64,000 nt of DNA from Trebouxia sp. TZW2008 (lineage: Eukaryota; Chlorophyta; Trebouxiophyceae; Trebouxiales; Trebouxiaceae): the NCBI GenBank assembly GCA_002118135.1, contig BDIU01000201.1, forward strand, positions 372,001 through 436,000. Direction: 5' to 3'. A model generated the notes under the pieces. That model made no database searches. It saw only the letters and a program-made list of their open reading frames with translations, and had not been told where the DNA came from. The stretch's first letter is position 1, and the number at the start of each line of letters is the position of its first letter. Position numbers and translations under genes: made by a program. This document shows, in pieces, positions 1 to 64,000 of this stretch.

Positions 1-161
1 TAAGATTTGCACAATGCAATGCAACTTGTATGCTCTGACTGCAGCCAGAGTTGCTTTTTATCAAACAGCTGTCCAGCTGTGTAGCTCTGACGTGCTCATG
101 GTGGACACCTTTAAGATGTTGACTGGCAGGGCAAGTGATATCTGAGGTTTCATGAGTGCAG

Positions 162-706
162 GTGACACTCAGGATGCAGTCACAGTCATAGCGCAGCAGG
201 CAGGCGTAGATTCAAACAGCGCTTGGGGCGGCGTCAGCCCCCAGCAGAAGGGCGTAGTCATCAAGCAGCTGCAGCAGCAGTCAAACGTAGTGGCAATGGT
301 GGGCGATGGCGTGAATGATGCACCCGCCTTAGCTGCAGCTGATGTTGGCATTGCTATGAGTGGTGGTATGGACGCTGCTGGCGAAGCAGCATCTGTTGTG
401 TTGATGGGCGATAGGCTTGGACAGGTCTTAGAAGCCATTGACCTAGGGCAAGCTACTTACGGCAAGATCAAGCAGAACTTGGCTTGGGCTTTAGTGTATA
501 ACCTGATAGGCATTCCGTTGGCTGCGGGTGCTTTGCTCCCGCAATTTGGCATTGCGCTCAGCCCCTCTGTTGCTGGAGGCATGATGGCTTTCAGTTCCCT
601 GGCTGTAGTCAGCAACAGCCTGCTGCTTCGGGCTCAATTCGCTAGCAAGGCAAAGCAGCAGCAGAGACTGTCGCAGCAAGACCAGCAGCCTCTGCCTCAG
701 GGCTGA
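162..706 (+). CDS. C-terminal exon of a Cu(I)-transporting P1B-type ATPase (partial)
   Basis: The exon opens after a cag acceptor (AG at 160-161) with the G-D-T-Q-D-A-V segment that follows the N-domain in heavy-metal P-type ATPases. It then shows the hinge motif MVGDGVNDAPALAAADVGIA, an A-A-S-V-V-L-M stretch, and the last two membrane helices (NLAWALVYNLIGIPLAAGAL and SVAGGMMAFSSLAVVSNSLL). The M-A-F-S-S-L-x-V-V-x-N-S-L sequence of the last helix is typical of copper-specific P1B-1 pumps, and the whole resembles the plastid pumps PAA1/PAA2 (HMA6/HMA8); I cannot tell which. A short Gln-rich tail precedes the TGA at 704-706. Positions 1-161 read as intron. The phosphorylation site and metal-binding N-terminus lie outside the window. 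Inferred role: ATP-driven copper transport across a plastid or Golgi-type membrane. Confidence 0.93.
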
Positions 707-1491
707 TCCTTCAACTTGTCCATGTTGGGTGTCTGAATCTGCCAGTTGAGGAGTATTGCATGCCATGCAGCTACAATCAGTGAAAGTTGCCATCCTATTG
801 TTCAAAATTTTGTGCATACTTTCATGGAAAGTGTGTTGAGGTTATCACAGGTCCTGTTTGTCTTGTTCAGTGTTTTAACTGCTGACCTGTTTGCACATCT
901 CAGCAACAGCAGAACAGTCACACTGACCAGTTCAATTTTGTATGCACAACATCTGGCACGCTTGCTAACATGAGTGGATTATGACGTAATCTTACAGTGA
1001 GTCATGCAAGTCACAGCAGCAGTGAAGTCAAGCTGAACTTCATGCATGCGTATGTCAAAGGGAGGATAATCATCGTTGCATAAGTACTGTGGTGCATAAG
1101 TCTTGCGAGATAGCAAAGCGGAAAAGCAATACATATGCAAAATTGTTGCGTGAACAAAGCTTCGAAGTAAAACGTTCAACGCTTTAGGGCGTCCTACCAT
1201 CAAACGAAAGCTGACATGAATCGGATGAGAATCGTATGCGTAACAAGCAAAGACTATGCAAGAACCGCACTGTATGACAATCATGAACAAAGGTTAACAG
1301 CGACATAAACTTATTGATAGCAAAGTTTGTCATCAAATCAACAAATGCCAACAATCCGATTGAATCCAGACGTGACGCAAAGCTTAAGAATAACATAATC
1401 ATGACAATCATGAGTGTGTTGTGCTACACCGTATCAGCCTCAGTCAGACTGTCAACCGTATCAATGTACTCTCAGTGCATTAGGACAAGGC
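707..1491. other. Convergent intergenic region
   Basis: This stretch lies between the 3' end of the P-type ATPase gene and the 3' end of the PGG protein gene on the other strand. Short open frames on both strands show no recognisable protein and are ignored. I see no RNA gene or repeat here; it presumably holds the 3' UTRs of both genes. Confidence 0.6.
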
Positions 1492-3836
1492 CTAGTACTG
1501 CAACTTGGCTTTGACAAGGTATATAACAATAGTAAGCAGCACAAACCCAAAGAATCCAGCCAGCGCCTCAACTGCATGAGCCACCTGCCTAGCAGTTGCA
1601 TCAGCTCCAAACACTAATGCTCCATTCACTGAAGCTGTAGCCTCTGTCATGAAAGTACCAACTCTGGTAATAGCCAACTCTTGATCCATGTTGCACAGAG
1701 GGTTGAAAGCCTTGGAGGTGTCATTGCCTCGTGAGTAGCAAGAGTACGTAAAGCTGGCATAAGCAAAAAGACCCTGCTGAAAAGTACCATCAGTAATGAG
1801 ATCTATAATGTAATTCTCGTCATCAGCATCGTACCATTGAGCCAAGCTAGTATAGCCCGCCAGCAGTGATGGGTCAATAGGAATGGTGTAGTTGTCCAGA
1901 TCTGCTGTTGGAAGCTGATTTGGGAAGTTGTCTTCATTCATACAGACGACTTCTTGCTGCACTCTGTCATTCTCCAAAAGCTGCCGGACATCGTGACAAT
2001 CCAAGAAAGCTGAGTCATCAGAGTTGTCGTTTGTGCCAGGACAAGACACATAATACGGCACAAGTGTTATGACGCTTGCATTGCTGGCAACTGAATCATT
2101 GTAGCGCAAGCACACAGCAGCTGACCCATTGTTGGCTATAAGGTTCAGCTTGGTAAGATCAGCACTCACAAAGTACCCTCCAGCTTCGTCACCAATGCCA
2201 TTAGTCACCACACAGCTGATGCCACCGTCATCACATGACAATGAAGCACAGCCAGGCACTGGCGCATTGTAGTTGACAGTGACAAAACCAGCAAGCAGGA
2301 ATGCCACAATGAAGGCGATCAGGGACCCCAGCAGCAGAACCCCACCCCATGCTGCAGCCTGGTGGGGGGTGCGATTCAGCAGCAATGGAAAAGCTGTGAT
2401 CACAATGGCTGAGGCCACTGACAGCATAAAGGCCACGCCATTGACAATGAGGAAAGCGGTGAAGATTGGGTAACTGCAGGATGCCCAGTAGGGATCAGAT
2501 CCACCTGCAGGCAACATCGCATGTACAGTCGCCTCACATGAGATCCAGATGCTTGCCTCCAAACTGTCACTGTAGAGACGGCAGTTAGGCTAGCTGGAAG
2601 AGTGGGATCTGCGTCCCCTACATGTCAACTGACTGAAGAAGAGTGTCCTGGACCAATGACTTGAAACAGTGCAAAGAAGGAATGAAAAGTGACAAGTTTT
2701 GGCTTTGCAGTGCTGTGGGTACCTGGAGGGGTGGACCAGGCAATGAAGGCCACATTGGCCACCAGCACGGCCACAATGCCAATGGCAGGAATGCCCATCT
2801 TGTATGCCTGCTTGGACGTGAACCCTGCACGCACCATGCACTGCTTCCTGTTGATCAAGAAGTGGTCATGGAACTACGCAAGCTAGTTGGAGGCACACAG
2901 ACTGACTGATGCAAAAGTCTCCGATGTGCACAATGGACCTGCTGCAGTGTGCAGCAACAGAGTAGTGTTGTGAGAGCAAGAGTATCAATCAGTCAATGAC
3001 AGCTACGCTAATGACAAGCTGCTTGACCCGCTTTCCAGCTACAGCAACTTCACAAATCTTTCAGCCAAATCAATGCATGGCAGGCACAGCAATGCACAAC
3101 TGACAGCAGGCAACATAAACTACTTGGAAGCATTTGACAGTGCTTGCAAGCACTTTGTTCCTGCTCAATATGCCTGGGTGCAGCTCATACATGGCAAATT
3201 GCAAGGACGATGTAGTCAGACCTGCATCAAGCTCCTCTTCCAGGGTGATGCCACCAGCCCAAGATAGATTCTGGGGAGGATGCTGCTTCAAGTATGTCCT
3301 GCAGGTGCATTGTGGCGTGTTAATCGTGTGCAGTCTTACTTGGCCTGCAGCTGCATGATTGCGTGAAGATACATGCAATGGTGATACAAATTTGGCTTTG
3401 CAAGGCGTATGTGGACAGGTTTGTCCAGGTTGAGCAACTGTGGCATCAATGCAGCAGTGGCGTACATGTAGTGCAGCTCACTTTGGTCAAAGCAGCATTG
3501 GGCTTTGGCAGAGGCAGTCTGATATACGCTAGTGCTACAGCCACAAAGTATTTCTGGCACTGACATGTTGACTACATTCAATCTGACCTGACACGCTCTG
3601 TGCAGCGATCCTCCAAGCTTGGGCCACCTGCGCTTTTGTGGCATTCCAGCACATGCTGTATGATTGCTTGCTCATCCAGTTTACTCAGCTGGAGACTGTC
3701 TATGAACTTGGCAATTGTTGGCATCTTCTGACACACAGAGCTTTAGGCAAGTGTGCCTAAGCTGTAGTGCTGCAACAGCCTGCATTCAAGCACATACGCG
3801 CTGTGAAGAACGTGCGTTCAGCGGCTTGGCGGCCAT
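1492..3836 (-). CDS. PGG-domain multi-pass membrane protein
   Basis: Six exons join in phase: 3836-3798, 3727-3588, 3534-3340, 3298-3124, 2873-2723 and 2504-1492, giving 570 residues. The last junction rebuilds a PGG domain: a hydrophobic helix, A-W-S-T-P-P-G-G, then a P-I-F-x-x-F-L-I-V-N-G-V-A-F segment and a further helix. A third helix, a loop of about 200 residues with many Cys and N-x-S/T sites, and a final helix before the K-L-Q-Y C-terminus follow. In plants PGG domains usually follow ankyrin repeats; the first 200 residues here show none that I recognise. Introns of 41, 53 and 70 nt near the 5' end are very short, so the first three exons are less sure than the last two. An alternative upstream start in a leader near 4255 can also be spliced in phase. 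Inferred: integral membrane protein of unknown role. Confidence 0.72.
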
Positions 3837-4723
3837 CGAGTGTGGCGTCTCAGCCGCAGTGTTGTAGGCTCTGCTGGCCACCCGAAGATTTGCGACAGGC
3901 AGAGCTGCTTGGCAAACCAGGGCGCAAGCAATTTGGCGCCGATGCTATGCTTTATCGACACGGCACTTACACGAACTACCCAAACGTGCGGTCTTTTGGA
4001 TGACTGACACTGAATCACTTCTACAATGCAGCAGACACCAATGGACGGCGGTGATTGGCGTACCTTGCGACAGTTGCGACCCTCCAAAGTAGTGATCAGG
4101 CGTTGTCGCTGGCGCCTTTCATGTGATGCAGCGTACCGACTTCTTGTTACTTCAATCTTGATCAGCTGAGGAGAAGATCCGCATTGCATGGCCTGCACGC
4201 GAAGTGAGTTCCTCGGAAAGGCCGAGCGCTCTGGGAAAAGACTTATGGGACGCATTATCTCTTCTGCTTTTATGTTTGGTCCATTGATCCGTGCCGGGAA
4301 CTTCCAAGGTGCATCAGATTAACAACAACTAGACTAGACCCGGAGCGGCGCCTGTCTAGCCGGTTGTCAAGTCGCTATGCTGTGCGCTTGACTGTCACGG
4401 GTCCATGTGCAGCCCCGGGCAGTTAGTCATGCGACACGTCGTAAGATGCCCTTTACTCATCTTAGTCATTAAGAACTGAAATTACGCATCAAGACGAGGG
4501 ACCGCTGTTAAGATGCTCCTACAGGCGTCCAAATGTGACCTTGTCTCGGTTTAAGGTAGCTTGCACAGCTGCTGCCTTACCCCAGCGCAGAGCCTGCACA
4601 GAGTCTGGCAGCTGGCATTGATACCGCGAGCATTTCCAGCACCGTGCGACATTGTCAAACGAAAAGTGTTGTGAACGACCCAGCAACTGACTCTGCAAAC
4701 GCCGCTTGCTGTGCGCAGCGCCC
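3837..4723. promoter_or_regulatory. CpG-rich divergent 5' region between PGG gene and membrane-protein gene
   Basis: The two flanking genes point away from each other. The region is visibly richer in CpG than nearby introns, as are the other 5' regions in the window. On the minus strand a frame opening at 4255 runs to a good donor at 4063 (AAG then gtacgc). It can be joined in phase to the PGG gene, so part of this stretch may be its 5' leader or an N-terminal extension. No TATA box or other clear element was identified. Confidence 0.4.
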
Positions 4724-7266
4724 ATGGTGGTCGCGGCGGACAACAAGTCGACTGACGCTGGCAATCAGAAAGGCGCAGTAAAGGCCGGCACCGGTGTGAA
4801 CAAGCGCGAGCGCACGGGGCTGCTGCGGATTTTCGACTGGATAATCAGACCTTGGCACTACTTCGATACGATACCGAGGGCGGTGGCGTATCTGATTGCT
4901 GCCTCAGGATTCTATGGTGGCATTCTCTTTGTGGTCGGTAGCTTTGCTGGCTGCTCTCCGGCGGTAGGCCCTCGACACGCACCTGCACCGGATTGCACTG
5001 TGACCTTTTGCCACGTGGACTCCGACAGTCTTTGCCTTCAGATGATATCGATGTATTGACTACTGCAGGTGGTCGCTAGCTATAACGCTGGTGACGGTCT
5101 CAAGACACAGTATGACTGGCTAGTGCTGTTCATCTTTATGGTTGGCACGTATGTGTTCACCATGGGCTGTTCTCTGCTATACGTTGACGCAAACAATGCT
5201 GAGTACCCTCAGCAGGTGTCAACATGGAATGCAAACGGCAGGCAAGGCAAGAGGCCAAGGTCAGTACAGCTTGCTGCCAGCATTTGCTACAATTCAGGCA
5301 TTGTTTGCACATATCTTGGCTTGCAGCAGCTGCTGCTGCAACATCCTGCTTTACTCATGCTCTGCATCCCTCCACATACAGCCTTTGCACTGTCTCCACA
5401 AACAAAATATTCTCAATTGCTCTGCTGTCCACTGTCCTCCACCATCAGCAATGCCCCTCAATGTACAGTTAATGCAACAGGTACAAAATCATTGGCTTTC
5501 ATCCTAGAAGCTATGCTTGGTGGGGAGGTCTCAGCTACATGATAGGGGCTGTACAGTATAACATTGCAGCAACAACTGGCTTGGCAGACAACTTCCCAAG
5601 AGTGTATGCTGACTGGTCCGCCAACACTTACAAGTGGGCGTCCACAGTCATGTACACTTGGGGCGGAGGCTTCTTCCTCATAGCTGGACTGTGCTATGTT
5701 TTGCTTGATCTAGGGGTCCAAGGCATCTGGCTAGGTATGCATGTACTAGTTTGAGCTCATGCCAACAGTGACCGTCGCTGCTCATCACAATGTGCCCTTC
5801 CATCTTGCTTTAATGCTGTTACCGATGCACAGCATTGCAGGAGTATTTGTGGCGTTATGCTACACTACTAGCTCAGGTCAAAGCTGCGCTTCTACTTTGA
5901 GATAGCTTTGGTTAGTCAGCATCATGTAGACTTGATGCAGCATAACATGGTGTCAGAGTAGCCTGCCATGTTGCTGCCAATGCAGATAATCTGTCGCTAG
6001 AAACCTGCTTCCATGCAGACATCAATTTGCTTCTCAATAAATTGCTGTAATGCAGGCACCATTTTGCCTTTTAGGAAGGAGGACCACTTGCGGCTGACCT
6101 GGTGGACCAACTGGTGGAATTTCTGGGGCGGCATTCTCTTTTGTGTGGGGTAAGGTCTGCGCTTGTCCATGTTTTTGTGGCCCTTTGGATGGCCTAGACT
6201 CATCTGCCCATCTGGTTTACACTGTGACCACACTGAGCATGCCATGCATCATCCTTATCATCTTGTGCAGTTTGTAGATGATCAGGGCTTGCACCAAATA
6301 CAACCAGCATGCCATGTTTCATATCATGTCATGCAGCTTTTAGCAATCAGATTTGTGCTTGCGTATAGTGCATGACTGTGTTGCTGAGTGGTGGTGCTGC
6401 AATATGCTACATGTTTTCACCGGTGTCAAGTCATACGCATCGCATGTAAAAGGCTGTCTGCGCTATCATACGTTTCATGCAGTGTTGATGCTGCCTGCTT
6501 GGCTGTAGCTCTGTGCTGGCTGCTTGCTTGTACCTGCAATGCTGGCTTGACTACATGTTCAAGTTGTATGCCACTTGCGCACGCTCTTGGGGCATGACTC
6601 ATTTGCATCGTCTTGTACTGCAGGGGTACGTTCCTGAACTTTTACCCTAACAAGATCCCTTTCCACCCCACATATCAGATAGAGAATGGCATCAATTATG
6701 GTTTCGGCTCCTTCTGCTTCTTGATGAGTGGCCTGCTCATGTTCATTCAGGTCAGTGCACACGTATTGTGTAATCAGCACTATACACCTTTCACAAAACA
6801 TCCTGCCAATCCTCTGCTTCTTATCTATGTGCTACAGCAGCACCGTGCATTGCATGTTTACTATTCTTTGCTGCATGCACATGTTCCGCTTCATGAATCT
6901 ATCTGTAAGTGACAGACACTATCTGCCAACATGGGTTTACCTGGGCTCAGCCAGCACACGGCATATGAGCTTCTGCTGTTCCATGTGAAGCAGCCAATGT
7001 GTTCAATGCAGATGCAGCCTTGTAAGGCTATGTTACAACCTGACATTGATCAATGCTCTGTATTGCAGATGTCTGTCAGAGACGAGGATACGCTGCCATT
7101 GTCATTGCCACCTCAGCAGAGGGACTCCATCAGTCGGCCGTCCTTGCTTGCCCCAGTGCGCTCATACTCACAGATATCGTCAACCCCAGCCCCCAGTCCA
7201 AGCACAGGCTATCGCAGAGATGACTCAGCCCGACTGTCAAAGGGTGCCTCATCAATTGTGACTTGA
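4724..7266 (+). CDS. Multi-pass membrane protein of unknown function
   Basis: Exons 4724-4963, 5069-5259 and 5481-5734 join in phase. Exons 6624-6750 and 7069-7266 also join in phase with each other. The junction 5734/6624 misses by one base, so a micro-exon of length 3n+1 probably lies in that 889-nt intron, or a splice site is misplaced. The protein starts with a charged cytosolic segment and G-L-L-R-I-F-D-W-I-I-R-P-W. About six hydrophobic segments follow, including AVAYLIAASGFYGGILFVV, WLVLFIFMVGTYVFTMGCSL, YTWGGGFFLIAGLCYVLLDL and a last one ending F-G-S-F-C-F-L-M-S-G-L-L-M-F-I-Q. The tail is Ser/Pro-rich. The G-S-x-x-F-L-x-S-G pattern recalls YrhK-like domains, but this is a guess from shape only. 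Confidence 0.68.
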
Positions 7267-8393
7267 TGCTCGTTTTGGGTCACATATGCTCGAGCCCTAA
7301 TCTCTTCTTTTGATTGCCATGCAATCTGTCAGGGAAAGTGCAATGCTTGTTTCACAGCTTCATGTATGGCAATTCCTATTATAGCTAGTGCCAATACGTC
7401 TGGTCTTTTGCAGTGTGTAGGAATCTTAGCAGTGATGCAACAGACCTGACTGAACGACTGCGATTTTGATTTTACTAGCTGTGGGCTGCAACAAGCTGCA
7501 ACCAGCGGAAGTATCCAGGCAGTGTGATTGGTCTTGTATTGGGTTGTGCTGGTCAGGACTAGTTTACTCTGCATTGCTTAAGCTTATGAGGGGTGCTACA
7601 GAAGGTTGTGTCATGATCAGTTCTTGCTGGCAACACAACGCTACTGCAACACATACCTCACATCCCATGTCACCGGCCTGTTGGGTCATTGTCACAAACA
7701 AAGTGGCGTGTTTTGAGTGCAAACTTTGACGTGCAGGCGCTGCAATGTAAAGGAATGTGTTCGCTGAGCACTCCCGAGTACAATATTTTCGATACTCCTT
7801 TGTGTCCTATGACAACGCCAGCCATGAAAGCATCAATGTTTTTTGCAGACCTACTGTCAGCACGACTGTTATGCAATGTTGTCACAACTGCCCGACTTAG
7901 ATGTTGCTTGTGTCACATTTAATAATACCTGAGAGAAGTGCAACCTGTATGGCCGTGTGTGCGATCAAATCAACTGCCCAATTGGATGTCTACCATTTTT
8001 TTCTGGGTGCCCCTGTATCTAAATGCAGAAGCATGGTGTCTGAGCACAGCCGCGTAATATGCAAAGCAATCAACGACTCAGCCAAGGTTTAGCAAACTCC
8101 TCTTTCCTCAATGCAATGATCCTACCAAAGTGGCTGAGAAACCTCAAGCGGATCCTGCACCTTGGATACCTAAATCAAGTCAGGCACCATTCATGCCCTA
8201 CAACCCTTCAATCTCAAAAGCAACATTAGTAAAGGACGTGCAGCAGCAATGCTGCAGTGTCCCGTGCTGCTGGCAGGTGTCTGCTATTTACTGCAATGAA
8301 GTGCAGTGCAGTGCATTGCATGGAGGCAATTCCAGCCCTTACTCTCATGGACACAGAGATGCATGACTGACTGGCCAGTACTAGGCCCAGCAT
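7267..8393. other. Intergenic region, no assigned gene
   Basis: No exon can be placed here with confidence. A plus-strand open stretch at about 8127-8230 has protein-like composition (A-P-W-I-P-K-S-S-Q-A-P-F-M-P-Y), and a minus-strand stretch at about 7720-7880 is open too. Neither has a convincing set of splice sites or neighbours. The large minus-strand gene to the right may extend its 3' exons or UTR into this interval. Confidence 0.4.
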
Positions 8394-8890
8394 ACTAGCA
8401 TGCTGCACAGCTGACCATGCAATTCTGTCCTGGACTGCCTCTACTGATAGATGCTCCTCTCATGACGCCTGACGGCATAGACTTTTGTTTCTTCCTCTCA
8501 AGTCCGGGAGTGTCGAAAAGCTGGGTCCTCCCAGTATACAAGCATGCTACACAAACTGCTGTACAGTCCTGGAATGTCGGATTGCTCAGTGTCCCCAGCA
8601 CACTAGCATGCTGCAAAGCTTATCATACAGTCCTGGAGAGTCTGGATCTTTGTCTGGCAATGCTTGTGCCTCCTCTTCTGACACATTCAACAGAACTCTT
8701 GCCAGCTGATTCAGCAGCATGTCCCTCTGCTTCCTGTCATGCTGCTGCCACACTGGCTGAATGGAACCTGCACAGCAGTGTGCCGACACACTCAGCAGAA
8801 ATTCTTGACAGCTGGATCAGCAGCAGACCCCTTTGCTTTTTGTCATTATGTTTGCATATTAACTGAATTGAGCCTGCACAGCATGCTGCC
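8389..8890 (-). repeat. Local duplications of C-terminal exon ends
   Basis: The acceptor-end block (G-S-I-Q-P-V-W-Q-Q-H-D-R-K-Q-R) has a diverged copy about 105 bp upstream (G-S-I-Q-L-I-C-K-H-N-D-K-K-Q-R). The exon-end block L-C-S-M-L-V-C-W recurs at about 8640, 8560 and 8400 (minus strand). Both blocks include splice junction sequence. Confidence 0.6.
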
Positions 8891-9185
8891 CATTGTCCAC
8901 AACAACTTGTCGCTATGCTACTGGCCTTCACAGCGCCAATGGAACCACGCCAAAGTGCCGCAGCAAGCTGATGCGCTGATGCACTTGTGATGTTAGCAAG
9001 CACAACAGAGTGCATTCTGCTCACTGAGCTTTGTAAGTCAGAGTGCCAAGGCTCAAGGATCACTACAAAGCCAAGCTGTACAGCGCAAGAGCCTTTGACA
9101 CTACATGCAGCATTGACGTGCTCTGTGCTGGCCTTTTGCAATGGGCAAACAAGAGGGGCCGGCAGACGGCTCAAAATTGTCTCCG
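8394..9185 (-). other. Candidate C-terminal exons of the large membrane-protein gene
   Basis: An exon starting at 9185 follows in phase from the exon ending at 9343. A strong exon-like stretch at about 8780-8590 reads Q-Q-H-D-R-K-Q-R-D-M-L-L-N-Q-L-A-R, then S-E-E-E-A-Q-A-L-P-D-K-D-P-D-S and L-Y-D-K-L-C-S-M-L. No domain is recognised and the stop codon was not fixed. The helical charged composition suggests a cytosolic region. Confidence 0.45.
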
Positions 9186-12100
9186 CTGCAATGAGGTTCA
9201 GGTACACTCAGCTCACAAGCTGAGGCATACAATTACTTTCAGTATGGCAGGGCACATAAGCCAGAATTAAACTGTATGAGGCGCTTTTAACATGTGCTTT
9301 ACATCAAAGGATTCAATGAACAACAGGTGCCCAGCAACTTACTTGGATTAGTGGAGTCATTTCTCAACGCCTGATTTAGCTTAAGCATGGCCAGCAGCAG
9401 CACAGCAGAATGTACGCCGTCAAACTTCTCTCGCCAGATCCCACGCTGCCGGCCTAAGCCATCTGACCCCGCCCTGATACCCAGAAACCCATCCCACCGC
9501 CGAAGGCAAAGCACTGTTATCTGCTTTGCAATTGCCTTAGACTCCTTCGAGGCACTTTCTGAGTCTGATGCACCCTGTGTGCTAGCGCCATTGTTTTGTG
9601 CGCTGTGCAGAGCATTGGCTGCTGTGCTATGTGAGCTTTGCAGAGCATTATTGCTTGAGCTCAAAGATGAGCTGCGTCCATGGAGCAAGGGGTTCAGCTG
9701 ACTGATGCTTGAAGCAGACTGCAGCAATGCCTGAGGCGGTGGTGACAGCAGCTGTTGCCTTGAAGTGCTGTTAGCGCTGGTGCTGTTTGTGAGCTGCCCA
9801 CTTCTGCTGGCTCTTGTGGGCGGTGGCAGCCTGCCATTCAGGCTTCTGATCTGACCTGCTGAGCTGTGGCCTGAGCTGTCGCTGCCTGATGACGGCTGTG
9901 GCAGCAGTGCTGCAGCTGTGGCCGATGCCTGACTGTCTGGGGCAATGTGAGCAACAGTGAGGTTGTCCACTACTTCCTTGATGACCATCTGCTTGTCCTT
10001 ACGGTATGAGTATGTGAGTGCGAGCCAAGTTAGCGCTGGCACTGTTGCTCCCACTGCAGCGGCAACTATGCCGTAGATTGTCTTGATCTTGCTGTCTGCA
10101 CAACAGACTCTGCCTCAGTTCAGTGCTGAAGCGCATGCTGGGGTGTTGCTTCCTGATACATGTTTAAATGCTGCAGTGCATGCTGTGGTGTTCATACATG
10201 CATTCAGGGCTACTATGCAGCCCTTGCTCAAAATTGAAAGTTGCACAGCTCATGTTTTGCTGTATGCTTCCGTAGCGACGCCTTGCACAGAAACATTTCT
10301 GCTCTAGATCCTGACCATCGCATCTTGTGACTCATGCACAGCATGCAACAAACACCATGCATTAGTCACATGCCGTGTGCGCCAATGAAGCCCTTCCAAG
10401 GAGCGTCAACACAGATGTGAGTTGCAGCCCTACACCATGACATGGCTCCTGCTTTGCAAGACAGACAGCAATGCGCTCATTGCCATTGCTGTGACAGCAC
10501 AAGCATCATGCTAAACACCTGTGTTGCTGCTGCTTGAGTTGGCGGGGGCGGCAGGAATTGCAAGGGGGCTAGGGCTGGGCTGAGGAGTCACACTGCCATT
10601 GGTAAGAGCTGCATGCACATGATGATCTGTTATTGTCTGACTTAGTCATGCATGTCATGTCTCAGTGATCAATCATGATTGGCCAGGTCTGGTGTCGAGA
10701 TGACAGCTCCACTTTTTGGCTAGGCAAATGCTGAAAGCAAGGTGATGCCTACAGGGCTGTCAGATGATTACTGACCATCACGTGCCGCTGCTCTGGTTTC
10801 AGTTCCTCACAGTGCCATTTGATTTGCAGGCCCAGGATGCGCTGCAAAGCTGCACACAATTTGTCAAAACATTTATGTTCTTATTTCAACATAAATCACC
10901 ACTCAGCATTCAGCACAACACAGCACAGCTCAGCACAGTTAAAGCTACAGTCCACAACTGCAACAGGAGGGCAAGGCACAAGCACAGGATCATCACCACA
11001 CGCTTGCATGGCCGGAGCAGCGTCACAGCAAACATGCGCACAAAAAACTTCAATGTCAACTGCCCATTTGCTAGATGTCAATGCTGGATTGCAGAGCAGC
11101 ACCGCAATGACCAACCTGTGTTACGTAGCCAGGCAGTGGTGTTTGGGCTACTGCACAGCCTGGTTGTGTCCAGCAGCTGTCCATTGCTCTGGCCCTTGAA
11201 GAAAGCAACATTTTGGCGATGGTCGTACACAAAGCCTTGGCACACCATGTTGTAAGGTTCATACTGAATGTTGTTGCAGATGGTTGCCAGCGTCTCAGGC
11301 AAACTGCTGTCCTGCAGGTCCCACAGCAAACAGTCAGCATGTTCAGCTGTGGGAGTTGTGCAGTCGTGTCTCATTGTAAGGACTCGACGTGAGGACACTC
11401 TCGATGTAAGGACAACACAATAGGAACCAATCACTGCATTCTGACTGCAGTGCTTCTCAGTGAGGACGATTCAATGTAAGGACACGTTTCTTGGTAACCA
11501 GTGCAGTCGTTGTAAAGAGACACTGTACTGCATCGCAAATGCAGATCACAGGTTGTTTGGCTTTTGAGTATTGTTTCCAGGCTGGTCAAGCAAGCCAGTC
11601 TAGGTCCAGCTGGCAAGCTCCTTTGGAGGATGGGAGCGGGAGCCACAGCAAATCCTGTTTTAAGCACGTTCTCTAGGTGGAAGCTTATGTCATGAGGCGT
11701 CAGGGCCCAATCAATGCCGCTTCAGTACGAACTCATGCAAGCACGTTTGTCATGGCAGGGATGTCAATCAGTGTGCAGACTGCACTAGCATGACTAGCAC
11801 CTTGGACTGTTTATGACCAATGCAATATCAACATGACTGGGGGTAATCAGTATGACTCAGTAATAACAGTGCTCACTCCTACAGACAGTGATCACTCCTA
11901 CTGTATTGATCAGTCAAGTGCGCTACTACGGAAGCATGGCCAGCATGCAAGTATGGTCACCGTGCAATTGTGTTATGAAAGCACAATCAGCATGAAAAGA
12001 ACATGCCATGCAAAAGGTGAATGTCATGCAATAAAGCTTGTTATGCGCATATCAGAAGCACATGAGTAAGGTGGCAGGGCTTCCTACCACTGTACTGGAC

Positions 12101-15100
12101 AGATCGCTGTAGAACACACAGCATAGTCCCTGCTTGCTCTGAGCACAGTGATCCACATCTGATGCATTGATGGCGTTAGGCGGCATGCAAGATGAGTTGC
12201 TGTGAGGAACCATGTCGCTGTAGTTCTGCATATCTATGTGTTGGTTGACTGTATATGCTGAGGAGGGATGCTGTTGTTGCCTGCAATGTTGATAAGTACG
12301 CTGGCTGGCAAAGCATTTTGGGCTGCCCATGATTGCAGATCCTGCGGTCACAACACACACTGGGCATCTTTTGCCCATGCATGCCAATGAGCTCCTGACG
12401 TTCATGAGCAGACCTATGTGCTGTTTGACTGTGTATGCTGGGGAGGGGTTCCCTGACTTGCCCGCAATGTTGACAAGTACGCTGGCTGGTAGAGCATTTT
12501 GGACTTCCCATGATCGAAGATCCTGCAATCATAGCCAGCATTGACATAAGCACCTGTGTCAATTGCATGCCAGGAAGTCTGTGATGCTCAGCAAAGTATG
12601 TGCAGATCTATGTGCGAGTCGACTTTGTATGCTTAGGAGGGATCTCCTAACTGCCTGCAATGTTGACAAGTACTCTTGCGGGCAGAGCATTCTGGGCAGC
12701 TCACAGCTGAAGATCCTGCAGTCCACAATACATACTGACATCAACATCTTGGGAATCCATCAGCAGAATGATACAGACATGCACTGATGCTGTGATTCTG
12801 GAGTGTGAGAAAAGGTAAAATGTTGCCCAGGCTTAGACATACCATTGTGACCATTGGCGTCAGCAGGTGCGTCAGATCCATGCCAGAGGGTTGCTGATGC
12901 TCAGGAAGGTATGTGCAAAAGTGCAAGCCCTGTACTGTTTGCCTTTGCTGACTTTGGTGAATGCTGAAGCACACAGATATCACTTGACTGAAAACCATGT
13001 GGCAAGCCTCCAAATAGATGCCTTTGCTTTCCAACATACATTGGGCGCCAGCTACGCTTTGGTCTCTGTCCAAATGCAATACCATGGCCTGCAGTCTGCT
13101 TTTCGTTAGGAGGACCAGAACTTTGACCTCTTGATATCAAGACGCTTGCGGTGAGGACATTTTATTGCAAGCATTATGCACTGGGCACCAATGCCTGTTT
13201 GGCTGGCTAAAGCATGTAAAATTACTCTGTCTCTCTCTATCCTGACCCAAAAAGCACTTCTGAGTAGGAGCATGCTGGTATAAATACAAACTGTTGGGAA
13301 CAACTGCAGTCATTACATCAAGAAACACTGTACCTGATTGTCGGGTTGGGGACTGTATAGGCAAGCTGGTCTTGCAGGTTCCACTGCTGCGCTTGCTACT
13401 GGCCTTGTGTCTGGCAGGCTTTGTGCAGCTGCATGGCAACAGCTACTCAATCAGTCCTGCTGCAGTTCAGTGTTGTTGCTGACAGCAACAATTGCTCAAT
13501 CAGTTTTGCTGCGAGTCACTTTGGTCATGGAGTGGCGCACATCTTATGCACAAACCACTTCAGCCTCAGCTACATGCTGTAAGCAGCAGCAATTTGTAGC
13601 GAGCTGTCATGCTCCTGATAGATGCATTCACAGCACAGAAGTGCTCTCCTACTCTCTCAAGGAGCAATGCCTTGAGCATGTTGCATCACAACCCCACCAT
13701 CTAATGCACTCAGTGACAGGCTGCTGCAAGCTACACATACTACACCTATCGCTTGAGGCTCTCCCAGTTTGCTGGGATTGACCCTACAGCTTGGACAATG
13801 CATTATCTTGCATTGGGTTGCACCCACGTAGCGCTTGTGCCGGCACGTGCAGCAGTCATTCCTATTGTACAGCCGTTATGTATACATATACCACTGCTAT
13901 ATCCAGTGGTTACTATCATGAGTCTCTTGCCTGTAGTGAGCACCCAGGCAGTGATGTTGGGGTTGAGGCACAGATTGCCTGGGTTTACTTGTTTGCCAGG
14001 GTCGCTGCCCTTGAAGAAGGCTGTGCTGGTGGTGCTGTCGTACACAAAACCCTGGCAAATGCTGCCATTGCTGGCCATGGAGTCACAGATCTCAGCCAGG
14101 GTACTTGGCATTTCACTGGCCTGCATTTATCACAACACACAGACGTAGGTGAGTAGTGATCGGTGTAATTCATCTTGACATGTTGTGTGGAGCCACAGAT
14201 CTGAGCTAGTGCGCCTGGCAAATGCTGCTGTTACTGGCCATGGAGTCACAGATCTCAGCCAGCGTGCTTGGCACTTCACTGGCCCGCAGTGATCAGCAGA
14301 CATAGACAACACCGAGGCAGCAGACAGGGTGAAGTATGATCTGCAGCTCTTTGTGGGTTTGATTCATGATGACACATCAAGTGGAGTCACAGATATGAGT
14401 CAGGATGCTTGGCACTTCACGGGCTTACAGCAATGAGACTACACAGCTGTTTTTCAAACAGCACATGAGTTTGACCATCGTATGCAGCCCCATGAGGCGT
14501 GATCATGGCAGTGATTCATCTGACATGCGGCGAGAAGATGCAGACTTGAGCTGGTGGCTGTAGCAGTTCAATGTGCAAGCATGATGTACAGCATGCATGA
14601 TCTGGCAGCAACCTTTCTGCACATGTCAGGGTACACAGACAATGCTGCAGACTCAGATCCACAGACTCAGATCAACAGAACCAAAAGTTGCAGTATTTGC
14701 AGCGTCCATTGTACTTGACGTGCTGCACGCTGATGTATTACCCTGTTGCATATCGTAATGCTGCAGATACATGCTTGCGCCACAAGCTGCTATGTCAAGC
14801 AGGGCTGCTTGGAAAAAGGTGCTGCGAGCATGACTCACTTGCAGCCGCAACAGTGCAGCAGCAGTCTTTGTTTTTGGCTGTGCAGGCATTCAATTGCTGT
14901 TGCAGGCTTGTGCCCAGAGTCAGTCATGTGAAGTTGATGAAGCAGCTTTCCAGCGTTGACGTCGTCATTGAGGTCAACCATGAACACAGCGCTGGCTTAT
15001 ACCTGATTGTATAGGCATGTTTCACCTGGGTACCAGCTACAGTGTAGCAGCAGTCTTTGTTTTGGTTGTGCAGGCATTTGCTTGCTGTTACAGACTGGTG

Positions 15101-18100
15101 TCCAGAGTCAGTCCTGTGAAGTTGGCAAAACAGCTGCCTGTCGTTGGTGTTATGTCATTGTGGTTTTGCAGGTCAGTAAAGGTGTACATTGTGTAAAACT
15201 GCGGGCATGTCTCACCTGTGCTATAGTGTGGCAGCAGTCTTTATTCTTGCTTGTGCAGGCATTTACTTGCTGTTACAGACTGGTGTCCAGGGTTAGTCCT
15301 GTGAAGGTGGCGAAACAGCTGCCCAGCGTTGGTCTCATGTCATTGTACTATTGCAGGTCAGCAAAGGTGTACATGGTGTAATTTGACAGGCTTGTCTCAC
15401 CTGTGCACCAGACATAGTGTAGCAGCAGTCTTTGTTCCTGGCCGTGCAGGCATTCACTTGCTGTTGCAGACTGGTGTCCAAAGACAGGCCTGTGAAGTTG
15501 GTGAAGCAGCTGCCCAATGTTGGCGTCATGTCATTGTGCTATTGCAGGTCAGCAAAGGTGTACATGGTGTAATTTGACAGGCATGTCTCACCTGTGCACC
15601 AGACATAGTGTAGCAGCAATCTTTGTTCCTGGCCGTGCAGGCATTCACTTGCTGTTGCAGACTGGCGTCCAAAGACAGGCCTGTGAAGTTGGTGAAGCAG
15701 CTGCCCAATGTTGGCGTCATGTCATTGTGGTTTTGCAGGTCAGCAAAGGTGTACATTGTGTAGTTTGGTAGTGTCTGGCTAAATTGTGGAGCCTTCCCTG
15801 TCACATATGAGCCATCCTGCATGACAAAAGTGCAACCATACATGCAGATTGATAGGACTACTTCAAGGTACATTCCTGACATGCATGTGCAAAACAGAAA
15901 AGAGACAGACAAATGTGTTGAGGCAACTTTAAGCAAGCCCCGCTGCTTGGAAGGAGTCTGAGACAGATGCCAATTGACACATGCTGCACATTGCTTGCTT
16001 AAAAAAGCCTTTGGGTGTGCAGACGATTGGATAGCATGCTGACCAAACGCATGCCTTCAAAGCACAGAATCATGCAAACTGTCAGAATGACATTGTTTAG
16101 CAGTAGGTGCATGCGTTGTTTGGACGGAATTAGTCTTTCAGCAAACATTGCCTTTTCACCTGATAGATTGGCTCAGGCTCTGGCATGATGCAGTTGCTGG
16201 CATATGGTGAAGCACTGTTCGCTGGCTCTGCAGCAAAACAGACCCCGGACTGATCACATTGCAGATCAGCTCAAGCAGCACTTGTCATGTAGCCAGATTT
16301 ACTGCTGCCAACATCATATGGTTGTGTCAACCAAGTAACAAGTGGAGCAAAACCAGATCATGTTGCAGAATACACTCTGGCAGGTGTCCCTTTGCAAAGC
16401 CTGGAGCAGACAGCAATTGCTCAAGGCTTGTCTGCGCTGAATGCAGTCATGCACGTCAGAATACGCACGTCAACAACATGCTTTGTTGAGCATTGCTGCA
16501 ACAAGTGCAGACCGTGCTGTGATTGTGCAAAATCACAACTATGCCTGGGAGCAAGGGTGAAGCAAGTTGCTGACAGGCATCGGTTGCTGTATATGCCATG
16601 CACTCACCGTTGGTTTGCAGTGTGCTGTCTGTAAGGGTGATGTTATCCAAGCAGAAGGTGACAGGCGACATTACGCTGACAGGAGGCTGCAAAGCAAAGC
16701 TGGTCACTTGATCCAGGATTGGGATACAGTCCTTGAAAGAGTTCTGAAACAAGCTGGCTGACACTCTGATGTAGCCATTGTCTGTAGTCTGCGACCTCTG
16801 CGACAGTGAGCTGTGACAAATCAAGTGAGTCGCTGGAACAAAGCTGGGTGTAGCTGACTTTGCCGTTGGTTGTGTTCTGATAGCCAAGTGACAGCGTCAA
16901 TTGAGGTGGTGTTGCTGAACTGCCTGCAACATGTTAATTACATAATGCAAATGATCCCAAAGATGAGTTTCATCTCATCACCAGCTGCGCTAGCAATCTC
17001 AGCTTCCTCAGTAGATGGATGCAGGAGCGATGGACTTGTATAAGTCGTGTTGTCATTGTGGTGGCATGTACAATCAAGGCATAAGATAACACTGCATTGT
17101 CCATGCTGCGCGTCAGGTGCACAGCAGAGCTCACAAACAGTGACGATAGTAGGTGTTCCACAAAGATCATGTCAAACGGTTCTGGAAGCAGGCTGTTTCC
17201 AGATATGAATTGCACTAGCTCACCTGTAGTGTTGACTGATTTGATGAAGAATTCCAGGCCTGATGTGTTGCTCAGCAGGAATGGCTGGTACCCAGGCTGG
17301 TCACACTCCCGACAGAAGAAGAACAGCTGCTCCTGCAAAAACCTGAACAATGGTGAGATCAATTTGTCGCAAACTGCACAAAACAAGAACAGCTGCTCCT
17401 GCAGCCCAATGCAAAGTGACATGACACGTTTCATGACTCCTAAGTCTCAGTTCGCAGAGTGCTTCCACCTTGCAATGGCAGCAAGGTTCACCAAGCCTGA
17501 GACTCCAGCACACAGGCTGATGCAACAGGCTTACTTTGGCGCTTTGTAGTGTAAAGCAAGCAACATTGGACACAAAAAGGCCCTGTACAGGCTGTTGTCA
17601 TTGTCTGGACACAGGTGCTGGCACCCAAGTGGTGCAGCCTAGATGATGTTTTACAAGGCAAGAGCTTCACTTTGGCGCTTTTCAGTGTGAAGCAAGCAGC
17701 ATTGGAGGTTGACAGCCCCTGGCCCGGCTGTTGTAGTTGTCTGGATGTCTGATAGCCTCCCACACCCCAGCCTGCCCCTAGGTCATCACCATACACAGCC
17801 TTGCTGACATACCCCGGGTCCAAAGGCACAGGCTGCTTAGTGTCACATGTCACTGGCCTGCATACAGAAGGCATCGACCTGTTGTACTCAAACACGCTGA
17901 TTGGAAGCTGGCAATAGACAGTCATACAAGCTCGACAGCTGAGGAGGACTTGAACTACGCATCATGGTCTTGATGAATATTTGATACAATGACGTGATGG
18001 AGAGGGCCCTGCGTACTGCAAGCAGAATGTGCACAGCAGAATGTCTCAGCACAACCTGAAAGCCAGGTTCATCAAACCATAGTCAGGTTGGGCCAGCTGA

Positions 18101-20600
18101 CCACCCTGACTATCTCAGGGTGGATATCACAGGCTGAGTAGCCCAGGTTGAAGTGTGGGATGTCGGTGCAGCAGACATCTGTATATACGCATACATGTGT
18201 GGCGCCGTGGCATCTGCATGCAACAAGCAGAGGAACCGCCACCTGAATGCCAGTTTCATCGAGCCATAGTCAGGGTGGACCAGCGCCTCATACGCTGAGT
18301 TCATGTTTGGACATTGCTGCTGCATGCATCCGTAGGTGTTGTGCAATGGCAGCATGCATAGGGGGCTGCATACCACACGCAGAGAACAGTTTCACCTGAA
18401 TGCAAGGTTCATCAAGCCATAGTCAGGGTGGGCTAGCTTCTCAAAGGCTGAGTAGCCCAGATTGAAGTGTGGAATGTTGGTGCAGCAGGCATCTGTGCTG
18501 CCACTTGAGCAGTGACAGCTGTCTGTCACTTGTACAACAATGGATTGTGCGGGACTCAGCAGACCCTGCAGCATGTTCAGCAATGATTAGAACAAATGGA
18601 GTGCCCGTGATTCGTTTTCGTTTTTCACACTGCCTGATCAGCATGTTGCTCAGTGACTTGAGAACCTGATAGCAAGAAGTCGAAGGTATCATGCTGTGAG
18701 GTGAGCCGCTCAAGTGTATTTCAAACTTTGGTGATGCAACATGCACAACAGTATCTGCCCTTCTACGCTTCTGCTGCATTGCAACAGAGCCACACAGAGG
18801 TCAACAGCAACATACGCTGTGTATAGATTGAGAGCATCATCAGCAGTCAGTGCAAGGTGTGCATGCTGCCAAGTGCAACCTGGTTCACCTCTGAGTCGGA
18901 TGCATTCCAACACTGAGTGTATTGGATTTGGCTGGCATTCAGCACATTTCCAGGGAAGCTGCGGTTATAGCTGTCAAGGGGTGGCCCTGGGGTGATCGTG
19001 GGGAAATTATACACAGGCTCCAATTGGTCTGAAGCAATGACGTAGGGCACAGGCGTGTTGTCTGAGCTGTAGTTGCCAGGAATGATGCCACTGACACAAC
19101 GCAGCTCATAGCACCTGCAACGGACCAGGAGACAAAGCTTGCCAAATTTTTGTATTTACACATGACTTGTTACCATTTTGCTTGATATTGACTGCTTTGC
19201 AGAGCTGGCATTCCTAGCTACATATCACGACATTGATAAGTTACAGCTCATAGCTCCTGCAACAGAGTGGTCAAGTGCTAGCTACATGTGATGCCATTGA
19301 TATCATGATAGAATGTGGCTCATTGCACAAGCATCAGATTGGGGAACAAGTGCGTGACCGCTAGCTATGCATGGTGCCTTTGGCACAATGCAGCTCATAT
19401 ATGGCACAGGCAATGGCTTGAGGGGTCAAATGCTAGCTCTAGGAACAGGTACTGCAGAGACAAATAGCTTGATCAGAGCAATGAGAGAACAGCCAAGCAA
19501 GGTGTATGCATTTTGGCAAGAAGCCTCTTCACTTGAAGCTAGCAGTAATGCACAGCCGTCAAGGCTACGACCAGCACCATTGCAAATCAGTGCAGAAGGC
19601 GCTCATGCACAAACAGCAGCAGGCAGGCACTGCACGCAACACTGGTTTCTACTGTGTTGACAGCTCTGAGATTCTGAGGGCATGCTGAGTCCAGCAGGGA
19701 TCAGGCAAAGCACCTGCCACAGCTTCCAGGATAATCAATATTGCTTGTAGCTGCAGCTGCCAACATATCTGCAGGGACTATGCTGCTCTGGCTTGCACCA
19801 CTGAACAGGCCACAGTCGCCACTTGATGGCGGTGCAAAGTGCCTGCAGCAGTGTGTATTTGCAGGTCAAGCGTGCCTCAAGGATGCTACCGCAGCAATTG
19901 CTTGTCAGTTTGTGCGGCTAGTGTGTCAGAGGAGTTGCCAGAGCTCGATCTGCTGCAGTTTGCCTGTTGCCCCGCTGTGCAGGATGGCAGCCCTGCATCG
20001 TTGACGCAATGCCTTGCATTTGCAGACACTACTGTCTGTAATGAGCACTCTGGTGGGAACTCCGCACAGGATGTGCAGCATTGTATCATCGTGCACATGC
20101 ACACTTAATGACAAGTGCCACGCATCAGTTGCAGCTGCAATGCAACAATATCAGCGCTGTCTGCAGCACCATTTTGCATGATTGCAGCACACAGACGTCT
20201 TAAATAGATGCATATCGCTAGGCTCAATTGGGCAGCATACTTGTCTGAAAAGCTTGCGTTGAAAGAGGCTGGAGGCCCATTGAAACTCGCTCTTCCAATG
20301 GTCCAGCCATCAGCTGCATTGCCAATTGGCAAGTCAATGGCAGTCAGGCGCCTTCTGCCAAACTGCTGAACCACAGGGCCTTCTGTGATGTGTCTGCCAA
20401 CAGTGAGCTGCAGAAACGAGAAAGCCAGCAACAAGGCTGCTTGGCCGGTTGTCCGGCAGGCCCCGGACTTGCGAGAGTGGCCTGCACGCAGCCTGAGTTT
20501 GGGCAGATTGCTTGCGTGATCTTTGCAGCTTCAGCTCAGCCCCGCATCCCGACAGTCGGCTCAAGCAGGAGCAAGTGCAGCCGCGGGGTTCACCTGGCAT
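8394..20600 (-). CDS. Large expansin-like / Cys-rich / PAN-like single-pass membrane protein gene
   Basis: A phase-consistent N-terminal chain runs 20600-20594, 20481-20241, 19842-19714, 19114-18889, 18565-18396, 17857-17671 and 17332-17135. It encodes a signal-peptide-like stretch (A-A-L-L-L-A-F-S-F-L-Q-L), then a double-psi beta-barrel (DPBB) domain. Further exons downstream are recognisable but not all phase-linked: a beta-sandwich-like exon ending F-C-L-D-N-I-T-L (16608 to about 16925), a Cys-rich exon (15816-15592), two PAN/apple-like exons, short Cys exons, a Pro/Ser linker (about 10610-10514), a transmembrane exon (10095-9343) and C-terminal exons to about 8440. Inferred topology: secreted Cys-rich and carbohydrate-interacting modules outside, one helix, a Ser-rich cytosolic tail. 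Two neighbouring genes merged into one model cannot be excluded. Nearly every intron here carries decayed copies of adjacent exon ends. Confidence 0.6.
9343..10095 (-). other. Transmembrane and Ser-rich cytosolic tail exon
   Basis: After a gtgcag acceptor the exon reads S-K-I-K-T, then the helix IYGIVAAAVGATVPALTWLA followed by the stop-transfer-like Y-R-K-D-K. A long Ser/Gln/Asn-rich segment follows. It ends N-D-S-T-N-P before a perfect gtaagt donor at 9342, so the gene continues to the left. The next exon appears to start at 9185 (in phase, T-E-T-I-L-S-R-L-P-A-P-L). Confidence 0.65.
11125..11311 (-). other. PAN/apple-like exon 2
   Basis: The exon reads L-P-E-T-L-A-T-I-C-N-N-I, then V-C-Q-G-F-V-Y-D-H-R-Q-N-V-A-F-F-K-G and L-C-S-S-P-N-T-T-A-W-L, with a gtaaca donor. 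It is clearly homologous to exon 14120-13931 (same C-Q-G-F-V-Y-D and A-F-F-K-G cores). This points to an old module duplication as well as the recent local ones. Confidence 0.65.
12262..12745 (-). repeat. Three copies of a Cys-rich mini-exon
   Basis: Three units at a spacing of about 170-200 bp each show a cag or gcag acceptor, about 55 nt of open frame and a cag-type end. They read S-S-A-V-S-C-P-E-C-S-A-R-K-S-T-C-Q-H-C, then S-S-I-M-G-S-P-K-C-S-T-S-Q-R-T-C-Q-H-C, then a version with T-Y-Q-H-C. All three are open; which are spliced is unknown. Confidence 0.6.
13931..14120 (-). other. PAN/apple-like exon 1
   Basis: This exon encodes S-T-L-A-E-I-C-D-S-M-A, then I-C-Q-G-F-V-Y-D-S-T-T-S-T-A-F-F-K-G and L-C-L-N-P-N-I-T-A-W. 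The C-x-G-F-x-Y-D...A-F-F-K-G core resembles PAN/apple modules, which bind protein or carbohydrate. A second exon at 11311-11125 matches it along its length. The 3' boundary would use a GC donor (ACAG, then gcaaga). Confidence 0.65.
14060..14445 (-). repeat. Repeated acceptor end of the first PAN-like exon
   Basis: The block around the acceptor and first codons of exon 14120-13931 (gcag, GCCAGTGAAATGCCA, then L-A-E-I-C-D-S) recurs upstream in the preceding intron near 14190-14220, 14240-14300 and 14385-14440, with increasing mismatch. Each copy retains the start of the exon, not its end. Confidence 0.7.
14840..15816 (-). repeat. Five-copy exon array, period about 185-191 bp
   Basis: Exon 15816-15592 encodes T-P-T-L-G-S-C-F-T-N-F-T-G-L-S-L and ends C-C-Y-T-M-S-G-A-Q before gtgaga. 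Downstream copies have their donor ends near 15401, 15216, 15026 and about 14836. Copy 2 (15538-15401) is fully open for 46 codons, starts after a tag acceptor created by one base change and ends in the same phase, so it could be a working exon. Copy 3 carries a stop where copies 1 and 2 read Gln (S-L-Q to S-L-stop). Copies 4 and 5 are more degraded. Decay thus increases along the array. Confidence 0.85.
17310..17410 (-). repeat. Duplicated acceptor end of exon 17332-17135
   Basis: The block cag plus GAGCAGCTGTTCTT, which is the branch side and first codons of this exon, occurs twice with a period of about 67 nt (acceptors near 17400 and 17333). The upstream copy loses the reading frame soon after. 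The copy thus spans the intron/exon junction. Confidence 0.7.
17535..17720 (-). repeat. Duplicated 3' end of the post-DPBB exon
   Basis: The end of exon 17857-17671 (S-N-A-A-C-F-T-L-K-S-A-K, then gtgaag) is followed about 135 nt downstream by a copy reading S-N-V-A-C-F-T-L-Q-S-A-K with its flanking sequence. The duplicated block includes the donor region. Confidence 0.7.
18063..18570 (-). repeat. Three copies of the DPBB 3' exon, two decayed
   Basis: The functional exon (18565-18396) ends H-P-D-Y-G-L-M-N-L-A-F-R before a gtgaaa donor. A second copy at about 18330-18238 still reads H-P-D-Y-G-S-M-K-L-A-F-R and keeps a gt donor, but its 5' half has diverged. A third at about 18190-18063 keeps C-C-T-D-I-P-H-F-N-L-G-Y-S-A before an internal disruption. 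All three keep the exon end and the following donor. Confidence 0.8.
18396..19842 (-). other. DPBB (expansin-like) domain exons
   Basis: Three exons joined in phase give the expansin-type order. First is G-D-C-G-L-F-S-G, then an acceptor-spanning G-S-C-G-R-C-Y-E-L-R-C, then V-V-Q-V-T-D-S-C-H-C and P-H-F-N-L-G-Y-S-A-F-E-K-L-A. The next exon continues R-P-V-T-C. In expansins the matching signatures are G-x-C-G, C-G-x-C-(Y/F)-x-(V/I)-x-C, T-D-x-C-P and H-F-D-L-S-x-x-A-F. Here the conserved Asp of the H-F-D motif is Asn. The middle exon (19114-18889) adds an unusual loop of about 60 residues between the two halves, with N-glycosylation sequons. What is seen is the motif order; wall-loosening or carbohydrate binding is inference. 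Confidence 0.75.
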
Positions 20601-21418
20601 CGACTTCGACTCAAAAAATAGTTCAACAGCTCATAGGTGCCGTGTACAGCCAGAGCCAACCGCCGTCTCTTCGCGGCCCTGCCTGATGGATGTCGCGCTG
20701 TCGGGTCTGACCTTGATCGAGCACAGGTGCCTGTGATTGCCGGATAGATGCTATCGTCGACACGACACTGTAGCAACAGCTCGGCGTCTGTCGACAGGAA
20801 GTGGTGGAGACAGACCAAGATACAGGCCGTCGTTCAGCACTGTCAGAATCTGATGCTAGGCATGCTTTGCAGCTCAATTTCAAGTTTGCCCAGATCCGAG
20901 CTGCAATTGCATCTGGAAGCCGTGAAACAATTGCAACGGGTCGAAGTGGCAGGAACCTACCTGGACGGTCCAAGAAGCGGTGCTGCTTGCTGCAGGCTTG
21001 CGCTGCCTCTGACAGAATACGTCTTCTTCTAACTTTGAGCAATGACTGTCCAGCATGCAGGAGACTGCAATATGGCACACACTCGAAGGTATCTGGGGAG
21101 GTCTTGCATCCTCGCTAAGACGCTCACAGTAACTACTGTAGAAATCTGGCCCCACGGGCCATTAAGCCTGCAAGCTGCACAGCTAGATATCAGGCAGCCA
21201 ATGCAGCCTCCTAAGGACGGGCAGGGATTGTGGGGATGCGCTGGGTCGCAACTTCTTTGCAACCTGACTCGAAATGCTGCTGCAACACGGGCTGCAAACT
21301 TTATCAAGCATGACAACAAACCAGAATTTTCAGAAACAGTAAGAAAACAAAGGGACACAAAAGTGATCTGAAAGGTACCAACAGACCAGACCAACTCTGT
21401 GGGCTGATGCCGCCTCGA
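20601..21418. promoter_or_regulatory. CpG-rich interval between CCS1 3' end and the expansin-like gene
   Basis: Both flanking genes run on the minus strand. The interval is CpG-rich and contains a minus-strand donor-like site (CCAG then gtaggt, near 20960) that could close a 5' UTR exon of the expansin-like gene. Overlapping open frames on both strands have no recognisable protein and probably reflect high GC content. Confidence 0.35.
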
Positions 21419-24400
21419 CTAATCATCGTCTACACTGGCAAACCCGATGCTGCTACCGTTGACATTGCCAACAGTGTCGTCAGGCACATAAACAGAGTTT
21501 CTGTTTGCCCCAGGTCCAGGGTTCAGTTGCTGCACCTTCTGGCTGCTGTCAGACGACACAAACAATGGAGCTTGACCAAGAGTGCTGATGCCTGTGTCAA
21601 TGGCGACCTGCCCCGATACACTTGCTGTGTTGCCAGTACCACGGTCTGGAACTGCATCAAGTATTTTTGACAGCTCCCCAGCAAAAGCGAGAGTTGCTCT
21701 GTTTGTGCGCCCTCCAATATGTAGCAAGGACTGCTCTTGCAGAGCCCAGATCTGAGAGTGTGAAAGGTAGCTCACCAATGTGGTGATCATCAAGCCTGCA
21801 GTCACACATGAAAGATCACAAATCAGAATGAGCCCTTCGCGTTCTTGGCAAAGTGACTGAGCTGCTGTCCATTGACCATCGTTTGTGAGCACAAGCAAAA
21901 TCTTGTGCACTCAGCGTGGTCAACAGAAGCGGTCAACAAAACAGAGAGAGCTCACGAATAGGACACAGATCGCTCAAGGCAGCACAGTATGCAAAGGACA
22001 ACCAGCGCAATGCACCTGGACGCTGACAAAATCAGCAGCAAAAGGCAGAAAAGCACCTGCAAAGCCAGCATAGACATATGGCACCCCTGGATCTACTTTC
22101 AACTCGAGACCAGTGCTGCCCACAAGGTCATCTATCACCAGCTGCATGCCCTCCACCTACAGACCAAACATATCCTGTTCATTGCAGCAATTGCAGATGA
22201 CAGACAGTGCAAGGCCACTGATTCACAAATCATGAAGCTCAAAGTGGCTTCAATCAGGAGTCAATGAACATAGAACACATACATTGCGCCACAGATCAAG
22301 CCAACTTGAGACCACAAAGTCTGACACAAGACAGCTGTGCCAATAGACACCTGGTGAAAGCAGTAGCACTGCCAATTCCAGTTGCAAGGCATAGCTTCAG
22401 TCCACACAAGTTCTTCAGACAGCATGATGGCTTTGCTTGCTGCACAAGCAGCATGCACGCAGACTACGTCAATGGAATTGCAAGCTGTGAACCTTGATGG
22501 GGAGACCAGAACTGGGCCGCCGAACACCAACAAATTTGCCCTCACTGTCGTAGATGACAACAGTCTGGAAGTCTCGGGCAAAGATGGTGGCGCCTCTGGG
22601 CTTTGAGCCATCAGCAGGCGCTGGCTCAGCAGGCAGGTAAGTTGCCCAGGCCACACCACTCACGCCTGTTGTAGCAATGGAAACTGAGAATTATAAACAG
22701 GCTGTCATAGATGACAACAATCTGGACGTTCAAAGTAAAGATGGTGGCACCCCTGAGCTTGAAGCTATCAGCAGGCGCTGGCTCATCAGGTAGTTAAGTT
22801 GCTCAGGCCACCCCACTCACCCCTGTTGGAGCAGTAGACAGTCAGGAAGCAGTTAGCAGGCTGTCATTGCTGACATGTGCATTGCTGAGGAGCTCATACA
22901 ACAAAGCAGAAGACAAAGCACAGGCACAATGACGTGGACGTAAAGTGATGGCTTTGGCAGTGCATTCAAAGACACCTTCAGATTATGGCTTGATGACAGA
23001 AATTGTAAAACTCTGGATTCACGAGATTTGCAATGATTGGCCGCAGACCGCTCCTTGTCACAGGCGACCTGTACATGCATGCATTGCTGTGAGGCCGTTG
23101 ACTCTGACTGAGTTTCTGGAGTACTGGACAAGGCGTGCTGAAGGCGCAACAGCGAGGCAAGCCTTAGACCACTTGAATAACTACATACCTGGCTGGCCTT
23201 CAAGGGAAGCCATGGGCAGGTTGAAAGACTGACCCCCTTCAGGCTGCAAAGGGGACCCCTGAGCATGCAGCGTCACTGCTGCAATGGACCAGTCTGTCTG
23301 ATATGCAGTCACGCCATCAAACCTGCATTGCAATAATGTCTGATTAAGCCAACAACTTGGATGCATAAAACAGCCCCTCCCTAGGCAAGTATTGCAAGAC
23401 CATAATGCATGTTGCGATGACACAATGGCGCACACGACATCATGTATGAGCGTAAAAGGCAGAAATAGCATGCTTGCCTGATGGGCTGGTTGACTGATAT
23501 GGTCTTCTGCTGTCTTTGCTGCCCAGCCAGGTCATAAACTGACAGATCCGACTCAAATTGCTGAACACTGCCGTCTGGTCTGTAATTTACATTGAAGTTG
23601 TTGACATGCAGTATCTGCTTAGCCCCATCTGGAAGGGAGCCCACTGGGCTGTTTGGGGTCAAAGCCTGCCAACAGCACAACAGCATGTCAGCAAGCTTAT
23701 TCTATTGACTCATGTCAAGCAGCCGTTCCTTTGCGTCAGTTGATTGGAGGTGACGCTAACAATGACCTGCTGCATCATACCTGACTGCATGCAATTTCCT
23801 CTGCGCTTGTTGCAGGAAGAATTGCAGTATTTTACGCATGCATTCACAGAACAGCGCATGTACTTGTAGCTTTGCCAGTGCCGTCTGTGAGTTTCACACT
23901 TATAGAAGGCTGATGAATGTTGTCCAGCATGCCAGCGCAAGCTTTGCTCAAGTCTCTGAAACAACAATGGCACAGGGTTTCAACCAATACTTTCTGAGTC
24001 TGCCATGGCAGCACACCATAGAGCTACTGTTGATGAGATTCAGGTAAGCTTTGAGACAGCAGTTGCTTCAAGTCACCTCGGCTACAAGGAAGTCACCACC
24101 AGTGGGGACCATGACACTGCCCTTGTATCCCCCCAAGCCCCCAAGGGCAACCCCTGCCATGATGGCCAGCAGGCTGGCATGCACCCCAATAGGGCCTAGC
24201 CTGCCTGCTAGCCCCTTGAAGGCATATAGGCTGGGCCCCTGACGAAATACTTGATAACCCTTTTGCATCAAAATCCTGCCCAAGTCTTTGACATCAGCAT
24301 CCGGCAGAACCTCTGCGCTGCCTTGGTTGTAGATGCGGTCTGGCGTCTGTGCAAAACGCCACCTACAAAGGGCAAAATTCAACTGCAAAAAGGGAAATGG

Positions 24401-25269
24401 GCTACAGCTTGCACAGCATCTACAGCATAGCATAGCAGCAAGCAAGCAACAGATCCAGCAGATCAACAATCACACCTTGGCGTACACAGTTGTATCCATC
24501 CACAAAGACAGGACAGAGCAGACTAGGCATTTACTGCAACCCCTAATGATGAGGTAAGAACAGGACACAGCTCTTGAAGAACTCACCTGCGCGCTACTTT
24601 CACCATTGGGAGTTGCCTTGTAGATGTGCATGCTGCCAATGATGCCCCCAGCAACGCCATGAGACCCAGAAAATAATTGGCTGTATATATATGATCCCAC
24701 TGAAGCGCAAAAATCCAATGGTATGTCAGAAAGCCCAGCACCTTGTTTGCACCAGCAGGGTATGCATCCAAGTAAAACTGCATGGGCTTGTTCTGCTCTA
24801 TCACAGTTCCTATGGCTGATAAGCCGGCGAGAAGAAATAGTTCGCCAATTGCCAGGTTGAGCGAGGACAGGGATTTTAGGCTTCTTTTGTACAGAATTTT
24901 CACAAGTGATGAATTCATGAATTTCAAAACTTGCTGCTGCGGCTGCTGCTTGCTGGATGTACTCTGCTGCTGCACAGGATCTCTGAGGTCAGGAGCTGAC
25001 CCAGAAGAACGCTGATCTGCAACAATGCACAACAGGCAATTGTCAGCAAGACATGCCAAATGGCAGGCCGACATCACAAGCTGCAATGCTAAAGCACAAC
25101 CACCTAGTTTGGCACGGCATCCACACGGTCTTGTGGCTTTTGTCTGAGGGCAGTGGAACTTCAAAGCACCAGGGCGCTGGAGTCTGCCTTGGCCGCTGTG
25201 AGGGAGCCGCAGGTGGAGCTGACTAGTGAGACAAGTGTGTCGTGTATGGTTTGCCGTCTGGAATGACAT
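21419..25269 (-). CDS. CCS1: CCS1/ResB-type plastid c-type cytochrome biogenesis protein
   Basis: Eight exons join in phase: 25269-25104, 25016-24587, 24362-24077, 23665-23478, 23322-23189, 22665-22493, 22156-22057 and 21795-21419, giving 617 residues. The N-terminus is Ser/Arg/His-rich and transit-like. Family landmarks in order are L-A-I-G-E-L-F-x-L-A-G-L-S-A-I-G-T, V-I-E-Q-N-K-P-M, A-L-Q-W-D-H-I-Y-T-A-N-Y-F, A-C-T-S-T-R-Q, G-V-T-A-Y-Q-T-D-W, F-V-G-V-R-R-P-x-S-G-L-P-I, S-T-G-L-E-L-K-x-D-P-G-V-P and S-Y-L-S-H-S-Q-I-W-A-L-Q. CCS1 with CcsA forms the thylakoid System II machine that delivers and attaches haem to cytochromes f and c6. Length and order fit the family. Intron 4 has a GC donor (CATCAG then gcaagc), forced by phase and family sequence. 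Intron 5 holds a decayed partial copy of exon 6. Confidence 0.96.
22550..22830 (-). repeat. Exon 6 of CCS1 and its decayed copy
   Basis: The first part of exon 6 with its acceptor (22550-22675) has an imperfect direct copy at about 22706-22830, inside the preceding intron. The copy keeps the acceptor-side sequence (cactcacccctgttg on the plus strand) and most of the coding sequence, but frameshifts and substitutions destroy the reading frame. Confidence 0.8.
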
Positions 25270-25778
25270 GCTATGACGCTGAGAAGGTGTAGCACTGAAA
25301 TTGCGTCCAAGTCAAGTTGCAGAATTGCCAGTGCCCGGCCTGCGACTTCACGGCCTGTGGCAGAATGACGAAGTGCCGTACACACGGGACGTCGAGCCAA
25401 TCTTGTTACTGTTGCGCGCGCTCGCGTCAGAAGGTGTGATCAGCGCTAACTTGCTAACAAAAAGGAATCGAAGTGCTTTGATAGGGTACAGTCATAGGGC
25501 ATGCGGTCAAATGCCGACTTAATTCGCCGAATTCGCTGCGCCCATGTTGACGGCAGTGGGATTTGCGGCATCTCGAAGGACCTCGTTTGGTGTGACACGA
25601 GCTTCGCGAGCTGTCGTCTGTTGTCGTGTCATGCGCGGCAGTCTGCTCGTCATCGGTTCCGGTGGGGTAGTTCCCCTCGAAAGCTGTCTCGGCATGCTCT
25701 AGACACTCGACTCGCACCTGCACAGATGCAATCGGTGCGCACGTGACAGCTGACCTCTTAACGCATAAAGCTTTTGCG
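25270..25778. promoter_or_regulatory. Divergent promoter region of CCS1 and the coiled-coil gene
   Basis: This interval of about 510 bp separates two head-to-head genes and is CpG-rich compared with flanking introns. No core element stands out. Both start codons were taken as the first in-frame ATG of the first exon. Confidence 0.5.
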
Positions 25779-28700
25779 ATGGCTGCCCGAGCGGAAAGCG
25801 TCGATTCCATTCTGGGCTCCCTCGTGACGGAAGTAGAGGCTCACGTCCAGGGCATCGCTTTGCAACGCGCGCGGCGGTCGCAGGCGGGAGGTCAGCAACC
25901 TCCGACCTTGAGAGCTGAATCAGCCAGTTCCGATGCCTTGAGCGGGGACACAGACTACAAAGAACGTGCTGCGAGCGTTGAGCAGAAGGGATTCATGACC
26001 GGAAGTGACGCACAGCCTGTGCACGTAGCAAATTTCACCCCTGGTCAGAGTGATACCAGCGGCCAGGACACCTTCTCTGAACGACAGTATAAGCCCTTGC
26101 TTCAAGCGACAGGCTCATCTTATTACAACCTTGATCCCCAAAAAGGGCTGATTGTTCCAACAGATCCTCCAGAGTCCCTGACAAAGAGCAGCAAGCTGCT
26201 GGCACTGAAACAGAGGCGCCTGGATTCCCTCAGTTCTTCCCTTGATCTGTCTAGGGAGTCATCATTTGACACATCAGCACAGCACCTGTCATCCCAGCAT
26301 GTACAGCCGCTTGACACCAGCGACCACGCAAGCAGCAAATCACCCTTGCCATTGGACAGCACAACAGGTGTGAGCCTGGACTCAGTCACCAATATACGCA
26401 ATCATTTGATGCAGTTGAAAGCACAGTTTGAGTCACATGCCTTTGCATGGCCAATGCAAGCGCCGCGCAGTCCAGTCTCATCAGCTGTTGCAAATTTGGG
26501 CAAGCCATAAAGTATTGCCAGGATAGCAGCTTGACCAGACCAAGCGAGACTTTATGCTGGTATCTAGCCACAGTCAGACAGCATGCGTCAGCACTACAGG
26601 ATGAGACATCTGCAGCACGGCGCACATCAACTGTCCAGCAGCGATGTATAAAAGCAATGGAAAAGCCTGGCAGCATAGGTCGTCACATTCCATCAGGTTA
26701 TTCTGCTGTGTGCAGGGCTGGAAGGGCGGAAAGTAGCTCTGCAGCGGCGCTCCAGCAGCATCAACCGCAAAGCCAGCACCCTGACGGATCTGTTCCCCAG
26801 CTTTGCTGAGACAAGGGTCAAGAAGCAGTCAGCTGTTCTGCCTGCCATCAAGCAGCCGGGCGAGCTTGCAGTGCCACTTAGGGAAGCCACTGCAGCAGCC
26901 AAGGATGCTGTGCAGATGCAGCATATTCTCATGTAAGCCCTGCATACCAAATGACTTCATCATACATGTCAGCAATACATAGCTACAGGGCTGAATGTGA
27001 GTGGAAGCAGCAGCCAAGGATGCTGTGCACATGCAGCAGAATCTCATGTGAGCTCTGCACATACAATTGCTTCACAATGCGTATCAGCAACATATAGCTA
27101 CAGGGTAACTGTCAATGCTCGCAGCAGCCAAAGATGCTGTGCAGCTGCAGCAGATTCTCATGTGAGCTCTGCACATGTACTTGCTTCCTGGCACATGTCA
27201 GCAATGCATGGATACAGGTCAATGTGGGCAGCAGCCAAAGATGCTGTGCAGATGCAGCAGATTCTTCTGTGAGTCCTGCACTTGTATCTGCCCTGATGAT
27301 ACATTTCAGCAGGTTTTACTTCACCACACATGTCAGCATAGTCTGTTTCAGCATACATGTCATCAGCAGATAGCCACTGGGGTCTGGATGAGGTCGGCTT
27401 TCACTGTCATGAGTCTGTCCAATGAGATAGAAGAAGGTTGGCATGGCAGCCAAAGTGGGATTGGCAGCTCATACAACGCAATGCAAAGCAAAACAGCCCT
27501 TGGGCGAGTTCATCCCCATTGGCAGCTTGCGCATCAAGTGCCCACTTGCTGTTGGAAGCTGCTTATGATCGTTGTGTCATCAACCATTCTCAATTCACCA
27601 TTACAAGTCAGCCACTACATTCAACAACACCTGCAATGCAGTCTGCTTGCTGTAGACATGCGCTGCTGCCTGTCAAAATTTGCCATGTGCTGTGCAGGCA
27701 AAGACATCATGCAGTGATCAAGGAGCAAAAGGCGCGGCAGCACAGGCGTGAGGCCACTGAGAGGATCCAGCATGCACAGGTACTGCACTGTACTTTGACA
27801 GACTTGTGTCAGTCCATGTATTCTAGAAGGCTTGCAACATTGCTAGCATCCCTGTGATAAGTAAGCACAGTGTGACTGCTTGCATGACTGCCAGCTGCCC
27901 TGGTCAGAGAACAAACATTGAAGGCTTGCCGCATTGCCATGTTCTTTGTATACACAAAGTCAAGCATGCACTGAGCAGCTGAAGCCCACCATCACTAAGC
28001 AGAGCGTTAGATGCCTCAGCTGCCTAAGGCATTGTGGTATCAGAAGTTGCTGCACGCCCTTGTTCGCCTGTCTGTGAGATTTCTGTGACTCAGCAGGTGG
28101 TCATTGACTACTGTTGTTACAGCCGTATACCTGCTCAAGCTATTGTCTTGCTGAGTGCAGATTTGGGAACATCTTGGATGATGGACGAGTCTGAAATCTG
28201 CCATTGGGGCTGCCACAGAATCTGCCTTGCAATTACAACAAGGACGCAGATGCTGGGTGCATGCAGATTTTGGAGACTCATCCTTTGAAGGAGCCACAGG
28301 CTGCCCGTGCAGCCCAGCTGCTGGTTTGCAAGGAGCAGATGACATCAGCCCTGGGAGCTGCTGTAATACAGATACAGAACAGCAAAGCAGCTACTGAGCG
28401 CATCTAGATTCTCATGACTTTTGCAGAATGAGAGCAACAATTGCTGTGCGCATGCAGATTCTAGAGAGTCTGCTGAGTGAGAGCAGTGAGAGGAGAGCAG
28501 CTTTGGAGGAGCGGCAGGCAGCAAGGGCTGCTCAGCTGCTGGCCCGCCAGGAGCAGATGGCGGCAGCGGCAGAGACGCGGCGGAAAGAGCGGCTGCAGCT
28601 GATGGGGCACTTGGCCCCAGCACCCAAGCCTGTCACCCACAAAAAGGAGCTTGAGCAGCTGCGCAAGTAAGAAGCCCTGATCTGAAAAGCAATACAGCGA

Positions 28701-30277
28701 GTGCAATGCTTAGAGCAGTATTAACAGTGACGATGATTATGCTGACATCAACAAAGATGTTGATCACTGTCATAACAATAATTTTGATGCAGGCCACACA
28801 AACTTTGGTAGCTGAATATCTGCAGTGCACTGTGTGATGGCCTGCTTGCGAAACCCTTCAAACTGTCCTCTCATATACCAAAAGTGGATAGGCCGCCATC
28901 CAGCTTAACAGCTGGCGCTGAAAACAGCCTGATATATGGCAGTACAGCAAAGCTTTTGCTGCACATTCAACATCAGGGCAATCAGGCTGACGTGGGGCTC
29001 TGGTACGCAGGATTGAGGATGCAGAAAGTGAGCTGCGGCGGCTGCTGGCAGAGCACAAGCAAATGTTTGCTGCCCAGGACCAGCAGCAGCAGCTGGAACA
29101 GCAGCAGCAGCAAGCAGCTGTACAACGTACACAAGGGGCCAAAAGCCACCATAGAAGGTGAGGTCATCCCTGTTGCTGGCAGATGATGTTTCCGCTTGTC
29201 AGTAGTGTCATTTCTTAACAATGCACTTGCTGCAAAAATGCTTTCAATTTGCTGCAGAGTGACAAATCCATTTCAGAGTCACTGGCGTGCTGGCAACAGC
29301 ACTTCTGCAAACTGTGGATGTTTGCCTGTCACCGTTAGTTTGTTTGGACAGCAAGTAATCTCATGTGTACCCACAGCATCACGCTGCATAGGACAGCTTG
29401 ATTTGATTGACCACAGCTGTTTCAAAAGTTTCAAAGTTGTGACCTGACGACAAGATATGCTGTGACTTCTGGCTTTGATTGTCTCAGCGTATACAGCACA
29501 GGCTGAGCATTGCATCAAGTCTGTGACTGCTTGCCATGTAGGCGGGAGCTTGACAAAGAGGCAGCAAACAGCTGGGGCTTTCAGGCGCCCTCTGAGAAAA
29601 GGTCACCACAGCCCACAGCCTTGAGTCTGATGCCTACTGCAGTGGCAAGCAGGAAGGCAGGCAAAAGCAGCATACTGCCTGCCTTTGACCAAGATGCTGC
29701 AGCTCAGCAAGCGTTCAAAAGGGAAGCAGTGTCACGCCGCTTGCATGACAAGGAGTTTCACGCCAAGCAAAGCATCAGAAAGCGTCAGCAAGAGTATGAC
29801 CAGGCTGTCAAGGCTCGCTTAGCTCAAGATGCTGCCATGAGCAGCAATGATGCTAGCAGCAAGAGCGACAAAGCACGTTTGAAGGCAAAGCATGCACAGC
29901 ATGCTCCTCATGCAGAGCAGCTGCCAGATGTGACAGCTGCAGTAGGAGGTGCTGGTCTTCTGACAGGTTCCATGGCAGGTCCTAGAGCCAGGAGGCTGCA
30001 GGCTTTTGCAAGGCAGCCACGACCACCACAGCTGCCACCGCCACCGAGACAGCAGAGCAGAATACCTGATGACGTTTTGCTGCCTGACATCACTGGCCGA
30101 AGCAGCAAACAGTTTGCATATATTAGCAACAGCATGGACGACTTGCTGATGGAAGATGATACTCCTCGCCAACGACCTGTATCTGTTATGGAAGATGCAA
30201 TCCAGTCAGTGCTGCTTCCACCACTCGTCAGTCAGAGCAGCACAATGATAAGGCTCACTCAAGAAGTACCATCATGA
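25779..30277 (+). CDS. Coiled-coil protein of unknown function
   Basis: Six exons join in phase: 25779-26367, 26716-26932, 27698-27779, 28458-28666, 29011-29157 and 29542-30277, giving 659 residues. The first 190 residues are Ser/Gln-rich and probably disordered. Then come K-A-S-T-L-T-D-L-F-P-S-F-A-E-T-R and a long charged helical region (E-Q-K-A-R-Q-H-R-R-E-A-T-E-R-I; E-R-R-A-A-L-E-E-R-Q-A-A-R; E-D-A-E-S-E-L-R-R-L-L-A-E-H; R-R-L-H-D-K-E-F-H-A-K-Q). A Pro-rich and acidic C-terminus ends T-Q-E-V-P-S. No catalytic motif or known family was recognised. Introns 2 and 3 contain exon-end copies. The reading frame remains open past the exon 1 donor to 26510, so intron retention would give a shorter protein. 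Confidence 0.8.
26886..27300 (+). repeat. Tandem copies of exon 2 end plus donor, about 112 bp
   Basis: The 3' end of exon 2 (A-A-A-K-D-A-V-Q-M-Q-H-I-L, then gtaagc) is followed by three copies beginning near 27004, 27119 and 27227. Each keeps GCAGCAGCCAA(A/G)GATGCTGTG and a gtgagc or gtgagt donor. Each copy is also preceded by an acceptor-like acag, so every unit looks like a potential mini-exon of about 40-50 nt. Confidence 0.85.
28255..28670 (+). repeat. Exon 4 and its decayed upstream copy
   Basis: The segment at about 28255-28410 matches the start and middle of exon 4 (28458-28666): gcatgcagatt(t/c)t, then Q-A-A-R-A-A-Q-L-L-V-C-K-E-Q-M against Q-A-A-R-A-A-Q-L-L-A-R-Q-E-Q-M. A deletion after the first codons and an early stop make it a non-coding relic. 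The acceptor junction is part of the duplicated block. Confidence 0.8.
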
Positions 30278-30338
30278 TGCACACATGCATACACGTTGAC
30301 GAGTTTTAGTCAAACAGCTTGGCAAACAGCGTTGCCAG

Positions 30339-32186
30339 CTACTTTTTTGATTGCTTCAGTATGAATGTCGTTCTGTTCAGAATTTGACGCTCCCGTACAC
30401 GCAAAACTGCTGCAGCAATGCTACGCTCTATTTGTGCTACTTGACTACCGCTGCTATCTTCAGTGCTAAAGCTGCTGTCCTGCAAACGCTTCTTCTGAGC
30501 TTCAATAGTCTCCCTGTCTGCTTCCATTGTTTGTTTGTAACCAGCCATTGCAGTGCGACACATGGTCAACACATAGTTGATACCTAGTATCCGGCAATCA
30601 ACCTTGTCAAGCAGAGGAAACTGCTGCTTGCCAAACAAGTACTCAGCTAAAACTGGGATTTCATCTGACCTGCCAGGACTAGCTGCAATGAAAGCTGCAA
30701 ACTCTAACAGCCCAGCAGGCAGTGCAGTCACACGCAGTGGAAACTGCTTCCTATCTTGCATGCCATACTGCTGCAATGCATCTAGTTTGCCCTGATACTG
30801 GGAGTCATTTGGGTCTAGAGCTAGCTCTAGCAGGTATGCATCTTGTGGATTGCTTTCTGGAGCTAGCATGAATCCGTATGACAGCAGCAACTCGCCACTG
30901 GTTTTGGGACCATAGCTCACATAGACCTGCTCGCCAGCTTCATAGCTAGAGTCTGGCTGAAAGACGACTTGCTTCTTGTCTTTGTCCCAATCTAGGTATG
31001 TGGTCACATCAGACCTGTGATTGGCCATGTCACCCCATGCCACCAAAGCTTCCTCATTATTGCGGCTTTGAAGGCGGCATAGGCGAGTCAGCAATATGGA
31101 GAAGGCCCACTGGTACCGGCGCTGTGTGTAAGTTTCTAGCTTGAGCAGGCCTTGCTCTGATGCCTGTTGCAGCACTGGCTGAACCTCCTGCCAAGACACT
31201 GCCGCTGCATTTCTGATCTTCTCTGCCTGTTTCAGCAGAGGGGAACCTCCAAGAAGCGTCTGCACCTGCGTGGACACTCCAAATTTGTCACCTGCTGAGC
31301 CCTTCAACCAACTACAAGGACCAAGTGGCCCATGGTCGCAACCCTAATGACTCACTGACATGTTTGCCAGTGAGCTTTCAATATCTGCTAGGTGCTTGCA
31401 AAACAGTGCATGGCGTCCATTCCAAAAGATTGTATACCGGTGCAACATGACCGCAACCCTTGTGAGCATGCAGCCTGGGAGGATCCAGGCAATATCTATC
31501 TGACAGCAGAGGCTTGCCTCTTTGTCAGTCCATTCCAGAATGCATCCTGTCTCCTCTGGCAGCAATGCAAGGTATTGAGCCCAATAGCTGTTGCGCTGGT
31601 TCTGTGTATGCTGATCCCACAGCTCAATCAGGTATGTGGCAATTACTGTCCAATCAGGCACATTGGCCTCTCTCAGTGCTGACCCAATGCAGCATTCTGA
31701 TGCTGCCTTGTCTGCTGTCAGCAACAATGAATCTGGAATCTGCAGAAGCGGCTGGCCTTTGCGAATCTTTTGCTTTGCAAACAGGCCTCTGCCCTGACCC
31801 GGGACAGTTTGTACTTCAACCTGCATAATGACAACAGATCTCAGCTGGTGACCTGTGCATGCGTCAAGAGTGGTCACTCGTAACATACCTGCTGCGACGG
31901 CAAGCCATGCTCAAGTGCCCAACTCTGAAAGTCCTGTACCTCCCTTTCAGGAGGGCCTGAAGGTTGTTTCGACCTGCAGTTGCCGCAGTTGCATCAGCGG
32001 CGTTGAAATATGAACTACATCACTGCGTGTATGCTGCCAAAGCGCTCACTGCTTTTGTCTCGACTTCTGGCCAAGACCGAACGGCGCTTTCCAGGCGCTT
32101 ACACGAACGCAAAGTGTTCGCGGACGGTGCCGTTGGGAGAAGCAATGCCTGGCGGAGGTGTCTAGACCCACGCCGACGCTGTACAT
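30339..32186 (-). CDS. SET-domain lysine methyltransferase, Rubisco LSMT type
   Basis: An N-terminal exon ending at 31889 carries E-V-Q-D-F-Q-S-W-A-L-E-H-G-L. It joins in phase to exon 31820, which opens V-E-V-Q-T-V-P-G-Q-G-R-G-L-F-A-K, the SET start. The last exon (to stop 30339) holds the SET core W-G-D-M-A-N-H and V-S-Y-G-P-K-T-S-G-E-L-L-L-S-Y-G-F, followed by the helical substrate-binding domain typical of LSMT. The family uses S-adenosylmethionine to methylate lysines on plastid proteins such as Rubisco or aldolase. The middle intron is ambiguous: a GC donor at 31518 (AAAGAG then gcaagc) with acceptor at 31301 keeps phase, and a GT donor near 31440 with acceptor at 31311 also does. The transit-peptide exon with ATG at 32186 is a tentative choice. 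Confidence 0.86.
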
Positions 32187-32316
32187 CGGACGTTAGCCTC
32201 TGCGTTATCGCTTGAGGCTTGTTGACTTTTGCAGCTTGACTCTCGAGCCTTTTGCAAGGCAGACCGGATCACTCTTCTTCTGCCAGAACTCATGAACAGC
32301 CTAAAGACAGCTAGAA
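32187..32316. promoter_or_regulatory. Compact bidirectional promoter of LSMT-like and kinesin genes
   Basis: Only about 130 bp separate the proposed start codons of two head-to-head genes. The stretch is moderately CpG-rich. If the LSMT start lies further in, the shared region grows to at most about 350 bp. Confidence 0.45.
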
Positions 32317-35300
32317 ATGCCTGCACAATGCAAAAGAGACAGTGCAGAGAAAGCGAACGCACCTCTGCATGCGCATCTCGCAATGAAGAGCAGGGAGGAG
32401 CAGCTTGAGGCCTGGAGGGCAAAGCGTGCGAAGCCCCTTGGCAACATCAGCCATACTAACATCTTGAACAGGCCACCCAAAGCTCCTGCAAAGCGAACGG
32501 CTAAGGACTTGGACAGCGCGCGCTCGAAAGTAGGCACTAGCGTTGTGGACAAGGAGAATCAGCCAGATCAGCCTTGCGAGAAGGTCTTGAAGACCAGCAG
32601 TGGCCAAAGCACCAGGATCCCAAGAGCAAAAGCAGCCGGCAGTGACGCTGTTCACGCAGCGGAACCCAGCAGCGCGCCACGGGTCCCTCAGCAAAGCAGA
32701 TCAGAGGCGACCTCAGCTCGCAGGACATCTATCTCGGCCTGCACTTTGGAGCATATGGAAAATCAGTATGACATGCTCAAAGGCACCCTTGACACCCTCA
32801 AGAGGGAGTCAATCAGGTCAGCAGCATAGCTGTTCAAGATGCTGCGCGCATCTGCATGTTCCCAACGCAGGCAACCCCAGACACCTGCTTGACCTGACTG
32901 CCTGTAGGGCCAGCATCAGCGGTGATGCCAGTAGAGCAAGCGCAGCCCAAGTACTAGGCCCCCACAATGGGTCTGAAAGCGCAGCCATCAGATCAGCCCT
33001 GCCAAGAGTGACTGTAGCTTTGCTCAGAGACAGCACTCAGATAGATCCCAGCGGTCAGCGGGCAGGTGTGGCAAGCACATCCGGCAGTGAGCTGCAGCCT
33101 GTTTTTGAGGTGGCAGGACATTTTGAAACCAGAAGCCTTGCCAGTCTTGCTACTGAGCTCTTCAAGGACCCAGCCTTCATGGAGCTGTGTGACAAAGGGC
33201 TCAATGGCACATTGCAGCGCACCAAAGATGGTGCTACAGCTGAGTCCAGGATACAAGAGCTGGCAGGTATGATCACTAATCGTCTATACCTGTATGTGAA
33301 AGCAGGGTACAGCCCCTGCTTACAGCCCCTAGCAGGGTCATAAGACCTCTTTGGCAAGCATGCTGTTGATTGCAATGATCGTGCTGATGTGCCTGAGGCC
33401 TGACAGTTTGTGACAGTTTGTCTGAATGTACAGCAAAACCCTGTCTTATCAAGTGCCATGACAGCCCATGCCCATGTCTGCAAGAAACCCAATGCTGACA
33501 ATGTGACTAGTTGTAGCAAGTGTTGCCAACAACCAACACTTGCAGCAGAAAGATATGATCCTCTATGGGATTGTCTGTGTCCAAGTCCACACATTGCTGT
33601 TTACTGTCTGATGTTGCTTCCCAATTTCCAGTATGTCATTCAGCAGCTAGCATTGACATATGTTATGCAGCTTTGGTGAAGCTGTTGCGGCGGTGCGTGA
33701 ATCAGATGACCAGCAAGACGCGACAGTATGTTGACACCAGCATCAAATTTGAGAGGGAAGCCTCTCAGCAGGTGAGGCATCCTCCTGCATTTCATTTCAT
33801 GCATTCATTCCAAATGTATACGGACAGGCCCAGCTAGGCATGTATTGGAGCCAGTTTGGTCCTGTCCTAAACATCTATATTGAATGTAGGGGCCGCACAG
33901 ATCTTCGCATTCATTCCTTCGTTCGTTTGTTTGTTTGTTGATTCATTCACTCACTCACTCACTCACTCACTCACTCACTCACTCACTCTCACTCACTCAC
34001 TCACTCACATACTCGGTTGCTCATTCACTCACTCACTCACTCGCTCACTCACTCATTCACTCACTCACTCACTCACTCACTCACTCACTCACTCACTCAC
34101 TCGGTCACTCACTCACTCATTCACTCACTCACTCTTTCATTCGTTCGTTCATTCATTCATTCATTCATTCATTCATTCATACTCTCATTTGCACACAGTT
34201 GTCTGCCAAGTGTCTGTGGCTATCTTGCTCATTGAGAACGGAAGACCTCTCTCTCTTTGTTGCATCATCTGCCTGCCTTTCACGCTGTTGCTTGCACACA
34301 AGTCCACTGCAGTAGAGCAACAATCTCTTCATTGTTGCATCTTGGTCACAGCTGGTAGCAGATGGATCACGCTAGATAAGGTCACAAGCTGAATGAAGGC
34401 AGAATTCTGTTGGCTGTTGTGTGTCATCAAATTTTGGCTTACTCTTCTCGGCTTACTGGCTTGGCAAAATGACGCAACGTCATATACGAGAGACAGTATG
34501 GACCATGATAACTTGCGCAAACATTTCCTCAAAAGCGCAGAGCTGTTTCATTCAACGTTCACTGCGTCAACGCCATGATTTACCCAGCATTCTGGGTGTA
34601 GGTGGAGTCTGTGCAGCTAGCTTCAGAGTCATCTCAGAAGCAAATGGAAGTGGAGGTGGCCAATGCTAAGCACAACGCAGCCCAGGCAGCAGCTGCCCAT
34701 AAGTCAGCAGCTGCCTCATGGCAAGGGGAAATGGACTGGCAGAAGTCTGAGGTCAGCCATGCCAAATACCCTTGCACATTGATTGTAATTTCCGTGCTGC
34801 CATTTGTTTCAAGGCTCATCGGACACACATGACATCAAAGTCCAGCCATCTCATCACATTCCAGCCATATCCTACACGAAATCTTTGATCAACATCCATG
34901 TTTAGCATGTCACAGAAATCTTGGCTGAGCTTGCATGCTGAGAAATTTTGTCATTCCAGGAGTGTTTGCCAAAATTGTACGCTAAAATCATATAAGCAAA
35001 GGTCAATTTGGTAAGACAGGCAGACAAAGCATCAGTCTGCAATCAGAGTTGAAATCAAGCCTGGACAATGCAGGTGAGTAGGCTGCAGCGGGAGCTGGAG
35101 CGAATGGAGGCAGAGAGGGATAGAGCTCGCGAAGATGCGCGCAGGTGTGATTCCTACAGGAAATTGTCATATGCTGTTGTGGGCTGGATGGAACGTATTG
35201 CTCAAACCAGCCTGCATGTATGCTTGCATCAGACCCATCAGAAACAAGCCTTGGCTGTGAGTCATGTCTGCCTGATATTGTCTTGTGAATCTTACACTGG

Positions 35301-38300
35301 TTGAACCCACTCAAAGTCAGCAGAATTGGCTCGCTGGTTGCTGGCATCACATCATCCAGCACTGCAGTTTGTTGGCATTGTGCAGGGCAGCCTCAGCACA
35401 GCAGGAGCTTGAAGGCAGCGTGAATGGGCTGAAGAAGGAGACTGGAGCACAGCTGCGGGAGCTGGCCTGTGACAAGGGGGAGGCCCTCAGAGCCCTGCAG
35501 GCAGCCAAGCAGGCTGCCGAACAGCGCCAGCATCAATTGCAGGCATGCTTTGCTGCTTGCTGCATCTGACTGCATGAGCATTGATTCAGACGCAAAGGGC
35601 AGGCCCTCAGAGCCCTGCAGGCGGGCAAACAGGCTGCTGAACAGCGCCAGCATCAATTGCAGGCATGCTTTGCTGCTGCTGCTTGCTGCATCTGACTACA
35701 TCAATATGGACACTCTTGTGATCACCAGCAAGCTCGCCACTTGAACACCGTATGATCAGCATGAGCGATCCTCAATGCCATGCATCAACTCAAACAGCAC
35801 ACATTAATCATCTCATCCAGCAGGCTAAATCAGCTGAATCAGAACTGAAAAGCAATCAAAGCTCCTGCAGTACCAAAGCAGTTGGGAATATGCAATATGC
35901 CAGCTGGTCAAAGCATTGATCAAAGCTCTGTTGCCATCTCAACATCGCTCTACATACAGGAGGAGATGCAGGGTGTGCAGGCTCGTGCTCAGGATGCAGA
36001 GTCCAGAGCAGCTGTGGCAGAAACTGAGCTGCAGACTCTCAGAAAGGTCAGACTCCCCATCTGCTGAGCCTACTCAGCATCTATGCCTCAAAATGTTATG
36101 CCTGTCTGTCAAATAGCCAATGGCATGTACATGTGATTAGAAGTCAAAGCTGCACTGGATGCAGGCGGGCTGAGTCAGTCATACACAAAGTCAATGTCAT
36201 ACCTAGCTGGGCCTGCTGAGCCTGCCTAGCATGCGTTTTGAAATGAAAGCAAGTCAGTGTCTGGATTGTCATGGTCTTGTCAGGCCAGATTCTTGCTTTC
36301 GGACAGCATTGTCGCCTTGAGTGACTCTGCACTGTTTGAGTGTCAGGCCTGTGCTTGCAAGTTCACCAAAGACGCCACATATTAGCTGTCGAGACTGCAT
36401 TCCTCTTGGTGCTGCTGCTGTACTCAGCCTGTACTCATCACTAGCCAAATTGTGTTTCGTTTGCTGCAGCAAGAGGCGACCCTGCAAGAAGCTGCTGCTC
36501 AGAGTCAGGAGCGAGAACACCTCCTGCTAAACCAGAATCAACAGGCAGGCCGCCTTTTGTTGAGTTCTGTCATGACTTTGCGTGCGGACTTGCAGCTGTG
36601 TTGCATTTTTGCAGAGCTCCTTGAAGTCACAAGCTGTACTGATGGTTGTCATTAAGCATCCACATCAGAGCATGCAAGCAATTGCATATGCTTTGTGTTT
36701 CACTGCACCAACAGCCTTGGAGCCAGAAGCCCTCTTGTATATGGTAGAGCAAGCCAGCATGCTCAAAAAGGCATGAGCACACATGTAACTTTGGGTAGCA
36801 GGGCAGCTTGTGCCTTGTGTCAGCATGTAAGACTCAGGTCACACAGCATACATATGCTCTGGCACCATGGCTTTGTAGAAGTGTGTCACACAGCATACAT
36901 ATGCTCTGACACCATGGCTTTGTAGAAGTGTGTCACACAGCATACATATGCTCTGGCACCATGGCTTTGCAGCAGTGGTTTTGGGGATGCCTGCAGGTGC
37001 AGGCAGAGCTAGAGGAGCAGCAGCAAGCGCATGAGCAGGTTGTGGGCCAAAGCACCGACATGCTGGCCCAGTTCAATGACCTGCAAGCCAGGTCAGCGTC
37101 AAGAGTGCGTCGTCCGGAGTACAGTATACCAGAACTGATTTGCATTTTGCCCAAAACCCAGTCGCAGTGTACATGCCACCCCAGTTGTTGACGCACTGGG
37201 CGACTCATGAGCCCTGCAAAGCACTGCATCGCATGAATCGCTACTGCACAGATACAAGGGGTAATCTGCTGCTAAGGAACATGTGATGTTAAAAACGCAT
37301 GCTAGGCAAGAATTGCTTTCTGCAACTGAGTACACGCTCAAAGGCAGAGACCCCAGTATGCAGGTGTACAGATCTGCTAGCTGAGCTGGAGGTTGCACAG
37401 GCCAGCAGCAGCCAGTCACAGCAGCAGCTGCAAAGCGCCTTGCAAGATCATCAGCTGCAACACCTGCAGTGGGAGACTGACAAGACCCAGTTGCAGGTCA
37501 AACACATCTGATTCTCATCTGCATTATGACGCTGCTCAGTGCCAAAACCTGACCACAGCAAGTGAAATCTCATGCGCCACAGCGCTCATTTCTGTGCACC
37601 TCGCATGGTCACCAGCTGCAACACCTGCAGTGGGAGACTGAGAGGACCCAACTGTAGGTCACACACATCTCAGTCTGACCCTGCTTATCATGATGATGAG
37701 TGCAATGCTCCAGATCAATAGCTAGACACATGGCAGGGAACATGCAGCCATGCCTGCGGTTGCACAAACATCAGGCCTGATGCCTGCACAGCACATTCTG
37801 TAACAGCCATCAGAGCAATGCATCAGAATGCTATAAAGAATGCAGTCAAGCTGGCATGTGCGCAGGCATCAGGCATGATGCTTGCACAGCACATTCTGCG
37901 CTTGTAACTGCTGCAGATATCAGCACAAGAGAATGCTGTGTATGAGCCTACCAAAGACTGCACCTTGCTGCTTTTGTTTCAGCAGTGATGTGCACAAGAG
38001 GCACCGAAGCTCTTCCTCACAAATCCCTACAGCTTGTTGTTGCGTCATGTTGTCAGCATTTGCAGCATTGTCAGCATCGCTGGCATTGTACAAGTAATCG
38101 AGTTCAACGACAATCAATGCCATCTACACTTTGTATCAGCCCTTGTGACTTACACGCTGGATGCAATTGCAAGCTGTGGTGATCTACTGCTTGCTGCAGG
38201 CTGACTACGACACTGCATCGGTATCAGCAGCACTGCACAGCGTCAAGCATGTAATGCATAGTGCAGGCTGACAAGAACGCTGGGCTGGCAAGGGAGGCGG

Positions 38301-41300
38301 TTCTACTGGAGGGCAAGTGCCAGCTGAAGGCAGCACTCAGCTCTGCCCTGGAGAGCAAGGCAGAAGTGGAGGCTGCTCTGCAGACAGCCCTTCAGGATCA
38401 GCAGCGCCTCCAGCAAGAGGTAGGGCAGCCCTCAAGTTGCAGACGTATTTGCCAAGGGCTTTGCAGTCCTCTTCTGAGCACTCATGACTGAAGAAAGATT
38501 CAGCATGGTCTTCAGATATCATGGGCCTATCAAGGTTTGCAGTAGTTTTGCAACTGTACCCCTTTAAAACACGAGGCAGCAAGGGCTTATGGCATGTTGT
38601 GGCAGCCATGACATGCTGCTGCTGCACCACTTAATTCTGTTTGAGCTGGAAGTTGGTTGCAAAATTTGAGGACAAAATGTATGGCAACAGCATTGCTCAG
38701 CTGCAGCACCTTGTGGCTGTACTCAAGTGTGACTAAAAGCAAATTTCCATACTTCAAGACTCTTGTAGGCCAAGCAATGGGGGCATGAAGGCAATTACCT
38801 GCTACAAAATCATTCATGACATTTGGTACTCATAGGCAGAAGCAGGGAGCAGCGCGCTTGCTTCCAGGCAGGAGCAAGTGGAGCAGCTGCAAGGGCAGCT
38901 GCAACAGGCAGATGCACAAGTAGTTTCATTGCAGGAAGCTCAGGCAAGCATGGCAGCTGATGCAGCAGCCAAGGCCTCCAAATTAGCTCACTTGGAAGGT
39001 GCGCCTGCAGCTCCCACGTGTCAGAATGATCAGTGTGCCTTGGTGTGATTGTCTGCACTTGCCAATTTGTTCAGCAGTATGTGAGGGCATGATCTACTTG
39101 ATGTAGCATGCCTGCCTGCCCACTTCACACTACAGTCGTAAGGACCTGTGACAAGCATAATAGCACTGTGAAATACCAATCGTCACAGCATGTTCTGATT
39201 CAACAGTTTCAGCAGCATTGTCCTTTGCTTCTTGTGATATACACGACTGCAGCAGACCCCGCAGTGTTGCTGTGCAATTAAGGCTCTGCAAGTCTTTGGA
39301 CACTGCTTGTGTGAAGCTTCACCATGTGCCCCTGCCAAGACTGTTCAGACAGCGATTCTGTCGATCAAAACCATGGCGCTAATGCAGCCTAGTGCCAGGC
39401 ATCTGCACCTGGGACTGCATTTTGAGTAAGCACTGTCCACTTCTTCACCATTTACCTAAACATTGGACAATTATCAGACAGTTTGTCAACCAAGTGGTTG
39501 TTACATATTCTCTTCATATACAGGTGAATTAGAAGCCTTGCAAGGGGCAATGGGCACCGGGGATCAGTCAGAGGTGCTGGGGCGCTTAGTCAGCAGAGTA
39601 GCCACACTAGAAGCTGCTGCTGGCGAGGCAGAAGCCCAGCGCCGCAGCCTGCACAACCAGCTAGTGGAACTCAGAGGAAATGTGAGCCCAAAACCACCTT
39701 GTTTACCAAGACATTTGCCTTTGACATTTTGTTTGGCCGGTTTTGGTTCACGTGTTTTTGCATATGTCTTTCACAGGCTGCCAATTGGCTTGTGGAGCTC
39801 AGAGGAAATGTGAGCCCACAGATGCTATTGTTGTGGTCATATCTTTTCTTTCTTCTGTTTCAAGTCGTTTCCACCTTTTTCTCTTCCCATAAGAGACCCC
39901 GCCAGACAAGCTTGGGTAGTGCTTGGCAATGATGTGCCTGCCAGACTTGCTAAGCATAGTTTGACCAGCCAGTTGAGGGTGATTGCTGCCCATGCCTCTG
40001 TAGCAGACATTGCTTCTGTATTGGGCTCTGCAGTCAGCTGAAATATGAGTGACGCTGGTTGTTACTCTTGTTGTCGTTGGTGCAGTCAGGGATCTGTTGA
40101 GTGTGGTCAAGTCCAGCCTCTGCAGTGGTTTGCCTTCCAGATGGGCTCAGCACAGTTCTGCTAGTGATTTAAGGGCAGCTGCGTTCCATATATCTGTAGC
40201 AAAGGTGCTCTGGGCTCTGTCACTAGCTAGGTCACGCTCGACCGACCCTGTTTGTCACAAAGTCCTCTGGCTGGCGCAGATTAGGGTGTTCTGCCGCGTG
40301 CGGCCAGGCCCTGCCTCTGCAGTGGTGTGTCTGCCAGATGGGCTCAGTGTGCGGCTGGAGGGTGCAACAGAGGGCATCAAGGACTCCACCTTTGCCTTTG
40401 ACAAGGTGTTCGGCGGCCAGTCCAGCCAGGCTGACGTCTTTGCTGAGGTGTCAGACCTGGTGCAATCAGCCCTTGACGGTTACAAGGTAACCTGTCTGAC
40501 TGTCTCAGAAGGGCACACACACAGCTAAAATTTTTGGCCTGCTCATGTATCAACTACAGTGTTTGTACAATGTTTCACACCGTGACTGTTACCTTCCACC
40601 AATGTCTCATGAGAGGTCAAGTAGCCCTGCTTTGTCTGTGTCAATGTGAGAGCTTGGTAGCCATGTCAGATTGAGAGGAGAGCAAGACATGTGCCTGCAT
40701 GCATGTAATGTCTGCAATCAATCAATTGTTCTCAGCAAATTCTGAACAGATGGTGTGTGTTGTTGTGCATGTTGTGACAGGTCCGTTCCATCGGAAATCA
40801 ATATCTGTTTTCGCAGGTTGCCTATAGCAGGTAGTCCCCACATTGCACCGTACTCATCATGGCTCCATTGGCCACAACAGACACATAATGCTTTACAGGA
40901 CAAATTGATTCTAACCCTTGTGGTGCAAGCAAAAGGTCCCATGTACACAGTGTACCCAGCTTGGAGCGAGGTGGGTATCCAAAACTCATGCAGGGCAGCA
41001 ATGCAACGCCTCTGCTGAAATGAGGTAGCAACTGAGATTGTTCTCCTAAGTGGCTGCAGCCAACACTGCACTTGCTCAATGCAGGTACGTCTGATTAGCT
41101 ATGGGCAGGCAAGACACACACCATGCAGGGCAGCCAGTCAATCCCTCTGGTTGCTGTGACACAACAGACCATGCCCTGCGTTCTTGACTTACTGCTGCCA
41201 ACACGCGCTTGCTAAGTGCAGGTGTGCCTGTTCAGCTATGGACAGACAGGTGCAGGCAAGACGCACACCATGCAGGGCAGCAAAGCTGGAGAGGGCCGAG

Positions 41301-43769
41301 GCATCATCCCCCGCGCCATCCTCAAGGTCTGCCTCCCCCGCTCCTCTTTCTGCTCCCCCTGACTGCATGCTAGACTTTGAATACGGAATACATGAGCTTT
41401 GCGACACTGACTCTGCACAAGCTTGATCACAGCATGCAGACTGTCAGCAAAATTGTTCTGGTCACGCGACCTTGCAGCTTTCATTTATAGGCTTATCATG
41501 TGTTGATGGGCACAGATTTTGGAGGCTGCCAGCAAGCTGGGGGAGTCAGGGTGGCAGTATAGCATGGAAGCCTCCTTCATTGAGGTATACAATGAGACCC
41601 TGAGGGACCTGCTAGCTGAGGGGCGCACCCCTAGGGAGGCCGGCAAGGTGCTGGACAACAACGCAATCAAGCACCTGGCTGACGGTATGCAAGCATGCTT
41701 GTCATATCAAGTGTGCATGACATTACTGCTCATGCACACTAATTGGTGGCCAGTCCAGCTTGAGGAGTGCATGCTGCGAGGCCAGTGGATGTTGCCGGCA
41801 ATCTGCTCTTATGCATGGGTTTCTACAACCACAATGTGTTGGGCATGTGAGAGATTGGTCGTGAGCATCTATCCTGCACTGCAAGCAGATGTACGATTAC
41901 TGATGCAGATTGATAACCTGTTCCTGTGTTGGCGGCATAGCAGTACCCTTGCAAACATGCTGACTAATCATGCTGCTGCTGCTGTCCTTGCTCATCCACT
42001 GCGACAACAGGTCAAAGGGCTGACAGGATTGCCAAGTGCTCATTAAGTCATTGTTCATGACACACGCAGATGCTGTTGCAAGACGCAACCTGCCTGTAGT
42101 TGCGCATGCAACTGCTGTCACGGCTGTAGTCAGCAGCATGTGCTGGTCTCAGTGTCAGTTTGCAATTGCTGCTGCTGATGACAGGTGGACAGACAGTGGT
42201 GCAAGGCGCCACGCGACTGCCTATTGGGTGTGCCACAGACGCTGACGCTCTGGTGAAGAAGGCGGCAGCGGCCAGGGCTGTTGAGTCCACCGCCATGAAC
42301 GCCGTCTCCTCCCGCAGCCACTCTGTCTTTACGCTGTTCATTACTGGCCAGCATGAGGCCTCAGGGCAGCGGCTGCAGGGAGCCCTCAACCTTGTTGACC
42401 TAGCTGGCAGGTACCATTGTCATCATCATCATCAGCAGCAGCAGCAGCAAAATACCGCAGGATTCAGAGATGCTCTGCATGACTACCAAAAGTCTGTCAC
42501 AATCCTTGTGAAAAGCAGAAGTTCCTGTTTTCTGTGTGGCATCTGTTCAATGAGAGCCATTCACGTGAGCGCAATATCACATGCAAGGCCTGTTTGTCAT
42601 TGTCCAGCCACAGCTTTGGTAATCATCACCAGTCCCTTCATGCAAGAGGACATACAAAGCGTATGGTGAGTGCAGTGAGAGACTAGCGCGGTCTCAGGTG
42701 GAGGGGAAGCATCAGAAAGAGGCCTGCTCCATTAACAAGTCTCTCAGCAGCCTGGGAGATGTCTTCTCAGCTCTAGCTGGCAAGCAGCCACACATTCCCT
42801 ACCGCAACTCCAAGCTCACACACCTTCTACAGGTCAGCCTGATGCTGCATGCAACTTGGATGCCATAAGTCTAGTATTGCTCAGCTTGCTTGCACCTGGC
42901 ATTGCACCTGGTCATGATGTTGAAGGCTTTCTAGCAGCCTTTGTCTGTCCACAACTTACACCCTTGAGGCAAGTGCGTGTGCCTCATGCTTCCACATGTG
43001 GGCATGCTGATGTCCTTCTGAAAGCCGCAGTCATCCTTGTAGACAATGCTTTTGTGGCAAGTGCTTGATGGACTTGCCTGTGCCCACCAGTATGCACAAC
43101 ATGCTCAGCATCAACAGACTTCTCATCGGCTTCTGCATGGTATTTGAGTGCTGCAATGTCGACAGTATTGCAGCATGGGTATCTTTGCAACCTTCTTTAT
43201 ACATACCTCAGATCATCTGTCGATCCTACCAAATGCTGTCTGTAGGTCTGCAGGGGTACAATATCAATTGTGCTGTCAATGCTGTAAAAGTGTGGGTAAG
43301 AATGTATTGTGTATGCTTGCAGCCGTGCTTGGGAGGAGATGGGAAGACGCTCATGTTTGTCAACATCAACTGTGAGCCAGCCTCTGTCAAGGAGACGCTG
43401 TGCTCGCTGCGCTTTGCTGCCAAAGTGAACCAGTGTGAGACTGGAGCCAAAGGTGGCGCTCGCAAGCACATCTCAGAGATGTCCTCTGGCACAGATAGCA
43501 ATGCAACAGACCCCAAAGAGGTATGAATGCGATTGCAGGCTGTCTACAACATGTGCATTTTGCAATGCAGCATGATAGCACTGTCTGCAGCTTTCAGGTT
43601 ACTGCATATGTGCAGTTTAAGTTTGCACTGTTTCAGACATTGCTGCCAAGGTCAACAGAGTTTGCTGTGCCTGTTGCAGATCAGAAGGCAGACGCTAATC
43701 CCGTCCATGAAGCGCAAGGCGACTGCCCTTCCGAGTGCACCAAAGGCTATAAAACCACGCTTGGCATAG
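32317..43769 (+). CDS. Kinesin-14 (C-terminal motor, minus-end-directed)
   Basis: Twenty exons close in phase to 1117 residues: 32317-32816, 32908-33266, 33671-33771, 34602-34751, 35074-35144, 35386-35542, 35960-36046, 36470-36544, 36997-37091, 37364-37496, 38267-38419, 38836-38998, 39524-39681, 40280-40486, 41222-41326, 41516-41684, 42185-42410, 42676-42832, 43323-43520 and 43680-43769. A basic, Ser-rich tail is followed by about 500 residues of coiled coil. The neck-motor junction [14 protein letters not shown] is diagnostic of kinesin-14. The motor shows the P-loop G-Q-T-G-A-G-K-T, switch [10 protein letters not shown] and switch II L-V-D-L-A-G-S-E, then S-L-G-D-V and Y-R-N-S-K-L-T. Expected role: spindle or microtubule bundling by minus-end motility. 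Introns after 35542 and 36544 seem to use GC donors. Several introns hold exon-end copies and one holds a long microsatellite. Confidence 0.95.
33925..34190 (+). repeat. Tetranucleotide microsatellite, (ACTC)n then (CATT)n
   Basis: About 200 bp of near-perfect actc repeats with a few interruptions pass into a catt run near 34140-34180. It lies inside kinesin intron 3. Because the unit is not a multiple of three, all three frames read repetitive Leu/Thr/His/Ser peptides, which should not be taken as a gene. Confidence 0.95.
35470..35700 (+). repeat. Kinesin exon 6 end and near-identical copy
   Basis: The end of exon 6 with the following intron start (about 35485-35575) recurs at about 35595-35700. 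A run of about 80 bp (GGCCCTCAGAGCCCTGCAGG onwards) differs at only a few bases, so the duplication is recent. Both copies end CAATTGCAG followed by gcatgc, a GC-type donor. Confidence 0.9.
36838..36980 (+). repeat. 46-bp tandem repeat, three copies
   Basis: Three almost identical units of acacagcatacatatgctct followed by (g/a)gcaccatggctttgtagaag lie just upstream of the acceptor at 36996, in a kinesin intron. The third copy runs into the exon-side sequence. Confidence 0.9.
37440..37670 (+). repeat. Kinesin exon end ([11 protein letters not shown]) and copy
   Basis: The end of exon 37364-37496 with its gtcaaac donor recurs at about 37608-37665. There, coding bases are conserved (CAGCTGCAACACCTGCAGTG), but the last Gln codon has become a stop (TTGCAG to CTGTAG) and the gt donor remains. 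Confidence 0.85.
39655..39820 (+). repeat. Kinesin neck-exon end and copy
   Basis: The end of exon 39524-39681 (L-V-E-L-R-G-N, then gtgagcc) is repeated at about 39782-39818 with the same donor. If used, the second donor would add sequence just before the neck-motor junction. Confidence 0.75.
40100..40350 (+). repeat. First motor exon and a relic of its start
   Basis: The segment CCTCTGCAGTGGTTTGCCTT at about 40118-40137 and its flanks match the first motor exon at about 40314-40345 (CCTCTGCAGTGGTGTGTCTG). The following CCAGATGGGCTCAG is shared exactly. The relic sits in the intron just upstream and has no reading frame. Confidence 0.75.
41080..41290 (+). repeat. Kinesin P-loop exon and a relic copy
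   Basis: The P-loop exon start with its acceptor (41219-41285) has an upstream relic at about 41082-41145. It keeps the cag acceptor and the stretch ACACCATGCAGGGCAGC, but an internal deletion has removed the sequence encoding part of G-Q-T-G-A-G-K-T and a stop is present. The relic could not supply a working nucleotide-binding loop. Confidence 0.8.
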
Positions 43770-44345
43770 TAACAGTGAAGTAAACATTGTCAGTACTGCT
43801 CTGTTTTCAAAGTGCCTTCAGCACAAATGATCTTGTGCAGAAGGTGCTACATATTGCTTTGTATCTGCTGTGCTTTCTGTGTCATATGACTATGCATGGA
43901 CTAATGTTGCCTGAGCATGCACATTGAAAGGTGTCACGTTTGATTCTAATGATGATAATATTATGCGATACACCTGTTCAGGGGATATTGTGCATTGGGA
44001 CTTTGGCCTGTCAGCATGCATGTGCAACGCTCTACGATTTCCCATGGACATCATGAAAACGTGATTCAGCCTGAGGACTCACGGTCATTGAGTCTGAGAC
44101 GGCACTTCTTCAGGTGAAGCTGCCAGCTTACACTATCAGAGTCAGTGCATGCTGAAAGCCAAAGTAGGACAACATGTGCATATGTCATGTGCATCCAAGC
44201 CGTGTAACACACGGTCAAGGCAGCGGTCATGATCCTTTGATCAAGATTCCTTGACTGCACAGCAAGGCCCGGCCTGATTGATGATGCTGCACGCGATTTC
44301 GATCAAATTCATGAATTGATCAGGCCTTGCTGTGGCGTGGTCTCC
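43770..44345. other. Intergenic region between kinesin and BTB genes
   Basis: No gene is seen. Near 44262-44330 there are several tgatca-centred short inverted elements (gcaaggcccggcctgattgat and, 45 bp later, aattgatcaggccttgc). They may be regulatory or chance; they lie just upstream of the BTB start. Confidence 0.4.
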
Positions 44346-45293
44346 ATGCAGGAGACCAGCGACACACGCCACTTGCAGCACCTGTCTGCCGAAGACAGAG
44401 CAAAGGCTGATGTCTGTCTCACCGTGTCAGACCAAGACGTGCGTACCGTCTTTCCGGCCCACAGCTCCGTCTTGTCACAACACTTGCCAGTGGTGCGTGA
44501 CCTGCTTGAATCAACAGGTGCCGTCGCAGATGCGTCAAAAGACTCTGCCAAGAATGAGCAGGGCACCAGCCTAGCTATAGTTCCCATGATTGGGCACTCA
44601 GTCAAGGAGGTGCATGCACTCCTGACCGCCGTGTACTTCAGCTATGCCCCAGTCACACTTAAGTCAGTTCAGACCATCAAGCCAGCATGCACAGCTCAGA
44701 CTGCATACAACGCCCTCAACATAGCGCATAAATATGGCGCGGCTGCCCTCCTGTCAAAGCTGGAAATTTTACTGATAACTGAGGTCGAGAGCATCCGCCG
44801 CAGAGTGCCAGCTATGAGGTCATTGTGCTCAGCTTTGCCAGAAGTTGTTTTGTACGCGGCACAAGCGGATGCATGCAGTTTGAGACGTCTTGCAGCCCAC
44901 AGCGAGGCTTGCATCGTCAAGCACTTCGACAGGCTAAGGGACGAGCAACTCTGTGACCGTCTCTCCAGCCGCATTTTGTGCCGGATAGCGAGGGGTGTAG
45001 CGACGTTTCACAAGGCTCAGCTGCAAGCTACACGAGACGACTATGTCACAGCCAATGAAGAACTGGAAAAAAGTTTACTCAGTAGCGTACGCGCGGCAAG
45101 TCATGCTGGCGCTCCTCGACTGCCCTGTCCGAGATGGCCATGCAAAGGTGGCGTAGAGGTCGTGAAAATCAGTAAGAAGCGAAGGGTTCTGAAATGCAGC
45201 AAGGGGCGCTGCTCTTGGCCGGAAAGGAATGATGACTGCGACAGCGAAGACTGCATACAGAGTATCCTGCCGCAACACAGAGGCATATTCTGA
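44346..45293 (+). CDS. BTB/POZ-domain protein, single exon
   Basis: An uninterrupted frame of 315 residues begins M-Q-E-T-S-D. It shows a BTB pattern: D-V-C-L-T-V then V-F-P-A-H-S-S-V-L-S-Q-H-L-P-V-V-R-D-L-L near residues 25-60, and V-K-E-V-H-A-L-L-T-A-V-Y later. A helical BACK-like region (N-A-L-N-I-A-H-K-Y-G-A-A-A-L-L) follows. The C-terminus is basic and Cys-rich (C-P-R-W-P-C-K-G, C-S-K-G-R-C-S-W, D-C-D-S-E-D-C). BTB proteins commonly act as substrate adaptors for cullin-3 ubiquitin ligases; that role is inferred. Being intronless and CpG-rich in its 3' half sets it apart from its neighbours and would fit a retrocopy or a young gene. The ATG follows a cc context; a short upstream exon cannot be excluded. 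Confidence 0.75.
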   Translation: MQETSDTRHLQHLSAEDRAKADVCLTVSDQDVRTVFPAHSSVLSQHLPVVRDLLESTGAVADASKDSAKNEQGTSLAIVPMIGHSVKEVHALLTAVYFSYAPVTLKSVQTIKPACTAQTAYNALNIAHKYGAAALLSKLEILLITEVESIRRRVPAMRSLCSALPEVVLYAAQADACSLRRLAAHSEACIVKHFDRLRDEQLCDRLSSRILCRIARGVATFHKAQLQATRDDYVTANEELEKSLLSSVRAASHAGAPRLPCPRWPCKGGVEVVKISKKRRVLKCSKGRCSWPERNDDCDSEDCIQSILPQHRGIF

Positions 45294-46078
45294 CAACCCC
45301 CTGAGCCTCTCATCAGGTCAACTTGCTAGGCTCAGACAAGTGACCAGCAATTCTCCCTTCAGCCTTGCACGCAACTGCTTAAGGCTTGATTGCCTTTTGC
45401 TTCAGCTTGTCATGTGTTATACATGCAATCGCCTGAACTGCATACATGTGCATTGCTGTTGATGCCAGATTCCTAAAAACAGAAAATGCTATCATTGCTG
45501 TGCAGGCCTCACCTTGGTTCGCAAGTCAAGACCCCAACTTTGATGGGGTGCACGCAGGCTTACCTCAAGCCTTCGGTCATGTCATTGCAACAACACAGAA
45601 AACGCTGGCTACCCATTGTTCCTGTTGTGATGCCGTAAACATTTGCAAGAGGAACGTGGCCCTTTGTCAGCTTGCCAGCAGCTTCAGAATAGACTTGTTG
45701 CAAAGCAGACACTACACCTACACACACCTTGCATACAAACAAATTGATAATGGCTGATTCAGTTGAGAGAATGCTATGTTGTGAGGATGTTGCACTGCCT
45801 GTTATCCTCTTCCATCGAGCCATGACAACCTGTAGCTAAGCACATGCAGTTCATTGCAAGCCAACAAGGCAACACCTGTCATTGTATTGCAAATCCTGTC
45901 TTGTCTTGCTGCACCCTTGCAATGCGCATATATATGCTCCATCAAGACAGCCTAACAAGGATGATCCTTTGCGCATTTGAGTGAACGCCACTGCAGCTTG
46001 ACTTTTGCGGGGCCTTTGATCAACAACAATGCCGAGCTTCAAGTTTGCCTTGGGTGGCCTTTACATTGACACTCAACT
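45294..46078. other. Convergent intergenic region
   Basis: This lies between the 3' ends of the BTB gene and the NFXL1 gene. Short open frames on both strands show no recognisable protein. No repeat or RNA gene was seen. Confidence 0.55.
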
Positions 46079-49000
46079 TTATAACATGCGCCAAAAGGTC
46101 ACAAAGGCCGCAATCGCAAAGGCAACTGCAAGCACTCCTTGAAGGCTTCTGCACAGTAGCAACCACCTGCAGCAACACTGATCCCTTCAGGACGGGACAC
46201 ACATTACGCTGTTGTAAGCACAAGCATTCATAGCCAAACCCAGACAGTGCAAATCCGCAAGAAATTCAGCTGTCACTGCCATGCATCTGTAGTCCCTGCT
46301 AGCAACATGAAGTGCAGCTGCACAGTGTGGGAGGCTGCATGTAGTCATCTGGTATGATGACAAGATGTGGCAACTCTTACCGCCGTTGTTGCTTAGCCTG
46401 CTGTTGCTGCTGCAGCTCCTGCTGCTGTTGCAAAGCAGCCCTTTCAGCCCGATTGCGCCTGCGCAGGCCCTTGTCTGCCCCTGAGTCTGTCACTGTTGCA
46501 GATGATGCAACAGATCTGCCATGCTCAGGCGTAGGCACGACTGCCTCAGGTGTGTCCTTAGCACTTGGATCATCTGCTTCTGGCTTCTTGCCCTGCATCC
46601 AGCATGATACCAACCTGAACCAGAGCATGGCTAGAGTGTGTGCTCTGCATCCAGTATGATACCAAGCTGAACCAGAACATGGCTAGAATGTGAGCTCTGT
46701 GCCATTAGAATGATGGACTCAAATGCAGTGCAATGGAAGGTATCCTTGATGTTCAGGAAACATGTCAGGCACAATCATTTCATGGACCTGTAGCATCAGA
46801 ACGAAGCTGGTCTGCTCACATAGCATGTCATCTATAGCAGTCCTGAATGCAAAATTTGCTGCTTCATCACAGCTGCTATGGCTCATTATGAGCTCACTTG
46901 ACTGACATGACTCCTCCATGCAACAAGGGAGAAAACAATGTGTGAACTCAATCCTTGCCTTGGCCTCCTTGCAAGCTTGGTCACATGGCAGCAAACGCAA
47001 AGGGGTGGCGTCAGTGTAGCTGTCAATGCCCTCACTTGCCTTCAGCTTTTGCTGCACCTGTAAGCAATGGAAGCTTGCTGCAAATGCATGGCGGTTGTCG
47101 CAACAAAGCACTTGTGTACGGTGTGCACAGCCCTGTCGCGCTCACAGCTGTACACCAGCAAGCTTTGGCTGGACATGCGATCGCTGCACATCACATGTAT
47201 TGTAAGAGTGTGTGTTCACCGTCAAAGTGCAAAACAGAGAAAGCCTTGCAGTCAGACCTGTACGCGATGCCTTGCACAATGTATAAAGACAGGGTCAAAA
47301 ACATTAGGATAATCTGAGGCTGCAAGTGATGGATGCTGAACTTCAGATTCGCTTGCGCAAAGAACCTCAAGCTCTCCCCCAGGTATTGCAGCTGAAACAA
47401 TGCACATACACATACTGGAGTCTTGACTGGCAACTCATCCGTGGACAACAAGCCTGTGTCAACGCACAATTGCTCCTTCTTGCCACCATGTAACATGTCA
47501 ATCCGAGGCCCATCTTCTGTCATGCATTGTCAAGGGTGCATTTGCCACCAACAGTTGATGCACAGCAAAACTGACCTGATGGCATGGCATCTTTGTTTTG
47601 CGGCGGCGGCAAGCGCAGCGCACTGTCACCTCCTCTTCACAGCCCTTGCCGCTGGCAGCGGAGCAGGGCCCTTGGTGGCAAGAGGCCTGGCACACATGGG
47701 GGCACTTGGGCAAGGCCTTGTGACAGGGCTTGCCACAGCACAGCAGCTCGACCCTGTCTGCTGTGGATGCCTGCACGCAGCAGAATGACGTCAAAGCATT
47801 TGTTGCTGATGCTAATTGGGAGGCAGGAGGGGTGGCACACATGTATGCGCTTGAGCAAGGCCTTGTGGCAGGGCTTGCTACAGCACAACAGCTCAATGCT
47901 GTCTGCTGTGATTGCCTGCAGGCAGCATGTATCAAATTGTGATAAGCTTCAGGTGGGCATCTGCAAATGTAGCTCAGACATGCTGTCCAGTCTGTGGACC
48001 TTGCTTCAAGCTTTCTTGAGCTTGCAGAATATCCTGTCAGTGTAAAGTCTGCCAATACTGTACAGGGGCATAGCCTACCTAAGCCTGGCAAGAAAGGCAA
48101 AGCCTGAGGCTGTATGACGCACAAGTCATGCAGAGCCATGTGATAGGTGGCAGTGATCAAGCAAGCTTCCTCTGCAATGTGTAAATGTCACCTGCTGTAG
48201 CTGATTGCACTGCACATATACATGCAAGCAGCCACATTGAGCAGGCCATGACAGTCAACGGTGTCCAGACGTCACCTGATGCAGCTGCTTGCACGGCATA
48301 GATACATGCGAGCAGCCAGAAGGCCATGACAGCCAACAGTGTCCAGACGTCCATCTGCTGCAGCTGCTTGCACGGCATAGATACCAGGGAGCGGCCACAA
48401 TTCTTGAACATGACAGCCAATGATGTCAGAGTTTCACCTGCTGCTGCTGATTGCAATGCACAGATACAAAAAAGCGATCACAACTCTTGGTCGTGACAGC
48501 CAATGATGTCAATTTTCACCTGCTGCAGCTACTTGCACTGCACAGATACAAGGGAGCGGCCCCAAAACTTGGCCATGACAGCCAATGATATCAGAATTTC
48601 ACCTGCTGCAGCTGATTGCACTGCACAGGTACATGCAAGCAGCCACATTGAGCAGGCAATGACAGTCAGAAGGGTCAGCATGTGAAGTGCTGCAGCTCAT
48701 TGCATTGCACACATGCAAGGCAGCATCAGAAGGTCACCTGCTGTAGCTGATTGCACTGCACAGATACAAGGGAGCGGCCACAACGGCAAGCCTCCTGCCT
48801 CTCCTGTGTGCATGCAGGGCAAGGCCCTGGATGGCAGGGCTGAGGGCAGGCATGCTCACAGCCCCTAGGTTTCTGGCAAGGCTGCGTGCATTGCTCACAG
48901 GACGCTGTCTTGTCTTTGCCATCACCTGTACCGCCAGGCACTGATCTCTGATATATTGAGCTGCACACAAGCTCAACAAGAGAATGCGCAAACAGGCTTA

Positions 49001-52000
49001 GCTCAAGTATGTTCAACAGCCTCCACACAGGCGCAGTCAAAGTTGATGGAAGCTTGCAAGGACAACAGCAGATGCTAAAGCAACATACTAAACATCATTT
49101 GACATTGAATGATTCAGTTCTATTGCGCTGTGCTGCCCTAGTGCATGCACCTCTCCGCATCTTTGAACACCAAACTGAGCACCCAACACTGCGGCGTGCT
49201 CGTTGCGCAGTACTGACGTGCAGCAACCATCAAGGCCACGATGTGAATACACATGCAAAGACTCAGAAACTTTGCCCACTCCAGCTGAGTGTACAGCATG
49301 CTGTACGTCGGCAGCAACAATGCAATATGCATTCAAATGAGAAGTGCAACTGAACTATAATGATTGTGTGCACACGCCTGCCTTTCATTGCTAGTGCATC
49401 AGTGTGTGCTTGCCTGGAAGGGCATGACAAGTTTTGCTACAAGTATGGTTGCCACAAGACAGGGGCTGTCCACAAGCACCCCCACAGCTGAAGGGGGCTG
49501 CTTTACAGCAGGGCAGGGGCTGAGTGTTGTGGCCCCCCAAACATGTAGTGGATATGGGGGCCTGACAAGAGGGGCATTCTGTCAGAAAGCCTTCCTGTCC
49601 CTTCACAACTGCTTCTGCCACCTGCAGACAGGGCAGAGATCTCTTGTCACCTGTGCTGGCTGTCATGAAAAAGGATTTCCTTAGCAAAGTGATGTTGACT
49701 TGTAACCCACTGACAGACATATGGCATGTGTCGACATAGACATGGCATATGGCATATGGCATATGACATTGCAATTTCTGACTCTGATGAATACATAGAC
49801 GTTGACACTGTGTGGCGCATGTACCAGCCTTCTTGACTGGCAAAAGCATGTGAAATTCTTTTGCTTCTTGCCACCTGGGCAGAAGAAGACAAGCCAGTGG
49901 TGTCTTCCTGAGCAGACCCATTCTCCAACAGGTGTGTAGCTGTAAAAGTAGCAGAGACTGGGGGTTTGGGAGGGGTGAAGGGAGGGATGGCGGGGGGCGA
50001 TTTGTCATGGCAGCTGGCTGCAGAACAGGCGTGGCCACAGGGCAAGGGAGTGCCACAAAACTGGCTGCAAGGCGGACAGGGACCCCAATGACACCTGCAC
50101 TCACTCACAACCCCACATCAGCTACATGACAACATCTGCATTGACACCTTGACCACAGGCAATCTAGGCTGTTTGACAATAGTACACATCTGCACCAAAG
50201 ACAAGTCATAGTGTATGTCATCAACTAGCTGACATGAGGGTGTCAGCTGGCCACAGGGCTAGCGAATGCCACAGAAGTGTGTGCAAGGCAGACAGGCGCC
50301 CCCAATGACACCTGCAATGCACACCTGCAAGTTTGTGGCATACGCAGTGACTTGTCTAACCATGCTGATTGAAGATGTATTGCCGATGGTCTGTAGCCGT
50401 GATGCAAACAACTTGCTGATTGTGGAACAAAGTGAGCCTGAGTCTGTGCTGCAGAGCCTTACTGCTCAAGCATGATCCTGCGAACAGACATATCAACCCA
50501 GATTTGTGCACATTGCCCTTGATCTTGCAGATGCAGCAATCACGTCAGACCCGCACCTGTGAGGCGGTCTTGAGTCTGCATGCCTGCAAGTGGGCGGCAC
50601 AGGGCACATTTCGTGGCACTTAGGGGCAACAGCTTTGCCCTCAGACCCACACGGCAGCTTTGAGCTGGTAGAGTCAAAGACACAAAAGACAGTTGCAGTC
50701 ATGACAACACGAAGGCTTTGTGTTCAGTACCTGTGAGGCGGTCTCGCATCTGCATGCCTGCAAGTGGGCCGCACAGGGCACATTTGCTGGCACTTAGGGG
50801 CAACAGCTTTGCCCTCAGAACCACAGGGCAGCTTATAGCTGGTATGGCCACAGGCACAGGAGACAGTAGCAGTGAGAGGGCAGGGCAGGCAGGGGCCACT
50901 GTGGCAAGGGGCAGGACACTTGTGGTTGCCGCAACGCAACCTTCTGCCGCATGGCAGATCACATGGGGGACAGTCACCGTCACAGCAGCGGCGGCGGCAC
51001 TGGTGACGGCCACAGGCCTTCATGTTGCTGCACTTCTTCTCACACCTGCACCACATTTAACTGATGAGTTGTGGTTGTTCAGAAAACATGACTTTAGCAT
51101 TAATTGCAACCACAGGCCTTGGACTAGGTCTCATGGGGGCCAGTCACCGTCACAGCAGCGACGATGGCATGGTGACTGCACAGGCCTTCATGTTGCAGCA
51201 CTTCTTCTCACACCTGCAAAAAATGCTGCTTTTTCAAACACAGACCCCAAATTCAAACAAAAGTAGTAAACAACATGTTTGATGGATTTGCTTTGCAACA
51301 TCTACATGCATTCAATGCTGCAAGTCCCAGTCATAAATCTTTACAGCATTACATCCATCAACAAGCCACAATTGCAATACAATCAGAACCCCTGTCAATA
51401 CATTGCATACACAGTGTCACAACAGCGAGCGCAAATCTGCTACATTGCTGCAGCACAGACTCCAGCAGCTATGCATCCAAGCATCACAGCAGGCATTGGA
51501 CGCTGACCAACGCAGTCCCCTGCTTCAGTCTGCACCTAGCAGGGTAATAGCCGCTTCATGTTCAATTAGCAAAATTCGCATTACACATGACCTGAGGGTC
51601 TCATGACACTGCACCACTTTGTGAGTTTTGCCGCAGGCGCATTCCTTGTCAACCAGGACTCTGCAGACGGTGCTGCAAGGAATGTGGTGCAACACAGCAG
51701 TCATGAAGAGAGAATTCCATGGCATAGAGTTGCAGCTGCGGTAGCCCCAGAACCAATAACAAGCAAAGGATGGTGCATTACCTGAGGGTCTCATGGCACT
51801 GCACCACTTTGTGGGTTTTGCCGCAGGCACATTCCTTGTCTACCAGGGCTCTGCAGACGGTGGTGCAGGGGCCATGGTGACAACGCTCTGCACAGTGGTG
51901 GCGGCCACAGGGTAGCAGCTTGTCACAAGTGGCGCCGCAAGGGGCGGCTTCCTCATCACATGTCAGGTTTTCATACGCCACCTACAACATAGACATGCAG

Positions 52001-53797
52001 CTTCTCTGAGTGCACCCATGCCATAGACATGCAGCTGATGTAAGCCACACAGCTGCTCAACCGCAAGTGTGTCACATTGTTTGATTGCATGTGCAAAACA
52101 CTATGTGCAAAATGTTTTGTGAAATTCAAAGCAGTCAATGCACATAGAGACAGACAGGGAAGATGCCATATGTGCAGGGTAGATAACAGCCCTCCTCAAG
52201 ATGCTCAAGCTCGTACAGACTGTATAAATTGTGGCTAGCAGGGCAGCACACCTTCCCACAAGGGCAAAGCCTGGGCCCTTCCATGGGGCACCCCTCACAC
52301 AGGCCCCCATGACACACCCTCTCACACCTGTGCCTTCCACACGGCAGCGCCTTGCCACAGACGCGGTCACAATGAAAGTCGCGCTGACTGCAAGGCAGAG
52401 TCTGGGTCTCTGCCCCACACTGACAGCTGACTGTGGCTGAGAGGGTACAGGCTGGGCAATTGCCTGTGTGACACTTGTGGGGGCATCTGTGTCCACAGGG
52501 TAAGCGCTTGCCACACAGCTTGCCACAGGAGAAGCTAGACTGGCTGCATCGCACTGGCTTGCTGAGTTTGCCACAGTGGCAGGCAGACACAATCTGCAGG
52601 CACCCAAAGCATGTGTGTCGGGGTCGGAGAATTGTTCATGGAGCCATTGTGTTAGAGAGATGTGCGCATATGCCTGTATGGCACTTTTTGAGCGCATCTG
52701 TGACTGCATGGCAAGCGCTTGCCACACAGCTTGCCACAGCAGCTGATTGACTGATGCCAAACATATTGTGCTGTGTTTGCAGTAAGCTAACAGTCAGGCT
52801 GAGGAAGAGCATATACCTGTCTCGGACAAGGCGGGCAAGGGCCAGGATGGCATAACAGCACACATGTGTGCCCACATCCAGATGCCAACTCCTTGCCACA
52901 GATGTCACCACAGGTGTGGGGGGCTAGCCAGGGGTCCACAGGGGGATCTTGCTGCTTGCCACAGAAACAGCGGTACTCTGTTGGAACCTCTGATGCCTCA
53001 TAAGCTTTACGACACTTTGGGCAAGCCCAAGAAGCTTGTTGAGGTTTGCTATCCCTGCAGAGGTTAGAGAAGTGTTTGTGACATGCCGTCATGTGACTTG
53101 TGTGCAGCTGGTCTGCAGGCCATGCATACAAGCTGTTGTAGTTGCTCATGTGGTTGTTTTCGATAAAGCTCAACTGCAGATGCCGCTACACTAGAACTAA
53201 GTCTAAAGTGCAAAAACTGCTGATGCTGATGGGTCCCATGCTGAGTACCCGTACATTGAAAAATTGCAGAACAAGTGCAAGCAGCAAACCTGTATGTGCA
53301 CAGGCAATGGCCTGCTACCCACATACCTGCTGCTGTCTACTGAGGCCTTGTAAGCATTAGCTGCAATCTGCTGACGGCTCCAGGCTTGCACACAAAGCAG
53401 GTGCAGCACGCAGCAGCAGCCTCGTGAGCAATGCCAGATCGCATCGTCACTGCCCATGGTGTCCAGACATATGAGGCATACTGCAGCACTGCTCTGAGCG
53501 CTGTCGAGCTGCTCCCGCAAACGCTGAAACGTGTCTGTGAAGTCGTTGCTAGTGCTGTCTGGAGCATCATCTGCAGGACAACTGCAGCACAATGTATCAT
53601 CTTGATGGGGCAAATGCAGGCAGACGTCCAGCGTTGCATAACATGCGCTATTGTCTAAACGTATGCATGTACCGGCAACCAATAGTCCTTCAGGTGCAGC
53701 AAAGCTGACCTGCAAATTCAACAGCATAGTTGCTGAGTATGCGAGCAGCATAAGAAGGAAGAGGCGTCTTGGGATGAGACGCTGGGACAGCAGGCAT
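46079..53797 (-). CDS. NFXL1: NF-X1-type zinc-finger protein with C-terminal membrane anchor (NFXL1-like)
   Basis: Thirteen exons close in phase to 878 residues: 53797-53710, 53570-53327, 53054-52817, 52593-52252, 51981-51782, 51045-50731, 50094-49875, 49621-49414, 48925-48738, 47770-47576, 47057-46959, 46592-46381 and 46166-46079. Order: RING/PHD-like [28 protein letters not shown], then about ten NF-X1 fingers of the type C-G-H-x-C-x-x-x-C-H-x-G-P-C. Then come [11 protein letters not shown], a Gln-rich coiled segment and a final helix [12 protein letters not shown]. Architecture and length match animal NFXL1. The RING-like region suggests ubiquitin-ligase activity and the tail anchors the protein in a membrane; both are inference. 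Introns after 49414 and 46959 have GC donors. Almost every intron contains copies of an adjacent exon end. Confidence 0.94.
46590..46700 (-). repeat. 52-bp duplication at the acceptor of NFXL1 exon 12
   Basis: The block spanning the acceptor and preceding polypyrimidine side (ctgcatccagcatgatacca on the plus strand) is repeated 52 bp away with few changes. Both copies keep the ctgcat acceptor context; only the one at 46592 leads into the open frame. Confidence 0.8.
47695..47940 (-). repeat. Duplicated start of NFXL1 exon 10
   Basis: The acceptor end of exon 47770-47576 (ctgcag then GCATCCACAGCAGACAGG) has a diverged copy at about 47845-47935 in the upstream intron. The copy keeps the Cys-rich C-C-x-x-x-x-C-x-K-A-L composition in broken frames. 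Confidence 0.75.
48180..48775 (-). repeat. Eight-copy, about 82-bp minisatellite built on a splice donor
   Basis: The 3' end of NFXL1 exon 9 (Q-C-N-Q-L-Q-Q, then gtgacc) is followed downstream by seven further copies. The conserved CAG-gt junctions fall near 48189, 48273, 48352, 48435, 48517, 48600 and a shorter copy near 48684, next to the genuine one at 48737. Each unit contains the exon end (TGCAGTGCAATCAGCTGCAG) and part of the intron (a tgtcatggc-type core). At least six of the eight keep a CAG-GTGA donor. Confidence 0.9.
50235..50320 (-). repeat. Decayed copy of NFXL1 exon 7 start
   Basis: The segment matches the acceptor and first codons of exon 50094-49875 (gtgtcattgggg then the [10 protein letters not shown] region). 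It lies in the upstream intron with substitutions that break the frame. Confidence 0.7.
50530..50650 (-). repeat. Decayed copy of NFXL1 exon 6 end
   Basis: Downstream of exon 51045-50731 a copy reads [17 protein letters not shown] and [13 protein letters not shown], with a donor-like gt. It is still open over about 45 codons but has no partner acceptor in frame that I could see. Confidence 0.8.
51100..51220 (-). repeat. Decayed copy of NFXL1 exon 6 start
   Basis: Upstream of exon 51045-50731, the acceptor and first codons (cctgcag then gtgtgagaagaagtgc) are repeated about 150 bp away with a short deletion. Exon 6 is therefore flanked by relics of its own two ends. Confidence 0.8.
51590..51880 (-). 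repeat. NFXL1 exon 5 end and its copy
   Basis: The last part of exon 51981-51782 ([20 protein letters not shown]) recurs about 190 bp downstream at 51591-51690 almost unchanged. The Cys/His ligands are still encoded, so this copy is recent. Confidence 0.85.
52670..52748 (-). repeat. Decayed copy of part of NFXL1 exon 4
   Basis: The plus-strand stretch gcaagcgcttgccacacagc, with flanks, matches the exon 4 region that encodes [13 protein letters not shown]. It sits in the intron just upstream of that exon, with a broken frame. Confidence 0.75.
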
Positions 53798-53814
53798 TGT
53801 GGCAGAAATGACTG

Positions 53815-54220
53815 TCAATGCTTGTCTGTTTTGCTGGCAGGGGGGCTGAATCCTTTCTCTGGAGCAGCAGGTGCAGTGGCCGGCAGTGTGATTGGCTCGG
53901 AAGCAGCTGGCTTAGAGGTTGGAATGCTCTGCAGGCATCAAAGTTTACTATACACCTGCCAACAAGGCGCTTCGGACGTGTTGATCAGACCAAACCGGCC
54001 AGCGCGTCGCCAGCTGGATCTAAAAGCTTGAGTCATATCAAGATTATGCAAAGTGTTGTGCAGGATGCAAACGATGCATCCCGCTCAATTGCAACAGAGC
54101 TCCGAAATCAAAGAGGGCAGGTTAGGTCACCAAGTCCGGTTTGTAGATGTTGTGCACGATCGCTGCTCCCGTCAAGGCTGACACGATCGCAACTCCATAT
54201 GCCTTAAGCCACTGGTTCAT
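53815..54220 (-). CDS. UQCC6: UQCC6/BRAWNIN-like small mitochondrial protein (DUF4516 type)
   Basis: Two exons, 54220-54131 and 53928-53815, join in phase (donor gtgacc, acceptor cctgcag) to 67 residues. The start is M-N-Q-W-L-K-A-Y-G-V-A, followed by the helix G-V-A-I-V-S-A-L-T-G-A-A-I-V-H, then N-I-Y-K-P-D-L-S-I-P and a Pro/Ala-rich tail. The family signature is a short N-terminal helix, a G-A-x-x-V-H turn and a Y-x-P-D-L-T-I-P motif; animal members are about 70 residues. They sit in the inner mitochondrial membrane and help assemble respiratory complex III. Reading through the intron instead would stop after V-T. The stop codon lies 17 nt before the NFXL1 ATG on the same strand, which suggests a shared transcript. 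Identification rests on motif and size only. Confidence 0.62.
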
Positions 54221-54455
54221 ATCCGCTGCTGAGTTGCGCTGCTCAAAGTCTTCTGTACATGACGAACGCTGCGAAAGTGCAAATATGAGAAGATGAAACG
54301 GCAATGAAGCTGCAAGACACCTCAGATGCGCAAGCTTGCTTGCCTTGCAATTGCTGCGCAGGTTTATGCACAGGTGACACAGCCTCGGCACCCATCCTGT
54401 TGAACTTGCTAGGCCTGATTGCTCTTCTCATTGCCTGTGCGAACCTGCTCACTTA
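54221..54455. promoter_or_regulatory. Divergent 5' region of the UQCC6-like and DnaJ genes
   Basis: About 235 bp separate two head-to-head start codons. A minus-strand open leader (M-R-R-A-I-R-P-S) ends at a gt donor near 54326 and may be 5' UTR or an upstream ORF of the UQCC6-like gene. No clear core element was identified. Confidence 0.4.
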
Positions 54456-55999
54456 ATGTTGACAACTGGTCTCGTTCATCCTACCACCTGTTGCGTGCTT
54501 GGCTTGCCCAATACAAAGAGCCTGCCGTGCTCTGGTGGTCAAAGGTAGTGCACTGTTACTTACTGACATGGCGCACCGACATCAGCAATAACGGTGCGTG
54601 TGCGCACAGACCTGCCCCTTTGCTGTGTGGTCAGAGATTGCGGACAGCGCCTTTGCAAAAGAGGAAAGTCCACCACCAGAAATGCCGCAGCTATAGAGCC
54701 ACAGTATGCGCAGCTGGTGCTGCTATTCATGACCCCTACAAGGTCTTAGGGATAGACAGCTCTGCAAATGACCAAGTCATCAAGCGGGCTTTCAAACAGA
54801 AAGCAAAGCAATTGCATCCAGATGTAAACAAGCAAGTAAGGCACAGCACTGAGCAGCTCACGTGTTAAGGTACAATAGTACATACTGACACTGCTGCCTT
54901 GCTCAGCCAGATGCTGCTGATCGCTTCATGGAGTGTAAGATGGCCTACCAGCTACTCACAGACCCCAGCAAGCGTAAACAGTATGATAGGCAACATCAGG
55001 TGTGCCGAGTCTCCCTCTGTTTTCAATTGGTATTGCTCCCAGTCCTGTGTCTGTGCGTCAGATGCAATAGGGCTGAAAGCAATAAGCACAGACTGGGCTG
55101 TCACCAAGCATAATGTGTGCTCCAATGTACCTCAGGCTGGCTTTGACTGGGGTGACTTTGTGGACGGTATGACTGGTGGAGCCTCTAAGCAGAGGAAGCA
55201 GGAAGCTGGCGAGCCATTTTATGGCTTCACAGACTTTTTGCGAGACTTGGATGTTGACCTCAAGCGATGGTCGGATCAAGTCGACAAGAAAGGTGGGTCA
55301 GGCGCTTTGCAACACCTGTCAGTATTCATAGGCAGGTGTTGCTTGGTCATTCATGTCCTCCAGCATGATTGCTAATCTACAGGCAGGCAGGATAGGTTTC
55401 TCATGGAACAGCTGGTAGAAAACAATGTCATGCAGGTTTCAAGAGCTTGTTTGATGAGCTTTACGATGCTGGCCTTCTTGCCGTGGGAGCCTTGGAAAAG
55501 GGACTAGGGCTATCAACAGAGGAAGTCAGGCGGCGTACTGCAGACGCTAGTGCAAGCTCCAGCTCAGCCAGCTCTGCAGCAGCAGGCAGTGGATCTACAG
55601 GGAGCCAGCAGCCTGGCACTAGCAGGTAGGCAACTCTGCTGTTGGTGCATACAGTAGACAGATCTGCATGTGGTGTTGTGATCTGTCAACTTGGGAATAG
55701 GCTTTGGTGCAGCACATGACTTCAGCTGCATGTACCGCTTAGGGCTCAAGGAAGGAATAGGTTTAGCACGTGAGCATACAACTGCTTCAGCTTGCCATCC
55801 ATGAAATGGGTTGCATGTCAAGTCAATGTGTTTTCCACTTCGCAGAAAGCCCTCGCGGCCCACACCAGAAGAGGAGGCTGAGTCTGTAAGGCAGAAGGTA
55901 CAGGCCTTTGAAAGAGAAGCAGAACAAAAGAAGCAGCAAGCAGAGAAGGAAGTGGATGACATGCTGGCTGACCTCAAAAAGCGGCTCAATGAACGATGA
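54456..55999 (+). CDS. Plastid-targeted DnaJ-domain protein
   Basis: Six exons close in phase to 302 residues: 54456-54544, 54610-54835, 54907-54999, 55136-55292, 55436-55625 and 55846-55999. Residues 1-65 are rich in Thr, Cys, Arg and Ser and look like a plastid transit peptide ending near V-C-A-A. The J domain follows (D-P-Y-K-V-L-G-I, then Q-K-A-K-Q-L-H-P-D-V-N-K with the HPD triad near residues 99-101, and F-M-E-C-K-M-A-Y-Q-L-L-T-D-P-S-K-R). There is no Gly/Phe or zinc-finger region. Instead come D-F-V-D-G-M-T-G-G, an F-D-E-L-Y-D-A-G-L segment, a Ser-rich linker and a C-terminal charged coil ending K-K-R-L-N-E-R. It should stimulate an Hsp70 in the plastid; the client is unknown. Introns are short and free of exon copies. 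Confidence 0.92.
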
Positions 56000-56651
56000 C
56001 AGAGAGTGCCGAGTTGCATCACTTCAAATAATGCATGAGTGGTCTGTATGCCAAGAGTGACTGCCTCACATGTGTAGTGTACTCTATGGTTGAAACGAAT
56101 TTCATCAGTTGCAAGTGTTTCTGATCACCGGGTGGTCAAGTGTGATTGTCCGTAGATAGGTGTTTAAAATTCGTCTGTAGACTCAAGGAGGCCTGATCAT
56201 GAATCTTCAGTAGCAGCTCATGCAATGACATGAAGTTGTGGTCATGCTCAGACTTGATGCGCTTGCCTGATGATGTATACTCAATCGCTTCTGAATTGAA
56301 TCAATTGGTCGATTGTCTTCACATGGCTAGCTCAGCGCTCCAGCGTTACTCCGTCATGTGCATTCTAATGTGCAAGATTCGCAGCGATGCGTGATAGAAA
56401 CAGTCACTGCCTGGAGTCAGAAAGACGTTAATGGTTCTTGGTCACACATCAACAGCAAACGTCAGTACTGAAATTTATAGCAATGCAGTCTGTACTGAAG
56501 ACAGCACCAGCGTTGCAACTGCTTGCTGCAGCTGCATCTGGCCTTCCGAGCTGTCTGTAGGCTGCACACGGTACAGGACCTGGTTACTGCAGCTTCTAAT
56601 CAGAACAATAGCAATGACACTGGCTAGTTTACACATCTAGTTTCCTTTATT
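56000..56651. other. Convergent intergenic region
   Basis: This lies between the DnaJ and LDAH 3' ends. Nothing beyond presumed 3' UTR sequence was recognised. Confidence 0.55.
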
Positions 56652-58729
56652 CTAAGATATCAACTCCTGCAGAAGCTCAGCTGACTTTTGGGCCAAAGAC
56701 GCTGAGAGCGGGCGAGAGACGCAAAAGTCGTGCCGCTGAGCATCCTCCATGTATGCCTGCAGCACATGTATACGTATGCCCAGTGAGCTTTACATCTACA
56801 ACATTCCTGCACGCTTGCATGCAAGCTGCAATCAGTGGCAGCAGCATTGATGCGCCTTTTGAGTCAACGGCCGTTCAATGCAAGTACAAGTGAGCTACTT
56901 TGAATGAAGCCATGGAGTCTTTTAGCCAGACACTCATCTGCTGCACAATCAGTGAGCAACAGATTACCTTGATGTTGGGAAGCTGCAGCCACATTTGCTC
57001 CCAGCTCCGCTGAGAAAACCAAGTGTCATTAGGATTGCATATCACGGCAACCTTTTCACCTGTAAGAAGCAAGCTGTTGAGTCTTGCTGGGGTGAGGGAA
57101 CTGATCTTTTGAACTTAACTGAAAATGTCACGATCCGAGATGAGAGCAGCAGGTTTTACCTAATTCACCCAATTGTTTCCAGTCAACTGGACCTGCCAGG
57201 TCACGGAACTCTGTACCGCCAAGATAGAACCCATTTTTGATGGTGTGATAGTTCAGAAGACCAAGGGTAGCTTTTTCTGCATAGTCTTCCAGACCCCCTG
57301 CCAACACAGAAACCACTTTGGAAACACATGATCACAAGACATGTCAGCATGTTCTACATGATCCAACAATCACTTGCAGGATTCAGCAACGCTTTGTAAG
57401 AGCTGACAGGAATAACAAGCAGGCAATTCTAGCTTATCATTGTGCCTCGGTATCTGACTCAGGTTGTGCACACCACAAATGCTAAAAGCCAGGCAACGCA
57501 CCTCCCCACCAGTTGACAAGCCATCGTTGTATGGCAACAGGCAGGAAACCCATTGCTGCGCCCAGGACGCCCATCAAACGGGGTACTCTAGTGAGTCTGT
57601 ACATCATCTTCTGCTGTGTTGACGAGAAGTCCACTTGAAAGAATGGAAAGACAGCCAACACCTGTGCATCAGATATACAGTCTGCAAGCAATGGGAAAAT
57701 TCAAATTGTGCAAATCTACTGCAATGCTTTTCTGATTATCAGCTGAGGCACCATATCTCACCTTTGCAATGTCAGGTGATTTAGACAGCGCCTGCAATTG
57801 CTTAGTCACCTTCAAGGCCATGTATGCACCTGCAAGGCATGGCATATGATGTTGCAACAGCCAGGCAGATGCAAGCTTGGGCAGATGCAAACAGCACCAC
57901 AGCCTGGCATTTTCAACCCTACCAATTGAGTGGCCTATAAGCACAATGGGTGCACCTTGAGTGCCAGAGAGGTGCTCCAGGACATACGCCACCTTATGAT
58001 TGATTTGCTCTTGCAGACTGAATGCCTGCATGAGGTTTCTGCTTATGCTCACGTCGAGGAAAAGTCATCATTTTGCACAATCAGCCAGATACAAATGCAT
58101 TACTTGAGTGCGGCTCAGACGCGCTTCTCTGCTTGAAGCATGCCCTAGATGGCTGACTGCATGTATATCTGCTCTTCCATGCAATGCAGCATGCAGAGAC
58201 GCAATGTACGCCTCATAGTAACCAGCACTGCCAGGGTTCCCAGGCAAGATCAACACCTGCAGGTTGCTGTGCCCTGCGTCAGCGGCAGGGACATAACGTG
58301 ACACAAACATGAGCAACATGCAGACAACACAGGTCAGCATGCCAGTGCTTGCAGGTTTTAATTGAACAGAGTGCTTGAGCTGAAGTGACTGCTACCTGCT
58401 GAGCTTCTCATTTCATATACTTCCGTTGGTTGTCCTTCTACCCGAGTGATCGCTCGCCTTGGCCATGATGTACCACTTTGTGCGCGAGCGTCCATGAAGG
58501 TGTCGAAAGACAAATCAGCTTTGAACCCTGATGTCAACTGATCTGAGCTTGCCGCCTGGTGTCCAGGGAGGTTGGGCTTAATCGAGCCAATGGTCACAAC
58601 AGGCGAACTTCTACGGAGGTATGACTGATATCTAGGTGAACGTGCGATGCCTGAAGTGCTGCGTTTATGTTTGTGCAAGATCGTCAGTGAAACCAACACA
58701 GAATTGGTGACCCTGTTGACAATAGCCAT
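56652..58729 (-). CDS. LDAH: Lipid-droplet-associated hydrolase (LDAH family, alpha/beta hydrolase)
   Basis: Eight exons close in phase to 386 residues: 58729-58396, 58273-58104, 58025-57923, 57829-57762, 57661-57502, 57297-57169, 57059-56968 and 56756-56652. After a basic N-terminal region of about 110 residues come V-L-I-L-P-G-N-P-G-S-A-G-Y-Y (oxyanion region), S-H-L-G-H-A and the nucleophile elbow L-I-G-H-S-I-G (Ser split from the final Gly by an intron). Then come a hydrophobic V-F-P-F-F stretch, V-I-C-N-P-N-D-T-W-F with the likely acid, and R-H-D-F with the likely catalytic His. The order matches LDAH/DUF2305 proteins, which associate with lipid droplets and affect neutral-lipid turnover. 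The basic N-terminus is longer than in animal members and may be a targeting peptide. Confidence 0.9.
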
Positions 58730-59335
58730 TCGAGCTGCCGATGAAGGTGTTCGTGCTCTCTGCAGCTAGCATATTCTGACAGCATCTACGTATACTCGAA
58801 CTTATGAGGCGTGCTGCATGCTCAGGCAATTGCCTATGTCTTCAGCTGGAGGAATCGGTTTCTGATGCAGAATCTGATGCGGCAAGAGGAAGAGGAAGGG
58901 CGGCACTGATGACAGTGTGTCAGCGTCCAACTTTTCAAAGTCAAACAAAATAGGACGAACTCGATTAACGCGGTGTAGAGCGTTGACGGCAGCACAGCTG
59001 GGAGGAGGAGTCTGCAGATTGTCTGCGGGAGGTGTACTTGCCCATGCTGGATGGACATCGCACCTCCTGTCAGGCGTTTGACACCACGCATCAGCCTGAG
59101 GAAGTTTGGCGAACGCAGCGCTTCCTGTCGGTGAAAAAGCTGTAGCTTGCCAATTCAGTCATTTTGCTGGCTGATTTGCCCTCTGATACTGTCTCGGAGC
59201 TTCCATCATTGGCCGAAATAGTATTGCCTGCTGGTAGGGTACTCTGCATAGTACACTGCTGAGAAAGCTATGTGAGTGACAGCGACTGTCAACGGTCAAG
59301 GCTGCACGGCTGACTTACATGTGCTGCAGTGGACA
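58730..59335. promoter_or_regulatory. CpG-rich divergent promoter region
   Basis: About 600 bp between LDAH and the next plus-strand gene. CpG is denser than in flanking introns. A minus-strand open frame at about 58834-59091 lacks recognisable similarity and probably reflects composition. Confidence 0.45.
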
Positions 59336-62300
59336 ATGTCATCTGTAGAACATGTTGAAGCCAAGCATAGTCCTGCACAGGACAGCTTTGCTGACCTTGG
59401 AAGCATCTATTTTGGCTTGGCTAGCAGAGTAGCTCATAGCCTGAGAGCTGTGCCAGAAACGGGAGGACCTTTGCTGGCGTGTATACTCAAGCATGTCTAT
59501 CTCGGAGATCCGATGGACCCTGCCAAATTAGCAGCTGTGGACCGTCCTGGCAGCGAATGGAACCTGTTCATCTCTATTGTGCAAAATGCTTTCACACTGC
59601 TACATGCAGTTGATATTGCACGCGACAGCAAGCTCTCTCAGCAGCAGGTTCTGCAACATGTCAGCCATGTCCTGCTTCAACAGGCTGACTTGGGTACCTG
59701 TGGCATACCAACATCAGTTCTAGCTTGTTGTCTGGTGGATTTGCTAGAGACGACGCAGCGTTATGACTCTGCTCTTGATGGCAGACTGGTCCAGCAGGCA
59801 GACTTACTGACACCAGCTTTCAAGCGTGTTGCTGCTGGCAAGTGCTTCACGCATTGTCTGCTGCACGAAGGTCATGAATGTAGCCAATCAGCGAAACAGC
59901 ACCTCATCATGGCTTTTGCCTCCCTGGCCAAGCACAGCTACCATGCAAGAGTCAGGCTTTGGGATAATGGTAAAGTTTTTCGCTAATGATATGCACTCCA
60001 GACAAGTCAAGCTTGAAGTTGTTTTCTGCTTGATCATTTGGTCTGCAGCATCCTGTGGTGCTGTCAAATCCTGTCAAATCTGCGCTCAAACAAGCAGCAA
60101 AGAAACAACAGTCTTGTTTGTTATTGACAGACATGTGCTGACAACATTGCAAATTTGCAGGCCTGTTGCCCTTCTTGATCCAGAATTTGCGCGGCACAGC
60201 CCCTTTGTGCCGCACATCTGCAGTGCTCACTCTGTCCTGGACCCTGGGTTCTCAGATCACTTCCAATCAGATTATGTCAGCATACACATGCCAAACACCG
60301 CGGCCAGCAAGCAGCAACGGCAGTACACAGGCAGAGATGTTTGTTGACAGAGGCTTTGCAGCAGTCACGCAAATGCTCCAGGACAAGTTGCAAGGTAGTA
60401 CACAGAGTGACAACTGCAGATGAAAAAGCAACATACAAGCACAGAGCTTGCAGCAGCATGTTGCAAATCTGATAAGGTTGATCAATCTGACTTTTCAAAA
60501 GTCAAAATTGGTCATGATGGTGTGCTGCTTTGTCATGCTGATCGGTTGCCAGACCTTGCAACACCTATGATGCACAGTCCGATCTGCATGCAGGGCTATC
60601 AGTAGGTGATGTGAAGGCCATTCTGCAGCTGGCAAGTACAGCACTAATCTGGCATCAGAAGAGTGATGTTTTTCTGAGCAATCACTTCCCATGGCAATTG
60701 TGCTTACGCCTGCTGGCTGAAGTCTTGCAGCTCCCTATCAGAAGTGATTCTGATTGGGGCGGCAGCACAGCACAGGTCCAGTTTGCAACCGATGCCAGCC
60801 TTGCTGATGCAACTCCTGAGGCAGTCAGCCTAATGGCTTCCCTCACAACCAGCTGCATACATGCGGTGAAGTTTGTTCGAGGCACTGACACAGACTTTGC
60901 TGGTCTAGAAGATTGTTGCAATTGGCTGTTGGCTCTGCTTGAGTCATGCTTGGAGACTCATGTCATAAAGCCCTGGAGTGGCGTCATTGTCATGTTGTTG
61001 GCAGCCTTCAATTGCCATCTGAATCAGGATATCGAGGTCAAGCTTGCCAGTGGCTCCGACTTCAACACCAGCGTAGAAGCAGGTTAGCGCCTCACACTTG
61101 GTGTACAGAGGAGCGACTTGTGACCTCATCATGGACTTGTGTGCTACTGCAAATCTCCTGGTGTTTACAGGAGCTTTGTAGCAGTACCTGTGATTGATTG
61201 ACTGCAGATCATGTCTACTGTTGACCTGCAGACAAAAATGTTTGCTGAAGTAACTTGATTGATCTGCGCAGCATCTGATTGTCTTTTTTTCTGGTCATGA
61301 AAGCACAGCATCTGTGACTCCTCAGAATGATCCAACAGACAATGCATTAAGCTTGCTCAAGGTGGCTTGAGGCTGCTTGCTATGGTGTCGCACCTGCAAA
61401 GGACTCAATTATGTATGTTGTGCAGGACTACGCTCCAGCATTATGACAGAGCTGCTTGGTAGTGCTGCTGCCTTCCAGACACAGTCTTCCATTACCATCG
61501 GAGGCATGGTATATGCAAGCCTTTGCAATGGCACAGGATTGAGTAGGCAGCAATTGCAAGAAGTTGACACGCTATTGGTTGCATGGCATTTGACGCAAGT
61601 CTGGACAGCAGACTCAGCAGGATACAGCACCAAGAAGCATGCAGTACAGGCAAGTCTTATGCAATGCAGCAGTGCAATGCTAAGCAGTGCCTCAAAATTT
61701 GAGCAAGCGCTCGCTATGACTTGCTGCAATCTCAATGCCTGTGTGCAAAGACCTCTCAATCCGTAATTGCACTCTTGTCTTCTTGCACACAAGCTTCAGG
61801 AAATGTCTGTTGTTTAAATGTGATTGCTGCAGATGCAGAATGCCATTCACGTGCATAAAAAGCTTGCAGCATGCATTGATTGATTGCCATGCCTTTTCAC
61901 TGCTGCATTGGGGCATGTGGGCGAGCATCTTGGTGACTCAAATCATTCATGAATGCAATGCTCAGGGTAGCTTGGGCATAAGTGCACGTTTGTCGCAGTG
62001 AACAGCCAGATGCTTTCTCAATGGTCTGAACGTGCACGTTTCCAGCAATACACATATTGGCTGCCTGCAGTTGTGGCTGAAGGAGCAAACAAAAGCATGG
62101 GGCTGGCCGGAGCATCTGCAGAGGAAGTGGGGTTTGCCCTCTGAAGAGCCGGTGCTGTCAGAGTCAGACAGCGGCGGTGAACTTGCCATCATGCCGCCTA
62201 AGACCTCTGTCAACAGCACCAGCACAGAGGAGAAGAAAGACGAGATGTCTCGCGTCAGCTTGGAACCCACGCTTGGTACGCCACATGCATTCGATTCCAC

Positions 62301-64000
62301 TGGAGTCACTGCTGTTGGCAGTCTAGAAATATCATACACAAGCACTCAGGAACATATGCAAATTTGTCAAACTGCAGCTCCTGCACCTTTCAAGACAGGA
62401 ACTGGATGTGACCCTAGTCTACTAGCCAAGCACAATTGTGCAAGCTGTTTTGTGTAACTGTGCCTAAATTAGCATTATGACACCATGACCTGAGTTGCTT
62501 GCCCATCTTGGGCACGCACAAGGCATATTTGTGATGCTGCCAAATATGCATGTCTGCCTTGAGCGCCACAAATGGCCATCTGCATTTATCGTGTGCACAT
62601 TAGACCTGCAGACATCTGTGCATGCAGAGTCATTGGCTGACCAGCAGGACGCTGAAGGCTTCAAGCAGCACCTGCCTGCTGCTGTCCAACTGTTTCAGCA
62701 GCAGTTTGAAGTGGCAGACAGCTGTTTCATCAAAAATGCACATCAGATGGCCCATGCTGGACGTTTACAGCATGACTCAGTTGACAAACAACAGTATCTA
62801 GCAAATATTTGGGAGGTCAATGGCTTCAAGACGATCATTGATGCTGTCATGACAGTGCTTGATCAGGTGAGCAAAGCTAAGCACCAACAAGCCTGAGCCG
62901 TTTGTTCCATATGCAATTGAGGGCCTGTATCAGCTTGTTGCACATCTAAAGCGATGTGCTGTCCATTTGTTGCATGACATGCCATGGTGGCAGCAGTGCC
63001 CGGCATGATTGTGTTCATCTCAACCACGTGCTGTTTTGCTTGTTACCACTGATGCTGCATGCCTCCATAAGCTCCACCCACCTAAATCACTGTGCCTGTC
63101 AGACTGAGTAGTTTGATTGAGTGACAGTAGCATGACTGCTGTGTGCATGCACTGCAGGCAAACAAGAGAGGCATTGCTGTCTCAGAAGGCACACCTCTGG
63201 CAGACCTAGACAGCTTGCAAAGCAGACTTGTCCAGCACAAGGATCTGCTGGCTGCCTTTGCATATGCAGCTGAGGACACTGTGCACACATGGACTATTGA
63301 CAGTCTGACGCACAGCAAACTTGTTCTAGCAGAGAAAGCCAAGCAGCTCAAAGCAAATCCTGCTGCTGTTACTAATGCAGCAAAGCGGGCTGCACAGCAG
63401 GTGCTTGCAGAAGCCTCAAAACAGGGTACTCAGGCATCCAGTAGCGTCGCTATGCAGAGTGATCTGGCGCCATATAAGCAGCTGTTAGTTGATCGTCCAG
63501 CTTTCAGTGAGGAGCACAAGCCTCTTCCACAGACCCCGCCACAGGAATGCAACGACACTCAGGCTAGATGCTCGGCTGAGCTGCTTGCAGCAGGAGACTT
63601 GCACAAGGAGAATGATGACCGTTTCAATGCCATCACCCAGGCCTTGGGAGATGCTGCACATCAGCCTGTCAGCACTGAAGACAGCTCCACACAAGGTCAT
63701 AGTGATAGCTCTCAAGACACACTGTGCTGCATTTTTATGTTAGAAAGACAGCATGATCCATTTGCTGTTGTGCAGGCTTGCATTCTTGCACAGCTGCATC
63801 TTGCAATGCGCATAACATGTACTGCTGCGTTGGAAAATGGCATTGATCTTTGCGTGCATTTTGTCACGCTGTTCAGATCTAAGTTGATGCCCAAAACACT
63901 GTCACTAACATGGCAATTTGTTGACGCAGGAGCGACGGACCAGGCATGGCACAGGTGTGTGCCGCTATACTCACATCTGATGCATCAGCTGAAGTACTTG
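59336..64000 (+). CDS. Large helical protein of unknown function, 5' part
   Basis: Exons 59336-59969, 60161-60394 and 60606-61082 join in phase, and 61309-61361 fits next. Further exon-like stretches follow: about 61430-61650 (M-T-E-L-L-G-S-A-A-A-F-Q), about 62050-62275 (W-L-K-E-Q-T-K-A-W-G-W), about 62600-62865, about 63160-63690 (D-L-D-S-L-Q-S-R-L-V-Q-H) and about 63770 onward. The gene runs off the right edge. Sequence is alpha-helical throughout, with Leu-rich repeats-like texture (L-W-D-N-G-L-L-P-F-L-I-Q-N-L; L-R-L-L-A-E-V-L-Q-L), suggestive of an ARM/HEAT scaffold. No family or catalytic motif was recognised. Splice sites after 61361 are not all phase-checked. The start ATG at 59336 is the first in frame in the exon. 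Confidence 0.68.

Follow-up and report, generated by a model that had tools for sequence, protein, structure and literature searches.

Intronic copies of exon ends in a Trebouxia genome as probable dead residue of local direct duplications

Introduction

In several genes of the green lichen alga Trebouxia sp. TZW2008, introns carry copies of the ends of neighbouring exons, splice site included. The question raised by this locus is whether such copies are made by a process directed at splice junctions, or are left behind by local duplications placed roughly at random. The original prediction, drawn from a 64,000-nucleotide stretch of DNA (the window), was that copies in five unrelated genes always span a splice junction.

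Local duplications in the window and in the genome sample

At E ≤ 1e-3 the window yielded 40 self-matches on the plus strand, all within 3 kb. No minus-strand self-matches were found in the window at this threshold, and an order-2 Markov-resampled copy of the window gave no self-matches either. The matches form 24 clusters, of which 17 include a predicted exon-intron junction and four more pair exon with non-exon sequence. The pair 51586/51776 is intronic according to the gene model, yet it contains NFXL1 exon sequence by homology, and an exon is therefore involved in 22 of the 24 window clusters. Scans of the window against Rfam at gathering cut-offs and for tRNAs returned no matches. Local duplications that copy neighbouring exon ends are real, as predicted, and occur throughout the sampled genome as well.

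The sample comprised 314 kb of the Trebouxia genome, the window plus 25 further stretches (26 loci). Exons and introns (n = 549 predicted introns) were taken from gene-model prediction, and real exons were anchored by homology to predicted ortholog or homolog proteins. In the 314 kb there are 247 direct-repeat matches, 245 of them within 1 kb, versus 5 near inverted ones; this direct orientation and short range are those of local tandem-type duplication within genes, and count in favour of the explanation preferred below. The direct matches form 127 clusters, about 0.4 for each kb. Detectable local duplicates cover 11.2% of the sampled bases, and stretches of duplicate totalling 30 bp or more are present in 132 of the 549 introns. 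Median intron length is 434 bp with copies and 273 bp without, a gap of approximately one unit, which also favours that explanation.

The spacing of the duplications is mostly about 80-250 bp. Among pairs at 82% identity or above the gap is 10 bp or less in only 3 of 34, and more than 30 bp in 24 of 34. Where the gap is at least 20 bp, the spacer resembles a flank in only 21 of 62 pairs. Both the wide gaps and the scarcity of flank-like spacers count against the preferred explanation. Simulated tandem units subjected to decay and heavier indels showed a spread of lengths and spacings similar to the data. In 122 of the 127 clusters the best match has 70-95% identity, so the copies are unlikely to stem from one set of reads having been assembled twice; assembly errors were named with the original prediction as something that would overturn it. 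Only 7 of the 127 clusters reach at least 90% identity. Young copies are thus rare, and for that reason the suggestion of a continuing generator of cryptic exons and new introns is not supported.

Copies in the kinesin-14 gene

Two of the supposedly unrelated genes, coiled-coil and kinesin-14, belong together as a single gene that is collinear with a Trebouxia kinesin of 1092 aa. Its duplicated segments are as follows.

35386..35542, + strand: functional kinesin-14 exon by homology (ortholog P0162 residues 368-419), its 3' end and donor duplicated (copy A, 35473-35575)
35593..35701, + strand: intronic copy of the end of exon 35386..35542 with its donor, 88% identical; segment present once in the ortholog protein
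36838..36977, + strand: intronic 47-bp unit in three copies
37596..37703, + strand: intronic copy of the end of kinesin exon 37435-37496 with donor and intron start, 80% identical
37742..37898, + strand: wholly intronic duplicate pair
39774..39818, + strand: intronic copy of the end of kinesin exon 39645-39681 with donor, 85% identical; ortholog residues 701-707 occur once
40093..40150, + strand: intronic upstream copy of part of kinesin exon 40280-40486, with an in-frame stop (tblastn IC*VWSS...)
41054..41134, + strand: intronic upstream copy of the acceptor and start of kinesin exon 41222-41326, 77% identical

P0162 residues after 419 match at 35954-36046. The pair described as near-identical at 35485-35700 does exist, at 35473-35701, although 88% identity is not near-identity. 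Four false exons are called in this gene, and two of the four are exon copies absent from the ortholog; intronic exon copies can thus mislead gene finders.

Copies in the expansin-like, CCS1 and NFXL1 genes

On the opposite strand, copies lie in three further genes.

14214..14307, - strand: upstream copy of the acceptor and start of expansin-like exon 13931-14120, 86% identical
14382-14446, - strand: further copy from the acceptor side of expansin-like exon 13931-14120
14847..15576, - strand: end and donor of expansin-like exon 15592-15816, copied four times downstream in units of 185-191 bp
17522..17609, - strand: end and donor of expansin-like exon 17671-17857, copied downstream, 77% identical
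18054..18300, - strand: end and donor of expansin-like exon 18396-18565, copied twice downstream
22702..22875, - strand: upstream copy of the acceptor and part of predicted CCS1 exon 22493-22665, 80% identical
50248..50316, - strand: upstream copy of the acceptor and start of the NFXL1 exon beginning at about 50094, 85% identical, with a frameshifting indel
50555..50699, - strand: downstream copy E' of NFXL1 exon end 50729-50873, a candidate cassette exon
51126..51218, - strand: upstream copy of the acceptor and start of NFXL1 exon 50729-51047, with two 1-bp deletions
51586..51680, - strand: downstream copy D' of NFXL1 exon end 51776-51870 with donor, 92% identical, a candidate cassette exon
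52663..52753, - strand: interior sequence of NFXL1 exon 52252-52596, copied upstream, 79% identical

All four copies in the array at 14847..15576 carry an in-frame stop, and residues 425-484 of P0001 match there repeatedly. The CCS1 exon 22493-22665 comes from the gene model and lies outside the best Pfam ResB stretch. Judged by eye, E' has an open frame of 36 codons, with a CAG acceptor-like start and a donor, and D' has 27 codons in frame.

Junction spanning compared with chance

The copies do not always span a splice junction: the repeats at 36838-36977 and 37742-37898 are intronic, and across the 26 loci 75 of 127 clusters span one. The argument that random duplications would often lie inside a single intron or exon is not confirmed either: the same shapes relocated at random span a junction in 64.2 ± 5.3 of 127 clusters. 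Against this position null, of the kind proposed with the original prediction, the observed spanning is in mild excess, which counts against the preferred explanation. Two classes exceed relocation in a way that counts against the preferred explanation, namely two-copy pairs (48 of 80 spanning vs 34.7 ± 4.2) and clusters at 87% identity or above (11 of 18 vs 6.7 ± 1.8). As the only null, plain relocation was set aside in favour of forward simulation: it takes no account of purging or of bias in detection, and a pair that has been relocated gets two chances of meeting a junction.

Simulations of uniform duplication overall led us to expect 38-47 spanning pairs among 80 simple pairs, compared with the 48 observed. 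The full-pipeline version predicted 47.4, 43.5 or 40.8 of 80, in support of the preferred explanation; a simpler version, in which the gene finder did not re-annotate the sequence, predicted 37.6 of 80, and truth-annotated runs of the age-range simulation predicted 46-52% against the observed 60%, both of which weigh against it. The first simulations, with small indels, were unsatisfactory in one respect: their matches were nearly as long as the spacing, unlike the data. Heavier indels brought the simulated match shapes closer to those observed, and combined with few young copies they approached the observed lengths and identities and part of the exon bias. Because uniform duplication comes near the observed spanning fraction, targeting of junctions is not required to explain it, and the placement of duplications along genes appears roughly uniform.

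A modest excess of exon-containing copies remains beyond the simulations and is partly unexplained. Wholly non-exonic pairs number 18 of 80, fewer than the 29-37 simulated, and the intron reach is 20 bp or less in 22 of 40 junction-spanning matches, compared with 10.6 ± 2.5; both results count against the preferred explanation. Duplicate coverage climbs to 0.18 over the 20 exon bases that precede donors, compared with about 0.10-0.12 inside introns, and this too counts against it. Tandem simulation at equal neutral rates gave.31-.32 for short reach and.41 for pairs without exon, and did not reproduce the data. Producing this pattern in simulation takes introns that diverge twice as fast, or rare young copies. 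Even so, the age-range simulation, reported for three settings, falls somewhat short (.41 and.29 vs observed.55 and.225).

Splice-site use and decay of the copies

Among the 20 matches whose real exon could be anchored by homology, 18 have the outer copy as the functional one, with the junction shared (13 of 15 clusters). This supports the suggestion that copies keeping a splice site on the intron side are spliced out harmlessly. The remaining two matches lie within an exon, with no junction in the match, and one of the 18 cases (CCS1) is based on a gene-model exon. The gene model taken on its own makes the outer copy the functional one in 78 of 119 cases, which counts against the preferred explanation. 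Since the outer splice site appears to be used, the protein, judged by homology, would be unchanged in the anchored cases.

Differences between exons and their copies fall on codon positions 1, 2 and 3 in the numbers 293, 238 and 442 (71 pairs), a third-position share of 442/973, or 45%. By our own estimate this share should be about 44% for one dead and one functional copy, and at least 75% for two functional copies. Frameshifts result from 82 of 96 coding indels, and a stop or frameshift occurs in 22 of the 34 copies where a single copy was called as exon. The pooled data therefore lack the third-position bias and frame preservation of alternative or duplicated functional exons. Pooled in this way, exon copies appear to decay as dead sequence free of coding constraint, with individual exceptions possible.

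Where the copy was not itself called, the copied splice dinucleotide survives at 54 of 62 donors and at 44 of 57 acceptors. These counts exceed what flank identity predicts (43.8 and 39.1) and lie near our own estimate for sites at which only one of the copies is free to change (about 52 and 46). No purging of copied splice sites was seen in these dinucleotides.

Explanations of the pattern

We consider it likely, with a probability of about 0.82, that the copies are the dead residue of roughly randomly placed local direct duplications, skipped by splicing. Many short direct duplications would be scattered through the gene-dense, intron-rich Trebouxia genome, probably arising as tandem duplications by end-joining or slippage and later altered by decay and indels. 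A unit overlapping an exon end would usually take in the junction, because exons are short (median 123 bp). Selection may then act as a filter: duplications wholly within an exon would alter the protein and tend to be removed, and those across a donor or acceptor would do no harm, as the spliceosome would act on the outer of the two sites. The extra copy would join the intron and presumably be spliced out, leaving the mRNA unchanged. It would decay, splice site included, as neutral sequence does; with the functional exon conserved, exon-derived copies would remain recognisable for longer than intron-intron ones.

Duplication targeted to exons or splice junctions, for example through R-loops, breaks at exon ends or an RNA-templated process, would make junction copies preferentially. 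The deficit of wholly non-exonic pairs, the short intron extensions, the donor-side bump in coverage and the relocation excess among two-copy and most-similar classes all point in this direction. We nevertheless regard targeting as unlikely: spanning is near the full-pipeline uniform simulation, the leftover bias shrinks if copies are old and their intron parts decay on both sides, and in none of 11 displayed pairs does a copy join two exons, as spliced RNA would. A biased process that copies exon ends preferentially into adjacent introns, building an exceptionally large supply of spliceable decoys from which a few (D', E', L028) become new exons or introns, is unlikely.

That many copies are alternative or mutually exclusive exons under selection is very unlikely, since the frameshifts and the codon pattern over the whole pool are those expected of dead copies, stops interrupt the copies in the expansin array, and a single set of residues in the NFXL1 homologs matches both exon D and D'. 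Individual cases in its favour are D' and E', in which frame, phase and both splice sites are preserved and third positions account for 10 of 15 differences (hand count), and L022 5232/5454, with 10 of 13. Still less probable is duplication of an AG|GY segment whose two copies of one site become the donor and acceptor of a new intron. Its only candidate is the L028 intron 7227-7407, in an ALMT/FUSC-like gene, where CTGCAG|GC stands at both ends in aligned copies and the predicted protein has Pfam matches that extend over the splice or as far as it; it is ambiguous because the outer donor also leaves the frame open (by eye). A donor copy aligned to the acceptor occurs in only 1 of 549 introns, with chance at about 0.15 per offset and 0.75 over the five offsets accepted, so that intron gain through AGGT duplication finds no support here as a general route. 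The flank-identity test found a donor homologous to the acceptor of its own intron in 1 of 520 introns, and donor and acceptor flanks are otherwise similar only at the shuffled level.

Implications and comparison with known systems

On the preferred explanation, dead residue of local duplications, most of the striking junction pattern can be put down to gene architecture, to purging and to bias in detection; the analysis also supplies a concrete null for future scans of junction-spanning duplications. With duplicates covering so much of its sequence, Trebouxia is suited to measuring how often duplications across junctions make introns longer and, in rare cases, give rise to exons or introns.

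An earlier study of small intragenic duplications reportedly concerned duplications that add exons or introns; unlike those, the Trebouxia copies are mostly dead exon fragments within introns. The likeness is to small intragenic duplications described as including, in some cases, splice sites or whole introns (passages in PMC3443670, PMC4974935). A supposed published precedent in Coccomyxa is not borne out by passages from PMC3446292. Intron gain by AGGT tandem duplication is known, for example in ATP2A1 (passages in PMC3443670, PMC4974935), and duplicated AG|GY sites also occur in Trebouxia, although here the signature is at about chance level. In the potato RdRp gene, a tandem duplication crossing an intron boundary created a new intron with a cryptic exonic donor (Ma, Lan & Niu 2016, passages in PMC4974935). 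As in potato, the Trebouxia duplications cross an intron-exon boundary and the copied sequence would be removed as intron; unlike potato, Trebouxia normally appears to use the old outer site, so that the copy lengthens an existing intron, and does so in many cases. A junction-crossing duplication that is spliced out is thus a known type of event.

Sample and gene models

The genome comprises 68.5 Mb in 527 contigs, and the window occupies positions 372001-436000 of contig C193. We sampled 314 kb in total: the window, 20 stretches of 10 kb taken at fixed 30-kb steps along one contig (C13) and five from two others (C80 and C272), all picked blind to content. Gene models came from an unsupervised hidden Markov gene finder trained on this sample. 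Predicted exons had a median of 123 bp and introns of 293 bp, with 3.6 junctions per kb. Across the whole sample, 109 of 547 predicted donors (~20%) were GC donors, the others being CAG|GT, and acceptors followed a strong TGCAG|G consensus. For comparison, the Asterochloris genome paper gives 9 introns per gene, with genes of 4240 bp and mRNAs of 1400 bp.

Homology places the window in a Trebouxia (a lichen green alga) or a very close relative of one. Identities are 53% for the expansin-like gene against P0001 (Trebouxia sp. C0010), 75% for one piece of NFXL1 against P0143 (Trebouxia sp. C0006), 84% for a second piece against P0136, and 69% for the kinesin against P0162 (Trebouxia sp. C0010). 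The database calls P0162 "Nucleolar protein 58", a name that seems mistaken. The original prediction listed a coiled-coil gene and a kinesin-14 gene separately; these are parts of one gene. Nineteen of the 23 predicted kinesin exons occur in the same order as in P0162; the other four are false, and exon copies account for two of them. For the expansin-like gene, exon models and P0001 hits are in rough agreement. NFXL1 was poorly modelled by the gene finder, and homologs and reading by eye were therefore used for it.

Features of the window:
32383-43520 (+): single kinesin gene, collinear with the 1092-aa P0162
33943-34180: TCAC/TCAT tetranucleotide repeat in a kinesin intron, its frame open (THSL...), wrongly called an exon
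36838-36977: minisatellite within an intron, a 47-bp unit in three copies (identity ≥94%) that rank with the window's most similar repeats
48184-48783: ~83-bp units in an array; on the minus strand they show TGCAG and CAG|GTG motifs resembling splice sites, and an early gene model placed repeated 18-bp exons here
50555-50699 (minus strand): E', copy of an NFXL1 exon end
51586-51680 (minus strand): D', copy of an NFXL1 exon end

Abundance and spacing of local duplications

The local duplications are real, as had been claimed: 247 direct matches scored at least 40 bits, 245 of them within 1 kb, versus 5 inverted matches in the 314 kb. A stricter threshold applied to 21 loci left 203 direct and 4 inverted matches, and none in resampled sequence. 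Local duplicates cover 11.2% of the sampled bases, and 132 of 549 predicted introns hold at least 30 bp of duplicate sequence. Grouped into 127 clusters, the best matches have a median copy length of 97 bp and a median spacing of 145 bp. Cluster density ranges from 0 to 1.1 per kb across loci, and the window, at 0.38, is ordinary within the sample. Young copies are rare (7 of 127 clusters at ≥90% identity), a shortage to which assembly collapse may contribute.

Among 34 two-copy pairs at ≥82% identity, the gap was at most 10 bp in 3 and exceeded 30 bp in 24. Copying to a short distance instead of tandem duplication is a possible source of this spacing. Simulation indicates that such spacing can also arise from tandem units that decay with indels. 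The spacer looks like one of its flanks, the expectation for a decayed tandem unit, in only 21 of the 62 pairs whose gap is at least 20 bp.

Junction spanning is near chance

The original prediction held that intronic copies of exon ends always span a splice junction; only 75 of the 127 clusters do so. The rest comprise 32 without an exon, 14 pairing exon with non-exon and 6 exon only. When the same shapes were relocated at random, 64.2 ± 5.3 clusters spanned a junction, and 75 was reached in 4 of 200 relocations. The window alone gave 17 of 24 clusters (null 13.2 ± 2.1), and two-copy pairs alone 48 of 80 (34.7 ± 4.2 on relocation). Across four identity classes the counts (null in brackets) were 15/30 (19.4), 33/49 (24.5), 16/30 (13.9) and, at ≥87%, 11/18 (6.7 ± 1.8).

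A forward simulation placed duplications uniformly, discarded exon-only units, conserved exons and left the rest to decay. With true annotation it yielded 37.6 spanning pairs of 80; when its output went through the BLAST search and gene finder used for the data, it yielded 47.4. A second full-pipeline run gave 43.5 of 80 with identity matching and 40.8 of 80 with identity-plus-length matching. Because these counts come close to the observed 48, we conclude that junction spanning is near chance, with a modest excess at most. Non-exonic pairs are scarcer than simulated (18 of 80 observed, 29-37 expected).

Duplicates cover 11.2% of exons and 11.9% of introns, rising to 18% over the final 20 exon bases ahead of donors and ~15% just past acceptors. 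Exon sequence makes up 68% of the match in 40 one-junction pairs, versus 51% expected, and the match reaches at most 20 bp into the intron in 22 of the 40 versus 10.6 ± 2.5 under uniform placement. Simulated tandem duplication fell short of the observed bias when neutral rates were equal and indels heavier, giving an exon share of.57-.58, short intron reach of.31-.32 and a no-exon fraction of.41. Simulation in which intron parts diverge twice as fast comes close (.67,.47 and.26, respectively), and one with rare young copies (ages 0.12-0.35), a setting that matches the 7 of 127 clusters at ≥90% identity, goes part way (.61,.41 and.29). A real preference of duplication for exons is possible.

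Fate of the copies

Site use was assessed on window matches of at least 43 bits in four gene ranges (kinesin, expansin-like, NFXL1 and one CCS1 gene-model exon). These numbered 24, of which 20, from 15 clusters, had an anchored exon and 4 had none. In 18 of the 20 the functional exon is the outer copy and shares the junction; the other two matches lie inside the exon, their copy being on the acceptor side. Judged solely from gene-finder models at all loci, the outer copy was functional in 78 of 119.

In 71 exon-containing pairs (excluding clusters with more than three matches or fewer than 36 coding bases), differences at codon positions 1, 2 and 3 numbered 293, 238 and 442, and most coding-column indels (82 of 96) cause a frameshift. 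The position-3 share, 45%, compares with our own estimate of ~44% if one copy is functional and the other dead. Where only one copy was called an exon, the copy paired with it carried a stop or frameshift in 22 of 34 cases, and an in-frame stop is present in each of the four expansin-like array copies. Among uncalled copies, 54 of 62 copied donors are intact (43.8 predicted from flank identity; ~52 by our own one-copy-change estimate), as are 44 of 57 copied acceptors (39.1 and ~46), with no sign in these sites that decoy splice sites are purged.

In the sampled locus L022, a duplicated exon pair (5232-5570) differs at 13 coding sites, 10 of them third positions, and its coding columns are free of indels; its sequence suggests a possible true exon duplication. 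In NFXL1, phase, frame and both splice signals look preserved by eye in D' (27 codons) and E' (36 codons), but a single set of homolog residues aligns with the exon and with its copy alike.

Comparison with known routes of intron gain

The donor region was a copy of the acceptor region in 1 of 520 introns by one test and 1 of 549 by a second, the latter in an ALMT/FUSC-like gene of sampled locus L028. We regard that intron as only a candidate for one made by duplication, because its outer donor also looks usable.

The terms "intron", "tandem", "splice" and "duplication" are absent from the main text of the 2024 Trebouxia genome paper, and the 2025 A48 paper has "intron" and "splice" once each, in references only. 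We found no report of the intronic exon-copy pattern in Trebouxia among the top-ranked papers searched, a coverage mostly outside subscription journals. Tandem duplication is a recognised route of intron gain (PMC3443670), and a junction-crossing duplication with splicing is already known from potato (PMC4974935).
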